Of a stretch of 64,000 nt of DNA, positions 1 to 64,000 are shown piece after piece. The stretch is from NCBI GenBank assembly GCA_003152315.1, contig PLZV01000057.1, positions 264,065-328,064 of the forward strand. The letters are read 5' to 3'. The notes under the pieces are model-generated. The model was not told where the DNA came from, searched no databases, and saw only the letters and a list, made by a program, of their open reading frames with translations. Made by a program: the position numbers and the translations under genes. Source of the stretch: Verrucomicrobiota bacterium (GTDB lineage Bacteria > Verrucomicrobiota > Verrucomicrobiia > Palsa-1439). The number at the start of each line of letters is the position of its first letter. Position 1 is the stretch's first letter.

Positions 1-951
1 GGCCACTTGTGGGAAGGGCAAATCGAGCCTTGCCTCCATCAAAACCACGTGTTCGTCGTGCGAACAAAGCCGAATGTACTTTTGCCGCGCTTCTTCGCTC
101 TCCTAACAGCCGGGCCTTACGGGCGCCGTTATTTCCTCAGTTGCGCCAAGCAAACAACAAACTTGGCGAGCATTAATTCGACGCAACTCAAGCAGTTCCC
201 AGTGCTAATTCCTCCGTTGCGTGAGCAACAACAGATTGCGGCAGTCTTGGGGACGTGGGATCGAGCGTCAACGGTGCTGGAGAACCTGCTGGCGGCGAAA
301 CGGCAACGCAAGCAAGCCCTCATGCAGCAACTCCTCACCGGTCAGAAGCGCTTCCCGAAGTTCAAAGGCAAAGAGTGGCGCACGGTTCATCTTGGCGATG
401 TTTTCACGGAGCGCACCGAAATCAATCGCACGGACCTCCCACTGGTGGCGATCACGTCCGACCGGGGTGTCATTCCGCGCAATGAGCTTGACCGGAACGA
501 TACATCGTCCGAGGACAAAAGCCGGTACCTGCGGATCGCGCCCGGCGATATTGGTTACAACACGATGCGAATGTGGCAGGGCGTGTCGGGCGTATCGGAG
601 GTCGAAGGCATCGTCAGCCCCGCCTATACGGTCTGCGTCCCGCGAGATGGCATTGATCGTTACTATGCGGGCTACCTGTTCAAGTCCCGGCCTGTTATCT
701 ACCTGTTTCACAGTCATTCTCAGGGCCTGGTTAAGGACACACTGAATCTGAAATTCCCGAACTTCGCGCGGATTAAAGTGTCGCTGCCACCAATTGAGGA
801 GCAAAGGAGAATCGCTTCAGTCTTCCGCGCACTAGACCAGGAAATCAGTTTGCTCGTGGGCGAAGGTGCCGCCCTGCGCAATCAGAAAAAAGGCCTGATG
901 CAACAACTGCTGACCGGCAAAGTGCGGGTGAAAGGGGTGGCGCATGGCTAA
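1..951 (+). CDS. hsdS: Type I restriction-modification specificity subunit (HsdS), 5' truncated by window
   Basis: The reading frame is open at the left edge, so the N-terminus lies outside the window; about 316 codons are visible. HsdS proteins carry two target-recognition domains separated by helical spacers, and select the DNA site for the HsdM and HsdR subunits. The sequence shows the end of the first recognition domain and the conserved motif PPLREQQQIAAVL, followed by a helix ending KQALMQQLLTG. A second recognition domain follows, then the matching motif PPIEEQRRIASVF and a second helix ending KKGLMQQLLTG. This half-repeat pattern is diagnostic for HsdS. It overlaps the next gene by 8 bp, and hsdR follows two genes later. 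HsdM is presumably just upstream, outside the window. Confidence 0.93.
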   Translation, partial: GHLWEGQIEPCLHQNHVFVVRTKPNVLLPRFFALLTAGPYGRRYFLSCAKQTTNLASINSTQLKQFPVLIPPLREQQQIAAVLGTWDRASTVLENLLAAKRQRKQALMQQLLTGQKRFPKFKGKEWRTVHLGDVFTERTEINRTDLPLVAITSDRGVIPRNELDRNDTSSEDKSRYLRIAPGDIGYNTMRMWQGVSGVSEVEGIVSPAYTVCVPRDGIDRYYAGYLFKSRPVIYLFHSHSQGLVKDTLNLKFPNFARIKVSLPPIEEQRRIASVFRALDQEISLLVGEGAALRNQKKGLMQQLLTGKVRVKGVAHG

Positions 952-1972
952 GATCCTGTCGTTCAAGGAAGCCCTGCAATCCATAGAGGGTGTCAAACAT
1001 AAGCACCTGCTTCTCGGAAATGGCTTCAGTCGCGCCTGTCGGGATGATGTATTCGCTTACACTGCGCTCTACGATCAGGCTAAGGAAGGGATGCCAAAAA
1101 GAATCCTTTCGGCGTTTGATATCTTGAAAACGACAGATTTTGAGTGGGTTATGCGAGCGCTGAGGCAGGCAGCCGCACTCGTTGAGGCTTATGCGCCAAA
1201 AAGGGCAAAGTTGATCGCAAAATTGGCTGAAGATGCTGATGCGCTTCGAGAGATTTTAGCGGAGACAATCGCGGGTAACCATCCGGACCGCCCTGGGGAT
1301 ATTTCCGTTAAGCAGTACAAGTCGTGCAAAAAATTCCTCAATCATTTCGAGTCCATCTACACACTGAATTACGATTTGCTGCTTTATTGGACGCTGATGC
1401 AGGAGGAATTGGCGCCGGTGATTACCCACGACGATGGATTCCGGCAACCGGAGGATGGGCCGGCCGGCTACGTAACGTGGGAAGTGGATAAGACAGATAC
1501 ACAGAACGTCCATTATTTGCATGGAGCACTACACATCTTCGATGCCGGAGCAGAGATTCAGAAGTTCACTTGGGTTAATACGGGTGTTGCGCTGATCGAC
1601 CAGATTCGCGAGGCGCTGAAGATGAACAAGTTCCCTCTGTTCGTCTCGGAGGGTTCATCTACCGAGAAGCTGACCCGAATCCAGCATAGCGGACTTCTCA
1701 ATCGTTCGTTTCGAAGCTTTGCCAAGATTCAAGGAGCGCTGATTATCTATGGGCTCTCGATGTCGGAGAATGACGAACACATCTTGAAGTTGCTCGAACG
1801 TGGGAAGACCTCGGATATTCTAGTGGGTCTTTATGGAGATCCAACAAAGCAGAGCAACGAAGCGATTATCAAACGCGCGAAATTGATTTCCAAACGAAGA
1901 AACCCAAGACGACCAGTGAACATCTCTTTCTTTGACGCAGCGTCAGCGCATGTCTGGGACGCAAACGTATGA
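944..1972 (+). CDS. DUF4917 family protein, SIR2-like fold, inside the type I RM operon
   Basis: A 342-aa protein I assign to the DUF4917 family from its layout. Motifs that recall SIR2-type NAD-binding proteins are visible: LLLGNGFS near residue 24, YTLNYDLLLYW near 140, HYLHGAL near 190, and YGLSMSENDEHIL near 270. There is no signal peptide or membrane segment. It starts inside the last codons of hsdS (8-bp overlap) and ends with a 4-bp overlap with hsdR, so the genes should be translationally coupled. SIR2-like proteins are frequent effectors in antiphage systems, where NAD depletion kills the infected cell. The link to that role is inference from position and motifs. A structural or regulatory role within the restriction complex is the main alternative. 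Confidence 0.75.
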   Translation: MAKILSFKEALQSIEGVKHKHLLLGNGFSRACRDDVFAYTALYDQAKEGMPKRILSAFDILKTTDFEWVMRALRQAAALVEAYAPKRAKLIAKLAEDADALREILAETIAGNHPDRPGDISVKQYKSCKKFLNHFESIYTLNYDLLLYWTLMQEELAPVITHDDGFRQPEDGPAGYVTWEVDKTDTQNVHYLHGALHIFDAGAEIQKFTWVNTGVALIDQIREALKMNKFPLFVSEGSSTEKLTRIQHSGLLNRSFRSFAKIQGALIIYGLSMSENDEHILKLLERGKTSDILVGLYGDPTKQSNEAIIKRAKLISKRRNPRRPVNISFFDAASAHVWDANV

Positions 1973-4900
1973 GCCCCCGCCCGCTCCATCGGGAAGACCC
2001 CAGTTCGCAGATTCCAGCCCTGCTGCTATTGCAGAATATGGCTTGGGAATATGTGTCGCCGGAGGAGGCAATCGATTTGCGTGGTGGGCGCACGAGTGGC
2101 GTCATTCTCGACGGCATCCTGGAAAAGCAACTCCGCAAGATCAATCACATCGAGTTCAAGGGAAACGTCTACCCCTTCAGCGAAAACAACATCGCTACGG
2201 GCATCAACGCACTGAAGGAATTCATCTACGATGGACTGGTCCGGACGAACGAGAAAGTCTACGATCTGCTTTGTCTCGGAAAAGCGTTGCCACAGACCAT
2301 CCTCGGTGACACCAAAAGTTTCACGTTTCGGTACATCGACTGGGAGCACTCGGAGAACAACGTCTATCACGTCACGGAGGAGTTCGCCGTCGAGCGCACC
2401 AGCAGCAGGGAACATTACCGTCCTGACATCGTGCTATTCGTAAACGGCATCCCCTTTGTGGTCATCGAGTGCAAGAAAACAGAGGTTAGCCCTGGCAAAG
2501 ACCCGATTGGACAAGCGATCAGCCAGCATATCCGTAATCAGAAGGACGACGGGATCCCACGTCTATTCGCATACTGCCAGATGCTAATGGCAGTTTCCGT
2601 GAACCAGGCCAAGTACGGCACGGTTGGCACGGCGGAGAAGTTCTGGTCGGTCTGGAAAGAACCGGGACTGGAAGAAGAGGTTGCACGGGCGATCAATGCC
2701 CCCTTGACCGGTGAGCAAAGGGCGAGGCTGTTCGTCCGTGAAGACCGGGCAAAGTACGTCCTGCCTCACCTGGAGGCAATGCAGAAGGAAGGTCCTCGCG
2801 AGGTGACAGACCAAGACCGGGCGATTTATGCGTTGTGTCGACCGGGCCGGCTCCTCGAACTGGCGTACCGTTTCATTCTGTATGACGCCGGGGAGAAGAA
2901 GATCGCTCGTTACCAACAATACTTCTGTGTGAGGAGCATCCTTGAGCGCATCCGCACCAGGACGAAGGATGGGGCGCGGCTGGGCGGCGTCGTCTGGCAT
3001 ACACAAGGCAGCGGGAAATCGTTAACGATGGTGATGCTGGCCAAGTGCCTGGCATTGGATCGAGAGATTCTTACTCCCAAAATCATACTGGTGACCGACC
3101 GTATTGATCTGGACGATCAGATTTACAACACGTTCAAGCATTGTGGTGAGGAAGTAGAACGGGCCAAGACCGGCAAGCATCTCGTGGAACTACTGCAGGA
3201 CCACAAAAAACACATCGTCACGACGGTCATCGACAAGTTTGAAGCGGCAGCGGGCTTGAAGATCGAAAATCTCGACGAGAACACTTTCGTGCTGGTGGAT
3301 GAAGGACACCGCGGGCAATACCGGAATCGTCACACGAAGATGCGTCGGAGCATGAAGCAGGCGTGCTTCATCGCCTTCACGGGCACGCCGATCATGAAAA
3401 AGGATCGTGATACGTACGTCCAGTTCGGTGGGCTGATCGACCCTGCGTACACAATTTCCGACGCTGTCGCCGACAAAGCCATTGTGCCATTGATCTACGA
3501 AGGCCGCCATGTTCCGCAAACAATCGAAAAGGAGCAGATTGACAGTTGGTTTGAGAAGTTGACACGCGGACTGACGAAGGAACAGACGGCCGACTTGAAG
3601 AGAAAGTTCTCAACGGCGGACCAGTTGAATAAAGCGGAGCAGAAAGTCCGTATGATCGCCTGGGATGTGAGTGCCCACTACGAAAATTATTGGAAGGGCA
3701 CCGGCTTCAAAGCGCAACTTGTCGCGCCCGATAAGGCCGCGGCGTTGTTGTATAAACGGTTTCTGGATGAGTTCGGACTGGTGAAAGCTGACGTACTGAT
3801 CTCGGCGCCGGACACGCGCGAAGGCGAGACAGACGTGGATGAGACGAATAAGAAGGAAGTCGTCCAGTTTTGGGAAACCGTCAAGAAGAAGTACAGCTCG
3901 GAAGAACAATATAATAAGATCCTCATCAACGCTTTCAAGCACGGCGACGAGCCGGAAATCCTGATTGTGGTGGACAAACTGTTGACCGGTTTCGACGCGC
4001 CACGCAACACCGTAATGTATTTGACGCGAAAACTGACTGGCCATACCCTCTTGCAAGCCATCGCCCGCGTGAATCGTCTGCATGACGGCAAGGATTTTGG
4101 ATTCATCATCGACTACCGCGGAGTGCTTGAAGAACTCGATCAAGCCCTTAGCCTCTATTCCGATCTGTCCGAGTTCGATAAACACGATGTCGAGGGAACG
4201 ATTACAGATATTCGGGCCGAGTACGCCAAGCTCCCGCAGAAGCATTCGGAATTGTGGGACTGCTTCAAGGCCGTCAAGAACACGCGCGACCGCGAGCAGT
4301 ACGAACGGCTGCTCGCAGATGACGAACTACGGTTGCGGTTTTATGAGAAGTTCGCCGCATTTGCCCGGTTACTCGGATTGGCAATGTCGTCGATTTCATT
4401 CCTGGAAGGCACGCCCGACAAGACGGTGAAAACGTATAAGGCGGACTTGAAATTTTTTGCCGAATTGCGGGCGTCGGTCCGTCGACGCTATGCCGAGGTA
4501 ATCGACTACTCGGAGTACGAACCCAAGATCAAGAAACTCATCGACACACACGTTGGAACCGGCGAGGTGGAAAAAATCACCGGAGCGGTCGACCTCTTCA
4601 ATAAAGAGCAGCGGCGCGAAGCCGTGGCCGCAGCGACCGGTGATGCATCGATGGCGGATACAATCGCCTACAACGTGAAACGCGTCATTCACCAACGAAT
4701 GGACGAAGACCCCGCCTTCTACAAGCGGTTTTCCGAGATGTTGGAAGAGGTGATCGCCGCTTTTCGCGCCCATCGCCTGGCAGAAGTGGAGTATCTAAAA
4801 AAAACACAGGAGATCGAGCGCGCAGTATTAAACCGAACAGATGAGGGAGTTCCCCCCGCGTTGAAGAACCATGACATGGCCCGTCGTTATTATGGCGTGA

Positions 4901-5166
4901 TCAGTGAGGTGTTGAAGCCACACGAGGGCGGTTCAATGGATCTGAAGGCCATCGCGGCTTCCACTTCACTAAAAATCGAAAGTATCATCTCGGAGTTGTA
5001 TATCCGCGACTGGGCAACGAACCGTGATCAACAGAATAAGATGCGTACTGCGATCGAGGACTATTTTTTTGAACTCAAGGGCAGGTATGGGCTGGATCTT
5101 GGTTTTGACGAGATGGACCAGATTATGGATCGCTGTCTGGATGTCGCGATTCGGGTGAAGCCGTGA
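1969..5166 (+). CDS. hsdR: Type I restriction enzyme R subunit (HsdR)
   Basis: A 1065-aa motor and nuclease subunit of a type I restriction enzyme, of full family length. The N-terminal PD-(D/E)xK nuclease core is visible as DIVLFVNGIPFVVIECKK near residues 155-175. The ATP-dependent DNA translocase follows, with Walker A WHTQGSGKS near 345, the DEAD-like box VLVDEGHRGQ near 443, the TAT/S-like motif AFTGTP near 472, and motif VI IARVNRLHDGKDFG near 695. The C-terminus is helical and would contact the methylase core. The ATG overlaps the DUF4917 stop by 4 bp, and its own stop overlaps the next gene by 4 bp, so this is one operon. The gene is intact, and the system is probably functional if hsdM exists upstream. 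Confidence 0.96.
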   Translation: MSPRPLHREDPSSQIPALLLLQNMAWEYVSPEEAIDLRGGRTSGVILDGILEKQLRKINHIEFKGNVYPFSENNIATGINALKEFIYDGLVRTNEKVYDLLCLGKALPQTILGDTKSFTFRYIDWEHSENNVYHVTEEFAVERTSSREHYRPDIVLFVNGIPFVVIECKKTEVSPGKDPIGQAISQHIRNQKDDGIPRLFAYCQMLMAVSVNQAKYGTVGTAEKFWSVWKEPGLEEEVARAINAPLTGEQRARLFVREDRAKYVLPHLEAMQKEGPREVTDQDRAIYALCRPGRLLELAYRFILYDAGEKKIARYQQYFCVRSILERIRTRTKDGARLGGVVWHTQGSGKSLTMVMLAKCLALDREILTPKIILVTDRIDLDDQIYNTFKHCGEEVERAKTGKHLVELLQDHKKHIVTTVIDKFEAAAGLKIENLDENTFVLVDEGHRGQYRNRHTKMRRSMKQACFIAFTGTPIMKKDRDTYVQFGGLIDPAYTISDAVADKAIVPLIYEGRHVPQTIEKEQIDSWFEKLTRGLTKEQTADLKRKFSTADQLNKAEQKVRMIAWDVSAHYENYWKGTGFKAQLVAPDKAAALLYKRFLDEFGLVKADVLISAPDTREGETDVDETNKKEVVQFWETVKKKYSSEEQYNKILINAFKHGDEPEILIVVDKLLTGFDAPRNTVMYLTRKLTGHTLLQAIARVNRLHDGKDFGFIIDYRGVLEELDQALSLYSDLSEFDKHDVEGTITDIRAEYAKLPQKHSELWDCFKAVKNTRDREQYERLLADDELRLRFYEKFAAFARLLGLAMSSISFLEGTPDKTVKTYKADLKFFAELRASVRRRYAEVIDYSEYEPKIKKLIDTHVGTGEVEKITGAVDLFNKEQRREAVAAATGDASMADTIAYNVKRVIHQRMDEDPAFYKRFSEMLEEVIAAFRAHRLAEVEYLKKTQEIERAVLNRTDEGVPPALKNHDMARRYYGVISEVLKPHEGGSMDLKAIAASTSLKIESIISELYIRDWATNRDQQNKMRTAIEDYFFELKGRYGLDLGFDEMDQIMDRCLDVAIRVKP

Positions 5167-5882
5167 CTGCAGAAAGGCGAATTCTTCAATTTGGGACAAA
5201 CTCAATCCCTTACTCGCTTACCTACTCGGCAAGAAGGCATTTAAGGATTACGGTTTTCCCGGATCGGCGCGTTGCCGTGGACGCGCCAAAGGACCGATCC
5301 CTTGATGATGTTGAACGCGCAGTGAGGAAAAGGTCGCGCTGGATTGCCAGGCAACGCATGCGGTTTGAGAAATATCATCCACTGCCGTCGCCACGGCGAT
5401 ATGTGAGCGGCGAAACACATCGGTACCTCGGCAAGCAGTATCGGCTTCGTGTAAGGCGCGGAGTGCCTGAATCGGTGAAATTGCAAGGTGGTTTCCTATG
5501 GGTCGTTGCAAGCGATGGTAGCGATACGAACCGGGCTCGCCGAATCGTTGAATCATGGTATGACGAACACGCTCTAGACATATTCGAGCGGCGATTGAAA
5601 GCGTGTCACGATCGCGTCAAACATCAAGGCATACCGCTCCCCTGTGTGAGTACGCGCAAGATGAAAACAAGGTGGGGCAGTTGCCGAAAGAATGGCTCGA
5701 TTGTTCTGAACCCGTTGCTTATTCGGCTTCCGATACCATGCATCGACTATCTGATCCTTCATGAACTCTGCCACCTCAGGGTTCACAATCATGGTCCGAG
5801 CTTCTACCGGTTAATGGACAAATGTCTGCCAGATTGGAGAGAGCGTCGTGAGCGTCTCAATCTGACCGCAGTCCAATCCTGA
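5163..5882 (+). CDS. YgjP-like (DUF45) zinc metallopeptidase
   Basis: A 239-aa protein of the YgjP/DUF45 family (M48-like metallopeptidase). The zinc site is visible as LILHELCHLRVHNHG (HExxH variant HELCH) near residues 196-210, with the upstream family motif TRKMKTRWGSC near residue 165. There is no signal peptide, so it acts in the cytoplasm. It begins with GTG and overlaps the hsdR stop by 4 bp. Genes of this family are often the last gene of type I restriction operons, which supports co-transcription here. The target protein is unknown; a role in processing or turnover of restriction subunits is inference only. Confidence 0.88.
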   Translation: MTAERRILQFGTNSIPYSLTYSARRHLRITVFPDRRVAVDAPKDRSLDDVERAVRKRSRWIARQRMRFEKYHPLPSPRRYVSGETHRYLGKQYRLRVRRGVPESVKLQGGFLWVVASDGSDTNRARRIVESWYDEHALDIFERRLKACHDRVKHQGIPLPCVSTRKMKTRWGSCRKNGSIVLNPLLIRLPIPCIDYLILHELCHLRVHNHGPSFYRLMDKCLPDWRERRERLNLTAVQS

Positions 5883-6074
5883 TCCACCCAGTCACCTCTA
5901 TCTTCCATCTGCGTCAAGCGCAGTTGGTTGGCTCGTCAAGCGGTGGGCGCTTACGTGTTCCACATCACCCCTGGGGTGTCGCGTCGACGCGAGCGGGCGG
6001 CAGGAGCCAAGTTCTTAGCCGGCCGGCTACACGGCCGGTCACTGCGAAATTCATCCAGTTGGAAGGAGATCACG

Positions 6075-7289
6075 TTGGCAGTGAAGAAACACCTTTCGCG
6101 CTACACAACCGTGGCGTGGAAGGACTACGCGGTGAGACGTCAAAAACGATGGCCATACATATATGAGCGTCAGTACAAATCGGGGAAGGTGAGTCATGTC
6201 GTGGACTTGGGGGTGATCCATGGCAAACGCGTCAGGCGGACATTTCCAACACGCAGCAAGGCAGACAAGTTCGCCCGACGAATCGGCCGGCTGCGCGAGA
6301 AACACGGAGTCGCGCCTCTGACGTTGACATCTGACGCATGGGCCGCCGCCAAGCGTCTTCACGATCTGCTGGTGACATGTGGTCTGAGCTTGCACGATGC
6401 ATATCGACATTATATCGAGGAGATCATTCCATTCCTGCGAACGCCGCCAGTCGCCGAGATTGCCGACGAGTTGCTGGCTGAGGTGGAAGCTTCCGGCGCA
6501 CGACCGGACACGGTCAGAACCCTGCGGACTTTCCTCGGTGAATTCAAAAGGAAATTTGGTCAACGCAAGATCACCGACATTCGAAAACAGGAACTCGTCG
6601 AATTCTGCTTAAGGCTTGATACGAAGCCGAAGACACGCCGCAATCGGCGGGCAATGGCGTCGCAATTGTACAGCTTTGCCATTGAAAACGACTGGGCCCT
6701 CAAGAACATGGCAAGCCGTCTTCCCATACCCCATCTGGAGGACAAGGAGCCGGAGATTCTGACGGTGGAGCAGGTGAGAAGACTGCTTATCGCGGCGGAG
6801 AAATGCGGTGTCTTGGGATATGTGGTGCTGGCCGTGTTCGCCGGCATTCGACCCCAGGAACTGCAGCGACTGGATTGGTCGAATGTTCACGTGCACGACA
6901 GGGTCGTCGTCATACAGGGCAGCGCATCGAAGATTCACCGACGTCGGGAAGTCGCGATCCTCGATACGTTGCTGGCGTGGTTGGCAAGATGTCGAAAGGA
7001 ATCCGGTCCGATCGCGGAGGGGGCTGATTTCATGGATCGGCTCCGTCAGGCTCGGACTGCATCGGGCATTCATGAGTGGCCCAACGACGTGCTCCGCCAT
7101 ACCTACGCGACCAACCACGCGGCCGCCTTCAAGAACCCGGGGGAGACGGCACGCCAGATGGGTCATATCGGCGGCTTGGGGATTCTCAACAAGCACTACG
7201 TGGCATTCGTCCCGGAGAAGGAAGCCATGCGCTTCTGGGCGCTGCTGCCGGACGTTGTTTTGGGCTTGAATACGAGGGAAATTGAATGA
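6075..7289 (+). CDS. Tyrosine recombinase / site-specific integrase
   Basis: A phage/plasmid-type integrase of 404 aa from the TTG at 6075, chosen because AGGAGAT lies 5-11 bases upstream. The frame is open further upstream to 5928, but that extension has no ribosome site. The N-terminal part is basic (arm-binding and SAM-like core-binding domains). The catalytic domain shows the first Arg in FAGIRPQELQRLDW, the HxxR-type box LRHTYATN, and the tail QMGHIGGLGILNKHYV with the nucleophile Tyr. It follows the restriction operon and precedes a repeat-rich, tRNA-like stretch, so it may have brought in or mobilised the neighbouring island. A GC-rich self-complementary patch (CCGGCC/GGCCGG) near 6019-6040 lies in its leader. 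Confidence 0.9.
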   Translation: MAVKKHLSRYTTVAWKDYAVRRQKRWPYIYERQYKSGKVSHVVDLGVIHGKRVRRTFPTRSKADKFARRIGRLREKHGVAPLTLTSDAWAAAKRLHDLLVTCGLSLHDAYRHYIEEIIPFLRTPPVAEIADELLAEVEASGARPDTVRTLRTFLGEFKRKFGQRKITDIRKQELVEFCLRLDTKPKTRRNRRAMASQLYSFAIENDWALKNMASRLPIPHLEDKEPEILTVEQVRRLLIAAEKCGVLGYVVLAVFAGIRPQELQRLDWSNVHVHDRVVVIQGSASKIHRRREVAILDTLLAWLARCRKESGPIAEGADFMDRLRQARTASGIHEWPNDVLRHTYATNHAAAFKNPGETARQMGHIGGLGILNKHYVAFVPEKEAMRFWALLPDVVLGLNTREIE

Positions 7290-7832
7290 GACGGAGCGTC
7301 ACCCGGGCGTCACGCGGACTCCGGAATAGTGCAAAAAGCCAAGGAAATCGCTGTTTCCTGATGGGACTTGAACCCACAAGCGGTCGCTGATGGATCTCGC
7401 TCACCACCAAGGAAATGCTGAAATCACGGTGGTTTCCGCATTCGGCTTCTCAGGCAAGTATGCGCACCAACGTGCATCAGCGTGCGTCTCATGCGTCACT
7501 TGGGCGTCACCCGGACTGGCCACACGTTTGGGGATCGAGCGATCCAAAGTGCCTGGGCGAAGATCGCGGGAAGGAGAGGTGTTGGAGGCGGCGCTCTGTC
7601 TGCGTTCGGTCGAAAATCGGTGCTGAACGCCATCGCGGGCAGAAACCATCTCCCCCGGAGTCAGGAATCCGGTCTTGCAGCGGTAAGAAAGGCCTGAAGG
7701 CACTGGCAGAGATTATGTGATGTTGGTTAACGAGACTGAATGACCCGCAATGGTCGCGAAGCGTAGGTCACATGGGAAATGTCGGTTCGATAGGTGTAGC
7801 GGGGTGTGGCTGTTTAGCGCAGCGTTTGTTTT
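7290..7832. other. Non-coding stretch with tRNA T-arm-like sequence and direct repeats (possible att scar)
   Basis: No convincing gene lies in these 543 bases. On the minus strand 7361-7377 reads like a tRNA T-arm (5-bp stem around a TTCAAGT loop), but no complete cloverleaf could be folded around it. CCAAGGAAAT occurs twice, at 7339-7348 and 7407-7416, and AGGAAA/TTTCCT (7342-7359) forms a small hairpin. A second imperfect repeat, GGGCGTCACsCGGACT, appears near 7304 and near 7503. Lying directly behind an integrase, this could be an attachment site left by integration at the 3' end of a tRNA gene. That is inference, and chance similarity is possible. Confidence 0.3.
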
Positions 7833-9215
7833 ATGGATCGTAGCCGATTATTCTCTGCAGTCGCGTGGCGATTTCAATCGCTGGCGGATGGCTTCCCTTT
7901 TGGTTTGGCGCCGATGGTCATTGTGGTCCTGATGCTGGTCTCGGGAAGCTGGCTGCTATTCCACCCAATTCCCCAAAACACGGCAACGCTCCGGCTGTGG
8001 ACATTTGCCACCGTCCATTGCGACGCCTACAAACAGGCAGTCCCGGGTTTTGAGGCGCAGCATCCCGGCGTGACGGTGGACGTCGAGTTGGTGCATGGCG
8101 ATGCTATCACCAGCCGGCTGCAGTCGGCGTTCTGGGCGAGCCTGGATGTGCCGGACCTGGTGGAGGTGGAGATCTCGCAAGCGGGCGCTTTCTTCCGCGG
8201 TCCCGTGGCTGACGTGGGGTTCGTGGACTTGACCGACTGGCTGAAGCAATCGGGTTATTTGGATCGCATCGTAAAGAGCCGGTTTTCTCCCTATACCAGC
8301 CGCGGGCGTGTTTTCGGCCTGCCGCATGATGTTCACCCAGTCATGTTGGCGTACCGACGCGACCTCTTTGAGCGACTCGGGATCGATGCCGATAAGCTGC
8401 AGACTTGGGACGATTTCGTCCACGAAGGCCGGCGCGTGACCAAGCGGGGGCACCGGTACATGATTCAGTTCTCCGACGTCACATCACAGAATTTGGAAAT
8501 GCTTTTGTTTCAGCGGGGTGGCGGCTATTTCGACGCTAATGGCGACTTGTTGATGGACAATGAAATCACGGTGGAGACCATCAAGTGGTACATTCCGCTG
8601 GTCGCTGGTTCCCACTTGATTGCCAGCGACCCGGGAGCTTCCGATCAAGCGTTCACAAGGGCGGTTGAGGACGGCTATATTCTTTCGTTTATCTGTCCGG
8701 ACTGGCGGAGCCGGTTGATAGAGAGGAATGTGCCGCAGATGGCGGGCAAAATGGCACTGATGCCGTTGCCAGCGTTCACACGCGGCGGGCGCCGCACGAG
8801 CACGTGGGGCGGCACCATGCTCGGGATTACGAAACATTGCCGGAATAAGGAATTGGCATGGCAACTGGCGCAGTACCTTTACTTTGATCGTCAGCAACTG
8901 GCGGCTCGCTATCGGGAAACGAATATTCTGTCCCCTCTGAAGCCTGCCTGGGATCTGCCGGTGTTGCGTGAGCCCAGGCCGTACTGGTCCGACCAGCCGA
9001 TTGGAAAATTATACGCCGAGCTGGCCGAACAGGTACCACCACAGTACGTGAGCCCCTTCACATCATTGGCGAAGGAAAAGCTAGGACAGGTTGTCTCCGC
9101 CTGCGCCTCCTATTACAGTAGTCACGGCGAAGAGGGGTTTGAGGCGTTTGTGCGTGTACGGCTGAAACAAGCCGCAGATGATGTGCGCCGCCAGATGGAG
9201 CGAAACCCGTTTTGA
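7833..9215 (+). CDS. ABC transporter sugar-binding protein (family 1), membrane-anchored
   Basis: A 460-aa extracellular solute-binding protein of the type that feeds sugar ABC importers. After an N-terminal hydrophobic segment (about residues 24-44) the mature part begins TATLRLWTFATVHCDAYKQAVPGFEAQHPGV. It has the usual two-lobed features, including DVPDLVEVEISQAG, an LPHDVHPVMLAYRRDLFERLGI hinge region, and the STWGGTMLGI strand. No lipobox cysteine is visible, so the protein is probably held by an uncleaved signal anchor or released by signal peptidase I. The two permease genes follow. No ATPase gene is present nearby, so a shared MsmK/UgpC-type ATPase elsewhere would be needed. The ligand cannot be told from the sequence. 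None of the locus operators lies upstream. Confidence 0.88.
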   Translation: MDRSRLFSAVAWRFQSLADGFPFGLAPMVIVVLMLVSGSWLLFHPIPQNTATLRLWTFATVHCDAYKQAVPGFEAQHPGVTVDVELVHGDAITSRLQSAFWASLDVPDLVEVEISQAGAFFRGPVADVGFVDLTDWLKQSGYLDRIVKSRFSPYTSRGRVFGLPHDVHPVMLAYRRDLFERLGIDADKLQTWDDFVHEGRRVTKRGHRYMIQFSDVTSQNLEMLLFQRGGGYFDANGDLLMDNEITVETIKWYIPLVAGSHLIASDPGASDQAFTRAVEDGYILSFICPDWRSRLIERNVPQMAGKMALMPLPAFTRGGRRTSTWGGTMLGITKHCRNKELAWQLAQYLYFDRQQLAARYRETNILSPLKPAWDLPVLREPRPYWSDQPIGKLYAELAEQVPPQYVSPFTSLAKEKLGQVVSACASYYSSHGEEGFEAFVRVRLKQAADDVRRQMERNPF

Positions 9216-9333
9216 CGAAAAAAGGCGTGATGAAACTCAGAAACTCATCATCGTTGGTGCGGCAGCGGATTACCCATGCACTGCGATTGACCAACGGTGG
9301 GGCTGAAGGCAGGGGAGTGTCCCGAGGTTGCAG

Positions 9334-10263
9334 ATGACAGTTCGTGTCGTGAATTCGAATCGCTATCATCACTGGCAGACCCGGTACGCGCCGTACGTGT
9401 TCCTCGCCCCCTTTGCGCTCATCTTTCTCACGTTCTGGCTCGATCCATTGATCAAGAGTTTTGTCCTAGCCTTCTCTATCACCTGCGGGCCCAATGTGCG
9501 CGTATTCGTCGGGCTGAACAACTTCCGGTTCCTGCTAACGGATCCGGATTTTCACAAGGCCGTCTGGAATACCTCCGTGTTTGCCATGGCCTCCCTGTTC
9601 GTCCAATTATCGTTAAGCTTGGCGCTGGCGTTGTTATTGAATCGCCGGTTCCTCAAAGGGCGGAATCTGTTTCGCTTGGCCTTTTTCACGCCCAACCTTG
9701 TAGGAATGGTGTTTGTCGGGTTGCTGTTCTCGATGGTATTTGCGCCTCTATTTGGGTTGGTGAACCAAGTTCTCCATGCACTGACGAACCAGCCAACGGA
9801 CACCAACTGGCTTTTCAACCCGAAGCTGGTGATGCCGGCGTTGGTGCTTGCAGCCTTATGGCTCTACGTCGGATTCAACATGATTTACTTCCTCGCCGCG
9901 TTGCAGGCGGTGGACCGCGAATTGTATGACGCCGCCCAGGTGGATGGGGCGAATATGTTCCAGCAGTTCCTGCATGTTACGCTGCCGGGGATACGTCCGG
10001 TCGCCGTGGTTATCGTCGTGTTGAGCACGATCGGGTCGTTCCAGCTTTTCGAGCTCGCTTATCTGATGTTGAACAATGGTACTCGTAATTGGCCGGGCCC
10101 AGACAACTCCGGGCTGACCATAGTCATGTACCTGTATCAAAATGGGTTTGTCACAGGTGATCTAGGGTATGCCTCCGCCGTCGGCTGGACGCTCGCGCTT
10201 ATTGTGATGGCGCTGTCGCTGCTGCAGATCTGGCTTTCGGGAACATGGAAAAGGGAGGCTTGA
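9334..10263 (+). CDS. ABC sugar transporter permease, MalF/UgpA type
   Basis: An inner-membrane permease of about 309 aa with six predicted membrane segments. It shows the cytoplasmic EAA loop that docks the ATPase, in the form LYDAAQVDGANMFQQFLHVTLP near residue 210. The ATG at 9334 is preferred over the TTG two codons earlier because GAGG at 9324-9327 fits as a ribosome site. It is typical of the first permease in carbohydrate ABC operons and is intact. It is separated from the binding-protein gene by about 118 bases and from the next permease by 1 base, so it would be co-transcribed with it. Confidence 0.9.
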   Translation: MTVRVVNSNRYHHWQTRYAPYVFLAPFALIFLTFWLDPLIKSFVLAFSITCGPNVRVFVGLNNFRFLLTDPDFHKAVWNTSVFAMASLFVQLSLSLALALLLNRRFLKGRNLFRLAFFTPNLVGMVFVGLLFSMVFAPLFGLVNQVLHALTNQPTDTNWLFNPKLVMPALVLAALWLYVGFNMIYFLAALQAVDRELYDAAQVDGANMFQQFLHVTLPGIRPVAVVIVVLSTIGSFQLFELAYLMLNNGTRNWPGPDNSGLTIVMYLYQNGFVTGDLGYASAVGWTLALIVMALSLLQIWLSGTWKREA

Positions 10264-10264
10264 G

Positions 10265-11096
10265 ATGAAAATCATCGCCTCGCGCATAACCCTCTATATC
10301 GTTCTGGTACCCTGCCTGGTCGTGATGCTCACGCCGCTGGTCTGGCTGGTCGCCCAGAGCGTCAAATCACCTGAGGACTTCTTTTTCTACACTTTCTTCC
10401 CACCCGTCGACCGATTCTCGGGATACAACTTTCGGAAGCTGTTTGCCCAGATTCCGTTCCTCCGCTTTCTGATGAACAGTTTATTCGTGAGCAGCGCCAC
10501 AGTGGTAGTGCAACTCTTTCTTTCGTCGCTAGGTGGGTTTGCGTTCGCTAAATACGAGTTTCGCGGCAAGCGAGTGATCATGGTCATCATGCTGGCGACC
10601 ATGATGATTCCGGGACAAGTGCTGCTGGCCCCGCTTTATGAATTGATTTGCCGGCTCGGATTGATGGACTCTTTTCTTGGTCTAATCATCCCGTCCGCGG
10701 TAAGTACGTTCGGCATGTTTTTGTTCCAGCAATCAATGCGGCACATCGCGGCACATCCCGAATGACCTGCTCCATGCGGGCCGTGTCGACGGGTGCAGCG
10801 AATTCGGATTGTACTGGAACATCGCGCTGCCGGTTACCCGTCCGATGGTGAGCGCGTTTTGTTTGATTTCGTTCATGGGCACCTGGAACAGTTTCCTCTG
10901 GCCCCAAATCATCCTTCACAACCGAGAACGATTCACGTTGCCTATCGCGCTCAACCAAATGGTTGGTCTGTACTATCAGGAATATGGCGTTCTCATGGCC
11001 GGGACTTTACTGGCGGTCGTGCCCCCCATGGTTCTCTTCCTCCTACTCCAGAAGGAATTCATCAGCGGTCTCACAGCCGGGGCGGTCAAGGGATGA
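10265..11096 (+). pseudogene. ABC sugar transporter permease, MalG/UgpE type, disrupted by 10-bp tandem duplication
   Basis: The second permease of the importer, about 274 aa if restored. The first frame reads well for 166 codons up to FQQSMRHI and then ends at a TGA. The second half resumes in another frame with the EAA-loop remnant RVDGCSEFGLYWNIALP and continues to the normal C-terminus at 11096. The cause is visible: GCGGCACATC is present twice in tandem at 10738-10757. With only one copy the frame is continuous (MRHIPNDLLHAGRVDG), as in intact relatives. As written, the transporter lacks one membrane subunit. A sequencing error, a recent mutation or reversible slippage are all possible. 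Confidence 0.88.
10738..10757. repeat. 10-bp tandem duplication causing a frameshift
   Basis: Two adjacent perfect copies of GCGGCACATC (10738-10747 and 10748-10757). Ten is not a multiple of three, so the second copy shifts the permease frame. The arithmetic of the two half-frames shows that removing exactly one copy restores the gene. Confidence 0.9.
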
Positions 11097-11945
11097 CATT
11101 GATCGCCTCCACGGTTGATGGTATCGAGCGCTCGGATATTGAACGGGGCGTGTTGTGAATCTACTTTCACATGATCTGCACCGTCGGGAATCACGGAATG
11201 AAAGACGATGTCCCGCCATCGCTTGGCCAATCGCGGCGTCTTCTCGATCAGGGACAGCAGTTCCTGGAACCGAGGATGGGCGATCACTTTCATCGTGCGA
11301 TGGCTTCATTTGCGAAAATTTGTGGATTCAGTCTCATGGGTCGCGCCCGACCGATAAATGGTTCGGTGAGCCACGTCAATCCCGCTGACCACTATTCCTG
11401 CATCTGGTCATTCAGCAGGCACTCGTTGCGGATAAGGATTTTCACCCCGCGGGATGAGCGAACGCTGAATCGTAAGAGCTACATACGCCTTTCATGTATC
11501 GTGCCTTTTCCCGATGGCCCCAGACTCCTCCTCCTATGAGGGGTAATTGGTCAAGCGCGGAATTTAGATTTTTTACGGGGTGGTGGCGCGAGCTGCAGCT
11601 TAGCGGAGGCGAGTCGCCCGCGTGAGCGCTCTTCATCGCCTGCCTCCTGGCCCGCTCGGCTTCAAAGGAACGGTTTCATGTTTTTTTCCTAACGGATTTT
11701 TCCAGTTGGGCGTTTTGCGTCTCCGTCCGCTGGGCGTTCGGATTCAAACCGAAGCTCTTACTCCTATCCGTGCGTCAACTCGCTAGTTGAGCACCACAAA
11801 ACTTATTCGATCGTTTCAGCGGACGGAGCGAGCCGGCTCATTCTAACCAGCGGAAAGGATGACCCTCCCAAGTCTGGAATCGAGCACGGCACCGCTCCGC
11901 CAACATTCATTTACCTGTCCTAACGTGTTCTTCATCCTAGTTGTT
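11097..11945. other. Gene-poor interval between ABC permease remnant and IS110
   Basis: About 850 bases without a gene I can support. On the minus strand, 11195-11293 begins ATG and reads RFQELLSLIEKTPRLAKRWRD, which resembles the start of a cytoplasmic protein but decays soon after, so it may be a remnant. The rest shows no conserved coding, no clear terminator with a T-run, and no copy of the locus operator. Confidence 0.4.
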
Positions 11946-13029
11946 TCAGACACCCATCTTCAGTCCCAGTTTCTCCGGTGTGGTCTGTCCGATGCAAATC
12001 CGCCACCAGTCCATGCCGAAGCCTCGCGCTGACGCCACGAGCGCCTGCTTACGCCGGCCACTGGTCGTGTGCGGATCCAGCAATCTTGGTTTCCATTTCT
12101 TGGTCAACCGATACTCCGGCTGAAAGCGGATCAATCGCCACGCCATCTCCGCCAGCGCCCAGCACAACCGCGGGTTACCGCACTTGGTCACGTGCCCTTG
12201 CTGGTGTCTCGGCCCCGAACTGTTCTCACTCGGACACAGCCCGAGGTAACTCGACACTTGCCGCCGGTTGTTAAATCGGTGCCAATCACCCACCTCCCGG
12301 TCCAGCAGTTGTTCCGTCAAACCGCCCATCCTCTTGGGCCGGGGCCGCACACTCGCCGCTTCAATCTGATTGGTCAGTTGCTTGATTTGATCGTGGAGAA
12401 ACAAGGCGCTGTAGTGCAGGGGCGTGATCAGGGTGATGAACCATGCCGGCAACTGCCGCTGCCACTTCGGCCAGTTCCTTCTCCCATACCAGTCGCCTTT
12501 CATCCGGAAGCCATATTGCAAGGCCAGCCCCCAGGCCCGTCCGGCGATCATCTTCAAATCCCGCACCAACGACTGCCGCAGCCGGGTCTGGGTGCGCTGG
12601 CGTTCCTGGGCTTCGGTCGGCACCCGCACCAAGGCCAGCGCTTTCTGGTTGCCCGCCACGAAACAGTCCAGCGCATTCAACATGGAGAGCGCATCGGTGC
12701 GGTCGGTCTTGATGCGCGTGTGAGTGGTCGTCCTAGTTGCGGGGACGGATGACGTAGTTGGTCACGCCCAGCGCGGTGAGTTGCCGATGCAGATCGTACC
12801 CGAAAGGACCGGCTTCGTAGCAGGTGACGATGCGATAGCCCGCGGTGAGCTTTTGCTGGATCCACTGGAGAAAGTCCGCAGGCTTGAAACGCTGCGGCGA
12901 CTTGGGACTGGCTCCCTCCTCCTGCACGGCGATGACGTGCCACGCCAGATGCACATCCAGCGCGATCTTCAGGAGCGGTTTTGGTTGAGTGGGAGTGAGG
13001 TTGGGTGTAGTTGAATGTTGGTTGAGCAT
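11946..13029 (-). pseudogene. IS110-family transposase, inactivated (nonsense plus frameshift)
   Basis: The two parts together make one IS110-type transposase. The N-terminal part (13029 down to 12733) carries the DEDD-type start LLKIALDVHLAWHVIAVQ and ends TNYVIRPRN. The next codon is TAG (12733-12735), where the family normally has Trp (RPRNWDDH). The frame must then change by one base to continue as RIKTDRTDAL and into the C-terminal Transposase_20 part. That part contains RRQVSSYLGLCPSENSSG and HVTKCGNPRLCWALAEMAW. Two lesions make a programmed shift unlikely, so I call it a dead element. IS110 elements have no clear terminal inverted repeats, so the ends are not assigned. Confidence 0.85.
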
Positions 13030-13124
13030 ATGGGCCGACAGTTTATCAGAGCGCGTTCGCGCTCGCTGTTATGCCCGCATGTTTTCTAACACCTCAAGCG
13101 GCTCGAAAAAACGAAGTCACGTCA

Positions 13125-13442
13125 GCATTTCCGCCTGCGGAACACCGTCCTGAAACGTGAGTTGGTGACCTGTATGCCCCCCCAAAGGGTACAAATCGAC
13201 CACAATGCGAGTGGGCACGTATGTACTTCGGCGAAAATGTCTTCAGTTAATTTTGTGATATGGGCTCGTTCGCTGCGGTCCGCAGTGAAACGAGGTATGT
13301 TAAAGGGTTCCCTTTGGGGGTCGCAGACGGGTGCTGATGACCGAAATCTCCTATATCCAGTAAAACATTTGCATTTTTTGCTTGTCAGAACGTTCTGATA
13401 CATATATAAGAGTGGGCGGAGAAATTCGGTGTCCCACGGCGT
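13125..13442. repeat. Promoter cassette, copy 1 (repeat of 34409-34725)
   Basis: About 318 bases that match 34409-34725 closely along their whole length, with scattered substitutions. Shared landmarks are GCATTTCCgsCTGC at the left, CCCCCCAAAGGGTACAAATC, TGCGAGTGGGCACGTATGT, GACCGAAATCTCC, and the operator/promoter block near the right end. Similarity stops shortly after GGTGTCsCACGGCGT. The cassette is non-coding and lies upstream of a PEP-CTERM gene at both places. It looks like a duplicated promoter region. Confidence 0.85.
13385..13398. promoter_or_regulatory. Operator TCAGAACGTTCTGA (site 1) in promoter of PEP-CTERM gene
   Basis: A perfect 14-bp palindrome. It overlaps a plausible promoter: TTGTCA at 13382-13387, a 17-base spacer, and TATAAG at 13405-13410. 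The same spacing and boxes recur at 34668. The central CG is typical of LacI-family operators. The gene start is 215 bases downstream. Binding by the LacI protein at 51346 is inferred from the two copies beside that gene. Confidence 0.85.
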
Positions 13443-13612
13443 GCGGACGAGAGAGTTTCAAGTAAGGGAATGGAAGAAGGTATGCGAGTGAGGCGGGAAC
13501 CACCAGCAGATGGGTTGCAACAATACTGTAAAGCCCCATCAGAAATTTCGGCACAATCACGTGATAATGAATTTGTCAGAGCTGGCAATTCAACAACAGA
13601 GGAGAGGCGACG

Positions 13613-14584
13613 ATGAAAGACAATGCAACAATCGGTGTGATGGACTGGCCGAGTCCGGCGCGTAATCGTTTCATGGCACAGGGTTTTCTCTCGCCCTCCA
13701 ACAGGGCGCGGTTTCTGGCGATGGGATTACTCCTGGCTGGCGGGGTCTTTTGGGGAGACGCCTACGCGGTCACTGAGACGTGGCTTGGTAACGTGTCGGA
13801 CATCAGCAGTAACTGGTCGAGTGCCGCCAACTGGAGTGGGTCTCCCGTCCGGGTGCCAACCAGTGCTGATCTGGCGGATCTGAACAATACGGCAGCTTCG
13901 TACACCGCAAATTTCGCGACGAACATTTCCACGTACACGATCAGTTCGTTCGTCGTGAGTAACAACAGCGGAAACACCACCACCCTGAACATCAACCAGG
14001 GCACCCTGGCCACAGGCAGCGCGAGCACGGCAAATATTCTGGGCAGCGGTGGGACCATCAATATTAATAACACTGGCGTGCTGAAGACCGCGTTTGCGCT
14101 CAGCGTTAGCGCGGGCGACTTGACCGTGAACAGCGGCGGTGTATTCACGAACACCTCGACAACTGCGACCGTCACGGTGACAAACGGAGGGGTGGTGTCC
14201 ATGCAGGGCGGCCAGTTGGTGACATCCAAGCTTACCTTGCTTCCCACCGCGGTCTTGGACTTCGGTTTGACTACGCCGGGGGCCAACAATCCCATCAGAA
14301 TTGCGGCCACAGGCGGTCTGATTCTAGACGGGACGGTCAACGTCAATGATCTGGGCGGGTTTACAACGGGGACGTACTTGCTGATGACCTATACGGGAAC
14401 ATTGACAGATAACGGGTTGAACGTCGGCACGCTTCCTGCCGGGTTCAACGCCACGGTCGATAACAGCACGGCGGGCCAGGTGAACTTGGATGTAACTGCG
14501 ATTCCCGAGCCATCCACGATCCTGTTAAGCGGGTGCGGCTTGGCTGCGCTCTGGCTGAGGCGGGGCCGACGGCGTACTTCGTAG
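13613..14584 (+). CDS. PEP-CTERM sorting domain protein with beta-strand-rich repeats
   Basis: A secreted or surface protein of 323 aa. The ATG is set by GAGGAGAGG 6-14 bases upstream. A long N-terminal leader ends in a hydrophobic segment and an Ala-rich cleavage region (WGDAYAVTETW, near residue 50). The middle is rich in Thr/Asn/Gly strands, like autotransporter-type beta-helix repeats, with no catalytic motif seen. The C-terminus is a canonical PEP-CTERM tail: IPEPSTILLSG, a membrane segment, then RRGRRR. Such tails are recognised by exosortase and usually go with extracellular polysaccharide. It is a close paralogue of 52493-53419. Operator site 1 lies in its promoter. Function unknown; a surface or matrix structural role is likely. 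Confidence 0.88.
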   Translation: MKDNATIGVMDWPSPARNRFMAQGFLSPSNRARFLAMGLLLAGGVFWGDAYAVTETWLGNVSDISSNWSSAANWSGSPVRVPTSADLADLNNTAASYTANFATNISTYTISSFVVSNNSGNTTTLNINQGTLATGSASTANILGSGGTININNTGVLKTAFALSVSAGDLTVNSGGVFTNTSTTATVTVTNGGVVSMQGGQLVTSKLTLLPTAVLDFGLTTPGANNPIRIAATGGLILDGTVNVNDLGGFTTGTYLLMTYTGTLTDNGLNVGTLPAGFNATVDNSTAGQVNLDVTAIPEPSTILLSGCGLAALWLRRGRRRTS

Positions 14585-14620
14585 GAGATAATTCGGCTGG
14601 TTACGGGCGCTGCGAGGTAT

Positions 14621-15088
14621 TTGCTATGTGATGTGAGATGGGGATGGGTAAGGCACTGCACAGATTGGCCAGCTCGGCGATGGGGGGATCATGCAAAGGG
14701 CGGTCAGAAAGTGCAGACGGCGTTTGTGGACTTGGGTTATCGGGGACACGAGGTGGAGGACGGCGCGGCGCAGATTCACGTGGTGCCGCGCAAACGCCGG
14801 CATCTGGCGAAGAGTTTGCGGCGCTGGATGAATCGGCAAGCGGCGATTGAGCCGGTCATTGGGCACTTGAAGTCGGACCATCGGATGGAGCGCAATCGGC
14901 TGAAGGGTCGTGTTGGCGATCAACTCAACGCGGTGTTGAGCGCCTGCGGGTTCAACCTGAGAAAGCTCCTGCGAGCTTTCTTTTGTCTCGAGTGGTTGGA
15001 GTCTCTACTGGCGACTCTGCGCTGCCCAGCCCAACTTCTATCCGCTTGCAACACCCCTGAAACCACTTTTTCAGGACCGACTTCATAA
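14621..15088 (+). pseudogene. IS5-family transposase, 3' fragment
   Basis: Only the C-terminal third of a DDE transposase is present. Recognisable pieces are AFVDLGYRGHEVE, then RQAAIEPVIGHLKSDHRMERNRLKGRVGDQ with the catalytic Glu in AIEPVIGHLK, then NAVLSACGFNLRKLL. The N-terminal DDE domain is missing. The sequence ahead of about 14690 is unrelated to the family, so the reading frame start is artificial. It sits just behind the PEP-CTERM gene and marks an old insertion or rearrangement point. Confidence 0.8.
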
Positions 15089-15138
15089 AATCAGGGAGTC
15101 CGTGTTCGCGAACCACCGCTGGCGCATTGGCCCGATTG

Positions 15139-18102
15139 CTACTGGAGCCGTTTGACGTCGAGTCTCATGAACTGTTGCGAGGTACCGTTGATGGGTACGA
15201 TGTCACTGGCGGTGACCGTCTCGGTGCCATTCCCATTGTCGTTCACCTGCCAGGCAACGCAATTCGAACACCACGTGTTTAGGTCATTCGACACCTCGGC
15301 GATGTAGAGCAAGTCCAATGGCGCGGGATGCGTCCGGGTGAACGACAACGTGAGGTAGCCGCCCTGGTTGAATGGAACGGGGAGGCCATTAAGATTGGCG
15401 ACCTTGGGATCGAGGTTCAGTGCGTACTCCATGAGGTTGGGGATGCCGTCATTATCCGGGTCCGCAGTCGCACTGTTTATGGCGGAATTGGTGAGTTCCG
15501 CGGCCGTGAAATGGTTGATCAGCCACAAGTCAAATGGATAGTCCTGGATGGTGACGCTCGTATTGTTCGTTGTGCCAATCGAATAGGTGAGGTCGCCCAA
15601 GAGGGTGAAGGTGAGCGTTCGATTGCCCTTGGCGATATTGTTCGGGATGGGGGTGACGGTGACAGTGGCTGAACCGACGCCCGCGGGAATCACAACGGAA
15701 GATGGGAGCGCTGCGTAATCCTGGCCATTGCTGGCAGTTCCGCCGATCGTGAACCTAGCGGTGACGTCCGTATTGGTGTCGCCGATGCGGCTAATGATAA
15801 TGCTCGCGCTGTTTGTGCCCAACTCGGTGGCGATGGCGTTGGTGGTGGAGAGGCCAAGCAGCGGTAGCGCCGTGACCCAAATACGATCCAGGTGAACGGC
15901 CAAATTATCGACGACATTGAGGCGAAAGTCTGCGCCGCCGTTTTGCCGGCCGCCGAAGTAAGCGTCCGCGATGTTGTAGCGGACCGTGCGCCATTCGGAC
16001 GAACCCTGGGTTTGGATTTGTTTGGGATGAACGGTATAAACACCATTGGTGCCATTGTACTGCAAGTCGAGGGTGACATTGTTGCTGCGGTCGTAATACT
16101 CGACATCAATCGTCACATCCAGGCCGCCTGCGGCTTGGAAGGCATAAGACGGATCGACATGGAAATAGAAGTAATGATCATTGGTGGGATTGGCGTTGTA
16201 GAGGCAATCGCGCCCTGCCAGCGTCTCCGCCAGCGTGTTGCCATCGGCGGCGTTCGGCATCAGGTAGAGCGAGTGGCTTTGGTTGGTGGTGCCTAGGTCA
16301 ATCCATGCTTGGGAGCCAATGTTGGCCCGGTTGGTGGTGCTGGCTTCCGTCGGCATCGAGTTGGTATTTACATAGGGACGCTGTTTCAGCAGCATGTCCC
16401 GCGCCTCACTCGTCAGCGTCATCCACCAATCCACCGAGTAGTTCTCGTTTGTGATGAATCGTCCGTACGTTGGGTTCGTCGACGTCGTCGGCGGATCGTC
16501 GGTCATCGGCATGATGGCGGTGCCTTCGTCGTACTCGTCGAACATGCCAATGAACAACCGAGTGGCGCTGCTTCCTTCGGCCAAGTAAAGCTGGTTCCAA
16601 TAGAAAGCTCCGCCTTGACGGGGTGTGAGTTGGGTGGTTCCGGTTTGCTTCATGAGGTTGGCCCAGGAGAATCCCGGCCAAACATGTGGAAAGTAATCAA
16701 TTCCCCAAGTGTTGCACTGCGCCACATCATTCGAATACCCCTTGTCACCTTGTGAAGCGGTCGACTGCCAGACTTGGATGCCATCATATTTCTGAAAGTG
16801 CGGGAGCCACGTTGTCATTGAGCGCCAAGTGTTCGGCACGCCGCCGATCACATAGTTACCGCCATACACGCTGTTGGTGTGGAACCAGTCGACGATGAAA
16901 TTTCCGTTCGATTGGGCAATGTTCCTGTCAGAAAACGGAAGTCCCCAGATGAAGATCACGGGCTTTCCGTTTTCATGCGCGTAACGTGAATCGTCGCGGA
17001 CTCCCACGACGTCGCAGAGCCACTTCCAGTCGTTGGTAATGACGTCAACGACATTGCTATTCACCAAACTACTGATGTCGTATTCAATGGCCCAGATGCG
17101 GCCTTCCTGGTGGGCCGCCTCCCGCACTTGGGCGAGCACCCATTCGTCGTACCCGTAAGCCCCACTCGCTGTTGGCGACGCAAATCGCTGGAGAAATGCG
17201 CCGTCCATGTTGTACTGCCGCATCCATTGGAAATGACGACGGACAGTTTCCTTGGTGGTAGAGGAAAAGAGATAAGCCTGCCTGCCGCTCCTGGTGAGTA
17301 CATTCTGGGCCTGAAAGAGTTCATTGCTGGGAAAGGCTGTGACGCCGGGCCAAAAACCGCTGAGGTTGGTGCGCTCGGAACTGAGCGCCGGCCACATGTC
17401 AACGGTGAAGTCCTTGGCCTGCATGTCGTTGGTCCGACACCAGTGCACCCATCCTTGGTCGGACAGATCATTGGGGGCCCGGAACCAACCTTGATAACCC
17501 ACCATCACTTTGTGGTTCAGGGTGTTGTTGGTGACGTAGTCCTGGGTTGGTCCGCTGTAAGGCGCGAGCCATGGTTTCGTTAAAACATACAGGAAGTTCG
17601 TGTCCGCGAACGGGGTGTTCTGTATCGTCACGCTCTTCACCGACAGGGGCGGAGTGGTCGAGAACACTACCAGTCGAAAATCAGTGCCGTTATTCTCATT
17701 GTTGGCGAATAGCGGCTTAAGAAGTTGCTGGTACGAAGTGACAAAGCTTTGACTATTCACGCGGGAGGATCGGGTGTGCGCTTCCGCCGGGTGATATTTG
17801 TCCGCCAGTTGAGAGCTGTACGTGGAATCATACTGCACCCGGAGTGTGCCGTAGCCCGTGTCGTAATAGACAACCTGCACATACACCGGCATTCCCGTTG
17901 TGAAAGTGAATGTCGACGGCACGTCGAAATACAGGTAGAAGCTATTGTTGGTGCTCTGCCAAACCACCTGACCGTTGATGGTCGTGCTGGTGAACTGGCC
18001 ATCGCCAGCAACAAACGTGGGGGTGAGGCTGAGGGTATCAATTCCAAGTAGTGAAGGAGCGAAGGCAAGAAAAGACGCCAGAACGATAATCCATTTGCGC
18101 AT
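15139..18102 (-). CDS. Secreted GH99/GH71-like glycoside hydrolase with Calx-beta domain
   Basis: A 987-aa exported enzyme. I place the start at the ATG at 18102 because a classic signal peptide follows (MRKWIIVLASFLAFAPSLLG) and because the frame upstream runs through an operator at 18144. Residues about 25-200 are a beta-sandwich. The catalytic domain starts near 220 with HKVMVGYQGWFRAPND and contains FDEYDEGTAIMP near 520, whose Glu residues are the likely catalytic pair in 71/99-like hydrolases. A second sandwich follows, then a Calx-beta domain (about 755-855) and a DPDNDGIPN calcium repeat (about 880). Family GH99 contains endo-alpha-mannosidases and mannanases, which fits the mannose genes at 40-49 kb. 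The exact substrate is inferred. Confidence 0.82.
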   Translation of the reverse strand: MRKWIIVLASFLAFAPSLLGIDTLSLTPTFVAGDGQFTSTTINGQVVWQSTNNSFYLYFDVPSTFTFTTGMPVYVQVVYYDTGYGTLRVQYDSTYSSQLADKYHPAEAHTRSSRVNSQSFVTSYQQLLKPLFANNENNGTDFRLVVFSTTPPLSVKSVTIQNTPFADTNFLYVLTKPWLAPYSGPTQDYVTNNTLNHKVMVGYQGWFRAPNDLSDQGWVHWCRTNDMQAKDFTVDMWPALSSERTNLSGFWPGVTAFPSNELFQAQNVLTRSGRQAYLFSSTTKETVRRHFQWMRQYNMDGAFLQRFASPTASGAYGYDEWVLAQVREAAHQEGRIWAIEYDISSLVNSNVVDVITNDWKWLCDVVGVRDDSRYAHENGKPVIFIWGLPFSDRNIAQSNGNFIVDWFHTNSVYGGNYVIGGVPNTWRSMTTWLPHFQKYDGIQVWQSTASQGDKGYSNDVAQCNTWGIDYFPHVWPGFSWANLMKQTGTTQLTPRQGGAFYWNQLYLAEGSSATRLFIGMFDEYDEGTAIMPMTDDPPTTSTNPTYGRFITNENYSVDWWMTLTSEARDMLLKQRPYVNTNSMPTEASTTNRANIGSQAWIDLGTTNQSHSLYLMPNAADGNTLAETLAGRDCLYNANPTNDHYFYFHVDPSYAFQAAGGLDVTIDVEYYDRSNNVTLDLQYNGTNGVYTVHPKQIQTQGSSEWRTVRYNIADAYFGGRQNGGADFRLNVVDNLAVHLDRIWVTALPLLGLSTTNAIATELGTNSASIIISRIGDTNTDVTARFTIGGTASNGQDYAALPSSVVIPAGVGSATVTVTPIPNNIAKGNRTLTFTLLGDLTYSIGTTNNTSVTIQDYPFDLWLINHFTAAELTNSAINSATADPDNDGIPNLMEYALNLDPKVANLNGLPVPFNQGGYLTLSFTRTHPAPLDLLYIAEVSNDLNTWCSNCVAWQVNDNGNGTETVTASDIVPINGTSQQFMRLDVKRLQ

Positions 18103-18143
18103 ATGAACTTGTGCCCTTTCCGGGCTGAACTTGAAACAGTTTC

Positions 18144-18157
18144 TCAGAACGTTCTGA
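18144..18157. promoter_or_regulatory. Operator TCAGAACGTTCTGA (site 2) upstream of GH99-like gene
   Basis: A perfect 14-bp palindrome 42 bases upstream of the chosen start of the minus-strand GH99-like gene. Read on the minus strand, TTGATT precedes it by two bases and could be a -35 box; the -10 is weak. The Na/Pi cotransporter starts 172 bases away on the other side, so divergent control of both genes is possible. Confidence 0.82.
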
Positions 18158-18328
18158 TGAATCAATTGAAAAATACTCTCCTTGCTAATAAACTCTCCAA
18201 ACAGGCAAAGGTAAACAAACATACACATGCGACATCTGAGTAAGAACCACGCGATGACGCGACGGCACGCCCATGCCATCCAGCAATCCACACGGGTGCC
18301 TGCACGAGAACAACGGAGATAACAGGAC

Positions 18329-19963
18329 TTGCTGGGTTACTTCAATTTCTTTGCCGGGATTGCGTTGATGCTTTTTGGCATCCGCAGTCTGCGCAAGGGG
18401 TCGGACCGTGTCTTTGGCGCAAAGTTTCGCAAACTTGTGCACACGGCGACCCAAGGGCGACTCCGGGCCATGGGGGCCGGCCTTCTGATTTCGATCCTGG
18501 CTCCGAGCAGCACGGCGTTGGCGTTGCTGTCCGTCGAGGCGGTCAATGCGGGCTACGCGTCGCCCGAGCAGATCCTCGCCTTGATGTTGAGCGCGAATGT
18601 GGGCTTCACGATTACGGTGCAACTCCTGGCGTTCAAGTTTTATGTGTTCAATTCCCTGTTTATCGCGATCGGGATCCCGCTCTATCTTTTTGGCAAGCGA
18701 CAAAACATCCTCGGGGCTGGACAGACCTTGTTCGGGATCGGCTTTTTGCTGTTGGCCATTCAAATCCTCTCCGCCGCCGTGGCACCGGTGCGGAGCGATC
18801 CGGACATGCTCGAATTGATTCGCGTGTTGGAGAATCATCCATTGTGGCTGGCGCTGATGGCCATTGCCCTGCAGGTCACCGTCCAAAGTTCCACCACGAC
18901 CATCGGCATCGGCATCGCGCTGTGTTCGCAAGGCGTGATTCATTTGGAGGGGGCCCTGGCGATCGTCATCGGCGCGAATATCGGCATCGGCGTTACCTCC
19001 GTTGTGGCGGGATTCGCCAAGATAGACACCCGGCGTATGGCGGTGGGGATCCTGCTGATAAAACTGGTCGGCGCCGCGATCATCGTGCCTTTGATGCCTT
19101 GGGTGGTTCGGCTGCTGGAACCCTTGAGCCTGCCGGGAGCAACGCACGACACCCAGTTGATCGCCAATGTCCATACGGCTTTCAACCTTGGGCTGGCGAT
19201 CATCTTTTTCCCCTTGGTGCCGTGGCTGTCCCGCCTGCTGGAGAAGCTGATTCCTTCCCGGGCGGTCGCGGAGGAGAGAACCGGTGCGCGTTATCTCGAT
19301 CCCACGGCGTTGGAAAGTCCGCCGCTGGCGTTGGGACAGGCGACCCGCGAAATCCTGCACATGGCGGACATTGTGCGGAGGATGTTGCGCAACGCCTACC
19401 GCTGTTTTAAGGAAGGCAACGAGCGGCTTTGCGAAGAGGTGCGGAACGAAGACGACGAGGTCGACCTGCTCAATAACGAAATCAAGGCCTACATCACACG
19501 CATGTCCGAGCAGGCGCTCAATACCGAGGATTCGCGGCGCGAAATCGCCTTACTGGCGTTTGCCAATGAACTCGAGAGCGTCGGTGATATCATTGATAAG
19601 AACCTCGTCGAATTGGCGGAAAAGAAGATCACGTTACAGGTCGATTTCTCGAAGGAAGGGTGGGTGGAATTGGCGGGATACTTTCACCAGGTGCTGGAGA
19701 ATTTCGAAATTGCCGTTTCAGCGTTCGCCAGCCAGGACAAGACGCTGGCGGCGCAGTTATTGCGTCACAAGCATCGCATCAACGAACTGGAGCGCGACCT
19801 GCGCAACCGCCATTTCCGTCGTCTGCATGCGGGGCTAAAGGAATCGTTCGAAACGAGCGCGGTCCATCTCGATGTCCTGACCAACCTGAAGCGGATCAAC
19901 TCCCACCTGACAGCCGTGGCCTACCCGATCCTCGAAAACGGGAACAACGACAGGGTGTTTTGA
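18329..19963 (+). CDS. Na+/phosphate cotransporter with PhoU-like C-terminal domain, copy 1
   Basis: A 544-aa membrane protein of the NptA/PNaS family, which imports inorganic phosphate with sodium. The N-terminal half holds the two inverted Na/Pi repeats with the QSST-type signatures ILAPSSTALALLSVEA (about residues 55-70) and VQSSTTTIGIGIALC (about 190-205). The C-terminal half (about 340-540) is a helical PhoU-like domain. It starts with TTG, preceded by GGAGATAACAGG; the paralogue at 37673 also starts with TTG at the same residue. It is followed after 81 bases by a secreted phosphatase, suggesting a phosphate-scavenging pair. Confidence 0.9.
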   Translation: MLGYFNFFAGIALMLFGIRSLRKGSDRVFGAKFRKLVHTATQGRLRAMGAGLLISILAPSSTALALLSVEAVNAGYASPEQILALMLSANVGFTITVQLLAFKFYVFNSLFIAIGIPLYLFGKRQNILGAGQTLFGIGFLLLAIQILSAAVAPVRSDPDMLELIRVLENHPLWLALMAIALQVTVQSSTTTIGIGIALCSQGVIHLEGALAIVIGANIGIGVTSVVAGFAKIDTRRMAVGILLIKLVGAAIIVPLMPWVVRLLEPLSLPGATHDTQLIANVHTAFNLGLAIIFFPLVPWLSRLLEKLIPSRAVAEERTGARYLDPTALESPPLALGQATREILHMADIVRRMLRNAYRCFKEGNERLCEEVRNEDDEVDLLNNEIKAYITRMSEQALNTEDSRREIALLAFANELESVGDIIDKNLVELAEKKITLQVDFSKEGWVELAGYFHQVLENFEIAVSAFASQDKTLAAQLLRHKHRINELERDLRNRHFRRLHAGLKESFETSAVHLDVLTNLKRINSHLTAVAYPILENGNNDRVF

Positions 19964-20044
19964 CGAATCGTGCGCAACATGCCAACCAACTGGCAGTCGG
20001 TAGGGCGTTTGGTGGGTCCACCACACAGGAAGGCTGAGTTATTT

Positions 20045-21187
20045 ATGAGAGCACTACCAACGCTGTTCATCATCTTCGCCGCACCGGTAGTTGCTCGGGG
20101 ACAAATCGAGCGCATTTGGCTGACGCATAGAACCAGCGATCCCAGCCGGCTCGTCGTGAACTGGGAGACGGCGGTACCCGGTGATTCGGTGGTGCATTTT
20201 GGGGTTACGGCGCAGCGCTTGGGCATCGTTTCGCAGCACAACAGCATCACACTGCACCACGTCGAAATCGCGACGCCGCTGCGCAATGTCGTTTATCACT
20301 ACTCCGTCCAGACTGGAACGAATGAATCGCCTGACTATACATTCCGCGCCTATCCGACCGACGAGTTGCGCGTGGCCGTCGTCGGCGACTGGACAGACGG
20401 CAAGTCCTCGCTCGATGCGCTGAAGCGCGACCAGCCCCATCTGCTGCTGACCGCCGGAGACAACATATCGTGCCTGCACGCTCTCTGCGGCGCGGGCGTA
20501 AAGGACTGCACGAAGAGCTACAGTGCGTTGATTGACGCGCAGCCAGAGCTGTTTCGCTCGACGCCATTCCTCCCTGCGCTGGGCAACCACGACAAAGAGA
20601 TCCGCCCGCGCGGGAAGAAGGCACCCCCCGAAATGGTGTATGATCTTGATGCGACAGCCTACCGGAGATTCTTCCCCCTCCCCGGCGACCAGTGGAAATG
20701 GGCCTTCGACATACCGGAGTTCGACGTGCAGTTCATCGCGCTCGACCTCGAACACATCACCGACTTCGGGACGACGTGGCAGGCCTGCCATGATTTCCAT
20801 CGCGGGTCACCACAGTTCGAGTGGTATCGGGAGTTGATGGCGACGACGCGAGCCGGGTTCGTCATCACGCTGCACAACGAGTACAACGACCGGATGAGGT
20901 CACAAGAGGGCGGCGCGTGGCACGACATGTTCCGGCGCGGCACAATCGTTGTCAGCGGATTTGGCTATTACGCCGAGCGGGCCGTTGTGGATGGATTCAC
21001 CTACTACAACACGTGCGTCGCCCCGGCCGGCACACCCTATCGTGATCCGAAATCGGAGGTCTTTGAAAGCACAGCTAGCTATATGCTGTTCACCTTCCAC
21101 AAGAGCGCGGGGGAGATGACTGCCGAACTCAAGCGGCTCGACGGCTCGGTGATTGACCGACAGGTGTTCCACACCCGACGCCGATAA
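20045..21187 (+). CDS. Secreted metallophosphatase (purple acid phosphatase-like)
   Basis: A 380-aa exported phosphoesterase. The ATG at 20045 is chosen because a signal peptide follows directly (MRALPTLFIIFAAPVVARG). An N-terminal fibronectin-like domain (about 20-105) is typical of purple acid phosphatases. The calcineurin-like domain has the metal motifs VVGDWTD near 116, LLTAGDN near 133, ALGNHDKE near 183, and TLHNEYND near 287. The first motif has GDW instead of the usual GDxG, and the late GHxH motif is not obvious, so activity is likely but not certain. It probably releases phosphate outside the cytoplasm for the cotransporter upstream. Confidence 0.82.
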   Translation: MRALPTLFIIFAAPVVARGQIERIWLTHRTSDPSRLVVNWETAVPGDSVVHFGVTAQRLGIVSQHNSITLHHVEIATPLRNVVYHYSVQTGTNESPDYTFRAYPTDELRVAVVGDWTDGKSSLDALKRDQPHLLLTAGDNISCLHALCGAGVKDCTKSYSALIDAQPELFRSTPFLPALGNHDKEIRPRGKKAPPEMVYDLDATAYRRFFPLPGDQWKWAFDIPEFDVQFIALDLEHITDFGTTWQACHDFHRGSPQFEWYRELMATTRAGFVITLHNEYNDRMRSQEGGAWHDMFRRGTIVVSGFGYYAERAVVDGFTYYNTCVAPAGTPYRDPKSEVFESTASYMLFTFHKSAGEMTAELKRLDGSVIDRQVFHTRRR

Positions 21188-21213
21188 TGAACCGAACGCC
21201 GCACATTCCATGA

Positions 21214-22014
21214 TCAAAGGTCCAGTAAACGGCTTAGATTGCCGCCCCATATCAAATTCTTGTCGGAAGGCGGAATATCTAGGGAATCAATAATTCGAAG
21301 GTGTCGCTGGGTGGCCGAGATCGAGTTCCAGGGAAAATCCAGGCCAAAAATGAACTGTCGCGCGCCGATGCCCTTGATGATCTCTTCAATACGTTCCGCC
21401 GTCAAGAACCAGAGATAATTCACGCCCGAATCGAAGATGCTCGTCAATCCCCCATAGGTTTGCTCCCGGTGATTGCCCAGGATCGCCATGAATTCCTCCA
21501 CGTAGACCCGTCCTCCGAGATGCTCGAACACCAACTTCAATTCGGGGTAAGACCACGCAAGGTCGTCAAATTTCTCAGGCTTGGCCAGCGCCAGTCGCGT
21601 GCCGTGCGGCCCGGTGTGATAATCCAACACCATCCCCAACTCTTCGGCCTTTGTGTAGAAAGGCTCTGCTTCCGGAGCCGCAACATCGTGCAGATCGACC
21701 GAGGGATGGATCTTCAACCACCGCACGCCCTCATCGTGAAGCAATTGCAGAACGTCCAGAACATCAGGGGCCAGAGGGAAAACCGTCCCAGCTGGAATGA
21801 ATCGATCCGCATGCGATTTGATCTCGCGTAATGCCCAGCGATTGGCCTCCGCCATGTTGTTGTTCATCTGACACGCAAAGGGCGGGAACACGACTGTGCG
21901 TTCGATTCCGCAAGCATCCAGATGCTTGAGCAACAGAGTCGCGTCACCAGCGGGCCACCAGCCGCCTGGGACGATGGGTGGCATCAAATGAGCATGATTC
22001 GCAATAATCTTCAT
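21214..22014 (-). CDS. Amidohydrolase family 2 (TIM-barrel metal hydrolase)
   Basis: A 266-aa cytoplasmic protein of the amidohydrolase-2 (ACMSD-like) group. Metal-binding features are NHAHLMP near residue 6 (an HxH motif), LKIHPSVDLH near 120, DYHTGPHG near 150, FEHLGG near 180, and GLDFPW near 235. The ATG at 22014 is preferred because AGAGGTG lies just upstream; a GTG three codons earlier is possible. It is convergent with the phosphatase gene. An aldo/keto reductase follows upstream on the same strand after about 130 bases. The substrate is unknown; the family includes decarboxylases and lactone hydrolases. Confidence 0.83.
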   Translation of the reverse strand: MKIIANHAHLMPPIVPGGWWPAGDATLLLKHLDACGIERTVVFPPFACQMNNNMAEANRWALREIKSHADRFIPAGTVFPLAPDVLDVLQLLHDEGVRWLKIHPSVDLHDVAAPEAEPFYTKAEELGMVLDYHTGPHGTRLALAKPEKFDDLAWSYPELKLVFEHLGGRVYVEEFMAILGNHREQTYGGLTSIFDSGVNYLWFLTAERIEEIIKGIGARQFIFGLDFPWNSISATQRHLRIIDSLDIPPSDKNLIWGGNLSRLLDL

Positions 22015-22148
22015 GTTCTTCACCTCTGCGGAGAAGGCCTGTTAACCACTTGTCCTGACACCTGCATGCAATCAAAGACTACGCTTCATCCATGGATTGA
22101 CTCTCATCAGCTCGCCGCGGTATTCACGGAGTTTTCACGGTTATTCGT

Positions 22149-23090
22149 TCAGGGGATTCCCGGCCACTTCTTTCCGCATTGCCTCTCGGCGCATCGGAAG
22201 ACTTCGCGGAGTGCCTGCACGATTGTGCTTGGGAGAGGTCCTTTCGCCGCTGCCATGACATTGTCCTGCATGTAGTTAGGAGTTCTGGTGCCGACGACGG
22301 CAGTATGTACGCTGGGAATGGAAATCGCGAAACGTAAGGCAAGTTCCAACCACGACTTTTCAGCCGGTCCGCCAAAACCAAGACCGGACAAGCGCAGCCC
22401 CATCTGACGGAAGCGTTCCGCATAAGGACGTACTCGTTCGTAACCGCCTTCCACCCCGCGCAGCGATTCCAGCGGCCGCCAGACTGCATTTGCGATGGGC
22501 CCTTTCGCAATCACGCCCAAGCCGCGCACAACGGCCGGCGCGAGAACGCTATCGAAGTTACTCTGGTCGCAGATGTTGATTGAGGTCTCGATGACACTGA
22601 TGTCGGGCAGAGTCGCGGCATACGCCGCCTCCGCATTGTCGCCCGAGAAACCAATGAAGCGCAGCTTCCCGTGCTCGCGCGCTTTGATCAGCACTTCCAT
22701 CACGTCACCCTTCTTCAGGATGTCCATGTCGCATGTGTGCAACAGCATTACATCGATGCACTCGGTACGCAATCTTCGCAGTGACCGGTCCACACTCTGG
22801 CGGATAAGTTGCGGGCTCCAATCCTCGGCATCGGCCCCGCTAAACTTGTGACCGCATTTCGTAATGAGAACGTACTCGTCGCGGCGGTGACTGATCTCGT
22901 TGCCGATCATGTCCTCAGCGGCGGCATAACATTCGCCGGTATCAATCACATTTACCCCAAGGTCAAGAAGCAGATGGAGAAGTGTGGCGGCTTGGGCGGG
23001 ATCGCTTTCTCGAAACCCGATGGGCGATGAGCCAAATCCGAGAGACGAAACGACTAATCCTGTTTTTCCGAGAGTGCGCTTCGTCAGCAT
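22149..23090 (-). CDS. Aldo/keto reductase
   Basis: A 313-aa NADPH-dependent oxidoreductase of the AKR superfamily (TIM barrel). The tetrad is visible as the Asp and Tyr in NVIDTGECYAAAE (about residues 48-60), the Lys in LITKCGHK (about 77) and the His in VMLLHTCD (about 117). Cofactor-side signatures GFSGDN and AVVGTRTPNYMQDNV are present. Its ATG overlaps the end of the small gene 23084-23311 by 7 bp, so they are probably co-transcribed. Members of this subgroup act on sugars and aldehydes; no specific substrate can be assigned. Confidence 0.9.
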   Translation of the reverse strand: MLTKRTLGKTGLVVSSLGFGSSPIGFRESDPAQAATLLHLLLDLGVNVIDTGECYAAAEDMIGNEISHRRDEYVLITKCGHKFSGADAEDWSPQLIRQSVDRSLRRLRTECIDVMLLHTCDMDILKKGDVMEVLIKAREHGKLRFIGFSGDNAEAAYAATLPDISVIETSINICDQSNFDSVLAPAVVRGLGVIAKGPIANAVWRPLESLRGVEGGYERVRPYAERFRQMGLRLSGLGFGGPAEKSWLELALRFAISIPSVHTAVVGTRTPNYMQDNVMAAAKGPLPSTIVQALREVFRCAERQCGKKWPGIP

Positions 23091-23311
23091 GCCGTGGAAT
23101 ACACTTGGACAGTTTTTTTATGATACCATTTCTTCAACTTCTTCGCCAACCTCTCATCCCGTCGCAGCCAGTCCAAGCCACACACCAGCGCCGCATATAG
23201 GATTTCTTCCGCCGTGTAGTGCGGATGTCGATCCCGCAACTCTTCCAGCCACTCGTCGAACCGATAGTGCAACTCGACATGGTACGTGTGTCGTCCCCAC
23301 TTCAAGCTCAT
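23084..23311 (-). CDS. Small basic protein of unknown function
   Basis: A 75-aa soluble protein rich in Arg, Lys, Trp and His, with a likely helix RFDEWLEELRDRHPHYTAEEILYAAL cut into two short pieces by His-Pro. I do not recognise the family. Its ATG overlaps the stop of the decayed SRAP gene upstream (ATGA), and its end overlaps the aldo/keto reductase start. GGAGG lies 4-8 bases before the ATG, which supports real translation. Confidence 0.55.
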   Translation of the reverse strand: MSLKWGRHTYHVELHYRFDEWLEELRDRHPHYTAEEILYAALVCGLDWLRRDERLAKKLKKWYHKKTVQVYSTAC

Positions 23312-23620
23312 ACAGCCTCCTTGATCGGCTCGATGATATTCGGTTTGTCAATGGCTGGCGGGTTTACGTCTTGTGACACAGCGTAGAATTCAAGTTTATC
23401 GGAGGGGTATTGTTTCAATAGCGGCAGCAATTTCTCAGGTTCTTGGATCTTCGGGTCGAGTCACTTGGATTCTGCCTCCCGCATCAGGATCACCGGCATT
23501 CGGTCATGAACCGGCTTGAGTAACTCGTTGGCTTCCGTTGTGATAATCGACCAAGTGAGGACTTCTTCGTCTTCAGGTGATGTCTAGTGCTCCCACAGCC
23601 CTGCAAACCCGCAATGGGTC
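23308..23620 (-). pseudogene. SRAP / YedK-type (HMCES-like) protein, C-terminal fragment with two nonsense codons
   Basis: One continuous minus-strand frame reads as the C-terminal part of an SOS-response-associated peptidase (DUF159). Landmarks are CGFAGLWEH, WSIITTEANELLKPVHDRMPVIL (conserved His-Asp-Arg-Met-Pro), LDPKIQEPEKLLPLLK, and a final NIIEPIKEAV. Two stops interrupt it: TAG at 23584-23586, where GLWEHW is expected, and TGA at 23461-23463, where a WLDP motif is expected. Both replace a conserved tryptophan. The N-terminus with the catalytic Cys2 is missing. The family covalently protects abasic sites in single-stranded DNA; this copy should be inactive. Confidence 0.8.
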
Positions 23621-23920
23621 ACGGTTCGGCGTTCGCGAAGACTTGATCATAGTACCGCTCCTCAAACAGCCGCTCCTTGCCTTCACGCACGATAGACGGG
23701 TCGAGGTCGCAAGCCGCAAGAGCCTGAGTTAATTCGTCCTTCTTGATAAGAAATCGGTGTCGGACGCCGGCGTTCCTTCGTGCCTCAGACTTGGTCTTCC
23801 GTTTGCAGAGGTACTGGTAATCAAACACCCACGACTTAATTTCGGTATTCCCGTCGAACCTCTGTAGAACGCCTTTGAGCTTGATCCCTTGGCCGCTCTC
23901 GAAGCTCCTGCTAGTCAGAA
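23619..23920 (-). pseudogene. Remnant of an unknown soluble protein
   Basis: About 100 codons on the minus strand look protein-like (SFESGQGIKLKGVLQRF, then HRFLIKKDELTQALAACDL, ending FANAEP). The frame stays open upstream to 24137, but that part crosses the operator at 23969 and does not look coded. No start with a ribosome site was found near 23920, so the gene is probably truncated at its 5' end. I do not recognise the family. Confidence 0.4.
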
Positions 23921-23968
23921 CGTTATCGGCGTCGTGGAAGTGGGATGAGATTCCGTGCTTGCAAATTA

Positions 23969-23982
23969 TCAGAACGTTCTGA
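23969..23982. promoter_or_regulatory. Operator TCAGAACGTTCTGA (site 3) upstream of first beta-helix gene
   Basis: A perfect palindrome (16 bp with flanking A/T), 242 bases upstream of the ATG at 24225. TTATCA at 23966-23971 aligns with the TTGTCA box of sites 1, 6 and 8. A degenerate copy matching 11 of 14 bases lies 54 bases upstream at 23915-23928 and could be an auxiliary site. Confidence 0.8.
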
Positions 23983-24129
23983 TAGAGGTATTCGTGAGCT
24001 GTAGATGGGACAGTATATGAGCTCAAAGAGGTGGGCCCAAACAACATAACTGTAACTCGTCTAAAAGTCTTCGGGGTTAAGGAGGTGGCGCGCTCTTCCA
24101 TCTGGCTGGCGGCCTTTGACAACCGGCCA

Positions 24130-24156
24130 GTGAGCACGGCGGGTGTTTGTGCTCAC
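24130..24156. other. Leader hairpin before beta-helix gene
   Basis: GTGAGCAC (24130-24137) and GTGCTCAC (24149-24156) form a perfect 8-bp stem with an 11-base loop in the long untranslated leader between operator site 3 and the ATG at 24225. No T-run follows, so it is not a classic terminator. A role in mRNA stability or translation is possible. Confidence 0.4.
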
Positions 24157-24224
24157 GGTGTAGAAAGGCCGCTCTGTAGCGGAGAACGAACGAACTCAGG
24201 CGTGGATAACGGAGAGGCGTAACC

Positions 24225-27152
24225 ATGAATAATTTTTTCAGACGTTTCTACGTGCGGGCACTTGCGGTTGTCGTGCTGACCATCGGCGGCGCAACCTGTT
24301 TTGCCCAAGTCGATACGGATGGAGATGGCTTCACCGACCAGGAAGAGCTTTATTTGGGGACAAACCCGAACGACGCGTCGTCGTACCCGGGCTGCATCAC
24401 GAATGGCTTTAGCAACGCCACGAATCTGATTTATGTGGCAAAGAATGGAAGTGACAGCAATCCGGGAACCGTCAGCCAACCATTCCTCACGATCCAGAAG
24501 GCAATAACCGTTGCCCAAGGTAACAGCGGGCTGAATATTGGCAGCACCATCATCGTCCAGCCTGGCGCCTACCGCGAGTCCGTTACGCTGATGCCCTCCG
24601 GCGGGGTGCTGCATGCCCCGGTTGTTCTGCAAGCGGCCACCAACGGGACCGCGACGATCTCGGGCGGCGATGTGTGGACAAACGGTTGGTCGCTGGCCTC
24701 TGGTTCGACAACCATTTACCAGCATTCGTGGACGAACAACTGGGGTCTGTCCGGGGTTCCCAGTGGCTGGCCCACCTTGTCCAACATTACGCGTCGGACC
24801 GAGATTGTGATCGTAAATGGCAACCTGTACACGCAGGTTGAATCGGTCGGAGCGATGACGAACGGGACATATTTCGTAGATGAGACCAACCGATTACTGA
24901 ACGTGGAGCACCTGGCCGGGGTGGTTCAGAGCAACGCGTTCTACGAAGTGTCGCAGCGCAGAAGTCTGTTGGAAGTGAACAACTATAACACCGGTGCTGT
25001 CATGTCCAATTTGGTCGTGCGGGGTATGGATTTTCGTTGTGCAGCCTCCCTGGTGGAAAGTGGTGCGGTGCGAATGATCAACTGCAAAAACGTTCTGTAC
25101 GAGAATTGTAGCTTTGAGCTTAACAATTGGACCGGGCTGTACATCGGAGCGACCTCGAACGTGACCCTCAGAGGCATGGCCGCCGACAACAACGGAACCA
25201 AGGGATTCGAACAGTACCAGGTGAGCGGTACCGTCTACGATGGGGTCCAGACTTGTTTTAATAACTGGCGCGGAGCTTTGGGTCAGTTTTACGGCTGGGC
25301 GCTCGCCGGGTCCAAGTTGTTGCACATCCATCGAGCGCTTTTTCGCGATTACATTAGCTATAGCAATACCGAGCGCGGCATGTGGTTCGATAGCGACTGC
25401 GCCACCATGCTTTTTGAGCGCTGCACGCTGAATGCCAACCTCATCTCGTTGGGTGGGTTTGGGTTGTTTATTGAGGCCAATGAAGGCCCGATCCGCTTGC
25501 AGGATTGCGTCATTGCCCGCAACGGCGGCGATTGGGGGCTCTTGGGCAACTGTACCGAAAACGTGACCGTGTCTAATTGCGTGGTGTACGCGAATGGAAC
25601 AGGCACGGGCGGAGAACTCGGCTCCTCGGTGAACACGCCGCCCCGTGTAACAACCGACTTTGAAACCGGTGTCATCCACACCAATCAACTGCGATTTTGG
25701 AACATCACCGACTCCGTGTTCAGCGGTCTGGCTACCACGCAGTTGGAGGTGCACTTGGTTAACAATTTGACTAATTTCCTGACCACGCTGACCTCGGATG
25801 GCAATTTTTGGTACAACTCAGCCACCTCGAATATGTTCAAGGTGGTTAGCACGAGCTACGACTTGAGTGGCTGGCGAACGTTGACGGGACAAGACAAGCA
25901 TTCGGCTTTTCTCAGCCTGCTCGTGACTAACCCGGCGGTGCAAGACACGTACATCAACCTGGGCGCGACCACAAACAACTACGGCAGCGCCACGAATGCT
26001 GTTTGCGACACGCAGTCTAATGGCACCGGCAAGCTCGACGTCGTGCTGTTGAGGTTCGATCTCTCGAGTTTGACAAACACACCCCGGGAAGCGGAATTGC
26101 AACTGGCGGTCACTTCTATCCTCAATAATAGGTCTGTGGTGTTTAATGTGTATCGGTTGACGACCGAGTGGGATGAAAATGCCACCGCGGGTCAAGCCAA
26201 GTCCGTCTCCGGTTGGGCCGCAGGAACCTTCAGTGCTGCCGACTACAATCCGCAGCCGTACGGGATTGGAGGAACGCGTAGCGGGCCGGGGCTGAACACA
26301 ATTGTCGACATCACGGCGTTGGTCCAAGAGTGGGTCAGCGGGACTTCTTCCAACTACGGAGTAGCGATCATCGCCCGGCCGGTTTGGGATCGGCCAGTGA
26401 ATGACCCAAGCTTTCCCAACTGGAAGCAGTTCAACATCGCGACGCGCGAGTCTTCAACGCAATCGCAACGTCCGCAGATTACCTCCATTAGTCGCGGTAG
26501 CAGCGCGTCACCGCCACCGCCGTCGGCCAGTTTCACGGGCAGTCCGACCAATGGGACAGAGCCGTTGTCAGTGACCTTCACCGACACCTCGACGGGCACC
26601 ATCGCCAGTCGGTCTTGGGATTTCGGTGACACCACTACGACCAATGTCACAACCAACGTCGTGGCCCACACCTATGCCGCCGGCACGTATGGCGTGACGC
26701 TAGTCGTCACCGGTCCCGGCGGTGTCAGCACCAATTCGCAGCTCAATTACATTACAGCCCTCACAGCGTTCCAAGCCTGGCAAATCCAGTACTTCGGCAG
26801 CACCACCAACCCGGCGGCAGCGGCCAGCGCTGATCCGGACGGTGATGGCCAGAATAACCTGGCGGAGTTTCTGTCAGGCACCAACCCGACCAACAGCGCC
26901 TCGAGCTTGCACATCATTTCGGTTGCGACGCAGAGTAGCGATGTGCTGGTGACCTGGGCAACGGCTGGCGGAGAAACGAACGTGGTGCAGGCGACGGCCG
27001 GCTTGCCGGACGGTTCCTGTTCGACCAATTTCTTTGACCTGAGCCCGTTGATTATCATTGCGGGCACCGGCGATGCCATCACCAATTATCTCGATGGCGG
27101 CGGAGCCACCAACGTCCCGGCCCGCTACTACCGCGTGCGACTTGTCCCGTAG
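24225..27152 (+). CDS. Large secreted beta-helix protein (DUF1565-like, DNRLRE, PKD, C-terminal YRVRL module)
   Basis: A 975-aa exported protein; GGAGAGG precedes the ATG, and a signal peptide ends at TCFAQ. Domains in order: a calcium-binding DTDGDGFTDQEE loop (about 29-45); a DUF1565-like start NLIYVAKNGSDSNPGT (about 67) with IIVQPGAYRESV; a long right-handed beta-helix to about 540; a DNRLRE-type domain (QDTYINLGATTN, about 571-755); a PKD domain (about 765-845, with WDFGD); a DPDGDGQNN repeat (about 870); and a C-terminal module ending RYYRVRLVP. The beta-helix fold is shared by polysaccharide lyases and several glycosidases, but no catalytic site can be named. Four relatives lie downstream. 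Operator site 3 suggests induction with the glycan operon. Confidence 0.87.
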   Translation: MNNFFRRFYVRALAVVVLTIGGATCFAQVDTDGDGFTDQEELYLGTNPNDASSYPGCITNGFSNATNLIYVAKNGSDSNPGTVSQPFLTIQKAITVAQGNSGLNIGSTIIVQPGAYRESVTLMPSGGVLHAPVVLQAATNGTATISGGDVWTNGWSLASGSTTIYQHSWTNNWGLSGVPSGWPTLSNITRRTEIVIVNGNLYTQVESVGAMTNGTYFVDETNRLLNVEHLAGVVQSNAFYEVSQRRSLLEVNNYNTGAVMSNLVVRGMDFRCAASLVESGAVRMINCKNVLYENCSFELNNWTGLYIGATSNVTLRGMAADNNGTKGFEQYQVSGTVYDGVQTCFNNWRGALGQFYGWALAGSKLLHIHRALFRDYISYSNTERGMWFDSDCATMLFERCTLNANLISLGGFGLFIEANEGPIRLQDCVIARNGGDWGLLGNCTENVTVSNCVVYANGTGTGGELGSSVNTPPRVTTDFETGVIHTNQLRFWNITDSVFSGLATTQLEVHLVNNLTNFLTTLTSDGNFWYNSATSNMFKVVSTSYDLSGWRTLTGQDKHSAFLSLLVTNPAVQDTYINLGATTNNYGSATNAVCDTQSNGTGKLDVVLLRFDLSSLTNTPREAELQLAVTSILNNRSVVFNVYRLTTEWDENATAGQAKSVSGWAAGTFSAADYNPQPYGIGGTRSGPGLNTIVDITALVQEWVSGTSSNYGVAIIARPVWDRPVNDPSFPNWKQFNIATRESSTQSQRPQITSISRGSSASPPPPSASFTGSPTNGTEPLSVTFTDTSTGTIASRSWDFGDTTTTNVTTNVVAHTYAAGTYGVTLVVTGPGGVSTNSQLNYITALTAFQAWQIQYFGSTTNPAAAASADPDGDGQNNLAEFLSGTNPTNSASSLHIISVATQSSDVLVTWATAGGETNVVQATAGLPDGSCSTNFFDLSPLIIIAGTGDAITNYLDGGGATNVPARYYRVRLVP
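26769..27018 (+). repeat. Near-identical 250-bp module, copy 1 (matches 32625-32874)
   Basis: These 250 bases encode the calcium-binding repeat and the start of the C-terminal module. They match 32625-32874 with only a few substitutions, far more closely than the rest of the two genes. This points to recent duplication or gene conversion. Confidence 0.88.
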
Positions 27153-27313
27153 GGGCTCGCTCCATACGCGCGAGAATCCCACTAACCGCCGATCACGTTC
27201 TGAACGAGTGGGGCGAATGTAGTGCATGGTGTGAACTGAACCGACAGTCGCGACCGGGGGCTGTGTCAACAATTACGGAAGGCAGTGACTCCAGCAGATT
27301 ATCGTTGCAATAA

Positions 27314-27327
27314 TCAGAACGTTCTGA
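27314..27327. promoter_or_regulatory. Operator TCAGAACGTTCTGA (site 4) upstream of second beta-helix gene
   Basis: A perfect palindrome 50 bases before the GTG at 27378 and 149 bases before the ATG at 27477. TTGCAA at 27305-27310 may be a -35 box; no good -10 is seen. A degenerate copy (10 of 14 bases) lies at 27190-27203, 124 bases upstream. Confidence 0.8.
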
Positions 27328-27476
27328 TAGCCTACAGACCATAGCGAGCAGCAACCTACTAGGAAAGATAATACCACGTGCGTGACACATTCACCAAGTT
27401 CGTCGGCTGGTTTACGGATCGGCGAGCCAATGGTGAGACTCGCCACCGCCGTCCTGAACCTACGACATTGTTAGCG

Positions 27477-30400
27477 ATGAATACCTTCCGCAGGCGCTGT
27501 TGGATATGGGTAATTATGATGCTGGCTGTCGGTAGCACCGCTTGTCTAGCGCAAGTAGACACGGATGGCGATGGCTACACCGATTTTGAGGAGACTTTAC
27601 TGGGGTTCAATCCATCAGACCCGTCCTCACACCCGGGAGCGACCGTTTCTGAGAATCTCGCCACCAATCTAATCTATGTGGCGAAGAATGGCTCGGACTC
27701 CAACCTCGGAACGGCTGCCGCACCGTACCTTACGATCCAAAAGGCCGCGACGACGGCCATGACGAAGAACCAATCAGGCATCGGCAGCAGGATCGTCATC
27801 ATGCCGGGTACCTATCCCGAAAGTGTCAGCATCAGCGGCAGCATCGCGGCACCCATAGTCGTCAGCGCAGCAACCAACGGGACGGTGACCATTTCGGGAG
27901 CGGACGTGTGGACGAATGGTTGGTCGCTGGTGTCGGGCAACCTTTATCGGCATACTTGGACGGCTAATTGGGGTTTGTCGCCGCTTCCCAGTGGATGGCC
28001 AACCATGCTCACGATCGCGCGTCGGCGGGAAATCGTGTTGGTGAATGGCAATCTTTACACGCAAGTCGAGTCGCTCGGGGCAATGTCAAATGGCACGTAT
28101 TTTGCGGATGACACCAACCAATGGCTGTACGTGCAACACCGCGCAGGGGTAGTTGCATCGAACGCCTTCTACGAGGTGACGCAACGTAGCAGCCTGTTGA
28201 CTGCGTCTTCGCTCGGCAGCGGGGGAATTGTCCTCCGTGGGCTGGAATTCCGGATGGCGGCCTCGCCCACGTCACTTACCGCCGTGGAGTTCTCCAATAC
28301 GAGCAACGTGCTGGTCGACCAATGCCTGTTTGATTGGAACAATTGGAGCGGGATGAGCTTTTCGGCATGCAATGGCGTTACGGTACGCGCTTGTGTGGCC
28401 AACCAAAACGGGGCAATGGGGATCGAAATTGGGTATCACGAGAAGAACATTGTCGAGGACAATCTGCAGACGTGCTTCAACAATTGGCGAGGGAATTGGG
28501 GCCAGTTCACCGGTTGGTCGATCGCCGGCTCAAAATGCCTCAACATCCACACTGGCTTGTTCCGAAATAGCGTCGCCGTGGGGAATCTCACCTATGGGCT
28601 ATGGCTGGATTACGACAATAAAAACATCCTGATCGAGCGGTGCGTGTATGACGGCAATCTCAGAGAAGGCTTGCAACTGGAGGCCACCGAGGGGCCTGTG
28701 TGGATCCAGCAGTGCGTCAGCACCCGTACCGGTCCCGTGGGTTATTTCACGTTGCTGCTGCAAAACGCTGAAAAGTTGACCGTGACGAACAATGCGTTTT
28801 TCTCCACCGGACCGGGAAACCCCAGCGGATATGGTGGCATTGCCTGTAACGTTTCAGGCTCCCGATCGGTGACGGATTGGGAAACCGGAACGAATTACAC
28901 ACTTTGGTCGTCGAACTGGACCTTACATGATAATGCCACCCGTAGCGCAATTGGGATGTACATTTGGTTCGCCTTCCCCGGTTTCCTAACGACTTTGAAA
29001 TCGGATTACAACAGCTGGTACGAGACGGCTTCGAGCTCACTGTTCGAGGTCGGCGGAACGAATTACAGCCTGAGCAGCTGGCAATCGTTCAGTGGCCAGG
29101 ATACTCACTCAAGTTCCACTGATCTGTTGGTGACCAGCCCGGACATTCAAGACACCTACATCCGTCTTGGCACGACGACCAATACATATGGTAGTTCCAC
29201 TGTGGCAGTGGCTGACACCGAGCCAGACGGCACGGGGATGAACGACGTTATGTTGCTGAAGTTTGACCTTTCGGGTTTGGCGAACGCACCGCGACAAAGC
29301 GAGCTGCAGCTGGCTTGCAACGCCCTCACGAATGGCCCAGTCATGTTCTACGTTTATCGGCTTAACACCGACTGGAGCGAGAATGCGACCGCTTCCCAAG
29401 CCAAACCAAGTACGTCCCAGAGTTGGACGGCAGGCGTATTCAGCCCCGCCGACTATGATCCCCAACCCGTGGGAGTCGGATCCGCCAGCAGCAGCAGCGG
29501 GATAACGAATACATTTGTCGATGTCACATCGCTCGTGCAGAACTGGGTCAGCGGTGTGTATTCCAACTACGGCGTCGCGATCGTCGTGCAGCCGATCTGG
29601 ATCCAACCGGTGAACGATGGCCCCGCCTTTACAAACTGGAAACAGTTCAACATCGTAACACGCGAATCTTCAGTGACCTCGGCACGTCCGCAACTTGCAT
29701 CTCTCCGTCGAGTGACCGCAGGGTGTCAGGAGCTTATGCTATCGCCGAGTACACTGCCTGACGGCACATTGGGGGCGGCATACAGCCAGACCATTACGGT
29801 CAGCGGTGGTACAGGTCCGTTCACATTCACAAAGATCTTCGGAACTTTGCCAACCGGTCTGTCGCTATCATCAGGCGGAGTGGTTTCGGGTACACCAACA
29901 ACCGCTGGCAGCTACACATTCACCGTACAAAGCACGGATGCGAAAAACTGCACAGGAAGCCAAGGCTACACTGTAACAATCAGCGCTTCAGGTAGCGGAA
30001 TACTTGGGGCCAGTCCGCCCGGTGCGCTGAGCTCGAGCGGGTATGTAGGCGGGCCATTCAGCCCATCGAGTCAGGTGTATGCCTTGACCAACAGCGGCAG
30101 CGGCAGCTTGAGTTGGTCAGCCAGCAACGGCCAGGCTTGGGTGAGCCTGTCCGCTTCCAGCGGTACGCTAGCGGCCGGTGCCGGCACGACCGTGACCGTT
30201 TCGATCAATTCCAGCGCCAACAGTCTGGCGACCGGCAGCTACGGAGACACGGTTAGCTTCACCAATCTCACCAACGGCGCCGGTATTACTAGTCGCGGCG
30301 TGAATTTGACTATCAACGGGGTTGGCGCGCTGTCGGTGGCTCCAGCCAACGGATTGAGCTCGAGCGGGTATGTAGGCGGGCCATTCAGCCCATCGAGTCA

Positions 30401-33008
30401 GGTGTATGCCTTGACCAACAGCGGCAGCGGCAGCTTGAGTTGGTCAGCCAGCAACGGCCAGGCTTGGGTGAGCCTGTCCGCCTCCAACGGGACATTGGCC
30501 GTTGGCGACAGCACGAACGTCACCATTTCGATCAACGCCAATGCCAACAGTCTGGCAGCCGGTAGCTATTCGAACACCGTGTCCTTCACCAACGCGACCG
30601 ACGGTACCAGCAACACCACGCGCGCCGTCAGCCTCACCGTGAATACTTCCGCGGCGCCAGCGGCCAGCTTCACCGGCATTCCGACCAACGGCTTGGTGCC
30701 ACTGACGGTCACGTTCACCGACGATTCCAGCGGCACGATCAGCAATCGGTTCTGGAGCTTCGGCGACGGCGTGACCAGCAACACCACCGAGACCACCGTG
30801 CTGCACACCTACGACGCGGCAGGCACCGACACGGTGATGTTGGTTGTCAGCGGCCCGCTGGGCGTGAGCACCAATACGAAGCCCAATTACATCACTGCGT
30901 TGCCGCCGCTGATCACACTGTCGCCAAGCACGTTGCCGGGCGGGACGGTGGGCATGGTTTACCAGCAGACGATTACCGCCAGCGGCGGCTCAGGTTCCTA
31001 CACGTTTGCTATTAGCAGCGGCGCATTGCCGGCCGGTTTGATGCTGGACGGGGCGTCGGGGACCCTCTCCGGCATTCCGACCAATACCGGCAGTGCCACG
31101 TTCACCATACAGGCCACGGATACGAACACAAATTCCGGCAGCCAGAGCTACACGGTGGTGATCTGCAGCAGCGCGATTACCGCGAGTATCAGCGGAGCGC
31201 CGGCGGGGGCAATTTGCGCCGGCACACCGATCAATCTGACGGCGGACAGTTCGGGCGGGATTGACACCTTGAGCTACAGTTGGACCAAGGACGCCTCCGC
31301 ATTCGCCGCGACCCAGACGATCACCGACACACCGGCGGTGGGCAATCACACGTATGCGGTCACGGTGACTGATGGCAACGGTTGCCAGTCCGGCCCGACC
31401 CAGACGACGGTGACAGTGAACCCGACGCCGACGATCACCTCCTTCTCCAAAACCGACATGGGCTGCAATGGCACCACGAACGGCACGGTCACGGCGAGCT
31501 TCTCGGGGGGGACGGCGCCGTATCAGGTCAACCTGGACAGCGGATCGTTCGCGTCAGCGACCTCGCCGTACACGTTCACTGGCTTGGGTGCCGGATCACA
31601 CACAGTGACCGTCCAGGATGCCAACAGTTGCACGGCCAGCGCGTCGATCACCATCGGCACCGCCAGCGCGGCCAACTCGGTGAGTCTGGACTTCGCCACG
31701 AATACCGATTTCACCGCAAATTTTAACAGTAATGGTGGGGCCTTTGCGTGGAATGCGGCCGCCGGCGTGGGCTCGCCCGCCGGTGGCGGAGTGATCCCCC
31801 CCAGCAGTGAAGGGACGGCCCTGTACAAGACCACGGGCTGGGACATGTCCGCCAACGGCAAAACGATGACGATCTCCGCCTTCATCAAGGCGACGACCGG
31901 CGCCAGTTTTCCTCAAATTAACCTGGGCCTCAGTACCGCCACCAACGGTCAGTTCATCAGCAGTTCGAGCGGCTCCTGGCTCTCGTTTTATCTGTCCGAC
32001 CAATCGGGTCTGGCACTGTCGGCGCTGGGTTATAATTACAAGAATGGCACGACCAACAGTGCGAACAACAATCTTATGACCAGCGTTCCCCTTGTCAATA
32101 GTCATTGGTACCAGTGGGTCGTCACATTCAACAACACTTCAGGCGTGGGCACCGGCACGGGTAGTATGACGCTCACCGATTACGGCACGCTCGGAACCAG
32201 TGCGGGATCGAACCTTGTCAATACTTCGACCAGTTTCGGTGGTTCTATCCTCGATGTCTTCCAGCCGACGGCCACGGCGGTCTATCCGGGCATTCGCGGC
32301 CGAACTTCCGGCCCGCTGGCGGCCTTTGACAACTGGTCCGTGAATGCGTCGTGTCCGTCGATCACGCTGTCAACGAACACGTTGCCGGGCGGAACGGTGG
32401 GCACGGCCTACAGCCAGACAATCACGGCCAGCGGCGGCGCCGGCCCGTATACGTTTAATGTGAGCAGTGGCGCGTTGCCGGCTGGTCTTACGCTGGATGC
32501 GACGACGGGGGTGCTGTCCGGCACGCCGACGAATACGGGCAATGCCACGTTCACCGTGCAAGCCACGGATCTCAACTGCTGCGCGGGCAGCCAGAGTTAC
32601 ACGGTAGCGACCTCCCTGACCGCATTCCAAGCCTGGCAAATCCAGTACTTCGGCAGCACCACCAACCCGGCGGCAGCGGCCAGCGCTGATCCGGACGGTG
32701 ATGGCCAGAATAACCTGGCGGAGTTTCTGTCAGGCACCAACCCGACCAACAGCGCCTCGAGCCTGCACATCATTTCGGTGGCGACGCAGAGTAGCGATGT
32801 GCTGGTGACCTGGGCAACGGCTGGCGGAGAAACGAACGTGGTGCAGGCGACGGCCGGCTTGCCGGACGGTTCCTATTCGACCAACTTCATCGACTTGAGT
32901 CCGTTCATCATCATCCCGGGCAGCGGCGACGCCATCACCAATTATCTCGACAGCGGCGGAGCCACCAACGTCCCCGGTCGTTACTACCGTGTGCGACTCG
33001 GTTCGTAG
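27477..33008 (+). CDS. Very large secreted multidomain beta-helix protein with Ig-like, BACON, PKD and SprB-like repeats
   Basis: About 1843 aa from the ATG at 27477, chosen because MNTFRRRCWIWVIMMLAVG aligns with the start of the neighbouring paralogue; a GTG at 27378 is in frame and cannot be excluded. After the signal peptide come a DTDGDGYTD loop, a DUF1565-like start, a beta-helix (to about 530) and a DNRLRE domain (about 553-740). Then follow a putative-Ig domain (about 753-838), two BACON domains (about 841-1057), PKD (about 1060-1140), a second Ig-type domain, a SprB-like repeat (about 1316-1396), a LamG-like region (about 1400-1620), a third Ig-type domain, a DPDGDGQNN repeat and the YRVRLGS end. 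It is probably a surface glycan-binding or cleaving protein; no active site was recognised. Operator site 4 precedes it. Confidence 0.85.
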   Translation: MNTFRRRCWIWVIMMLAVGSTACLAQVDTDGDGYTDFEETLLGFNPSDPSSHPGATVSENLATNLIYVAKNGSDSNLGTAAAPYLTIQKAATTAMTKNQSGIGSRIVIMPGTYPESVSISGSIAAPIVVSAATNGTVTISGADVWTNGWSLVSGNLYRHTWTANWGLSPLPSGWPTMLTIARRREIVLVNGNLYTQVESLGAMSNGTYFADDTNQWLYVQHRAGVVASNAFYEVTQRSSLLTASSLGSGGIVLRGLEFRMAASPTSLTAVEFSNTSNVLVDQCLFDWNNWSGMSFSACNGVTVRACVANQNGAMGIEIGYHEKNIVEDNLQTCFNNWRGNWGQFTGWSIAGSKCLNIHTGLFRNSVAVGNLTYGLWLDYDNKNILIERCVYDGNLREGLQLEATEGPVWIQQCVSTRTGPVGYFTLLLQNAEKLTVTNNAFFSTGPGNPSGYGGIACNVSGSRSVTDWETGTNYTLWSSNWTLHDNATRSAIGMYIWFAFPGFLTTLKSDYNSWYETASSSLFEVGGTNYSLSSWQSFSGQDTHSSSTDLLVTSPDIQDTYIRLGTTTNTYGSSTVAVADTEPDGTGMNDVMLLKFDLSGLANAPRQSELQLACNALTNGPVMFYVYRLNTDWSENATASQAKPSTSQSWTAGVFSPADYDPQPVGVGSASSSSGITNTFVDVTSLVQNWVSGVYSNYGVAIVVQPIWIQPVNDGPAFTNWKQFNIVTRESSVTSARPQLASLRRVTAGCQELMLSPSTLPDGTLGAAYSQTITVSGGTGPFTFTKIFGTLPTGLSLSSGGVVSGTPTTAGSYTFTVQSTDAKNCTGSQGYTVTISASGSGILGASPPGALSSSGYVGGPFSPSSQVYALTNSGSGSLSWSASNGQAWVSLSASSGTLAAGAGTTVTVSINSSANSLATGSYGDTVSFTNLTNGAGITSRGVNLTINGVGALSVAPANGLSSSGYVGGPFSPSSQVYALTNSGSGSLSWSASNGQAWVSLSASNGTLAVGDSTNVTISINANANSLAAGSYSNTVSFTNATDGTSNTTRAVSLTVNTSAAPAASFTGIPTNGLVPLTVTFTDDSSGTISNRFWSFGDGVTSNTTETTVLHTYDAAGTDTVMLVVSGPLGVSTNTKPNYITALPPLITLSPSTLPGGTVGMVYQQTITASGGSGSYTFAISSGALPAGLMLDGASGTLSGIPTNTGSATFTIQATDTNTNSGSQSYTVVICSSAITASISGAPAGAICAGTPINLTADSSGGIDTLSYSWTKDASAFAATQTITDTPAVGNHTYAVTVTDGNGCQSGPTQTTVTVNPTPTITSFSKTDMGCNGTTNGTVTASFSGGTAPYQVNLDSGSFASATSPYTFTGLGAGSHTVTVQDANSCTASASITIGTASAANSVSLDFATNTDFTANFNSNGGAFAWNAAAGVGSPAGGGVIPPSSEGTALYKTTGWDMSANGKTMTISAFIKATTGASFPQINLGLSTATNGQFISSSSGSWLSFYLSDQSGLALSALGYNYKNGTTNSANNNLMTSVPLVNSHWYQWVVTFNNTSGVGTGTGSMTLTDYGTLGTSAGSNLVNTSTSFGGSILDVFQPTATAVYPGIRGRTSGPLAAFDNWSVNASCPSITLSTNTLPGGTVGTAYSQTITASGGAGPYTFNVSSGALPAGLTLDATTGVLSGTPTNTGNATFTVQATDLNCCAGSQSYTVATSLTAFQAWQIQYFGSTTNPAAAASADPDGDGQNNLAEFLSGTNPTNSASSLHIISVATQSSDVLVTWATAGGETNVVQATAGLPDGSYSTNFIDLSPFIIIPGSGDAITNYLDSGGATNVPGRYYRVRLGS
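30028..30481 (+). repeat. Tandem BACON-domain repeat, 327-bp period with 127-bp perfect core
   Basis: Bases 30028-30154 and 30355-30481 are identical over 127 bp and lie 327 bp (109 codons) apart. They encode the first half of two consecutive BACON domains (VYALTNSGSGSLSWSASNGQ). The second halves have diverged. Perfect identity in only part of the unit suggests gene conversion or very recent duplication. Confidence 0.92.
32625..32874 (+). repeat. Near-identical 250-bp module, copy 2 (matches 26769-27018)
   Basis: The second copy of the module encoding the DPDGDGQNN calcium loop and the first part of the terminal YRVRL module. Similarity to copy 1 begins at TTCCAAGCCTGGCAAATCC, just after unrelated upstream domains, which marks the junction of a domain swap. 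Confidence 0.88.
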
Positions 33009-33027
33009 GCGCGAGGATCGATATTTA

Positions 33028-33112
33028 GGAGCGCAGCCGTGAGGACGAAACGGCAACCAAACAACAACTCAAGCCGCGTTCACGACTCGGTGAACAATCC
33101 CCGGCTGCGCTC
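33028..33112. repeat. Intergenic inverted-repeat element, copy 1
   Basis: Outer arms GGAGCGCAGCCG (33028-33039) and CGGCTGCGCTC (33102-33112) enclose an inner perfect hairpin GTTCAC-GACTCG-GTGAAC (33078-33095). The same design recurs at 56130-56213, also directly behind a secreted-protein gene. It could act as an mRNA 3' hairpin or be a small mobile repeat (REP/MITE-like). No T-run follows. Confidence 0.75.
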
Positions 33113-33303
33113 TTCCTCACGTCTCTCGATGCCGCCACCGCCCCCGTCCCCTACTGCCGCGTCCGGCTGATGCCGTAGGTCGCTGCCTTGCCTGGCGAAC
33201 CCGCGCTTCCCGCCTGCTCTGATGTTATTCAGCTCCTGAAGTTCTAATGCCTTGACTGTGTGCAAAATCCACGCTGTGTGTGTGGCAAAACCAGGAGGAC
33301 GCC

Positions 33304-33558
33304 ATGACCCAGCCCAAACGATCAATCAAAGCCAGTCGCAAAATGCATCCCGCACGAAAAGCGAAGCTGAAAGGCCATCACAAGCCCACGAATGCCGCTG
33401 CTCCAAATCCTGATTGCCCGCACCGCCCTGGTACTTTGTATACCAGTTTGTTCGCCGAAGGCAACCAAGACTACATCCTCAAGGGCGAACTGATCAAGAA
33501 GGTCGCCGAGATGACCAAAAATCCGAGAAAGTGGTTGGGTTTACCTTCTAGGTTTTGA
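33304..33558 (+). CDS. Small basic protein of unknown function, possibly truncated
   Basis: An 84-aa protein with a strong ribosome site (AGGAGG 5-10 bases before the ATG). The N-terminus is very basic (KASRKMHPARKAKLKGHHK) and the rest is neutral. I do not recognise the family. Its 3' end meets the IS66 remnant, so the original C-terminus may have been lost by insertion. The 295 bases between the beta-helix gene and this one hold the inverted-repeat element and nothing else I can name. Confidence 0.45.
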   Translation: MTQPKRSIKASRKMHPARKAKLKGHHKPTNAAAPNPDCPHRPGTLYTSLFAEGNQDYILKGELIKKVAEMTKNPRKWLGLPSRF

Positions 33559-33589
33559 AAAGCCCGACCCATCGCAGCAACAAGAACCG

Positions 33590-34440
33590 GAGCACAACCG
33601 TCAATGGAGCAGAAGTCAAAAAACGGGAGGTTAAGCTCAGCCGGCTGCCGACTTGTTTGAGCTGCCAGAGCGATCAATTTCTCCTTCGCTTTTGCTCTGG
33701 CCCATGCCGATGGCGTGAACTGGTGGATGTCGGTGATCTTGCCGGCTGGCAAACGCGTCAACAAATCCTTTAGATACTCAAATGGGTTGATGCCATGTCG
33801 CCGACAACTGCCCAGCAGGGTGCAGATCACGGCGCTGCGTTCCCCGGCCTCCGGATGCCCAACGAACAACCAGTTCTTTTTTTCAAGGGCACTGGGACGA
33901 ATGTCGTTCTCGATGAGGATGCTGTCGATCTCCAACAGGCCGTCGTCCACAAACCTTGTCAGTGCCTCCCAACGTTTCAACGCGCAATCAACGGCTTGGC
34001 CGAGCAGACCTTGCGGCAAGGTGCGTTCGCCGCACCAACTCCATCGCCCGCCGCAGCCGTTCCAGAATAGGCCGACTCTGCCCTGTGCGGATGGCAGCCT
34101 GTAATTGCGGGCCAGCGTTTTTTTTCACGCAGTTCTTTCTCCACCGCGTGCAGCAGTCCGATCTGCCGCACAAACCATGCGGCCAGTTTGCTTTCAGTCA
34201 ACGCCTCGTGAAAGCCACGTCTCGCGTGAGCCCAGCAGCCAATCAGCGTCAGATCGTCACGTTCCTTGGCCAGTGATTCAAAACACAGCGTTGCGGCTTG
34301 CTGTCGTGCAGACATACTTTGTATTCGCCGTAGCAGGTCGAGAAGGTGATGGAGATGACGGGTGCGCTCGGATGTGAGGGCTGTGTGTTCTCGAGGTGGG
34401 CGTGAATGGCATTTCCGGCTGCAGAACACCGTCATGAAAC
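33590..34440 (-). pseudogene. IS66-family transposase remnant (multiple frameshifts)
   Basis: Three minus-strand pieces in different frames align end to end with an IS66 transposase. The upstream piece has LTLIGCWAHARRGFHEAL and VRQIGLLHAVEKELRE. The middle piece reads RPILERLRRAMELV. The last piece has ALKRWEALTRFVDDGLLEIDSILIENDIRP, KKNWLFVGHPEAGERSAVICTLL, and INPFEYLKDLLTRLP. The usual start and the accessory orfs are absent. The element is dead. It borders the duplicated promoter cassette at 34409. Confidence 0.85.
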
Positions 34441-34725
34441 GTAAGTTGGTGACCTATATATCCCCCCAAAGGGTACAAATCGCACCACAATGCGAGTGGG
34501 CACGTATGTGCGTCGGCGACAATGTCTTCGGTTAAGGATGTGATATGGCCTCGTTCGCTGCGGTCTGCGGTGAAACGTGGTATGTTAGAGGGTTCACTTT
34601 GGGGTCACAGATGGGTGCTGGTGACCGAAATCTCCTGTATCCAGAAAATATTTGCATTTTTTGCTTGTCAGAACGTTCTGATAAGCATATAAGCGAGGAC
34701 AGAGAAGCTCGGTGTCGCACGGCGT
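34409..34725. repeat. Promoter cassette, copy 2 (repeat of 13125-13442)
   Basis: About 317 bases closely similar to 13125-13442, including the operator and the TTGTCA-N17-TATAAG promoter. Its left edge touches the IS66 remnant and its right edge ends 72 bases before the ATG of the PEP-CTERM gene at 34798. The downstream proteins at the two places are not close relatives, so the promoter was duplicated separately from the coding region. Confidence 0.85.
34668..34681. promoter_or_regulatory. Operator TCAGAACGTTCTGA (site 5) in promoter of second PEP-CTERM gene
   Basis: A perfect palindrome overlapping TTGTCA (34665-34670), with TATAAG at 34688-34693 after a 17-base spacer, exactly as at site 1. 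The start codon lies 117 bases downstream. The overlap with the -35 and the spacer suggests repression. Confidence 0.85.
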
Positions 34726-34797
34726 TGTGTGTGGACCAGCGCGTAGGTACCGGAACGGGAAACTAAGCGAGTTGGAACTAATGTGGAGGGTAAAGAG

Positions 34798-35841
34798 ATG
34801 AAGCTACAACGGCGAGTAGTAGTTATCTGTGCAACGATTTCGTTGCTGTGGTGTGTTGCAGCACGCGAGGCTGCAGCGTATACGGAGGACTTCCAGTCGT
34901 ATACCAACGGCATGGGAGCCAGAGATATACCGGGTTGGAACTCCCCGACCGTCGGCGGTTCAGGGAACGGGAACTACACGGTCTGGCAGAACAGCGAAAT
35001 TGTCAGCACCCCCGGCGGCAACCCCAGTTATGGATCTGCGGGCTATGCCGGCTCTCAGGGCCTAGAGGCGAAATTCGCTGGTAGTGGGAGCACGATCTCC
35101 CAAGCGGGCGTCTTGGATACGCTGTCGGGCGCGAACGTCCTTAACAACAGCCAGCCGGGGTTCTTCTCGACGCAGATCCGCATGTCAAGCTATGCGATGG
35201 CTGATACGGGTAATACAAATATGACGAACGCCGGTACGGGAACTACGTTTGGCGGAAACAGCTCCATCCTTTATATCGGCAGCGGGATGCAATGGAGCAC
35301 GAGTGCGAACAAGTTCTTCTGGACGAATGCGACGGCCTTCGCTGTGTATTTCTTTGCGGGCGACAATGGCGTCAATAATTCGGTATTCACTGACACCCCT
35401 GGGACCGAGAATGCCAGTTGGCTGCCCGGTTTTGGTGCGACCGCAGGTACTCAGACAAGTTGGGCCTACCGGAATGCTTCCAACACCACTGCTTGGGCGC
35501 GGGACACGTGGTACACCGTGCAATTGTCGAATATCACCTTGCCCGGTCAAGCCACCAATGCCACTGCCCACCTGCAGATCTTCAATAGTCAGACCTCAGC
35601 CATGCTGCTCGACACGATTATCACGGGTCAGGGCGGCAACTCGAATGCCTGGGGTACCACGTTTAACCAAATCAACCAAATTGGCTGGGCGGACGCGCGC
35701 ATTGGCGCGGTAGACCAAATTGATAACATTGTGCTCATTCCAGAGCCAAGCACGGCGCTGTTGACAATGAGCGGATTGTTTGGTGTGGCGACGATGATGC
35801 GGAGACGTCGCCGTCCGTGTCATCAATCCAAGCGAGAATAG
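34798..35841 (+). CDS. PEP-CTERM protein with a lectin-like domain shared by neighbours
   Basis: A 347-aa exported protein. The ATG at 34798 is chosen because GGAGGG lies 9-14 bases upstream and MKLQRRVVVICATISLLW is a good signal peptide. The mature part is one domain of about 280 aa, which also occurs in 35982-37163 (once) and 53657-56113 (twice). Shared landmarks are a start like EDFQSY, a GW(N/Q)xP motif, WTNATAFAVYF, and WARDTWYTVQLSNI. The C-terminus is PEP-CTERM (IPEPSTALLTMSG, membrane segment, RRRRR). The fold may be a ConA-like sandwich that binds sugars; that is inference. A strong hairpin follows the stop. Confidence 0.85.
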   Translation: MKLQRRVVVICATISLLWCVAAREAAAYTEDFQSYTNGMGARDIPGWNSPTVGGSGNGNYTVWQNSEIVSTPGGNPSYGSAGYAGSQGLEAKFAGSGSTISQAGVLDTLSGANVLNNSQPGFFSTQIRMSSYAMADTGNTNMTNAGTGTTFGGNSSILYIGSGMQWSTSANKFFWTNATAFAVYFFAGDNGVNNSVFTDTPGTENASWLPGFGATAGTQTSWAYRNASNTTAWARDTWYTVQLSNITLPGQATNATAHLQIFNSQTSAMLLDTIITGQGGNSNAWGTTFNQINQIGWADARIGAVDQIDNIVLIPEPSTALLTMSGLFGVATMMRRRRRPCHQSKRE

Positions 35842-35849
35842 CGACATTG

Positions 35850-35885
35850 GCGCAACGCGTCCGGAGTTCACCGGACGCGTTGCGC
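35850..35885. terminator. Strong perfect 15-bp hairpin, possible terminator or mRNA end
   Basis: GCGCAACGCGTCCGG (35850-35864), a 6-base loop, then the exact complement (35871-35885), 9 bases behind the PEP-CTERM stop. There is no T-run, so it may be a factor-independent attenuator of low efficiency or a 3' stabiliser that separates expression of the two neighbouring genes. Confidence 0.6.
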
Positions 35886-35981
35886 ACATGTCAGTGTTGG
35901 GGTTGTGTGGAAGATGGATCGGGAAGACGGGGTAGGGCAGCAAGAGCGGCTCTTCCAAAAAAATGAATGGAGAATGAAGTC

Positions 35982-37163
35982 ATGAAGCTGAGTTGCAGGA
36001 TTCTCGGTTGTATGGTTCTTGGAGCGTTGTGGTGCGGACTGGCACATCCGGCAGTAGCGGTGCAGCAGGATTTCGATTCGGTGCCCACCAACACGCCGCT
36101 GAATAGTTTGCCGGGTTGGCAGGCTCCGCCGGATCATATCATCCGTCAAACTAGCTTGATTAATATCCTAACCACCAATACTGCCGGCTATGCCAACGTT
36201 GGCTACACCAATGAAGGCGTGGAGTGCTACATTCAGACCGCGGCGTTTCCCAGCAACAGCTGTCAACAGGGCGCGCTCTGGACACTGCCGGTCACAAATG
36301 CTCTGACGCAAAACGGAGGAGTGTTTCAGTTCGACGTGCGTTTATCAAGCTGGAGCTATGACGGGACGAATGTGAATAATAGCAACGGTGGTTTTAAGAA
36401 CGGCTTCTGGATACTCGTCGGCTCGGGGATGCAGTACGAAACAAACAATACGCGGGTTGTCTGGACGAATGCCACAGGATTCGGAATATGCTTCGTGGAT
36501 AGCGACTCAGGCGACCATCTAATCTATTGGGACCAGCCCGGTTTTGATGATAGCCACAATGGCGCTCCAGGTTGGGGTACGAGTTCTGGTGTTACGTCCA
36601 ACTGGAACCGCCGCATCGTCATGCCTTGGAACCGCGACACGTATTACACCGTCCAACTGTCGAACATTGTATTCAACAGCACCATTTGCACGCAGGCCAC
36701 TGCTGTTCTGAATATTTGGGAGACCGACAACGGTCTTGTGATAACCAATAACCTTGTTGTCAGGCCCAATGGAGGCATCAAATCTTTGCAGACTGCGCCG
36801 TTCACCAATATCAACCAGATCGCGCTTGCCGTCTCGCGCTTTGGCGGCTTGGACCATTACGATCACATTATGTTGGCCCAACCTCCGAGCGCGGTTGTTA
36901 GCACGACGGTGCTCCAGATCACGTCCATCGTTCGGCAAGGCAACGACATTAACCTGACTTGGATGACGGGGACGGCTGGCGGCCAGACCAATGCGGTGCA
37001 GGTCACGAGCGGGGACGCGAGCGGTAATTACGCCACCAACAACTTCGCGGATATCGCAACCCTCGTGATCCCGGGCTCAGGCATCGTCGTCACGAACTAC
37101 GTCGATGTAGATGGCGGGACGAATAAGCCGTCCCGATACTACAGGGTACGGCTCGTTCCCTAA
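35982..37163 (+). CDS. Secreted lectin-like protein with terminal YRVRL module
   Basis: A 393-aa exported protein. The ATG at 35982 follows GGAG and gives a clean signal peptide (MKLSCRILGCMVLGALWCG). One copy of the neighbour-shared domain of about 280 aa follows (QDFDSVPTN, GWQAPPDHI, WTNATGFGICF, WNRDTYYTVQLSNI). Instead of a PEP-CTERM tail it ends in the terminal module ILQITSIVRQGN to RYYRVRLVP, also seen in the beta-helix proteins. It follows the PEP-CTERM gene after 140 bases that contain the hairpin, and no operator or separate promoter is obvious. It could be read through from operator site 5. Function unknown. Confidence 0.78.
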   Translation: MKLSCRILGCMVLGALWCGLAHPAVAVQQDFDSVPTNTPLNSLPGWQAPPDHIIRQTSLINILTTNTAGYANVGYTNEGVECYIQTAAFPSNSCQQGALWTLPVTNALTQNGGVFQFDVRLSSWSYDGTNVNNSNGGFKNGFWILVGSGMQYETNNTRVVWTNATGFGICFVDSDSGDHLIYWDQPGFDDSHNGAPGWGTSSGVTSNWNRRIVMPWNRDTYYTVQLSNIVFNSTICTQATAVLNIWETDNGLVITNNLVVRPNGGIKSLQTAPFTNINQIALAVSRFGGLDHYDHIMLAQPPSAVVSTTVLQITSIVRQGNDINLTWMTGTAGGQTNAVQVTSGDASGNYATNNFADIATLVIPGSGIVVTNYVDVDGGTNKPSRYYRVRLVP

Positions 37164-37194
37164 GAGCGGCATGAAATGCGGAGCGCCACCGTCA

Positions 37195-37410
37195 CCGTCA
37201 GCGGGTCGGGACTGAACCTATTCGTGGACATCACCACGCTGGTGTAGAACTGGGTTGGCCATGTTTCACCGAATCACGGGGTGGTCGTCATCGTGCCGCC
37301 CATCTGTAGTCAGCCGGTGTCCGATGGCAGCAACTCCCGGCTGTTTGGCATCGGAACCCCGCAAAGCAGCAAGGGTACGGCGATCCCAGATGAGTTGCGC
37401 TCGTCGGTAA
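37195..37410 (+). pseudogene. DNRLRE-domain remnant of a lost beta-helix gene
   Basis: The frame reads GLNLFVDITTLV, TAG, NWVGHVSPNHGVVVIVPPI and then QPVSDGSNSRLFGIGT. This matches the end of the DNRLRE domain in 60570-63200 (GLNTFVDITAQVQKWVSG to QPVADGSNLQKFNFGT). The TAG at 37244-37246 replaces an expected Gln codon. The DNA of the last bases (GTCGGTAA) matches the end of that gene but in another frame. The rest of the gene is gone. The 262 bases between here and the next gene show only a 9-bp inverted repeat (TAAAAGAAG/CTTCTTTTA). Confidence 0.75.
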
Positions 37411-37672
37411 GACTTGTGTTGGCGGTAGGGAGTTTAGGTTGGTCTGCTAAAAGAAGTTCTGATATCACGCTCAATCGATTAACATGCTCCCATCCGGATC
37501 TGGTTGATTCTTATCTGAACCAGCTTCTTTTACACGCCTTAAACTTATTCAAAAGCATCTTGAAATCACGCGGTAACGACACCGAACATTCGTCGCAGCG
37601 AACAGTCTTCATGGGAGGCCCTACTGGTAGCGGGTGCCTGTTGCGCGAGTCCAATGAAGGAGGCAACCAGAC

Positions 37673-39301
37673 TTGCTAAGCTACTTCAATTTCCTCTCGG
37701 GAATTGCGTTGATGCTCTTCGGCATCCGCAGTCTGCGTAAGGGGTCAGACCGTGTCTTTGGGGCCAAGTTTCGAAGTCTTGTCCAGGCGGCCGCCAAGGG
37801 GCCTCTTCGGGCCTTGCTCGGAGGCTTTCTTATCTCGATCCTGGCTCCCAGCAGTACGGCCATGTCACTGCTGTCGGTGGAAGCTGTCAGTGCGGGGTAC
37901 GCCACTCTGCGGCAAATTCTGGTGCTGATGCTGGGGGCCAACGTGGGGTTTACGATCACCGTGCAACTCTTGGCCTTCAAGTTTTACGTCTACAACGCGG
38001 TGTTCATCGCCGTTGGGGTGCCGCTCTACCTATTCAGCAGGCGTCAGATCAGTCTGGGAGCCGGGCAAGCGCTGCTCGGAATTGGGTTCTTGTTGCTGGC
38101 CATTCAGGTGTTATCCGCCGCGGTGGCACCATTGAGGGAAAGTGCCGATATTCTCGAATTGATCCGGGTGTTGGAGAACCATCCGTTGTGGTTGACGCTA
38201 CTGGCCATCGCCCTTCAAGTGGTTGTGCAAAGTTCCACCACGGCCATTGGCATCGGAATCGCTTTGTGTTCGCAGCATGTGATCCGTGTCGAGGCCGCGT
38301 TGGCAATCGTTATCGGTGCGAATATCGGTATCGGCGTTACCTCTTTCATTGCCGGGTTTTCCCAGATCGACACGCGACGCATGGCGCTGGGAATTCTCTT
38401 TATGAAGCTAGTTGGCGCTGCGGTCATTGTGCCCATGATGCCCTGGGTGATTCGGCTGCTGGAACCGTTGAGCCTGCCCGGCAAGACACACGATACGCAG
38501 TTGATTGCCAATGTCCACACCGCCTTCAACATCGCGCTGGCGCTGGTCTTTTTGCCGCTCGTGCCCCTCATGTCCCGCGCCTTGGAGAAATGGATCCCTT
38601 CGCCCACCTCCGCAGGAGGGCAGGTGGGCGTGCGTTATCTTGACCCTTCGGCGCTGGAAAGTCCCGCGCTTGCGTTGGGGCAGGCGACCCGCGAAATCCT
38701 GCACATGGCGGACATCGTGCGCGAGATGTTGCGGAATGCGTATCGCTGTTTTGAGGAGGGAAGTGAGACGCTTTGCGAGGAAGTTCGGCAGGAGGACGAC
38801 AAGGTTGACGCAATCAACAATGAGATCAAATCCTACATCACGCGGCTTTCCGAGCAGGCGCTCAGTACCGAGGATTCGCGGCGGGAGATCGCACTCCTCG
38901 GATTTGCGAATGAACTGGAGAACATCGGCGATATCGTCGACAAGAACTTGATTGAGCTGGCGGAGAAGAAAATCACCCTTCGCGTGGAATTCTCGAGGGA
39001 GGGCCGGGTAGAGCTGGAGGGCTATTTCCAGAAAGTGCTGGAAAACTTTGAGATCGCGATCTCGGCGTTCGCCAGCCAGGACAAAATACTGGCCGACCAG
39101 CTGTTGCGACACAAGCATCGCATCAACGAACTGGAGCGCGACCTGCGCAATCGTCATTTTCGTCGTCTTCACGCCGGGCTCACCGAGTCATTCGAGACGA
39201 GCGCGGTTCACCTGGATGTGCTGACCAACCTGAAGCGGATCAATTCCCACCTCACCGCGGCAGCGTATCCGATTTTGGAGAATGGACGCGCGGGGAGTTG
39301 A
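37673..39301 (+). CDS. Na+/phosphate cotransporter with PhoU-like domain, copy 2
   Basis: A 542-aa paralogue of 18329-19963, similar over its full length. It shows the same repeats ILAPSSTAMSLLSVEAVS and VQSSTTAIGIGIALC, and a PhoU-like helical domain with the nearly identical stretch HKHRINELERDLRNRHFRRLHAGL. The TTG start is supported by GGAGG about 10 bases upstream and by the same start in copy 1. Its stop overlaps the TTG of the next gene (TTGA). No phosphatase follows this copy. The two copies may have diverged in control rather than in transport. Confidence 0.9.
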   Translation: MLSYFNFLSGIALMLFGIRSLRKGSDRVFGAKFRSLVQAAAKGPLRALLGGFLISILAPSSTAMSLLSVEAVSAGYATLRQILVLMLGANVGFTITVQLLAFKFYVYNAVFIAVGVPLYLFSRRQISLGAGQALLGIGFLLLAIQVLSAAVAPLRESADILELIRVLENHPLWLTLLAIALQVVVQSSTTAIGIGIALCSQHVIRVEAALAIVIGANIGIGVTSFIAGFSQIDTRRMALGILFMKLVGAAVIVPMMPWVIRLLEPLSLPGKTHDTQLIANVHTAFNIALALVFLPLVPLMSRALEKWIPSPTSAGGQVGVRYLDPSALESPALALGQATREILHMADIVREMLRNAYRCFEEGSETLCEEVRQEDDKVDAINNEIKSYITRLSEQALSTEDSRREIALLGFANELENIGDIVDKNLIELAEKKITLRVEFSREGRVELEGYFQKVLENFEIAISAFASQDKILADQLLRHKHRINELERDLRNRHFRRLHAGLTESFETSAVHLDVLTNLKRINSHLTAAAYPILENGRAGS

Positions 39302-40455
39302 ACGGATGGAGAAAACGCGTGAGATTTTTGCTCTTGATAGGGGTACTATCCCTGAACTGGTGCGGGGGAGCATCGGCGACGATGTATTCCATTAAACTTG
39401 TGAAAACGGAAGCGCAGAGGTACCGTACGGCGCCAAAACTGGGATTTGTTCGTGACGGTGACGGCTGGCGAGTCGTGACGAAGCCGTGGTACAACGGCGA
39501 GAATGATTGGGAAGTATTCTTCGAACTGGAGACCGATGCGCAGAAGCCGACGCTGCCGGAAGTCCGGATTGTCGCGCCGGGTGTGAAAGTGGCCCGCGCC
39601 ATCACCGGCAAAACCGACGTGCCGTTTACCCAGCAGGGAGACGAAACGACGTTCCGTCTGGCCCCGGACCAGTCGGTCGGTCCGATGATACGCATCGGGT
39701 ATAGCAGCCCGCGGGGGGGGCCGCCCATCTCCCTCGACCACAACTGGGAGATGCGCCGCAACGGGGAGTATCTCAGTGTGCCGTGGCCAGCGAAACAAGT
39801 TGCCGCGGTACCCAACTATCTGCTGGCGGCGCAGGAGGTATTTCGCGTAATGGGCGACATGGGACCGGGTCAACCGAAGAAGTTCGAAGGCGACATCGTG
39901 CTGATGAGTTCAGAAGTCGCCGCCAGTCGCGGCCACGCGGATTTCCCACAACATGTGCATATTATGCACTACCAGTTCGAAACGAACGCTGTCGGCGAGC
40001 GTGTTTACTCCTCCCGCCTCGTGCCGCATTTCTATATGGATGACGATGGGTTAATCGTGCGCAACAACTTTGCCGTGCTCGCGGGCCACGGCAAATCGGC
40101 GCTGCTGGGGTTGAACGACGTGTGTCGATTCGAGGACACGTTCGGCCAGCATATGCTCGATTTGGTAATCACCAAGGTCGGTCTTGAATTACGACGTCCC
40201 GTCGGTCGTGTCTACAGCCTGCGTCCCGACCCGGATCTTGGAGCATCGCATGCCGTGTGGGGATATCAGGGCGACAACCCCATCTGTCGGGTCGAAGCCC
40301 ATGACGACCCGGCCCACGGAGTCTTTTCTTATCAACTTGACACCATCAAGGGGGGGAAGTTGTGGAAACCTTTCGTGACGGTTACCGCTACGATCCATTC
40401 ACCGCCAAGGTGCTGGGCAAGCTTCCGTAACCATCGACACCGCGAGAATCCTTGA
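39298..40455 (+). CDS. Secreted protein of unknown function, probable C-terminal frameshift in a G7 run
   Basis: 385 aa as written. A signal peptide (RFLLLIGVLSLNWCGGASA) is followed by a beta-rich domain (about 30-160) and a second region with several conserved-looking blocks (SLDHNWEMRRNGEYLSVPW, HVHIMHYQFET). I do not recognise the family. The TTG start overlaps the cotransporter stop, so translation is probably coupled. The last 33 residues (after GVFSYQLDTIKGG) look random and basic. In the neighbouring frame a natural ending follows the G7 tract at 40350-40356 (EVVETFRDGYRYDPFTAKVL, stop at 40430). The tract is therefore likely the site of a frameshift or read error. Confidence 0.62.
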   Translation: MNGWRKRVRFLLLIGVLSLNWCGGASATMYSIKLVKTEAQRYRTAPKLGFVRDGDGWRVVTKPWYNGENDWEVFFELETDAQKPTLPEVRIVAPGVKVARAITGKTDVPFTQQGDETTFRLAPDQSVGPMIRIGYSSPRGGPPISLDHNWEMRRNGEYLSVPWPAKQVAAVPNYLLAAQEVFRVMGDMGPGQPKKFEGDIVLMSSEVAASRGHADFPQHVHIMHYQFETNAVGERVYSSRLVPHFYMDDDGLIVRNNFAVLAGHGKSALLGLNDVCRFEDTFGQHMLDLVITKVGLELRRPVGRVYSLRPDPDLGASHAVWGYQGDNPICRVEAHDDPAHGVFSYQLDTIKGGKLWKPFVTVTATIHSPPRCWASFRNHRHRENP

Positions 40456-40486
40456 ACCGGACCTCCGCCCATACGTCAATTGCAGC

Positions 40487-42253
40487 TCAAGACGCTTTGA
40501 CAAACGCTTTCACGACTTTCAACGGATCGCCACTTTCGCTGATCAGGCGGAAACCTTGAGCCGCCGCTGGCACAACAAACGTTTCGGCATAATTGAAACG
40601 CTGGCGCAGACCATTCCTGGTTTCCAGGATAACGGTGCTTCCTTCTACCAGGCTCATCACTTGCGGCGAGTTGTCGGTTGTTACATCCATGTCGCGGTTG
40701 AACTCCAAGCGCTCAACATCGTAGAAGTGGGTGGGATGCGTCGGCAGATGAACGCGCTGCCAACTGCTGCTGCGAGCGACCACACGTGGCCGTGAGATGA
40801 GTTCTTCCGCCACGCATTTGCCCTGCCGTTCAAAGTAGAGATTGTCTAACGCCCGCTCGATATTCAGCGGACGCGGATGTCCGTCGAGATCGAGACGCAG
40901 CCAATCATACATTTTGAACGTAAAGATGTATGGCGTGGCGCTGATCTCCAGGACCAGGTTATTCTCGCCCGAGCAATGGATCGTGCCGTGCGGGATTAGG
41001 AAGAGGTCATGTTTGTGCGCAGGAACGGTGCTGACGAAACGGGGGACTTCCACGGGCGTGGCCTGCTGGAAACTCTGGTTCAGCACCCGGTGAAATTCGG
41101 CGGGGTTGATGCCTTCGTTAAAGCCCAGGTAGACCTGCGCACCCGGCTGGCAATCCAGGATGTAGTAAGTCTCATCCTGCGTGAACGTCTCACCGAAATG
41201 CTTCCGTATATACTCGGGGCGCGGATGGCACTGCACCGACAGGTTTCCGCCACCAAATGTGTCCAGAAAGTCGAAGCGGATGGGGAATTCATATTTGAAT
41301 CGTTCCGCGCAATCGCCCAGCACGGCGTGAGATTCTTGAAACATGAGAAAATCGAACGAGACTTCCAGAAACCGTCTGTCGCTTTCAAACGCCAATCCAT
41401 TCTCGGGCGCGATCAGTTCGAACGACCAAGCGTAGTTCGCGGCATTTTGCGGCAGTTGCGGGATGTGCTGCTTGATCCACTGACCGCCCCACGGCCCCGG
41501 TTCGAACCATGGTCGCACACGAAAAAAGTTGCGACTAATCTGCGTCAACGCCGACCGCAGTTCTGCGCCCGACATCCAGGCCGGGACCTCGGGGCGTTGC
41601 TCATCAACGATTAGATCGATGCGCGGCAACAACTCAGTCTTGTGACGGTTTAACGCCACCCAGTCGACGAAGTAGAACCGCTTGTACATCGACTTGGGAT
41701 CGGCGGCTCCGCTGGCGCCGAGATTCTGCACGGTCCCCGCGCGGGAACGGAATTGGATTTCGTTCTTCGGGACGTCGACGTATACGAGAAATCCTTCCCA
41801 CCCAGCCAATGACGCGCCGCAGCCATAGAGGAGGTTTGGTGCAGCCTTGGAATCCGGTCGCAGCGCACGCAATTTCTGAACATCAAAGAAATTCCGTAGC
41901 TGGCCGGTGAATCGCGTCCCGAACAGCGGATCGTCACCGCCGAGGAATGGCTGTACGAGTCGATCAATCTCCGATTCGGGCCGCAAAGCTTCCTGAACGT
42001 TTATCCAGTGCGCCCGGATGCCGCGCCGCGCGAACGCGGCGTCAAGTTGTTCGCGCAGTTGCGGCCAGAACACGCCTCCGTAACCGTCAATGATCACCTG
42101 TTTATGGCCCGCCAGGCTCTCGGCAAGCCTATCGTATCCGAGCATGATTTTGCCGGAACCGATGGAGTGCGCCGGGTAAGTATCGTACTGGCCTGGCGAG
42201 GGGGGCGACCAGGTCGCTGGCGCGAGTCGCTGTGTTGTTTTGCGCCAGTTCAT
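40487..42253 (-). CDS. Class I mannose-6-phosphate isomerase with N-terminal extension
   Basis: A 588-aa protein and the last gene of the catabolic operon. The zinc-cupin PMI core occupies about residues 250-475: WGGQWIKQHIP, the metal motif QCHPRPEYIRKHFG, DETYYILDCQPGAQVYLGF, and HDLFLIPHGTIHCSG. PMI interconverts mannose-6-phosphate and fructose-6-phosphate, which would feed mannose freed by the mannosidases into glycolysis. The first 240 residues (KQVIIDGYGGVFWPQLREQL near residue 50) resemble a nucleoside-kinase-like domain and make the protein longer than standard PMIs. It starts 4 bp inside the kinase gene and converges with 39298-40455. Confidence 0.87.
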   Translation of the reverse strand: MNWRKTTQRLAPATWSPPSPGQYDTYPAHSIGSGKIMLGYDRLAESLAGHKQVIIDGYGGVFWPQLREQLDAAFARRGIRAHWINVQEALRPESEIDRLVQPFLGGDDPLFGTRFTGQLRNFFDVQKLRALRPDSKAAPNLLYGCGASLAGWEGFLVYVDVPKNEIQFRSRAGTVQNLGASGAADPKSMYKRFYFVDWVALNRHKTELLPRIDLIVDEQRPEVPAWMSGAELRSALTQISRNFFRVRPWFEPGPWGGQWIKQHIPQLPQNAANYAWSFELIAPENGLAFESDRRFLEVSFDFLMFQESHAVLGDCAERFKYEFPIRFDFLDTFGGGNLSVQCHPRPEYIRKHFGETFTQDETYYILDCQPGAQVYLGFNEGINPAEFHRVLNQSFQQATPVEVPRFVSTVPAHKHDLFLIPHGTIHCSGENNLVLEISATPYIFTFKMYDWLRLDLDGHPRPLNIERALDNLYFERQGKCVAEELISRPRVVARSSSWQRVHLPTHPTHFYDVERLEFNRDMDVTTDNSPQVMSLVEGSTVILETRNGLRQRFNYAETFVVPAAAQGFRLISESGDPLKVVKAFVKAS

Positions 42254-43236
42254 TGTCGTCCACCTCGCTGCAAGAGGCCAATCAAGTTAATCGTCGGCTT
42301 AATGCCGAGCGATTCAAGCGCCAGCAGCGCCGCGCCCAACACGGGTGAAAGCTTCGGCTCCACTATCTGTACGGTCGGCACGCGACGTCGAATCGCCGCG
42401 TAAAGCGGTTCTTTGTAGATCGGCCCGGAGTGCGCTACACCACCCGTGACACTCACCAAGATCTTGTCCGGTGGGAACTCGAGCTTTTCGGCCACGGTCT
42501 TTACCATAAGTGCGAGCTCGTCCACGCCCTGCGCGATGATCTCGCGCGCAACTTCATCGCCGGTGACAGCAACTTCGATCATTAGCGGTGCGAGCGCGGC
42601 TATTTCCGCGCGGCTCATTCCATCATGATAGAGACGACGCATGATGTCTTGTGTGTCCGTCAATTTAAGGTGCGCCAGCACGCACTGGCTCAGCGCTGTC
42701 GGCAGTCCGCGTCCATCCGTGTCCCGAACCGCCGCGATCATTGCTTGCAGACCGAGGTAATAGCCACTGCCCACGTCATCGAGCAGATGTCCCCAACCAC
42801 CCGCGCGCCATTCACGACCATTAACACGACGACCGTAACACGACGAGCCAGTACCGACAATCAACGTGATGCCTTCCTCGCCAGCGAGGCTACCGGCGAG
42901 TGAAATGCGAATGTCATGGTCCACGCCGATCTGTCGCGGCGGTGCCATCCGCAGTTCCACGGCGATTTTACAAATCGTTGTCCGGTCGATTTCCGAGACG
43001 ACACCGGCCATCCCGAGAAATACGGCGTCGCAACTTCGTGGTGGTTCGCCCGCCTCCAGCCACGCCTCATGGAGAGCGTGCTGAATGCTTTCTCGTGCCG
43101 CGTCCACGCCAACATCGTCGTAATTGGATGGTCCCGCGACACCCGTACCCAGCACGGCCCCGTCCTCGGTAACAAGGACGACGCGAGTATTCGTCCCCCC
43201 GCCATCTACTCCCGCCACAATCCTTGGATTATTCAC
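42250..43236 (-). CDS. BadF/NAGK-type sugar kinase
   Basis: A 328-aa cytoplasmic kinase of the ASKHA superfamily, closest in layout to N-acetylglucosamine kinase. Visible motifs are the phosphate-1 loop AGVDGGGTNTRVVLV (about residue 9), VDHDIRISL, GTGSSCYG (about 127), GGWGHLLDDVGSGYYLG (about 145) and the adenosine motif VSVTGGVAHSG (about 265). It overlaps the symporter gene by 8 bp and the isomerase gene by 4 bp. Next to a mannose-6-phosphate isomerase it most probably phosphorylates mannose or N-acetylglucosamine taken up by the operon. The exact sugar is inference. Confidence 0.85.
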   Translation of the reverse strand: MNNPRIVAGVDGGGTNTRVVLVTEDGAVLGTGVAGPSNYDDVGVDAARESIQHALHEAWLEAGEPPRSCDAVFLGMAGVVSEIDRTTICKIAVELRMAPPRQIGVDHDIRISLAGSLAGEEGITLIVGTGSSCYGRRVNGREWRAGGWGHLLDDVGSGYYLGLQAMIAAVRDTDGRGLPTALSQCVLAHLKLTDTQDIMRRLYHDGMSRAEIAALAPLMIEVAVTGDEVAREIIAQGVDELALMVKTVAEKLEFPPDKILVSVTGGVAHSGPIYKEPLYAAIRRRVPTVQIVEPKLSPVLGAALLALESLGIKPTINLIGLLQRGGRQ

Positions 43237-45190
43237 GAATCGCCTGGTTTGGTTCGTTGTGATTCACGGTCCCATCGTCATTGTGATCGACTCTTTCCTC
43301 CCGTAAGCGGCGGAAAAATACTCGTATATCGTGCCAGCAGCCGATCGTGAACCATATCGTAGTGACGACCCCTATCAACAGTGGCAGATAGATGGCCGTG
43401 ACCAGCCAGTAATTGGCCCACGCGATGTCTGACCATGGATGAATAAAGTACAAGATGCTTCCGATCACCAGGGCGAGAAACCACGTCACGCTCCAGGCGA
43501 AGATACCGATGGTAATCCAGCGGTCGGTGCGACCGAAGTGATCATCGATGCCGACCAGCGTGGAGAGTCGGAAACGGTTCTTCGCCGGTGAGGAAGTGGT
43601 GACGATTCGCTCGCCCGTCGCCTCGGGTTCGATTGCGTACTTGCCACGATGGAGGAGTTGATCCATGTCGTGTGGTCTATGACAGGTAAGGAGTGAAACG
43701 ACAATGTAGCCAGTTACGGCCACGAAGGCTGCAAAGAATTCGACTTGCCGCCCATTCAATGGAAACGAAGGATAAACCTGCTGCAGAACAATGCCCGTGA
43801 CGGAGAGGATGAAACCGGTCAACATGCCGGTCCACGCGCCCGCGGTGGTGCCGCGGCTCCAGTACAGGCCACCGATGATGCAGGCACCCGCCCCGGCAAC
43901 GAAGATACCTTCGGTGATAATGAACCACATGGCGACATATTGGTTCTGATGGAAGAGCGCCCCGAAGCAGAAGACGAAGATGGCCACAACGGCGATTGCT
44001 GAGCGTAGAAGGATCAGGTGCTGACGCGTAGTCAGCGGAGTCGTACGCAACGGAAGAATGATGTCCTGAATAAGAATGCTGCCCCAAGAATGAAGTTGCA
44101 TGCCATCCCCGGAAAAGACGCCCATCAGGACCGTGGCGACCAAGAGACCCTTGATGCCAACGGGAAGGAGCTGAGAGAGAGCGATCGGATACCGCATTTG
44201 CTTGGCAGTCTGTGGATCGGAGATCGTATCGAGAACATGCTGCACGCTCGCATCTCCGGCTGCGTGGCCCAAATACGTAAAGGCGCAGACACCCAGCAGT
44301 CCCATCATGGCCGTTTGCGCGAAAAGACGCCAGCCACTCAAAATGCTGCCCATGCGCGATTCATGCGGCGAAATCGCAGAAGAGTTGAATCCCTGGCTAT
44401 TCTGCCACGCCATGGTTCGATAGACGAAGAAAAACTGGGTCATCAGCACGTACCAAATGTTGAAGTCTTTAATCTTGAAGGAATGAAAGGGATTGACCAT
44501 GGAGTATCCCACGGGGCGGGCGAGCAGCACCTCACGTGTCTCGTGCCAGCTAAAGGTCAGGAGCAGTACCGTGGCGATGATCACAAAAGCGATCTGCGAA
44601 AACAGGCCTTGGAGCGCGTCTGTCACCAGCACCGTGATTTGTCCGCCAGCGGTCGTCAAGACGACGCAGATGGCCAGAAAACCGGCCATGAGAACGAGGG
44701 AGGTGGGAATTGGGAACAAAGCGAAGTAGATCGATTGCGGCAAGCCAAGAAAGTTGACCATAAACCTCGCCCCAATGACTGGGATGATACCGAAATTGAG
44801 CAAGCCGGCAAAGACGCCCAAGAAGCCGGCGAATAATCGAAACTTACGACTGTAGCGCATCTCAAAAAACTGGGCCAGGGTGAGCGCGCGCGTTTGGCGG
44901 TAGCGATAAATCACAAAGCCACTGATGGCCACGATGAGGCTAACGAGGACGGAAATCTGGTTCCACCAGGTCAGGGTAAAGCCAGCCTGACCGAACATTT
45001 CGAAGTTTGAGACAACCGCGACCGCCCCTGTGCCCATCTCACCCAGGGCGACGCAGAGTAGGAACCGTCCCGCATTGCGTCCGCCAGCCAAAAAATCGGC
45101 AACGCTACGGAGATAACGGCGAGTATACAGGGCCACGCAGACCACCGCGGCAATTGGCAGGGCGATGATCAGCCAGTCAATTACATGCAT
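43229..45190 (-). CDS. Sodium:solute symporter (SSS family)
   Basis: A 653-aa inner-membrane protein with about 14 predicted membrane segments, typical of SSS/SGLT-type sodium symporters. It begins MHVIDWLIIALPIAAVVCV. The signatures are SVADFLAGGRNAGRFLL (about 31-47), FFEMRYSRKFRLFAG (about 108), TAGGQITVLVTDALQG, and GDGMQLHSWGSILIQD. It probably brings the mono- or oligosaccharide across the inner membrane with sodium, before the cytoplasmic mannosidase and fucosidase act. It lies 20 bases behind the HAD gene and overlaps the kinase gene by 8 bp, so it is part of the same operon. Confidence 0.9.
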   Translation of the reverse strand: MHVIDWLIIALPIAAVVCVALYTRRYLRSVADFLAGGRNAGRFLLCVALGEMGTGAVAVVSNFEMFGQAGFTLTWWNQISVLVSLIVAISGFVIYRYRQTRALTLAQFFEMRYSRKFRLFAGFLGVFAGLLNFGIIPVIGARFMVNFLGLPQSIYFALFPIPTSLVLMAGFLAICVVLTTAGGQITVLVTDALQGLFSQIAFVIIATVLLLTFSWHETREVLLARPVGYSMVNPFHSFKIKDFNIWYVLMTQFFFVYRTMAWQNSQGFNSSAISPHESRMGSILSGWRLFAQTAMMGLLGVCAFTYLGHAAGDASVQHVLDTISDPQTAKQMRYPIALSQLLPVGIKGLLVATVLMGVFSGDGMQLHSWGSILIQDIILPLRTTPLTTRQHLILLRSAIAVVAIFVFCFGALFHQNQYVAMWFIITEGIFVAGAGACIIGGLYWSRGTTAGAWTGMLTGFILSVTGIVLQQVYPSFPLNGRQVEFFAAFVAVTGYIVVSLLTCHRPHDMDQLLHRGKYAIEPEATGERIVTTSSPAKNRFRLSTLVGIDDHFGRTDRWITIGIFAWSVTWFLALVIGSILYFIHPWSDIAWANYWLVTAIYLPLLIGVVTTIWFTIGCWHDIRVFFRRLREERVDHNDDGTVNHNEPNQAIRE

Positions 45191-45210
45191 AGACCCATCG
45201 GTGTTCGCCG

Positions 45211-45969
45211 TCAGGCCCTCAATCTCGAACCGGTTTTTCCGAGAGCAGGCTTCCGTCGATCCGCAAGGAGGTGGTCGGCAATTTGGTCAAAGTCTCGCAC
45301 GTGGATCAGCGTGTCGGTATTGCGCGCCGACAGGTCTTCGAATCGATTGACGAGGAATGAACCCGCCAGCCCGACAGAATGCGGTACCTCGTAATCGTCC
45401 CGAAATCCATCTCCCACGACAGCGACTTCCTTCGGTGCCAGGGCAATGTGCGCCAGCGCTTTTTTCCAGTACGTGGCCTCCCATTTCATCGCATGCAAAC
45501 CGGAAACACCGAGGAGCTGGCTGAAGAAAGGCGCTCCCTGGCTGTTGGCTAGGCCGGCCACCCGCAGCTTGTGCAGGATGCCATCGTTGGGGTTGTTGCT
45601 GGTGACATACAGCAGAATCCCGTGATCGCGCAAGCGCGTCAGTGCGGAGCGAATCTCCGGGCCAGTCGCTTCCAGATATTCCGATTCCACCTCATAGGCG
45701 TAATCCCAAAACTGCTTGGGATCGAGGCCGAGTTCCACGATGTAATCCGACCAATGCCACCACGGCACCTGCGTCTTGATTTTTTCGATGCGGCGCTCGG
45801 TGTCCTTGGTGGTCAAGCCGCCGAGTTTCACGCCCGCGCTTTGAAGCACTTCGAAAAGACTGCCGGTCCAATTACCGTTGTTCTTGGCCTCGTGGTGATC
45901 GAGTTTCAGGCGCGTGATGGTGTCATCGATGTCGATCAATAGCGCGCGGATTTTTCCAAACTTGTTCAT
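45211..45969 (-). CDS. HAD-family hydrolase (sugar-phosphate phosphatase-like)
   Basis: 252 aa from the ATG at 45969, which overlaps the mannosidase stop by 4 bp and follows the ribosome site AAAGAGG. HAD motifs are visible: motif I ALLIDIDDTIT (nucleophile Asp near residue 13), motif II LYVTSNN (about 125), the motif III Lys near KWEATYWKKAL (about 165) and motif IV AVVGDGFRDDYEVP (about 185). It is a soluble phosphatase; HAD enzymes in sugar loci often dephosphorylate sugar phosphates and prevent phosphate stress. The specific substrate is unknown. Confidence 0.87.
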   Translation of the reverse strand: MNKFGKIRALLIDIDDTITRLKLDHHEAKNNGNWTGSLFEVLQSAGVKLGGLTTKDTERRIEKIKTQVPWWHWSDYIVELGLDPKQFWDYAYEVESEYLEATGPEIRSALTRLRDHGILLYVTSNNPNDGILHKLRVAGLANSQGAPFFSQLLGVSGLHAMKWEATYWKKALAHIALAPKEVAVVGDGFRDDYEVPHSVGLAGSFLVNRFEDLSARNTDTLIHVRDFDQIADHLLADRRKPALGKTGSRLRA

Positions 45970-48584
45970 AAATTCCTCTTTAGGTGAATCGCCGCTACCG
46001 AGCGTGGCGGCATTTCCACCGTCGCCCAGCCTTCCCGCACGGGCAAAGACTGTTGATCTGCTTCCAGTGTATTGGTTCGAAATGCCCCGATAACGTTCTT
46101 GCCCGACAGCCGCACACGGGCTTGCGCTGTGGTAGTTGAGGTGTTCGCCAGGCGAACGATGGTGCCGCCGTTTTCCGCGTCCTTGACGGCGAGCGGAATC
46201 ACGCCGGCACCGTCCACCTCGACAAAGCGTTTTTGCAGCGATGCCGGTGCAGTCACGACGGGATGAACCTCCACGCTTGAACAGGCTTCCCAACCAGCCA
46301 GAGCGGCGCGCGTCGCGTCGAACGGGCCCTGCGTGGTCAATTCATAACGAAATCGTTGCCAGCCCGGTTGGCTTGCGCGGAAATTGGTGTTCCAATAATT
46401 GTTCATCGGCCACGCGAGAAGCAACGGATTGTTCTTTCGCGACACTTCACTCTGCTTCTTTCCGAAATTGAAGTCGCCAATCTGTACCATTGGCGCATCC
46501 GGGCAGGCGAGAGTAAAGCCGTGGGTTCCATCGTGTAGGGAAACCCACTGACCGACGGTGACCCAATCGCGACAGGAACCGGGCAATTGTTCAGCATCGA
46601 GTTCAACGGGCAATCCCGCTGTATCGAAATGAGCCCGCCATTTTGAGAGGTGGCAGGGGAAGGAAAAGTAGATCGATTCCGGTGTGGCGATATCCAACTT
46701 GCGGAAGGAAACGCTCAATTCGATGGCGGTGCGATGCGCGAAAAGTTTGATGCGCTGTTGCAATTGTTCGACACCCGGTGCGGTCCAATCGAGAACCAGG
46801 CAGGCGCCATCTGCGGTTTTTTCGACACGATGTCCAATCAGGGAAGTGGGTCCCTGACGGAGAGACGGCCAATTGGGTTTCCAGTTTTCGATGTCCTGCC
46901 TCAGGCCGTCGTAAAGAATTTGGAAGGATGCGTCCCTTCCGAAATAAGGTGGTAGTGAAGGATAACGTTTGGGATCAACGGTTTCCTGAACGAATCCAAA
47001 GAACGACCACGGGTTGGCCTGATCGACCACATCCCACTTGAGGGCTTTGTCGATCAAACTGGTAATTCGACCGGTTACTGGATCAAAGGTAAGGCGATGG
47101 AAGGGTGATTCGAGCGTGTTCGCGGAAACCGTGATCCCTGCAGATTCCGTGGCCGCCGGTAATTCAGAAATCGGGAGAATGCGATACCCATTCGCGGGAA
47201 GTTCGATCGGACCCAGCAACCGACTGTTGGTGTCATCCCAACCCTCGCGCTCGACATCGATGCTGTGGACCTTGCTGGAAAAGTGAAGCCACGAATTGTC
47301 GAACCAGACGTTGGGCGCTCGCAAGAAAACCTTTCGCGCAATCGGCGCGGTATTCAGGAACAAGAGGCCCTGACAACCTTCGCCCGAGACCGGGTTGCCC
47401 GCCAGCGCATCCAGTTGGTCTCGCAGGAGCAGTGAAGTAAGGCTGCGGGCCTGGTACGCATAGTTCGCTTTGTGATACCACTGCGCGACGACGCCATCCC
47501 ATTCGGGGTGGGGGATGCTCGCAAAATGGCCCCACGTGTGTTCGTCATGCAGATTCAGATTCCAGTAGGCTTCGTCAACGAGCTGCCGCGTCTCTGCGCT
47601 GGTCGCGGGCCGGTTGGTTCGTAGCAGCTCGGCGGCGGCGAGTCGCGAACGTGTCTCACGATTGACTCGTGTTTCCACGGCGGCGCTGGCGCAACCGAAA
47701 TTCCACCAGTCCGTCCAGTCTCCACGATGCATGGGTAGGAGCGCTTCCGGTTGCTGCTTTAATTTTGCCAGCAGCCCTTCGGGCGTGGTCAGGCGGATGA
47801 CGGGCGTGCGGCCTTCGTCATTCCAGCGTTTGATCATGGCGAGAGCTTGCGGGTAGGGCGGGTTATTGTCCCAGAACAACCAATGCGTCAAACTCAGGTA
47901 AAGAAAGTCGTAGGGATAATTGCGCGCACAGAGTGTCTGGAAATATTCCTCCAATCCTTGCGCCATGGCGTCCGTGGAACTCTCGACGATGCGGCAGATG
48001 CGCTGGAAGATGCCGTAGTGTTCGCCATTGAATACGAGAAGCGGCCGGCCATCGCTGCCCTGCCAGCGGAACGCGGACGGTCGGGTCAGCGGAAAGTTAC
48101 CGAAGTGAATATTGATCCCCATGAGAAGCATCTGGATATCGGCGTCCAGCAAGAGTTGTGTGATGGGCCAGGGCAAACCATTCACGTCATGGTTGATCGC
48201 GACAGAAATGGGAATGCCGAACTGGCGGCGGAGTTCGCGCACGGGTTCAAGACTACGGGCGAGTTGCTCTGCGTCATATAGCGGTGTGATGTTGCAAAAC
48301 ATCGCGCCGATGCTGATGCGTTGCTCATGCACCAGCCGCGCAAATCGTTCGATCTGTTTGTCGCTGGCCTTGTGCAACCAGTGCATGACGGGCCCGGTGG
48401 TTTCGCACGTCCAGCGGACTTGTGAAGGTTCCGGCCATTCCGCTGTTTGCTCGCAGAGGTCGATGGCCTGATCGATGAATCGGCGTTGCAGTTCCCAGAG
48501 AATCGGCTGGGGATGGGTATAGCCGATATCCGTATGACTATGGTGGATGATCAGTACTTCCTTGATGTCCCCTATAGATCTCAT
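45966..48584 (-). CDS. Glycoside hydrolase family 38 alpha-mannosidase-like
   Basis: An 872-aa enzyme without signal peptide, hence cytoplasmic. The N-terminal catalytic domain shows the zinc motif HHSHTDIGYTH (residues 14-24) and a likely nucleophile Asp in AINHDVNGLPW (about 125). The remaining two thirds are the beta-sandwich domains usual for GH38, ending RSVAAIHLKRNL. GH38 enzymes remove alpha-linked mannose. The start overlaps the fucosidase stop by 4 bp and its own stop overlaps the HAD start by 4 bp. Together with the isomerase and kinase this is the strongest hint that the operon handles mannose-containing glycans. Some GH38 relatives act on other sugars. Confidence 0.88.
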   Translation of the reverse strand: MRSIGDIKEVLIIHHSHTDIGYTHPQPILWELQRRFIDQAIDLCEQTAEWPEPSQVRWTCETTGPVMHWLHKASDKQIERFARLVHEQRISIGAMFCNITPLYDAEQLARSLEPVRELRRQFGIPISVAINHDVNGLPWPITQLLLDADIQMLLMGINIHFGNFPLTRPSAFRWQGSDGRPLLVFNGEHYGIFQRICRIVESSTDAMAQGLEEYFQTLCARNYPYDFLYLSLTHWLFWDNNPPYPQALAMIKRWNDEGRTPVIRLTTPEGLLAKLKQQPEALLPMHRGDWTDWWNFGCASAAVETRVNRETRSRLAAAELLRTNRPATSAETRQLVDEAYWNLNLHDEHTWGHFASIPHPEWDGVVAQWYHKANYAYQARSLTSLLLRDQLDALAGNPVSGEGCQGLLFLNTAPIARKVFLRAPNVWFDNSWLHFSSKVHSIDVEREGWDDTNSRLLGPIELPANGYRILPISELPAATESAGITVSANTLESPFHRLTFDPVTGRITSLIDKALKWDVVDQANPWSFFGFVQETVDPKRYPSLPPYFGRDASFQILYDGLRQDIENWKPNWPSLRQGPTSLIGHRVEKTADGACLVLDWTAPGVEQLQQRIKLFAHRTAIELSVSFRKLDIATPESIYFSFPCHLSKWRAHFDTAGLPVELDAEQLPGSCRDWVTVGQWVSLHDGTHGFTLACPDAPMVQIGDFNFGKKQSEVSRKNNPLLLAWPMNNYWNTNFRASQPGWQRFRYELTTQGPFDATRAALAGWEACSSVEVHPVVTAPASLQKRFVEVDGAGVIPLAVKDAENGGTIVRLANTSTTTAQARVRLSGKNVIGAFRTNTLEADQQSLPVREGWATVEMPPRSVAAIHLKRNL

Positions 48585-49825
48585 TTTGGCAAATCTGGAA
48601 AAATATCTGCCGCTCCGATCACGCGGCTAATGTCTTGATCGGGCGGGGAGTCCAATTCTAACTTCACGACACTAAGGAGTTCGTCCGGTGATTGCTCGGG
48701 CAGACCGGTGATAATCGTTTGCGTCGGGCGCTGATCGATGTACAAGCGTTGCCCGGTGCTCAAGAGGGTGGCAGCGAGCACGCGATTGGTCAGGCCGCCG
48801 ACCGTCAGGGTTGGGCCGAAATAGTCTTCCAGGTGCAGGTACATCGTGTTGCCCTTGACCGTGGTCGGCCCCCATAGATTCCACAACAGGCTATGGCGTT
48901 CCGATCCATAAATGCTTTCGCCATGGACCTGCAGCCACTGGCCGACGCGACGCAGGATGGCTTCGCTTTCAATCGGGATCCTTCCTTGCGCATCAGGGCC
49001 GACATTGAGCAGGAGGTTGCCCGCGCCACTCGCCGCAGAGGCCAGCGTGAGAACGACGTTTCGCGGAGACTTGTAATCGTGATCTGTCGGACAATAGCCC
49101 CAATGTCGATTCAAGGTCATGCAGCTTTCCCACATCCGTCCCCGGGGCGCGGCGTTGAGATGCTGTTCGGGAGTGGTGTAGTCTTCCGTCGTCATCGCAC
49201 GGTTATTAATGATGATCTGCGGCTGGAGTTGGCGGACCATTGCATTGAGTTCGACGGCGCGCCATTCGGCGGCGCTGTAACATTGCGGCAAGTCGTAAAA
49301 TAGAAGATCGATCTTCCCATACTGGGCCATCAACTCACGCATCAACGCATGCGTATAGTCTATGAAACGAACGCGCGCCTGGTCATCGCCTTTCCAGCCC
49401 GCAGCCCAGTCGGGGTTATACCAATCGCCGAGTGAGTAATAGAAGCCAACCTTCAAGCCGGCATTACGGATAGCGGTAACATATTCGGCCAGCAGGTCAC
49501 GCCGGGCCGCGGAGTTAAGGGAATTGAACTTGCAGACTTTCGAGTCCCACAGGCAAAAGCCTTCGTGATGCTTGGTGGTCAACACCACATATTTCATACC
49601 AGCGTCAGCAGCCAGTTGGGCCCAAGCTTTGGGATCATAGTCGCGCGGATTGAACGTTTCGGCCAGCTTGCTGTATTCGTCGAGCGGAATGCGCTCGCGG
49701 TTGAGCGCCCATTCTCCGTGTTCCAGCAGAGCATACAATCCCCAATGGATGAACATCCCGAATCGGGCTTGCTCAAACCACGCCATCCGCTCCGAGGAAC
49801 AGCGAATTGAAGGTTTCGTTTGCAT
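48581..49825 (-). CDS. Glycoside hydrolase family 29 alpha-L-fucosidase
   Basis: 414 aa from the ATG at 49825. An in-frame TTG at 49864 would overlap the previous gene by 28 bp; neither start has a strong ribosome site. Family landmarks are WFEQARFGMFIHWGLYALLEHGEW near the N-terminus (interrupted here only for description), YVVLTTKHHEGFCLWDS, and YGKIDLLFYDLPQ with the nucleophile Asp. Then come GHW-type residues NRHWGYCPTDHDYKS and GNLLLNVGPDAQG. The C-terminal sandwich is short. No signal peptide, so it trims fucose from imported fragments in the cytoplasm. Overlap with the mannosidase start is 4 bp. Confidence 0.9.
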   Translation of the reverse strand: MQTKPSIRCSSERMAWFEQARFGMFIHWGLYALLEHGEWALNRERIPLDEYSKLAETFNPRDYDPKAWAQLAADAGMKYVVLTTKHHEGFCLWDSKVCKFNSLNSAARRDLLAEYVTAIRNAGLKVGFYYSLGDWYNPDWAAGWKGDDQARVRFIDYTHALMRELMAQYGKIDLLFYDLPQCYSAAEWRAVELNAMVRQLQPQIIINNRAMTTEDYTTPEQHLNAAPRGRMWESCMTLNRHWGYCPTDHDYKSPRNVVLTLASAASGAGNLLLNVGPDAQGRIPIESEAILRRVGQWLQVHGESIYGSERHSLLWNLWGPTTVKGNTMYLHLEDYFGPTLTVGGLTNRVLAATLLSTGQRLYIDQRPTQTIITGLPEQSPDELLSVVKLELDSPPDQDISRVIGAADIFPDLPK

Positions 49826-49836
49826 CGGGTTCGCGG

Positions 49837-51075
49837 TTATTTCACAAGCTTTGGTTCGCCCCAATAGGCGTGGTTATTCCAGAAGGTTTTCGCATCATTA
49901 ACGTCCTCGACCTTCAACGTGAGTTCGTTGGCGCCATCTAGCTTGATGGAGATGGGAGTTGCCGGATCTTTGACAGTCCGCCGACCGCTCCGAAAAACTT
50001 CACGCCCATCGATCGATACAATGAAATCGGCGGCGCCTTCACGGGTCAGTTCCGCGTTCATGCCGATCATGGCGTCGAACCGGGAAAACACGCCGACCGG
50101 CAAGTTATACCGCATCCAACAATTACGCGGTCCATTCATGCCGCTGTGGGGAAGGACCCCCAGCCCGGGCACCGCCCGCTTTTCACCGTTTGGAAACAGT
50201 AACTTACCAGCCATGACCGGCGCGCCTGCCGGTGGTGTGGAACGATTGCCGTCGAGGATCGCCCCACCATACACGAGGTCATGTATTTCGGAATCAGCTT
50301 TCCAGAGACGCAAATCCACCGTGGCAAACGCCTGCCGTTCCGACGGGGAAATATCTTCGGCGGCGAGCCGCAACGCCGTGTACATGATATCCAGCGTCAA
50401 CTGGGCCGCTTTTGTCACCGGCGGTTCAGCCCGCAGCTCTGCTTCCGCTTTTTTTCCGTCAAAAATGGCCTGCAATAGCGGGATAATGTAACGACGGCAC
50501 TCACGCATCGCTTCGGTGTTGATTGCGGCTTGTCGCCAGGAGACCTCTTCCACATTCAGGCCTAGTAAGTGCGGCTGACGCAGGGTCCCGCACGCGCCCG
50601 TCACGGCTTCGAGGTCAGTGTGATAATGGAAGCCGGACATCGTCGGCGGGGCCGGTATCAATTCCGCCAATAATTGCGAATCCAAAATATGCGCGGATTG
50701 GGTCAGATCGCCAAACCAATGAGAGAAGCAGCCGATGAATTTTATGAACGCCTCGCGGTCACCCTGACGGGATGCCTCGATTGCCTGCGACAACCAGTGA
50801 CGCGAGATCGGACGGCTCTTCGCCTGTTCGGCGATTGGATGCGGCCAAGAGTGGAGGTTGGTGGCATCCATGCCCTTTGGGAAAATGCAAAAACGCTTCC
50901 AAGCCGAGTCTATCTTGCTCTTTTCTTCATCCGAGACCGTGGGGTTATCAAACAAGTCTGGGTAGTTGCCGACGGAAGGGAGTAAGCCCTTCATTAGCTC
51001 CAGTGTCGCGCGAAATTCTTGTGGCAGGGCTTCAAACGCCCCCACCATGATGTTGGCGTGTGCTTGCTTGTTCAT
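49837..51075 (-). CDS. Phospholipase C/S1-P1-like domain fused to NPCBM carbohydrate-binding module
   Basis: A 412-aa protein and the first gene of the catabolic operon. The N-terminal two thirds are helical with His/Asp-rich motifs that recall zinc-dependent phospholipase C/P1 nucleases: LHSWPHPIAE near residue 74, FIGCFSHWFGDLTQSAHILD near 112 and GFHYHTDLEA near 147. The C-terminal third (about 270-412) looks like NPCBM: FDAMIGMNAELT, DFIVSIDGREVFRSG, ANELTLKVEDVNDAKT, and HAYWGEPKLV. No signal peptide is evident, which is odd for both parts. The ATG lies about 110 bases from operator site 6. Its role in glycan use is unknown. Confidence 0.65.
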   Translation of the reverse strand: MNKQAHANIMVGAFEALPQEFRATLELMKGLLPSVGNYPDLFDNPTVSDEEKSKIDSAWKRFCIFPKGMDATNLHSWPHPIAEQAKSRPISRHWLSQAIEASRQGDREAFIKFIGCFSHWFGDLTQSAHILDSQLLAELIPAPPTMSGFHYHTDLEAVTGACGTLRQPHLLGLNVEEVSWRQAAINTEAMRECRRYIIPLLQAIFDGKKAEAELRAEPPVTKAAQLTLDIMYTALRLAAEDISPSERQAFATVDLRLWKADSEIHDLVYGGAILDGNRSTPPAGAPVMAGKLLFPNGEKRAVPGLGVLPHSGMNGPRNCWMRYNLPVGVFSRFDAMIGMNAELTREGAADFIVSIDGREVFRSGRRTVKDPATPISIKLDGANELTLKVEDVNDAKTFWNNHAYWGEPKLVK

Positions 51076-51185
51076 TCAGTCTTTTTCAATTGGATGCAAC
51101 AGAATTACTTCTACCAATATCATCAACGAGTGAAGTGAAGGAACCACTTTGATGATCCCTCAGTATAAAACTCTGCACAATCTTA

Positions 51186-51199
51186 TCAGAACGTTCTGA
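51186..51199. promoter_or_regulatory. Operator TCAGAACGTTCTGA (site 6) in promoter of the catabolic operon
   Basis: A perfect palindrome filling the spacer of a minus-strand promoter: -35 TTGTTT (51203-51208), a 17-base spacer, and -10 TAAGAT (51180-51185). The predicted start point lies about 100 bases before the first gene (ATG at 51075). An operator lying within the spacer is the classic position for repression. Confidence 0.87.
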
Positions 51200-51300
51200 T
51201 ATAAACAAGCGTGAAGATGACACCTTTTAGTTACCCTTGCAAGAGAGGGAGTTTCGACAAAAGTAGTAAGTGATCTCTCAGAGAATTAGTGCTTGCCTAA

Positions 51301-51314
51301 TCAGAACGTTCTGA
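51301..51314. promoter_or_regulatory. Operator TCAGAACGTTCTGA (site 7) upstream of lacI-type regulator
   Basis: A perfect palindrome 31 bases before the regulator ATG, preceded by a possible -35 TTGCCT (51293-51298). It lies 115 bp from site 6, close to eleven helical turns, so a tetrameric or paired repressor could bridge both sites. Autoregulation of the regulator is the simple reading. Confidence 0.87.
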
Positions 51315-51345
51315 TAAGCTCTAAAGAAGCGAGGCAGGATGAACC

Positions 51346-52383
51346 ATGGCTACTGGACTTAAAGAGGTCGCTCTCATTGCTGGAGTGTCCGTGCAAACGG
51401 CTTCCGACATCCTTAATTGCGGGCGGCATGACCGGTACAATCCCAACACTCAGGCCAGAGTGAAGGAGGTCGCGCAAGAACAGCGCTACCGCCCACAACG
51501 ACTGGGAAGAGTGCTACGCGCTCAATCCACGGGTATGATCGGCTTCGTTACCGCAAATTTTTCTCCCGAGGATGGCCAGTTGGAGTTCTACAACGTCTAT
51601 CCGTTCCTCGTGGGAATGAGTCATCACCTCAGCGCGCGTGACTATCATGTGGGATTGCTGGAAATAGCGGAATTCCAACAGAAGAATGACAAGGATTTAC
51701 CACGATGCCTGCAAGAGCGGTTCTACGACAGTTTGGTGATCCACTGGGGACTTGCTGAAAAATTTGCGGGGCTGATGCCACTATTGGGAATACCTGCCAT
51801 TTGGTGGGATGCAGGACTATTCCTGCCCAACAACTGCTTGGATCGAGACGAAGCGGAGGTTGGGCGAACCATCACTAATCACCTGATCGAGCTGGGGCAC
51901 CGGCGGATCGGGTTCATGGTCGGCCAAAGAAGTTGGGAGCAATACAAACAAGGAAATCCGCCTCATTACAGCTATTCCCAGAGATATGAGAGCTATGGCG
52001 CGGTGCTGCATGAGCGTGGCTTGGAAGAGATACCAATCAAGGGTTACGGGGTGCCGCAGCTTACGGCGCAGATGAAAAAGCACCAACTGACCGCCATCGT
52101 CACCATGTCGACTGCCAGCGTGCCCTACGTGCGGTTGGCGGCCCATAAATTGGGATGGAGTGTACCGCAGGATCTATCTGTGGCCGTCTGTGATTTTGAA
52201 GAGAGAGTTCGACAAACGGAAATGTGCGTGGGCGGTGTATCGTATGACCGCTATGCGGTGGGCCGTCAAGCGGCCGAGATGCTACTCGAGTTGCTAACAC
52301 AGCGAGATCGGACAGTCGCCAGTGCCAAGTTCGTTGGGGAATTCTGCGTCGGCGACACGATCAGTCGCGCACCGGCTCGATGA
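51346..52383 (+). CDS. LacI-family transcriptional regulator, probable controller of the locus
   Basis: A 345-aa DNA-binding regulator. The N-terminal helix-turn-helix reads LKEVALIAGVSVQTASDILN (residues 5-24), followed by the hinge region YRPQRLGRVLRA (about 48-59). The sugar-binding periplasmic-type domain starts at STGMIGFVTANFS and includes the NHLIELGHRRIGFMVG strand. AGGCAGGA precedes the ATG. The hinge of this family inserts at a central CG step, which the palindrome TCAGAACGTTCTGA has. Two copies of that palindrome sit between this gene and the divergent glycan operon, and six more lie before secreted-protein genes. It is therefore the best candidate to bind them; the inducer is unknown. 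Confidence 0.9.
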   Translation: MATGLKEVALIAGVSVQTASDILNCGRHDRYNPNTQARVKEVAQEQRYRPQRLGRVLRAQSTGMIGFVTANFSPEDGQLEFYNVYPFLVGMSHHLSARDYHVGLLEIAEFQQKNDKDLPRCLQERFYDSLVIHWGLAEKFAGLMPLLGIPAIWWDAGLFLPNNCLDRDEAEVGRTITNHLIELGHRRIGFMVGQRSWEQYKQGNPPHYSYSQRYESYGAVLHERGLEEIPIKGYGVPQLTAQMKKHQLTAIVTMSTASVPYVRLAAHKLGWSVPQDLSVAVCDFEERVRQTEMCVGGVSYDRYAVGRQAAEMLLELLTQRDRTVASAKFVGEFCVGDTISRAPAR

Positions 52384-52492
52384 ATGGACGGGATGTCACC
52401 AAAATGTGATTCTCGACACGGAGATCCGAAACATTCGTGCGGTAATCAATTTGTGAGAGCGGACAGTCCAAATAAGAGGAAAGAGGCGGACA

Positions 52493-53419
52493 ATGAAAAA
52501 TAATATGACAATCGGTGGTTTTATCTCGTCTTCTACGGGGGCGCGATTATTGGCAGTGGCTTTACTTTCGGTCGGCACGCTCTTTGGGGGAGAGGCCTAT
52601 GCGGTCACTGAGACGTGGCTGGGCAACGTGTCGGACACCAGCAGCAATTGGTCAAGTGTTGGCAACTGGTCCGGGTCTCCCGTCCGGGTGCCGACCAGTG
52701 CTGATTTGGCGGCCCTGAATAATACCGCAGCTTCGTACACCGCAAACTTCGCGACGGGTATTACCACGTACACGATCAGTTCGTTCATCGTGAGCAATAA
52801 CGGCGGAAACACCACCACCTTGAATCTCAACCAGGGCACGCTGGCCACAGGTAGCGCGAGCACAATGAATATTCTGGGCAATGGTGGAACCATAAACATT
52901 AATAACACCGCCGTGTTGAAAACCGCATTTGGACTCAACGTTACCGCAGGCGACTTGACCTTGAACACCGGCGGCATATTGACAAATATCTCAACTACTT
53001 CGCCTTTCGCGGTGACAAACGGTGGCGTAGTGTCCATGCAGGGCGGCCAATTGGTGACACCCAAGCTTAGCTTGTTCCCCACTGCAGTTTTGGACTTCGG
53101 TTTAACGACGCCGGGCGCCAACAATCCCGTGAGAATTATCGGCACGGGCGGCCTGATTCTTGATGGGACGGTAAATGTTAACGATCTGGGCGGGTTCACG
53201 ACGGGTACCTATTTGCTGATGACCTATACGGGAACATTCACGGATAACGGGTTGAATGTTGGCGTCCTGCCAGCGGGATTCAGCGCCACGGTCGATAATA
53301 GCACCGCGGGCCAGGTGAATTTGGATATAACGGCGATTCCTGAGCCATCCACGGTCCTGTTAAGCGTATGTGGCTTGATTGGACTATGGCTTCTGCGAGG
53401 TCGAAGACATGCCGTGTAG
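52493..53419 (+). CDS. PEP-CTERM protein, paralogue of 13613-14584
   Basis: A 308-aa surface protein that matches 13613-14584 along nearly its whole length (VTETWLGNVSDTSSNWSS, the Thr/Asn-rich strands, VSMQGGQLVT, GLILDGTVNVNDLGGFTTG). It differs mainly in the shorter N-terminal leader. The tail is PEP-CTERM (IPEPSTVLLSVCG, membrane segment, RGRRH). The ATG follows AGAGGCGG. Unlike the paralogue it has no operator of its own; it starts 109 bases behind the regulator gene and could be read from the same promoter. A conserved surface or matrix role is likely; no enzymatic motif was seen. Confidence 0.87.
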   Translation: MKNNMTIGGFISSSTGARLLAVALLSVGTLFGGEAYAVTETWLGNVSDTSSNWSSVGNWSGSPVRVPTSADLAALNNTAASYTANFATGITTYTISSFIVSNNGGNTTTLNLNQGTLATGSASTMNILGNGGTININNTAVLKTAFGLNVTAGDLTLNTGGILTNISTTSPFAVTNGGVVSMQGGQLVTPKLSLFPTAVLDFGLTTPGANNPVRIIGTGGLILDGTVNVNDLGGFTTGTYLLMTYTGTFTDNGLNVGVLPAGFSATVDNSTAGQVNLDITAIPEPSTVLLSVCGLIGLWLLRGRRHAV

Positions 53420-53585
53420 AACAGATTTTGACTCGTTATTGTCACCGGGGAGTATTCGCTTTGTGATGGGAGAAGGATGCCTGCCTGAAACGTCAACCCG
53501 GATCATTGAGCCCATCGGCATACGCGCCGGCAGCTAATAAAACGGGTATGGATAAATATCTTGAAAAAAGCGCATTTTTTACTTG

Positions 53586-53599
53586 TCAGAACGTTCTGA
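53586..53599. promoter_or_regulatory. Operator TCAGAACGTTCTGA (site 8) upstream of double lectin-like gene
   Basis: A perfect palindrome overlapping TTGTCA (53583-53588), with TTTATT at 53605-53610 as a possible -10. GCATTTTTTrCTTG precedes it exactly as at sites 1 and 5, so about 20 bases of promoter context are conserved. The gene ATG lies 57 bases downstream. Confidence 0.85.
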
Positions 53600-53656
53600 T
53601 ACGGTTTATTCTGTCTTCAACTTAATACGGGAAGCTCGATGGGAGAAGGAAAAATC

Positions 53657-56113
53657 ATGAGAATCGCCTTAAGAATGTCTGTTTGGATGGGAACCATGGG
53701 AATCCTATGGTTCAGCGCCCAGCTTCAGGTCATGGCGCTCACGCAGAATTTTGATTCAATTGCCGACGGCACAGCGCTGAGTTCTGTATCGGGCTGGCAG
53801 GCCCCCGCAGACTACGTGGTGCGGCACACCAGTCTCATCAACACGCTTCCTGGCGGTAACGCCAGCTATCCTGCCGTGGGTTATACCAACACACTGGGGG
53901 TGGAAGCATCTTTCGTTGGGTCAGCAACAAATGCCCAGCATGGCGCGGTGTATACGTTTTCCAGTGGAGATGTTGTCACAAATCAGGGTGTTTTTGAGAC
54001 CAAAGTGCGGCTCTCGAGCTGGCAAAACGTTGGCGGCACCAGCATCGTGACCAACGCAAACGATAATTCCTTCATGATTCTTCTCGGGAACGGATTTGGG
54101 TACGAAGCGAATAACTCGAGATTCGTCTGGAACAATGCCATCGGTTTCGCCGTGTATTTCCTGGATAGCGCCGGCGCGCGGGCGCTGTGGTACGACGCGG
54201 CCGGTGGTCACGACAACACTGCCAATGGGACTCCAGGTTTCGGTTCAGGAACCGGTGCCTCTACCAATTGGAACCAGCGGATCGCGACCGCCTGGCAGCG
54301 CGACACATACTACACGGTGCGATTGTCAAATATCGTGTTGAGTTCGGGCATTTCCACACAGGCCACGGCGCTGATGACTATTTTCGAGAGTGCCAATCCG
54401 GGGAATGTCCTGGCCAACAATATCCTGTTGAGAGCGCAAGCCGGCTCGGCGGCATTGATCACGTCACCGTTCACTAATATCAACCAGGTGGCTTATGCCG
54501 GTACGCGCATCAATGCCATGGATCATTTCGATGAAATCTACGTGACCAATTTCCCCGTCGTGCCGCAGCCGTGTCCGCTACCGCAAGACTTTGAGTCAAT
54601 TGCCGACAACACGCCACTGTCTTCTGTTCCCTCATGGATCGCGCCGGGGGATCATATTGTCCACCAGACGAGCGTGATCGACCAGATCACCAATGGGGTG
54701 AACTACGGCAGTGCGGGGTACAATGGCTCCAGGGGCTATGAGGCGCTGTTCGCGAACTCGACAGCACTTCAGGGATCGCTGTTGACGGCGACCAATGCGA
54801 CTTGCAATATCATCACCAACGATGGGGCCTACTTCCAGGCACAGGTGCGCATGAGCAGTTGGCAGGTTGCGGTATCCGGTGGTATCACCAGTGTCACTCA
54901 AAACGCGACCGGTAATGGTTTCGCGTTATTGTTGGGAAGCGGAATGAGCGCAAGCGGAGGAGTTAGCAGTCATGTTAACTGGACCAATGCCACGGCGTTC
55001 GGCGTCTATTTCTATGACAACGGCAGTGGCAGCCTGCGGGTGTACACGGATCGACAGGGTTTCGATGACGGCACGCATGCGTTTCCAGGCTTCAGCCTGA
55101 CGTCAAGTGGCCTGACCAATTGGAACGCCTATACCCTTGGTGACCTCGGTAACGGTTGGTCGCGAGACACGTGGTTCACCGTAATTCTATCGAACATCGT
55201 CTTGAGCACCTCGTCAGCCAACGCGACGGGCGCGACAGCACGGCTGTACGTGTACGAGACCGGCAACCCGGCGAATTTCTTCTATACCAACACGCTTGTC
55301 AGATCCCACATCGGATCGGCTGCTATCGTTCATACGACCTTCAGCCAGGTCAACCAATTGGCATTCATTGAGGGGCGAGTGAGCGCAGTCGACGGGGTTG
55401 ACAACATTTCCCTGTCCACATCACCACCGGTTTCATCCGGACTGGCGGCCAGTTTCACCGCCAATCCAACCTCCGGCGGGGTGCCATTGAACGTAAACTT
55501 CACGGACACGTCCAGCGGTTCACCCACGAGCTGGGCCTGGACTTTTGGGGACGCCGGCACGTCAACCGCGCAGAACCCGGCGCATGCGTACACAGCGGCC
55601 GGCACCTACACGGTGACCTTGATTGCGTCCAATGGGGGTGGATCGAGTACCAATACACAGGTCAACTTGATTAATGCAATCACGCCGTTTGCGGCCTGGC
55701 AGCAGCACTACTTTGGTTGCACCAACTGTGTGCTGGGAACGAGCGATCCTGACGGAGACGGCATGATTAACACCAACGAGTTCCTGGCAGGTTTTAATCC
55801 CACGAACTCGGCGGTTTACCTGCACATCATTAGTATCAGTAAGACGAACAACAACAATGACGTTATTGTGAACTACCTGGGTGCCAATGGGGACAATACG
55901 TGGTCGCCGGGCATCGCGTCGCTCACCAATATCCTGGAGTTCACGACTGGTACCGGCGATGGCAGCTACTCGTCCAATAACTTTACTAGCACGGGGCAGA
56001 CCAACATCCTCAGCGGTGGAAACGGGCTTGGCACAACCGCCAGCATGACGGATCCCGGTGGTGCAACCAACGTCCCATCGCGGTATTATCGGGTGCGGGT
56101 GCTGCTGCCATAG
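53657..56113 (+). CDS. Secreted protein with two lectin-like domains, PKD domain and terminal YRV module
   Basis: 818 aa from the ATG at 53657, chosen because GGAGAAGG lies about 10 bases upstream and the signal peptide then starts normally (MRIALRMSVWMGTMGILWF). Two tandem copies of the locus-specific domain of about 280 aa follow (FDSIADGTALSSVSGW at about 30 and FESIADNTPLSSVPSW at about 310). A PKD domain (about 600-680, with WTFGDAG), a DPDGDGMIN calcium loop and a terminal module ending RYYRVRVLLP complete it. It has the same parts as 34798, 35982 and the beta-helix proteins, so domains were shuffled. Glycan binding is inferred. Operator site 8 precedes it. Confidence 0.83.
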   Translation: MRIALRMSVWMGTMGILWFSAQLQVMALTQNFDSIADGTALSSVSGWQAPADYVVRHTSLINTLPGGNASYPAVGYTNTLGVEASFVGSATNAQHGAVYTFSSGDVVTNQGVFETKVRLSSWQNVGGTSIVTNANDNSFMILLGNGFGYEANNSRFVWNNAIGFAVYFLDSAGARALWYDAAGGHDNTANGTPGFGSGTGASTNWNQRIATAWQRDTYYTVRLSNIVLSSGISTQATALMTIFESANPGNVLANNILLRAQAGSAALITSPFTNINQVAYAGTRINAMDHFDEIYVTNFPVVPQPCPLPQDFESIADNTPLSSVPSWIAPGDHIVHQTSVIDQITNGVNYGSAGYNGSRGYEALFANSTALQGSLLTATNATCNIITNDGAYFQAQVRMSSWQVAVSGGITSVTQNATGNGFALLLGSGMSASGGVSSHVNWTNATAFGVYFYDNGSGSLRVYTDRQGFDDGTHAFPGFSLTSSGLTNWNAYTLGDLGNGWSRDTWFTVILSNIVLSTSSANATGATARLYVYETGNPANFFYTNTLVRSHIGSAAIVHTTFSQVNQLAFIEGRVSAVDGVDNISLSTSPPVSSGLAASFTANPTSGGVPLNVNFTDTSSGSPTSWAWTFGDAGTSTAQNPAHAYTAAGTYTVTLIASNGGGSSTNTQVNLINAITPFAAWQQHYFGCTNCVLGTSDPDGDGMINTNEFLAGFNPTNSAVYLHIISISKTNNNNDVIVNYLGANGDNTWSPGIASLTNILEFTTGTGDGSYSSNNFTSTGQTNILSGGNGLGTTASMTDPGGATNVPSRYYRVRVLLP

Positions 56114-56129
56114 GCGACTAATGGAATTG

Positions 56130-56213
56130 GGAGCGCAGACGTGACTGTAACAGGCCAAACAAGAATAACCGCCTTCGTTCACGACTCGGTGAACCGATCT
56201 CGGACTGCGCTCC
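56130..56213. repeat. Intergenic inverted-repeat element, copy 2
   Basis: Outer arms GGAGCGCAG (56130-56138) and CTGCGCTCC (56205-56213) enclose the same perfect inner hairpin as copy 1, GTTCAC-GACTCG-GTGAAC (56177-56194). It begins 17 bases behind the stop of the previous gene and overlaps the first in-frame codons proposed for the next gene. Confidence 0.75.
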
Positions 56214-58645
56214 TACTTTCCCACTTGGGCTGGAGGGTGGGCGGGTACACTGTCACGATACTTCTGGTGGCGACCACCTTGGTCTTGGCGCAAGGTGCCC
56301 AGGTGGATGAGTCCAAAGTACAGGAGTTGGTCTACGTGGATCAACAGAACCCCAAGGCTTCCGATGCGAATGACGGGAACCGGACTGCGCCACTTAAAAC
56401 GATCGCCCAAGCCCTGCGCTTAGGGGAGGCCGCCAACGTTCGCAACACCGGTGTAAAGGTTCTGATTGCCCCGGGGATCTATCGGGAGACCGTGGTTCTC
56501 AGCCATACCGCCACGCAGACCGATGCCCCGATTGTCTTGGAGGCGACCGAGAAAGGCAAAGTGACCATCTCCGGTTCAGATGTGTGGACGGATTGGCAAA
56601 AAGTAGGGAGCGACAACACGTACACTCACCCGTGGCCGTACAAATGGGGAATGGCTCCCTACCCAGCTGGCTGGGAAGGGAACGTTAAGCTCCAACCAGT
56701 CGTAAGGCGCCGCGAGATCGTATTTGTGGATAGCAAGGTGATCCATCAGGTGGTTTCTCCCCTGGAAATGGCCGAGGGTGATTTTTGCGTCTCTGAAGAG
56801 AAGGAAGAGATTCGTGTCTGGCTTCCACCCGGGGTAACACCCCGGACGGCGACGACGGAAGTGGCCATTCGCGCTGGGTTACTGAAGGCCTCGGGGCGGA
56901 AGAACGTGGTCCTACGCGGGCTCGTATTCCAACATGATGGTACGCCATTGCAGGGCGAAGCCGTGAATTTCTCGGATTGTTCCAATGTGTTGATTGAAGA
57001 TTGCCGGTTCGACTGGAACAACTGGGCTGGTCTCGGTTTCAATGATTGTCATGAGATGACGGTGCGTCGCAGTACGGCCAATCACAACGGAGCCATGGGA
57101 ATGACCGGTGGCCGGGTCAAGGGCCTCCTTTATGAGGATACGGAAACTTCCTACAACAATTGGCGTGGGGCATGGGGAGAGTTTACGGGTTGGTCGGTAG
57201 CGGGAGCGAAGCAACTGCGCATCCACGATGCGGTTTACCGGCGCCACAAATCCGTTGGGAATAAAACGGGCGGATTCTGGTTTGATTTCGATTGCGTCAA
57301 CGTTGTCGTGGAGGACGCCTTCTGGTCGGAGAACCAAACCCGCGGAATTTTCATTGAGGCATCGGAAGGGCCCGTCACCGTAAGGAACAGCGTCATCTGC
57401 AACAACCATGGCGTGGGAATCCTCAGCACCAACTCCAAGAAGGTAACTTTGGACGGCAATACTCTTTATGGAAATGCGGCGGGACAGATTCAGGTGACGG
57501 GGCAATCGGATCGACCTGTGGTTAATTGGGAAACCAAGGAGAAGATGAAACTCAATCTGGAAGACTGGGTACTGCGCAATAATGTGGTGGTGGGAACCGA
57601 TTCGCGCCAAAGCCTGGTGGATATCAGTGGTGCCGGCGTGGAGCGTTTTCTGACCAGCCTGCAGGCGAGCCGAAACCTCTGGTACAATGCGAAGAAAAAC
57701 GACGCCTTTCGTGTCAGCGGTTTGAATCTGGGTTTCGACCGCTGGCAGGTCGTTGCGGCGCAGGATCTCAATTCGATGTTTGCCGATCCGCGATTGCGCG
57801 CACCGGAACAGCATGATTTTACGGTGCTCGCCGAGAGTCCCCTCAAAGAGCGGGACAACTGGGCAAAACGCATCGTGGAGCATAGCGGACTCGAGGCCCT
57901 GAAGGAAACTTTGCTCCAGGACGTACAGAAAAACTGGAATGCGCCCTATCCGTTGGCGGCACAAGCCCAAACCCAACAGTGGATGGAAATCGATTTGCGA
58001 GCCTCGGCCAATCGGCCACTGGTTGGACAAGATGGGTGGATTGGCGAGCATCCGTTGGACAACCTGACTGCTGGCGAAAAGAGAATCCACGCCGTGCCTT
58101 ACCGAATTATTGACGCGGCTGACAACAACGGACTGGTTGCCATCGCGCTACGCTCGGCCAAGGTTTACGAGACACACGGCCAGTCGTTGCCGTCGGAAGT
58201 TGTGATTCCGGTGGGGCAGAAGGCGGGGGCGGTGTATTTCCTGCACGGCTGCGCGTATGTTTCTCACAAGAAGTCTTGCGAGTATCAAATGGTGTACGAG
58301 GATGGAACCAGGGAAACAATCGAGATAGTTCCCCTCGGCGCGGGAAGCGAACATGCCGATGTCCTGAAGCAATTGCAGCAAGAGTCCAATATCCAGGATT
58401 GGTGGCCGACCATGCCGCAATTTGACAACGACAACGCGCGTAACGTGGTGATCCTCAACCCACAGGATCCCCTGAAAACCGTGCGCTACATCTACACTTT
58501 GCAGTGGCTAAATCCGCAGCCCACGAAAACGATCAAGGAATTGCGGCTGATATCCAATCCGAAGGAGGAAACCAGCCTTATGGTTTTTGGAATTACAGCT
58601 CTGGCCGCACCGGAGACAAAAGCTGATCTGCAAGGGGTTCGCTAG
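56141..58645 (+). CDS. Secreted beta-helix protein with C-terminal beta-sandwich domain
   Basis: 834 aa from a GTG at 56141. The first 28 or so codons lie in the inverted-repeat element, so a later start (TTG at 56225 or GTG at 56237) just before the signal peptide YTVTILLVATTLVLAQG is more likely. The core is the DUF1565-like start (LVYVDQQNPKASDANDG) and a right-handed beta-helix with the locus-wide motifs ISGSDVWTDW, RRREIVFVD, FDWNNWAGLGF and NNWRGAWGEFTGWS. No DNRLRE domain is present. The last 230 aa form a sandwich domain (IHAVPYRIID, VIPVGQKAGAVYFLHG, YEDGTRETIEI). Its relatives suggest sugar binding or cleavage; no active site is identified. It has no operator copy directly upstream. 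Confidence 0.8.
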   Translation: MTVTGQTRITAFVHDSVNRSRTALLLSHLGWRVGGYTVTILLVATTLVLAQGAQVDESKVQELVYVDQQNPKASDANDGNRTAPLKTIAQALRLGEAANVRNTGVKVLIAPGIYRETVVLSHTATQTDAPIVLEATEKGKVTISGSDVWTDWQKVGSDNTYTHPWPYKWGMAPYPAGWEGNVKLQPVVRRREIVFVDSKVIHQVVSPLEMAEGDFCVSEEKEEIRVWLPPGVTPRTATTEVAIRAGLLKASGRKNVVLRGLVFQHDGTPLQGEAVNFSDCSNVLIEDCRFDWNNWAGLGFNDCHEMTVRRSTANHNGAMGMTGGRVKGLLYEDTETSYNNWRGAWGEFTGWSVAGAKQLRIHDAVYRRHKSVGNKTGGFWFDFDCVNVVVEDAFWSENQTRGIFIEASEGPVTVRNSVICNNHGVGILSTNSKKVTLDGNTLYGNAAGQIQVTGQSDRPVVNWETKEKMKLNLEDWVLRNNVVVGTDSRQSLVDISGAGVERFLTSLQASRNLWYNAKKNDAFRVSGLNLGFDRWQVVAAQDLNSMFADPRLRAPEQHDFTVLAESPLKERDNWAKRIVEHSGLEALKETLLQDVQKNWNAPYPLAAQAQTQQWMEIDLRASANRPLVGQDGWIGEHPLDNLTAGEKRIHAVPYRIIDAADNNGLVAIALRSAKVYETHGQSLPSEVVIPVGQKAGAVYFLHGCAYVSHKKSCEYQMVYEDGTRETIEIVPLGAGSEHADVLKQLQQESNIQDWWPTMPQFDNDNARNVVILNPQDPLKTVRYIYTLQWLNPQPTKTIKELRLISNPKEETSLMVFGITALAAPETKADLQGVR

Positions 58646-58660
58646 ACAAGCGAGGAGACC

Positions 58661-59398
58661 ATGAGTAACTCAAAGAACCAACTACGAATGACAATCGGAA
58701 AGCAACTTCTGCGGGGGTTTACCCTGATCGAATTGTTGGTGGTCATCGCCATCATTGGGATATTGGCCGCCATGTTGCTACCCGCCCTGAATACCGCCCG
58801 AGAACGCGCCAAGTCCATATCGTGCGTCAGTAATCTCAAGCAACTTGGCTTGGCAATCACATTGTACGCAGACGACTACGATAGCTATATGCCGCAAGCA
58901 TACACGCAGGGCACCAGTTTGTCTTGGCAGGACCGGCTGGTGAAGTATTTGAAGCAGATTGCCGGCGTGATTAATGTTTCGGACTATGAGTTTCGACGCA
59001 ACCAGCACGTGTTCTCTTGTCCAAGCAGTAAGCTGAATTTTATAGCCATGGGGCCAGGCAGTCCCGACAATCACGGTTACCAGTCCTATGGTGTCAGCCT
59101 TCAATTCATGCCTTCGGATACGACTTGCCAAAACTTGTATAGAAATAGTTCCGTGGATCAACCATCCGACAAGGCCCTTCTATTCGACTATAACGACTTG
59201 GCCCCCAACGGCGCATCAGGTCACCCAAGCGATGTAAACACTGTCGATGGAAGTCTCTCTCAGCTGAACGCTCGCATCATTCCACGGCACTCCAAGGGCA
59301 CCATTGTCAATGTCCTCTTTATTGACTCGCATGTGGAATCGCGCGTCTTTCAATCCCTTACGACCAACAACTTTACCAACCCGACTTACCCCAACTGA
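58661..59398 (+). CDS. Type IV pilin-like / type II secretion pseudopilin protein
   Basis: A 245-aa protein with a canonical prepilin leader, [26 protein letters not shown] (described here as its class: G|FTLIE cleavage followed by a hydrophobic helix). It continues with the [21 protein letters not shown] motif common in PVC-group proteins. The C-terminal region has the expected [17 protein letters not shown] motif (DxHV). AGGAGACC precedes the ATG. It starts 15 bases behind the beta-helix gene and is probably co-transcribed. Such proteins may build secretion pseudopili or surface fibres; many copies per genome are usual in this group. A role in export or display of the neighbouring proteins is speculation. 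Confidence 0.88.
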
Positions 59399-59445
59399 GA
59401 GAAATCGTAATTGGGGTTCGCGAATAAAGGCTGCTCTCAATTAAT

Positions 59446-60510
59446 TTGCGCGTAATACCTGGTTGTAGGGCTTGGAAGAAATCTCGTAGCGGTTTCGCCT
59501 CGGTCGGATTACTGATGCTCATCCCCTGGATGGGCATGATATCCGTGACTCCGGCGCAGGACAACGCGGGCCAGTTTCAGGCAGGCGACTATGTTCTTCG
59601 CTGTGAGAACGATCTGAGATGGTATCGGGGTGAAGAAGAGCTTGCCCGTTGGGGGCAGTCTTGGACCATCTGTGCCGACTATCAGGGCCAACTCTGGGCA
59701 GGTTTTGTTCAGGACGGAAGGATTGTCCTTCGAAGATTCTCCGCCCCGGCCAAATCTCGGGACTATGTGAGCGCCGCAAATTTCAAAGGCGCTTCCATTT
59801 CAAAAATTCTCTCGGACGATGACCATCTTCATATCCTGGCAACGGTTCCGCACGGAGGCAAGCAATCGGAACGGCTTATCAAGCTGATTCCATTTTCGAT
59901 TTCGGGCGCCAGTTTCGGTCAGGATGTCGTTCTCAAGGACTACAACGGCCAACCGGAGCTGTTGTTGTTGCCGCCACTGCCTCCTGCCGATCGATTGCCA
60001 AAGCCGCGCAAAGAACTGCTCACGCATGGAATCTGGGATGCCGCATTCTTCGGGAAGAATCAACTCTGGATCAGCACCCAGGACCAGATCATATCCTATT
60101 TGATTGGAGAAGTTCCCCCGGCGGTAGATCATGCCACGATCGCTTATGCTGAAGGAAGTGGCATGAGGAAAAAAGTTGTCCATCGACGGGACACGGACGT
60201 CGGCAATCCGCGCGCCATCGCTCAGTGCTCAGAAACTCAACTTGCTCTGGTGGATTGCTCGGGAAATGGGCGGTTGATTTTACTCGGCGTGCTCGGTCCT
60301 GTCAGCAGCGTGGATCTTACTCCGCAGATTGACCCGAAAGTCACGTTCACATGGGGATGGAACAGCGTGCTGGTGTCAAAAAATGAAATCTTCGTGACGA
60401 ACCTACACCCCGAGGCGGGGCGGGTAGTGCGCATCGATCGAGCATCGGGACGAGTGAAGGGGGAGTTGGTTTCTGGTTTTCCCGTGTCGGAGATTGTGGA
60501 GGTCCGGTGA
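59446..60510 (+). CDS. Secreted protein of unknown function, beta-propeller-like
   Basis: 354 aa from a TTG at 59446; no good ribosome site is seen, and later starts near the hydrophobic segment (VGLLMLIPWMGMISVTPAQ, about residues 20-40) are possible. The mature part is beta-rich with repeated short strands (LWAGFVQDGRIVLRRF, LWISTQDQIISYLIG, IFVTNLHPEAGRVVRID), like a six- or seven-bladed propeller. No catalytic motif is recognised. It lies between the pilin-like gene and the next beta-helix gene on the same strand. Confidence 0.55.
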   Translation: MRVIPGCRAWKKSRSGFASVGLLMLIPWMGMISVTPAQDNAGQFQAGDYVLRCENDLRWYRGEEELARWGQSWTICADYQGQLWAGFVQDGRIVLRRFSAPAKSRDYVSAANFKGASISKILSDDDHLHILATVPHGGKQSERLIKLIPFSISGASFGQDVVLKDYNGQPELLLLPPLPPADRLPKPRKELLTHGIWDAAFFGKNQLWISTQDQIISYLIGEVPPAVDHATIAYAEGSGMRKKVVHRRDTDVGNPRAIAQCSETQLALVDCSGNGRLILLGVLGPVSSVDLTPQIDPKVTFTWGWNSVLVSKNEIFVTNLHPEAGRVVRIDRASGRVKGELVSGFPVSEIVEVR

Positions 60511-60569
60511 CGTCGTAAGACTCGCGGCGATCCACGCTCGACCTCTCACGATGGAGGCAAGACGTTTAT

Positions 60570-63200
60570 ATGCGGACAAATAAATATAGCGATCGGATAT
60601 CCATCCGAAGACACGTCGGACGCTTTTGGATGTTCGGAATGCTGGCGTTTGCCATTGGCAGCGTGAGTTGCGCCGCCATCTGCCCCATTGGCAATGAGAC
60701 GAATGCCTTTGCCGTGGTGAATGTACAGACAGGTTCCAGCAATTCTGTCATCTTGAGCTTCGAGAGCTGCACCGATCATGTGTATGTGGTGTCCTCGGCC
60801 GATTCCTTGGACTCCAATGCTGTCTGGACGGCGGCGGCGTGGATGCGCGGCAACCAAGGGACGACGAGCTGGACGGATCAGTCAGCCGCGGATGTACAGC
60901 AACAGTTTTACCGGGTGCTTCGACTGACGCAGAATGGCGACTACACCGGCGGTGGAATACCCAACGGCTGGGCAGTGGATCACGGACTCAATCCTGTAGA
61001 CCCGAATATTGTCCAAGAGGATCCCGACGGGGACGGGTTCAGTAATTTGGAAGAGTATTTGATGGGAACTGATCCCATCAACTCCTTGTCGTACCCCGGC
61101 TGCGTCACGAATGTCTTTAGTTACGCCACGAATCTGATCTATGTGGCGAAGAACGGTTCGGACGGCAATTCCGGAAGTGCTCCCGCACCATACCTTACGA
61201 TCCAAAAGGCCGCAACGACAGCCAAGACACTGAGCCAATCCGGCACCGGCAGTACGGTTATCATCATGCCGGGTACCTATAGCGAAAGCGTTTTTTATAG
61301 CGCAACCAGCGGCAGCCTTTTGGCCCCCGTAGTATTCAGCGCGGCAACCAATGGGACGGTGGTGATTTCCGGAGTGGATGTGTGGACGAATGGCTGGACG
61401 CTCATGGGGGGCTCAACGAACATTTACCAGCATTCGTGGACCAATACCTGGGGCGTGGCACCGACACCCAGCGGTTGGCCGGTTACTTCCAACATCGTGA
61501 AGCGGTGCGAAATAGTGCTCGTGAATGGCAAATTATACACGCAGGTGACGTCGCTTACAGGGATGCAGAATGGCACATACTTCGTGGATGATGTAACCAA
61601 CCATTTGCTGTATGTCCAACATCGCGCAGGGGTGGATCCGAACAATGCGTTCTATGAAGTGTCGCAGCGCACCAATCTATTGACGGTGGTTCAGTCTGGA
61701 AGCTTTCAGGTCGCCAATGTCGCCCTGCAAGGGCTGGAATTCCGTGGCGGGGCTACGCCGTTGCCAAACTCAGCCGTGCAGTTCAACAGCGTCAGCAACA
61801 TCTTGGTGAACGCGTGCGTGTTCGACTGGAACAATTGGGTTGGGATGAATTTCTCGTTGGGCAACGCTATAACGGTACGGAATTGTGTGGCCAATCACAA
61901 CGGGGCCATGGGCCTCCAGATCGGGTTCCATGAGAAGAATGTCGTATCTGATGGGAACGAGACTTGGTTCAACAACTGGCGAGGGATTCTTGGGAATTTC
62001 ACCGGTTTCTCAATTGCGGGGATGAAGGCCTTGAACATCCATACGGGCCTGTTTCGAAATCAAGTCGCCATTGGGAATCAAACCTATGGGCTCTGGTTCG
62101 ATTTCGATAACAAAAACGTTTTCGTTGAGGGGGGTGTTTTTAGCAGCAATAGCAAGGATGGATTGCAATTTGAAGCCACCGAGGGACCCGTGCGTATCCA
62201 GGGAGTTGTCAGCAGCCGCGGTCAGGGCAGCTTTGGGCTACTGTGCCAAAATGTTGAGCAGATGACCGTGACCAATTGTGCGTTTCTCGCTTCCGGGTCG
62301 AGTGTTGGAAGTGGCGACATTGGCTGTTCGGTTTCGACGAGCAGAGCGGTGACCGATTGGGAGAACGGAGCGACCAATTACACCCTCTTCTCGTCGAATT
62401 GGACCTTGCGTGATAATGCCACCCGGAGCGCGGCCTCCACTCAATTTGGCTTGTACATGCTGGCCAATTTCCCGGGTTTCTTATCGACGTTGAACTCGGA
62501 TTATAATCACTGGTTCAACACCGGGTCGAATCCACTTTTCACCATCGGGGGCACGAACTACAACCTGAGCCAGTGGCAATCGTTGAGTCACCAGGACGCC
62601 CATTCGACCAACATCGACCTCTCGGTGATCCTCACTTCCACCCAGGATACCTACCTCAATCTGGGCACGACGAGCAATGCCTTTGGCGGCGCTACTAACG
62701 CGATCTGTGACACACAGCCCGACGGTACCGGCATGGCCGATGTCGCGCTGCTAAAGTTTGACCCTTCAAGTTTGGCAAGCGCGCCCCGACAGGCGGAACT
62801 TCAATTGGCAATCTCCGCGGCTTCCGTCCGCAATGGTCCGGTGGTATTTTACGTATATCGGCTAACGACTCCCTGGGACGAGAATGCCACAGCTGCCCAG
62901 GCTCAGCCCAATTCCAGTTTGAGCTGGGCCAATGGCACGTTTGGTGCAGCCGACTATGACCCAGAGCCTGTTGGGGTCGGAGTGACGACAAGCGGAACAG
63001 GATTGAACACTTTCGTGGATATTACGGCACAGGTACAAAAATGGGTTTCCGGTGATTTGCCGAATTATGGACTGGTCGTCATCGCACAACCGATCTGGAA
63101 CCAGCCTGTGGCCGATGGTAGTAATTTACAGAAGTTCAATTTCGGAACACGCGAAGCGGCAGTCGCCCAACGACCGCAGATTAGCTGCATTCGTCGGTAA
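60570..63200 (+). CDS. Secreted beta-helix protein with DNRLRE domain
   Basis: 876 aa. A signal peptide (FWMFGMLAFAIGSVSC) is followed by an N-terminal Ig-like module (LSFESCTDHVYVVSSADSL to FYRVLRL). Next come a DPDGDGFSN calcium loop (about 152), the DUF1565-like start NLIYVAKNGSDGNSGS (about 188), a right-handed beta-helix to about 660, and a DNRLRE-type domain (QDTYLNLGTTSN, about 692 to the end). The beta-helix shares ISGVDVWTNGW, KRCEIVLVNGKLYTQV, FDWNNWVGMNF and FNNWRG with its relatives. It ends at the DNRLRE domain without PKD or terminal module. No operator lies upstream; it may belong to the transcript begun at 53586 or have its own promoter. Function unknown. Confidence 0.84.
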   Translation: MRTNKYSDRISIRRHVGRFWMFGMLAFAIGSVSCAAICPIGNETNAFAVVNVQTGSSNSVILSFESCTDHVYVVSSADSLDSNAVWTAAAWMRGNQGTTSWTDQSAADVQQQFYRVLRLTQNGDYTGGGIPNGWAVDHGLNPVDPNIVQEDPDGDGFSNLEEYLMGTDPINSLSYPGCVTNVFSYATNLIYVAKNGSDGNSGSAPAPYLTIQKAATTAKTLSQSGTGSTVIIMPGTYSESVFYSATSGSLLAPVVFSAATNGTVVISGVDVWTNGWTLMGGSTNIYQHSWTNTWGVAPTPSGWPVTSNIVKRCEIVLVNGKLYTQVTSLTGMQNGTYFVDDVTNHLLYVQHRAGVDPNNAFYEVSQRTNLLTVVQSGSFQVANVALQGLEFRGGATPLPNSAVQFNSVSNILVNACVFDWNNWVGMNFSLGNAITVRNCVANHNGAMGLQIGFHEKNVVSDGNETWFNNWRGILGNFTGFSIAGMKALNIHTGLFRNQVAIGNQTYGLWFDFDNKNVFVEGGVFSSNSKDGLQFEATEGPVRIQGVVSSRGQGSFGLLCQNVEQMTVTNCAFLASGSSVGSGDIGCSVSTSRAVTDWENGATNYTLFSSNWTLRDNATRSAASTQFGLYMLANFPGFLSTLNSDYNHWFNTGSNPLFTIGGTNYNLSQWQSLSHQDAHSTNIDLSVILTSTQDTYLNLGTTSNAFGGATNAICDTQPDGTGMADVALLKFDPSSLASAPRQAELQLAISAASVRNGPVVFYVYRLTTPWDENATAAQAQPNSSLSWANGTFGAADYDPEPVGVGVTTSGTGLNTFVDITAQVQKWVSGDLPNYGLVVIAQPIWNQPVADGSNLQKFNFGTREAAVAQRPQISCIRR

Positions 63201-63232
63201 GACACCGCCAATAGAGGCGCATTCAAGTAAGT

Positions 63233-64000
63233 ATGGGTTCGTTTTTCAAAAGTTTCTGTATGATCGGCTACCTGGCGACGGTAGTCGCAGGCGGTACGAA
63301 CTGTACCGCCTCATGCCCCATCAGTGATGAAACTGATCCGTTTGCTGTCACGGGCATAACCCTGAGCGCCGATGGTTTTCCCATTGTGTCTTTCGAGAGC
63401 TGTACTGACCATGTTTATATTGTCTACTCGGCGGATTCATTGACGAACTCCGTCTGGAATCAGCTTGAGACGATACCCGGTTTACCGGGAACCACGACAT
63501 GGACGGATCTGACGGCATTATCTACCGGGCAGCGATTCTACAAAGTGTTGCGACTTCTGAAGAGCGGCGGAAAGCCGAACAACGGTGTCGATTCCGATGG
63601 CGACGGATTCACGGATGCCGAGGAGGCCTTGTTGGGAACCGATCCGAACAACCCCCTGTCGCATCCAGGGGCGAGCGTGAACGAGAATCTGGCGACCAAT
63701 TTGATTTATGTGGCCACAAGCGGTTCGGACGCAAATCCCGGAACTGCCGCGGTTCCGTTCCTGACGATTCAGAAGGCATCCACCAAGGCGCAGTCCCTGA
63801 GCCTTGCCGGCATTGGGAGCACCATTATCATCCAGCCGGGTACCTACCGCGAAAGCATTGAGTACACAGCGGGCTCGGGTAACCTGCTTGCACCAGTGGT
63901 ATTTCAAGCGGCCGCCAACGGGACAGTAGTGATTTCGGGTACCGATATCATGACGAATGGATGGTCGCTGGCGTCGGGATCCACCAATGTCTATCAACAT
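63233..64000 (+). CDS. Secreted beta-helix protein, 3' end outside window
   Basis: The frame is open from the ATG at 63233 to the window edge (256 codons). It parallels 60570-63200: hydrophobic leader (MIGYLATVVAGG), an N-terminal module IVSFESCTDHVYIVYSADSL to FYKVLRL, a DSDGDGFTDAEE loop, NLIYVATSGSDANPGT, IIIQPGTYRESI and ISGTDIMTNGWSL. It is the fifth member of the beta-helix family here. It starts 32 bases behind its relative, pointing to tandem duplication and co-transcription. The catalytic or binding part lies mostly beyond the window. Confidence 0.82.
   Translation, partial: MGSFFKSFCMIGYLATVVAGGTNCTASCPISDETDPFAVTGITLSADGFPIVSFESCTDHVYIVYSADSLTNSVWNQLETIPGLPGTTTWTDLTALSTGQRFYKVLRLLKSGGKPNNGVDSDGDGFTDAEEALLGTDPNNPLSHPGASVNENLATNLIYVATSGSDANPGTAAVPFLTIQKASTKAQSLSLAGIGSTIIIQPGTYRESIEYTAGSGNLLAPVVFQAAANGTVVISGTDIMTNGWSLASGSTNVYQH

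Follow-up and report, generated by a model that had tools for sequence, protein, structure and literature searches.

An exact palindrome predicted to place PEP-CTERM surface proteins and a glycan-catabolic operon of a Verrucomicrobiota bacterium under one LacI-family regulator

A 14-bp palindrome, TCAGAACGTTCTGA, is present in eight letter-perfect copies spanning 40.2 kb of the window (i.e., the whole 64,000-nucleotide stretch of Verrucomicrobiota DNA analysed here), and is best read as the operator of the LacI-family protein P0001 encoded among them (Table 1), with a sugar-released repression leading to joint expression of a catabolic operon and of surface proteins. We place the probability of this reading at roughly 0.86. 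By its testable defining features the locus is predicted to be a local LacI-family regulon, and it is unusual in its PEP-CTERM surface-protein targets, in its letter-perfect operators and in the repetition of its design.

All eight positions reported in an earlier note on this DNA were recovered, and in the 4,887,466 bases (62 contigs) of the source genome the 14-mer occurs eight times, always at this locus. The assertion that it is unexpected by chance holds even over the whole genome, for which base composition predicts ~0.011 copies, and the genome-wide abundance that would speak against a regulon was not encountered. No one-mismatch copy was found within the window, where the next-best match has two mismatches (59604, inside the gene 59446-60510), and a genome scan with the 16-mer ATCAGAACGTTCTGAT, allowing up to three mismatches, gave none with fewer than two outside the window. 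The contig ends 8.3 kb beyond the window, and sites further on could be missing. The 14-mer is not conserved outside the source genome: it is present in three of 384 genomes of the class, and the other two carry single copies, consistent with chance. Under the gene model adopted here every copy is non-coding, as had been claimed, and with 15% of the region being non-coding the chance probability of eight out of eight is ~2.5e-7. The palindrome is centred on CG and its perfect symmetry extends over 14-18 bp depending on the copy (16 bp at 27314 and 51301, 18 bp at 23969 and 51186); TA lies directly 3' of it, read in gene direction, at seven of the eight sites. Two other interpretations of the palindrome were set aside, namely an RNA hairpin, for which a loopless perfect palindrome is poorly suited, and a restriction site, given the confinement of the eight copies to 40 kb. 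An Rfam search returned no RNA element.

Table 1. Predicted operator sites and genes of the locus (positions in the window)
Feature	Coordinates	Strand	Context or evidence
Predicted operator copy 1	13385..13398		overlaps TTGTCA-17-TATAAG; 214 bp upstream of PEP-CTERM gene 13613
Predicted operator copy 2	18144..18157		between divergent genes: ~18102 (- strand), 18329 (+ strand)
Predicted operator copy 3	23969..23982		18-bp perfect palindrome 23967-23984; 242 bp upstream of 24225
Predicted operator copy 4	27314..27327		149 bp upstream of likely start 27477
Predicted operator copy 5	34668..34681		within a duplicate of the copy 1 promoter (88% identity, 319 bp)
Predicted operator copy 6	51186..51199		18-bp perfect palindrome 51184-51201; 110 bp upstream of catabolic operon
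Predicted operator copy 7	51301..51314		31 bp upstream of lacI; 115 bp from copy 6
Predicted operator copy 8	53586..53599		57 bp upstream of likely start 53657; heads series 53639-63200
PEP-CTERM surface protein	13613..14584	+	over Pfam cut-off
Secreted Calx-beta-like protein	15139..18102	-	Pfam match below cut-off
Secreted beta-helix/CBM96/PKD protein	24225..27152	+	profile match
Secreted beta-helix/He_PIG/PKD/SprB-repeat protein	27477..33008	+	profile match
PEP-CTERM surface protein	34798..35841 (start 34783 or 34798)	+	over TIGR02595 cut-off
588-aa protein, last operon gene	40487..42253	-	weak mannose-6-phosphate-isomerase-like C-terminus, below cut-off
BadF/BcrA-type (amino)sugar-kinase-like ATPase	42250..43236	-	profile match
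Sodium:solute symporter	43229..45190	-	profile match
HAD-family phosphatase/mutase	45211..46293	-	true start probably near 45966
Alpha-mannosidase-like (GH38)	45966..48584	-	profile match
Alpha-L-fucosidase (GH29-type)	48581..49864	-	PF01120 E 2.8e-90
NPCBM-domain protein, first operon gene	49837..51075	-	profile match
LacI-family regulator P0001, 345 aa	51346..52383	+	PF00356 E 2.7e-7, PF13377 E 1.2e-14
PEP-CTERM-type protein	52493..53419	+	below cut-off; downstream of lacI; without own site
Secreted PKD protein	53657..56113	+	first of tightly spaced + strand series to 63200

Inspection of the neighbouring genes bears out, for seven sites, the earlier claim that each copy precedes a secreted-protein gene, the glycan operon or the lacI gene; the target of copy 2 is ambiguous because divergent genes lie on both sides, coding for a Calx-beta-type secreted protein and a Na/Pi cotransporter. 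The distance from site to start codon is 31-116 bp at five of the eight sites, hence mostly within the 30-140 bp looked for in a LacI regulon, and 149, 214 and 242 bp at the remaining three. The location of sites in -35/spacer regions, also proposed previously, is well founded for about half of them, the others showing weak overlap. The overlap is convincing at 13385 and 34668, where the palindrome takes up the spacer in a sigma-70 promoter (TTGTCA-17-TATAAG, matching at 10 of 12 positions). At 53586 and, with a TATACT-type -10, on the - strand at 51186 it is moderate, and at the remaining sites weak. Both the two distances above 200 bp and the weak promoter overlap at several sites count against the LacI-operator reading.

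P0001 combines an HTH domain (PF00356, 30.7 bits against a cut-off of 27) with a sensor domain (PF13377, 55.2 bits against 26.5), and is divergent from the catabolic operon, which runs from 51075 down to 40487. The five-gene series on the + strand up to 63200 additionally includes two more beta-helix proteins, as well as a type IV pilin-like protein and CBM96. By its gene content, with PEP-CTERM proteins and pilin-like proteins that give a weak match to the Verru_Chthon cassette, the DNA would appear to be of Verrucomicrobiota origin. The proteins encoded at 24225 and 27477 are of the large beta-helix/PKD/Ig type. Sorting of PEP-CTERM proteins needs an exosortase, and PF09721 exosortases are encoded on contigs C29 and C3 of the source genome.

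Assignment of the sites to P0001 draws on their form, their placement and the residues of the protein. LacI-family sites are almost always even palindromes, with CG at the centre for 1173 of 1303 factors; of the regulators themselves, 72% control their own gene and close to 90% act locally (PMC4052901). With its even palindrome, central CG, predicted autoregulation and local targets, the locus fits the LacI-family form on every point. The source genome has 11 lacI-type genes, and zero-mismatch CG-centred 16-mers are found only upstream of that for P0001, where there are two such sites, at distances of 31 and 146 bp from the start codon, as predicted for autoregulation. One other lacI has a one-mismatch CG-centred 16-mer of a different sequence, further upstream. 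In the published recognition code, residues AA-15 and AA-16 read half-site positions 5 and 4, and an Arg at AA-20 pairs with G at half-site position 6 (Camas et al., PMC2978694). P0001 has V/Q at AA-15/AA-16 facing A/G at positions 5/4, with the pairing of Gln16 with G4 being that of E. coli LacI. The canonical Arg20/G6 pair is missing on both sides, the protein having Asp20 and the site C6; because that pair defines the TVSR subgroup only, P0001 is to be placed outside this subgroup and not outside the LacI family. At the central CG, LacI-family proteins insert a hydrophobic hinge residue, mostly Leu (PMC2978694); in P0001 this is L57, which a visual alignment places opposite LacI L56 and PurR L54. 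The match of the recognition residues to the code counts as agreement and not as proof.

A palindrome alone does not identify its protein, and the sites could in principle be operators of an unlinked regulator from another family. This is rendered improbable by the CG-centred even palindrome, by the autoregulatory placement at lacI and by the footprint of a homologue in another genome (see below). A closer contender is P0002, a P0001 paralogue of 64% identity encoded 2 kb past the window (L025:1788-2822): the sites might be its operators, or common to both paralogues, perhaps with the two sensing different sugars. P0002 belongs to the same cluster and its recognition helix differs only by V16I. 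However, no copy of the site is found upstream of its gene, while two flank that of P0001, and the region upstream of P0002 contains a transposase gene and appears disrupted; we regard this alternative as unlikely. An AlphaFold model of the two paralogues (pLDDT 46.7) was too poor for use.

The identity of the eight sites exceeds the uniformity of typical operator sets, and this counts against the assignment to P0001. It could reflect youth in place of function if the site had recently spread by segmental duplication or with a mobile element. The segments 13125-13442 and 34409-34725, which contain copies 1 and 5, are indeed 88% identical over 319 bp, copy 8 has ~30 bp in common with these two, and remnants of IS110, IS66 and DDE transposases occur in the region. 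However, the remaining flanks are at or near the random level in the 28-pair matrix, and the repeats with copies 1 and 5 have diverged by 12% with the site unchanged. Further, the sites are exclusively at promoters, and the arrangement recurs with other sequences at a second locus and in a second genome. As an account of the identity, recent spread is thus largely refuted and very improbable, save for the one duplicated promoter pair. The identity of the 14-mer across unrelated flanks instead suggests that selection has favoured an operator that is strong and uniform. Duplicated genes at 66-81% identity (81% between the paralogues at 13613 and 52493 at the DNA level, 76% for the Na/Pi genes, 66-74% for the beta-helix genes) indicate growth of the cluster by duplication, in the course of which sites were retained or gained at promoters.

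The position of the sites before duplicated, diversified surface-protein genes might also recall phase variation, with a site-specific recombinase or promoter inversion switching surface proteins. This is hardly credible here: the sites also precede a cytoplasmic catabolic operon and the lacI gene, they are single symmetric palindromes and not paired inverted repeats around promoters, and no invertase was noticed beside them, the integrase at 5928-7289 being near a restriction cluster outside the range of the sites.

To provide a control, other palindrome families were sought in the 32-40 kb around nine other lacI genes of the source genome, this search being limited to these neighbourhoods. 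Eight of the nine contain no noteworthy multi-copy CG-centred palindrome. The ninth, on contig C20, carries five copies of TTTACGTAAA in 11.4 kb, with six in the genome against 1.7 expected; these are situated near lacI and before genes for a GH65 phosphorylase with an HAD enzyme, an alpha-1,3-glucanase, a pilin-like protein and a PEP-CTERM protein. One TTTACGTAAA site (L051:129) roughly coincides with the mechanically chosen start of the lacI reading frame there. Because this locus repeats the layout with a different palindrome, the union of sugar enzymes and surface proteins under one LacI-type site is no isolated accident.

Two scans of the GTDB-220 contigs gave no closer relatives of P0001. 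Searches of 11 genomes of the family and order (E 1e-15) and of a phylum sample of 388 genomes (E 1e-30) likewise returned nothing beyond both paralogues and one remote family member, all three in the source genome. The class sample of 384 genomes contains two distant homologues, in genomes G460 (39% identity) and G541 (35%). In G460, the palindrome ATATKAACGTTA, which is AACGTT-centred and thus has the same core as the P0001 sites, occurs four times in 6.6 Mb (0.27 expected), all inside 20 kb, in a count that is not blind, the pattern having been derived from the region later counted; its complete absence from the rest of that genome is informative. The sites lie before the lacI homologue, before a heparinase-like gene, between pectate-lyase-like and GH39 genes, and before another pectate-lyase-like gene. 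The recognition helix reads SINTVSDILN as opposed to SVQTASDILN in P0001, Asn replacing Gln at AA-16. In the half-site, positions 5 and 6 are altered and position 4 is G or T, changes such as a shift in specificity would produce. No repeated palindrome was found on the 10.5-kb contig of G541. The proposal of a LacI regulon in the earlier note is hence supported, on sequence grounds, by the uniqueness of the P0001 sites among the 11 lacI genes, by a distant homologue with analogous linked sites, and by the LacI-family form of the site.

In the mechanism that we envisage, a P0001 dimer would, without ligand, occupy the CG-centred site and, since that site overlaps the promoter in its -35/spacer or start region, repress transcription. 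The ligand, to judge from the operon content (alpha-mannosidase, fucosidase, kinase), would be a product released when an alpha-mannosyl/fucosyl glycan is broken down, or the phosphorylated form of that product. Its binding to the periplasmic-binding-protein-like domain would make the repressor leave the DNA, followed by joint expression of the intracellular pathway (NPCBM, GH29, GH38 and HAD proteins, symporter and kinase) and of the PEP-CTERM and beta-helix surface proteins. The paired sites between lacI and the operon could thereby serve both autoregulation and control of the divergent operon. Binding, direction of control and co-induction are what we infer from these arrangements. Repression relieved by a sugar ligand is most likely because the sites at 13385 and 34668 occupy the spacer of a good sigma-70-like promoter, and activation in its place is conceivable at some promoters. 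The spacing of copies 6 and 7 corresponds to ~11 helical turns. DNA looping between these two copies is speculation, and P0001 is without an evident tetramerization tail.

These features may be compared to the local LacI-family sugar regulons such as those of RbsR and ScrR (Ravcheev et al. 2014, PMC4052901), which share the LacI HTH and periplasmic-binding domain, the CG-centred even palindrome, autoregulation, and an adjacent catabolic operon and transporter. Unlike these, the present locus has PEP-CTERM and beta-helix surface targets spread across 40 kb, a 14-bp core that is identical at all eight sites, and a TASD instead of a TVSR helix, with position 6 being C and not G; Verrucomicrobiota was not among the seven phyla surveyed there. 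Many PEP-CTERM genes, with long regions upstream of them, also have a cis element in common in the PrsK/PrsR system of Proteobacteria, a two-component, sigma-54 control at a -24/-12 promoter (Haft et al. 2006, PMC1569441), in contrast to the LacI-type site, sigma-70-like promoters and tie to a specific catabolic operon observed here. The clustering of surface proteins, glycoside hydrolases, a transporter and a regulator for one glycan resembles Bacteroidetes PULs as an analogy of role only; no SusC/SusD-type genes were found among the scanned proteins of the cluster, and the regulator is LacI-type.

Haft et al. 2006 (PMC1569441) pointed out that, beyond the PrsK/PrsR class of Proteobacteria, the regulators of PEP-CTERM genes and the DNA motifs involved had yet to be discovered. 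We tentatively suggest, at somewhat below even odds, that in this lineage the PEP-CTERM and pilin-like sets are divided among several LacI-type regulators that act in parallel and recognise one exact palindrome each, such that the coat is remodelled according to the glycan eaten. If true, such regulators would account for how PEP-CTERM genes are controlled outside Proteobacteria, which has been missing so far. Looking for palindromes that occur only in the surroundings of a lacI gene is also a cheap route to such regulons. Further, an exact, genome-unique predicted operator ties PEP-CTERM genes to a single sugar-type repressor and a single catabolic operon, with a second, independent regulon of this design predicted elsewhere in the genome. 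The role of these surface proteins thereby becomes testable: they should be induced by a defined glycan and might bind it.

Elsewhere in the same genome, a second palindrome, TTTACGTAAA, occurs five times within 11.4 kb surrounding another LacI gene, and the genes downstream of its copies encode GH65, alpha-1,3-glucanase, pilin-like and PEP-CTERM proteins; this locus is predicted to constitute a second regulon of the same design as that in the window. In another genome of the class (G460, 6.6 Mb), ATATKAACGTTA is found four times, all around a LacI gene 39% identical to P0001, the LacI-type regulator of the window, with pectate-lyase-like, GH39 and heparinase-like neighbours. Closer by, past the window end, lies a second gene of the LacI type, which shares 64% identity with P0001 and is adjoined by a transposase-like gene; the window palindrome is absent upstream of this second LacI-type gene.

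Within the window, TCAGAACGTTATCG, 54 bp before operator copy 3, shares the first ten bases of the operator, with three mismatches in the remainder, and is possibly a decayed or half operator. The C-termini of two adjacent secreted proteins are encoded by a 399-bp repeat (93% identity), presumably the product of recent gene conversion or domain exchange. Genes of Type I restriction-modification, with domains of HsdS and HsdR, adjoin a phage-type integrase and fall outside the regulon.

Coordinates of the features (window positions unless a stretch is named)
Feature	Location	Strand
TTTACGTAAA copies	L050:19015; L051:129, 3379, 6673, 10427	
ATATKAACGTTA copies	G460 C50:480702-500352 (L071, L072)	
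Second LacI-type gene	L025:1788-2822 (contig C5:329852-330886)	-
Transposase-like gene	L025:3390-4448	
TCAGAACGTTATCG	23915-23928	
399-bp repeat	26758-27156; 32614-33012	
Restriction-modification/integrase	7-7289	
Na/Pi cotransporter	18329-21187; 37673-40455	

A Na/Pi cotransporter with a PhoU domain is present in two copies (76% DNA identity), each near a regulated surface gene and followed in one case by a phosphoesterase and in the other by an unknown secreted protein. That phosphate transport genes adjoin the glycan regulon could be a sign that its substrate is phosphorylated.

Follow-up and report, generated by a model that had tools for sequence, protein, structure and literature searches.

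Organisation of the operon

Seven tightly packed genes were read from the open reading frames on the minus strand of the window (the whole 64-kb stretch of DNA analysed here), running from position 51075 to 40487:

49837–51075, minus: gene 1, putative cytosolic zinc protein of the phospholipase C (PLC)/S1-P1 type with a C-terminal NPCBM domain, 412 aa (NPCBM profile, ligand positions)
48581–49825, minus: gene 2, GH29 α-L-fucosidase without signal peptide, 414 aa (PF01120)
45966–48584, minus: gene 3, GH38 α-mannosidase-type enzyme without signal peptide, 872 aa (PF01074)
45211–45969, minus: gene 4, HAD-superfamily phosphatase, 252 aa (PF00702)
43229–45190, minus: gene 5, sodium:solute symporter (SSS), 653 aa (PF00474)
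42250–43236, minus: gene 6, sugar kinase of the BadF/NagK family with mannose (hexose) as probable substrate, 328 aa (PF01869)
40487–42253, minus: gene 7, long class I-like mannose-6-phosphate isomerase (PMI), 588 aa (1qwr match)

The gene order, coordinates and family assignments of the preliminary description agree with these reading frames. Four of the six junctions overlap, by 4, 4, 8 and 4 bp, as it had stated for most junctions (4–8 bp), and the other two have gaps of 11 and 20 bp. The GH29 gene starts with ATG (a longer TTG frame would start at 49864) and the kinase gene with GTG, and a TTG start listed for the HAD gene at 46293 was judged too long. Pfam scores lay above the cut-offs for NPCBM (60.2 bits), GH29 (303.7), the GH38 N-domain (61.7), the GH38 C2 domain (26.8), HAD (37.2), SSF (50.3) and BcrAD_BadFG (156.5). 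Inspection by eye, rather than by SignalP, revealed no signal peptide at the N-termini of the PLC, GH29, GH38, HAD, kinase and PMI proteins, in keeping with the earlier proposal that the hydrolases cut in the cytoplasm.

Promoter and terminator scans gave matches at or below the chance level. No locus retrieved from other genomes contains all seven genes, and whole-operon conservation was set aside. When 56 other near genomes were searched for GH38, identities above 31% (up to 41%) occurred in short stretches only and never over nearly the full length.

A palindromic operator and a LacI-type regulon

All eight copies of the palindrome TCAGAACGTTCTGA in the 4.89-Mb genome lie within the window, where 0.14 would be expected; the genome-wide control with the reversed pattern gave 0. 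The sites (palindrome search, no strand assigned) and the regulator gene are as follows:

13384–13399: operator preceding the gene of a PEP-CTERM protein (13613)
18143–18158: operator between the GH99-like gene and a Na/Pi symporter gene
23968–23983: operator upstream of a secreted β-helix/CBM96 protein gene (24225)
27313–27328: operator upstream of a gene for a 1876-aa secreted β-helix protein (27378)
34667–34682: operator preceding the 34783 gene and the tandem genes that run up to Na/Pi symporter copy 2
51185–51200: operator ATCAGAACGTTCTGAT upstream of the operon
51300–51315: operator upstream of lacI
53585–53600: operator preceding the gene of a secreted PKD-domain protein (53639)
51346–52383, plus: LacI-family regulator, 345 aa, likely reader of the palindrome (PF00356, PF13377)

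Two of the eight operators sit in the divergence between the operon and lacI, and the operon's own operator overlaps a promoter-like match at 51189–51162, from a scan with fewer such matches than chance. A lacI gene together with palindromic sites at predicted regulated promoters is the pattern of a LacI regulon. The LacI protein is likely to read the palindrome, and the operon is the intracellular half of this LacI-type regulon.

Glycoside hydrolases

The GH29 protein matches PF01120 with an E-value of 2.8e-90, its closest solved relative is 6gn6 (E 3.1e-99), and we take Asp178 to be its nucleophile-type residue. The GH38 protein matches PF01074 (E 9.4e-17), and H17, D19, D133 and H349, presumably the HxD, D and H metal/nucleophile residues of the family, are invariant in all six sequences compared (the window protein and five relatives). 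Its sequence is divergent, and the GH38 profile found nothing among solved structures at 1e-5.

The preliminary description had placed a secreted GH99-like enzyme under the common operator, and such a gene is present with an operator 40 bp upstream:

15139–18102, minus: secreted GH99/GH71-like enzyme, 987 aa (GH99-type profile match)

The profile of its family matches the endo-α-mannosidase 4acy (E 1.4e-9), and 17 of 20 family members match PF16317, the window protein itself not being among them. Residues E523 and E526 are invariant, yet the motif reads EYDE, where the GH99 catalytic motif is EW[H/G]E (PMC11025385).

Kinase, isomerase and transport

The PMI protein has no Pfam match and scores 19.9 bits with TIGR00218 (cut-off 116.2), but its residues 246–565 match the Bacillus subtilis PMI (1qwr; E 2.8e-11), a similarity over the catalytic domain that suits class I. 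Homologues of this long PMI with E < 1e-100 were found at 37 places in other genomes, two other long homologues with weaker matches (E 2.4e-50 and 1.8e-44) being left out. A sugar kinase is its neighbour at 30 of these places, on the same strand in 30 of 30, and no kinase lies within 5 kb at the other seven, as counted from kinase places on the contigs of interest only. The neighbour is of the ROK type in 21 cases and of the BadF/NagK type in nine, and the two never occur together. In Fimbriimonadia, a ROK kinase, PMI and a GH38 of the same subfamily are adjacent. The BadF/NagK-type kinase thus seems to stand in for the ROK kinase beside PMI and is probably a mannose (hexose) kinase, and a mannose route of kinase and isomerase is well supported by these gene neighbourhoods.

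The closest solved relative of the kinase is the MurNAc/GlcNAc kinase 8zo3 (E 1.4e-48), and the kinase scores 141 bits with NagK_SO3507, yet below the cut-off of 370. Both matches would suit an amino-sugar operon, in which the kinase would act on GlcNAc or MurNAc and the isomerase-like protein would not be a mannose-6-phosphate isomerase. We regard this as improbable. The replacement of ROK by BadF kinases beside the long PMI (nine against 21 of 37 places) argues against it, as do the match of the kinase to the Sulfolobus hexokinase of the same family (2e2n; E 5e-31) and a Pfam scan of the operon that found no deacetylase, deaminase or N-acetylglucosaminidase family.

Of the complete utilisation path claimed earlier, the mannose branch is upheld by the kinase–PMI linkage, and the fucose branch is not, as the operon contains no fucose isomerase, kinase or aldolase. 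For a possible fucose oxidation branch through an aldo-keto reductase and an amidohydrolase (21214–23090), no supporting NCBIfam or solved-structure match was found. Uptake had been assigned to the SSS symporter, which scores 75 bits with TIGR00813, below the cut-off of 184. Proteins of the SSS family usually carry small solutes, and its role as an oligosaccharide importer is doubtful. A single ABC sugar importer was seen in the window, and its permease gene is frameshifted.

Comparison with known glycan loci

A Pfam scan of 29 window proteins found no SusC/SusD pair, as the preliminary description had said, but this trait is not new: GH29 loci without SusCD have already been published for Verrucomicrobiota (PMC8857213, in passages of that paper). 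The operon that it had headlined is therefore of a known kind and, as a mannose/fucose operon, would be one further SusCD-free locus. Those passages describe PUL-like units that lack SusCD and in which fucosidases lie together with other hydrolases and symporters, as here. The published loci are rich in sulfatases, the word LacI has no occurrence in the main text, and the passages contain no PLC/HAD pair; relative to them, the present locus adds GH38, kinase and PMI in one operon and a single operator at eight sites.

The pneumococcal N-glycan locus SP_2141–SP_2146, as described in passages of PMC5215778, shares GH29, GH38, a sugar kinase (ROK there) and a secreted endo-enzyme that makes the fragments. 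It differs in having ABC import (NgtS-P1-P2), EndoD, GH125, GH92 and GH20, whereas the present locus has the SSS symporter, the GH99-like enzyme, the BadF kinase, PMI, PLC and HAD.

Phosphate-related genes of the regulon

What is unusual in the locus is a set of genes to which the preliminary description gave no role, those for the PLC-like and HAD proteins and for two Na/Pi symporters. Besides the two operon genes, the following lie within the span of the regulon:

18329–19963, plus: PhoU-domain Na/Pi symporter, copy 1 (NF037997, 132 bits, cut-off 50)
19970–21187, plus: calcineurin-type metallophosphoesterase, hydrophobic N-terminus suggesting secretion (PF00149)
37673–39301, plus: PhoU-domain Na/Pi symporter, copy 2, sharing 80.7% identity with copy 1 (PF02690)

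No solved relative was found for the metallophosphoesterase. The DxD, SNN, K and GDxxxDD motifs of the HAD protein are invariant in five of five homologues. The HAD phosphatase accompanies the PLC gene in five of the eight close (core) members (G293, G625, G442, G585 and the present operon) and was not found beside it in the other three (G400, G504 and G394), and GH29 adjoins the PLC/HAD pair in G585 too (53% identity).

The same genes could belong to a plain mannose/fucose glycan operon, in which PLC and HAD would act on something other than glycan phosphate, such as nucleotides, lipids or metabolite repair, and the Na/Pi symporters would be general phosphate genes present by chance. In agreement with this, GH29/GH38 do not always accompany PLC/HAD, the pair of G293 having neither between, and the nearest operator upstream of copy 2 (37673) is distant, at 34667. 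We nevertheless consider this reading rather unlikely, since the PLC protein carries a domain of carbohydrate-binding type (NPCBM), the loci of the core PLC members contain GH29, GH2, GH78 or a LacI regulator, and the genome holds two Na/Pi symporters in all, both within the regulon span, which random placement would produce with a probability of ~7e-5. We propose instead that PLC and HAD form a cytosolic phosphodiesterase–phosphatase pair that would clear phosphate substituents off imported oligosaccharides. A literature search for phosphorylated-mannan loci with GH38 found no matching description, which is weak evidence of absence given that most subscription journals lay outside its scope.

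A putative zinc protein with a fixed N-terminus

The gene 1 protein keeps all nine S1/P1-nuclease/phospholipase-C zinc-ligand positions, here M1, H6, D40, H75, H119, D123, H129, H152 and E156, by the ligand list in passages of PMC11705217 and with spacings equal to those of SmNuc1 there. Its PLC part has no Pfam match even at E 10, and the gene 1 profile matches Bacillus cereus PLC weakly (E 0.0067) and over the ligand stretch only; the PLC identity is suggested by this match and the ligand positions together. An AlphaFold2 model of the window protein alone, as a single sequence, had a pLDDT of 37.5, too low to confirm the α-helical PLC/P1 fold.

In the alignment, all nine positions that carry the catalytic zinc cluster, eight of them side-chain ligands of its three zinc ions, are kept in 12 of 12 signal-less relatives (ten from the relatives search, the window protein and that of G293). 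The 11 secreted relatives all keep H6, D40, H119, D123, H129 and H152, nine keep E156, and H75 is poorly aligned. Such invariance across both forms argues against a zinc-stabilised carbohydrate-binding scaffold without enzyme activity. To this alternative, in whose favour one may note that the comparison covered zinc ligands alone among the catalytic residues, we assign only a slim chance. Instead, the protein appears to be a zinc enzyme that works in the cytosol, in a family whose members are normally secreted.

The tree of gene 1 relatives shows a single split between signal-less and secreted forms (support 100/99), and the N-terminal residue is Met throughout the 12 signal-less relatives and Trp throughout the 11 secreted ones. 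In gene 1, an in-frame TGA directly precedes the ATG, and there is no Trp to be exposed by signal-peptide cleavage. At 24 of 24 places found in the phylum, the first zinc His follows the predicted N-terminus by 4–5 residues; 15 of these N-termini are start codons and nine are signal-peptide|Trp sites. From the alignment and start positions, the initiator-methionine amine appears to complete the three-zinc site, replacing the Trp1 of the secreted relatives. Three of the 15 signal-less relatives, among the members of the 24 places read after the alignment, start with Met-Ser. Removal of the initiator Met is expected by the general rule for a Met-Ser N-terminus, and the initiator Met therefore cannot be the zinc ligand in all signal-less relatives.

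As a tentative proposal that we would not yet favour, these proteins may constitute a cytosolic zinc phosphodiesterase family of the phylum's glycan loci, in which Met1, kept by Asn2, replaces Trp1 as zinc ligand and which, with the HAD phosphatase, strips phosphodiester substituents (phosphocholine, phosphoethanolamine, phosphosugar or similar) from imported oligosaccharides. Met1 as a metal ligand in such an enzyme would be new. The literature search turned up no zinc PLC/P1 enzyme described as cytosolic or as a Met1 form, again weak evidence of absence with most subscription journals outside the scope. The seeming re-creation of a three-zinc phosphoesterase site in the cytoplasm through a fixed start codon would be a point of general reach.

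Proposed pathway

We conclude, with a probability of about 60%, that this is a LacI-controlled utilisation locus for an α-mannose/fucose glycan with a second, PLC–HAD phosphate module; the enzyme activities, the substrates and the direction of phosphate transport are predicted from sequence throughout. The secreted GH99-like endo-enzyme and the β-helix/CBM96 proteins under the same operator would bind and cut a glycan containing α-mannose and fucose, and small fragments would enter through the SSS symporter or an importer encoded elsewhere. In the cytosol, GH29 would take off fucose and GH38 mannose, which the BadF/NagK-type kinase would convert to mannose-6-phosphate and the long PMI to fructose-6-phosphate, and a sugar or fragment would free the repressor from the eight operators. 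The NPCBM domain would hold the imported oligosaccharide while the zinc enzyme, its initiator-methionine amine in the three-zinc site where secreted relatives use a Trp bared by signal-peptide cleavage, cuts a phosphodiester (or phosphomonoester) substituent. The HAD enzyme would then liberate phosphate, to be handled by the Na/Pi symporters of the regulon. The locus also points to phosphate-bearing glycans, for which few enzymes are known, as food of these bacteria.

Passages of PMC5201275 and PMC11705217 on S1/P1 nucleases and zinc phospholipases C show nine zinc ligands with the same spacing (N-terminus–His 5, His–Asp 4, Asp–His 6, His–acid 4). The two enzymes described there start with a zinc-binding Trp, in S1 nuclease after cleavage of the signal sequence, whereas the gene 1 protein starts with Met1, is predicted to be cytosolic and carries an NPCBM domain. 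The GlcNAc-specific phosphodiesterases of PMC10704324 belong to the endonuclease/exonuclease/phosphatase superfamily, not to the zinc PLC type, and passages of that paper describe no HAD partner; the likeness to the present proposal is the bacterial removal of phosphodiester substituents from glycans.

Organization of the operon and its regulon

The operon occupies 51075-40487 on the minus strand, as the preliminary description had placed it, and comprises seven genes encoding a PLC-type protein with a C-terminal NPCBM domain, GH29, GH38, a HAD phosphatase, an SSS symporter, a BadF/NagK-family kinase and PMI. The reported overlaps of 4-8 bp are present at four of the six junctions (4, 4, 8 and 4 bp), and the other two are gaps of 11 and 20 bp; the starts of the GH29 and HAD genes were corrected to 49825 and 45969, respectively. 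The family assignments hold in general, but the PLC part of the first gene had no match in a Pfam search and PMI showed only remote matches.

The lacI gene (51346-52383) is divergent from the operon, and their common intergenic region holds two perfect copies of ATCAGAACGTTCTGAT. A whole-genome pattern search for the 14-base operator core, tolerating one mismatch, revealed eight places in the 4,887,466-base genome, all of them perfect and all within the window, between 13384 and 53600; in the window as a whole 0.14 matches would be expected, and the reversed pattern gave zero matches across the genome. The operators precede the operon, lacI, a GH99-like gene and genes for PEP-CTERM, beta-helix/CBM96 and PKD proteins. 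The operon thus forms the cytosolic portion of a local, ~40-kb regulon. Two PEP-CTERM-type proteins near opposite ends of the regulon (13613-14584 and 52493-53419) are 80.7% identical, and four beta-helix proteins (24225, 27378, 56141 and 60570) are paralogues of one another.

The GH99-like enzyme had been proposed to act under the same operator, and the operator does precede its gene. The protein alone showed no GH99 match in single-sequence profile searches, whereas a profile built from 20 family members, namely the window protein plus 19 of the 24 other loci found, matched the endo-alpha-mannosidase 4acy with an E value of 1.4e-9. PF16317 was matched by 17 of the 20 members, the window protein not being among them. 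Both catalytic Glu residues are invariant in the family alignment, but EYDE stands at the site of the EW[H/G]E motif given for GH99 in the sections consulted of PMC11025385. The enzyme is related to GH99/GH71, with an uncertain specificity.

A probable mannose route

A search of 384 genomes of the class found 37 long PMI homologues at E < 1e-100, including that of the window. Of these 37 places, 30 have a sugar kinase gene no more than 5 kb away, on the same strand in 30/30; the other seven have none at that distance. The kinase is of the ROK type in 21 places and of the BadF/NagK family in nine, and the two never occur together. This replacement of one kinase family by another next to a shared isomerase provides good evidence for the operon kinase making the substrate of PMI. 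Against the mannose reading, the solved structure closest to the operon kinase is that of a MurNAc/GlcNAc kinase. The complete path to fructose-6-phosphate claimed earlier is supported at the kinase-PMI step for mannose, but no fucose route genes were found within the operon.

The nearest relatives of the operon GH38 (37-44% identity) come from Chloroflexi, Fimbriimonadia, Devosia and Lachnoclostridium, and one Fimbriimonadia genome carries consecutive ROK, PMI and GH38 genes, the last of the same subfamily (43% identity). No near-full-length relative above 31% identity was found among the 56 other near genomes searched. The distribution of GH38 is patchy, and the gene was probably acquired by transfer.

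The glycan part of the operon is ordinary in kind, because comparable loci have been described: PMC8857213 describes SusCD-free loci of Verrucomicrobiota that likewise combine GH29 with symporters, and PMC5215778 a pneumococcal locus that likewise unites GH29, GH38 and a kinase.

The N-terminus of the PLC-type protein

A stop codon immediately precedes the ATG of the PLC-type gene, so no leader is possible. The protein and seven close relatives begin with M-N-x-x-x-H, and in eleven secreted relatives the signal peptide ends directly before Trp (for example, W-G-E-P-H). Met-Asn N-termini normally retain Met, while Met removal is expected for Met-Ser N-termini. The nine ligand positions M1, H6, D40, H75, H119, D123, H129, H152 and E156 are retained in the alignment of all 12 signal-less sequences. 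The zinc ligands listed for SmNuc1 in the sections consulted of PMC11705217 are Trp27, His32, Asp71, His88, His141, Asp145, His151, His175 and Asp179, with ligand spacings of 5, 4, 6 and 4 identical to those of the window protein; the main chain of the N-terminal Trp is likewise a ligand in S1 nuclease, according to an excerpt of PMC5201275.

A census of 387 genomes of the phylum (E up to 1e-8), in which all N-termini were read, yielded 24 places, distributed over 22 genomes. Of the 24 proteins, 15 have no signal peptide: Met-Asn is the start of ten (one from TTG) and Met-Lys of two, with His five residues on, and Met-Ser of three, with His four residues on. In the remaining nine, the signal peptide ends before a Trp that lies four residues ahead of His. 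Because Met removal is expected in the three Met-Ser proteins, their N-termini argue against Met as a universal ligand. Met-Ser-x-x-His, found at loci L161, L165 and L167, is a third N-terminal type of this PLC-like family and has no signal peptide. When 23 sequences (12 signal-less and 11 secreted, the Met-Ser proteins being left out) were placed in a tree, one branch with support of 100/99 parted the two forms; two signal-less rows have long branches.

A proposed phosphate-related role

As in the operon, a HAD gene accompanies the PLC gene in several genomes with close PLC relatives, adjoining it in G293 (53-57% identity), G625, G442 and G585, and all five HAD homologues compared conserve the catalytic residues. 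The locus search found no HAD gene beside PLC in G400, G504 and G394; a different HAD-type gene lies two genes away in G400. The order in G585 is HAD, PLC, GH29, the last 53% identical to the window GH29, and the neighbours of PLC in other members include GH2, GH78, a polysaccharide deacetylase and a LacI gene. In G625 and G442, PLC is followed by a second, secreted protein, in which FG|WGSGH or FG|WGRGH was read by eye together with an H-x3-D-x5-H stretch; that of G442 had no Pfam match. Secreted proteins of this kind are located as follows.

Secreted proteins adjoining cytosolic PLC genes in two genomes, each with Trp immediately behind its signal peptide and a His/Asp spacing that resembles that of PLC
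L147:4847-7003, minus strand
L149:10875-12611, plus strand

Two genes for Na/Pi symporters, 80.7% identical to each other, are present in the genome (95.8% complete), and both lie inside the regulon. One of them starts ~170 bp from an operator and is followed by a metallophosphoesterase gene; the operon itself adds the HAD phosphatase and the PLC-type protein. For the PLC-HAD pair, the best reading is a predicted phosphodiesterase and phosphatase that would act in turn on imported phosphate-bearing fragments: the PLC-type enzyme would cut the phosphodiester and the HAD phosphatase would act next. Enzymes with a role like that proposed for PLC, removing phosphodiester groups from glycans, are known, but from another superfamily, in the portion consulted of PMC10704324. 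A secreted protein at 39298-40455, whose gene shares 4 bp with the end of the gene for the second Na/Pi symporter, had no match in Pfam or NCBIfam.

The left end of the window

Outside the operator span, a carbohydrate ABC importer (7833-11158) consists of a binding protein and MalF-like and MalG-like permeases. It may be broken or misassembled, because a frameshift near 10765 breaks the MalG-like reading frame. Beside it on the minus strand are two transposase-like fragments (11946-13029), presumably of IS110 style. Type I restriction-modification genes, a YgjP-like peptidase and a phage-type integrase at 1-7289 suggest that the left end is a genomic island boundary.
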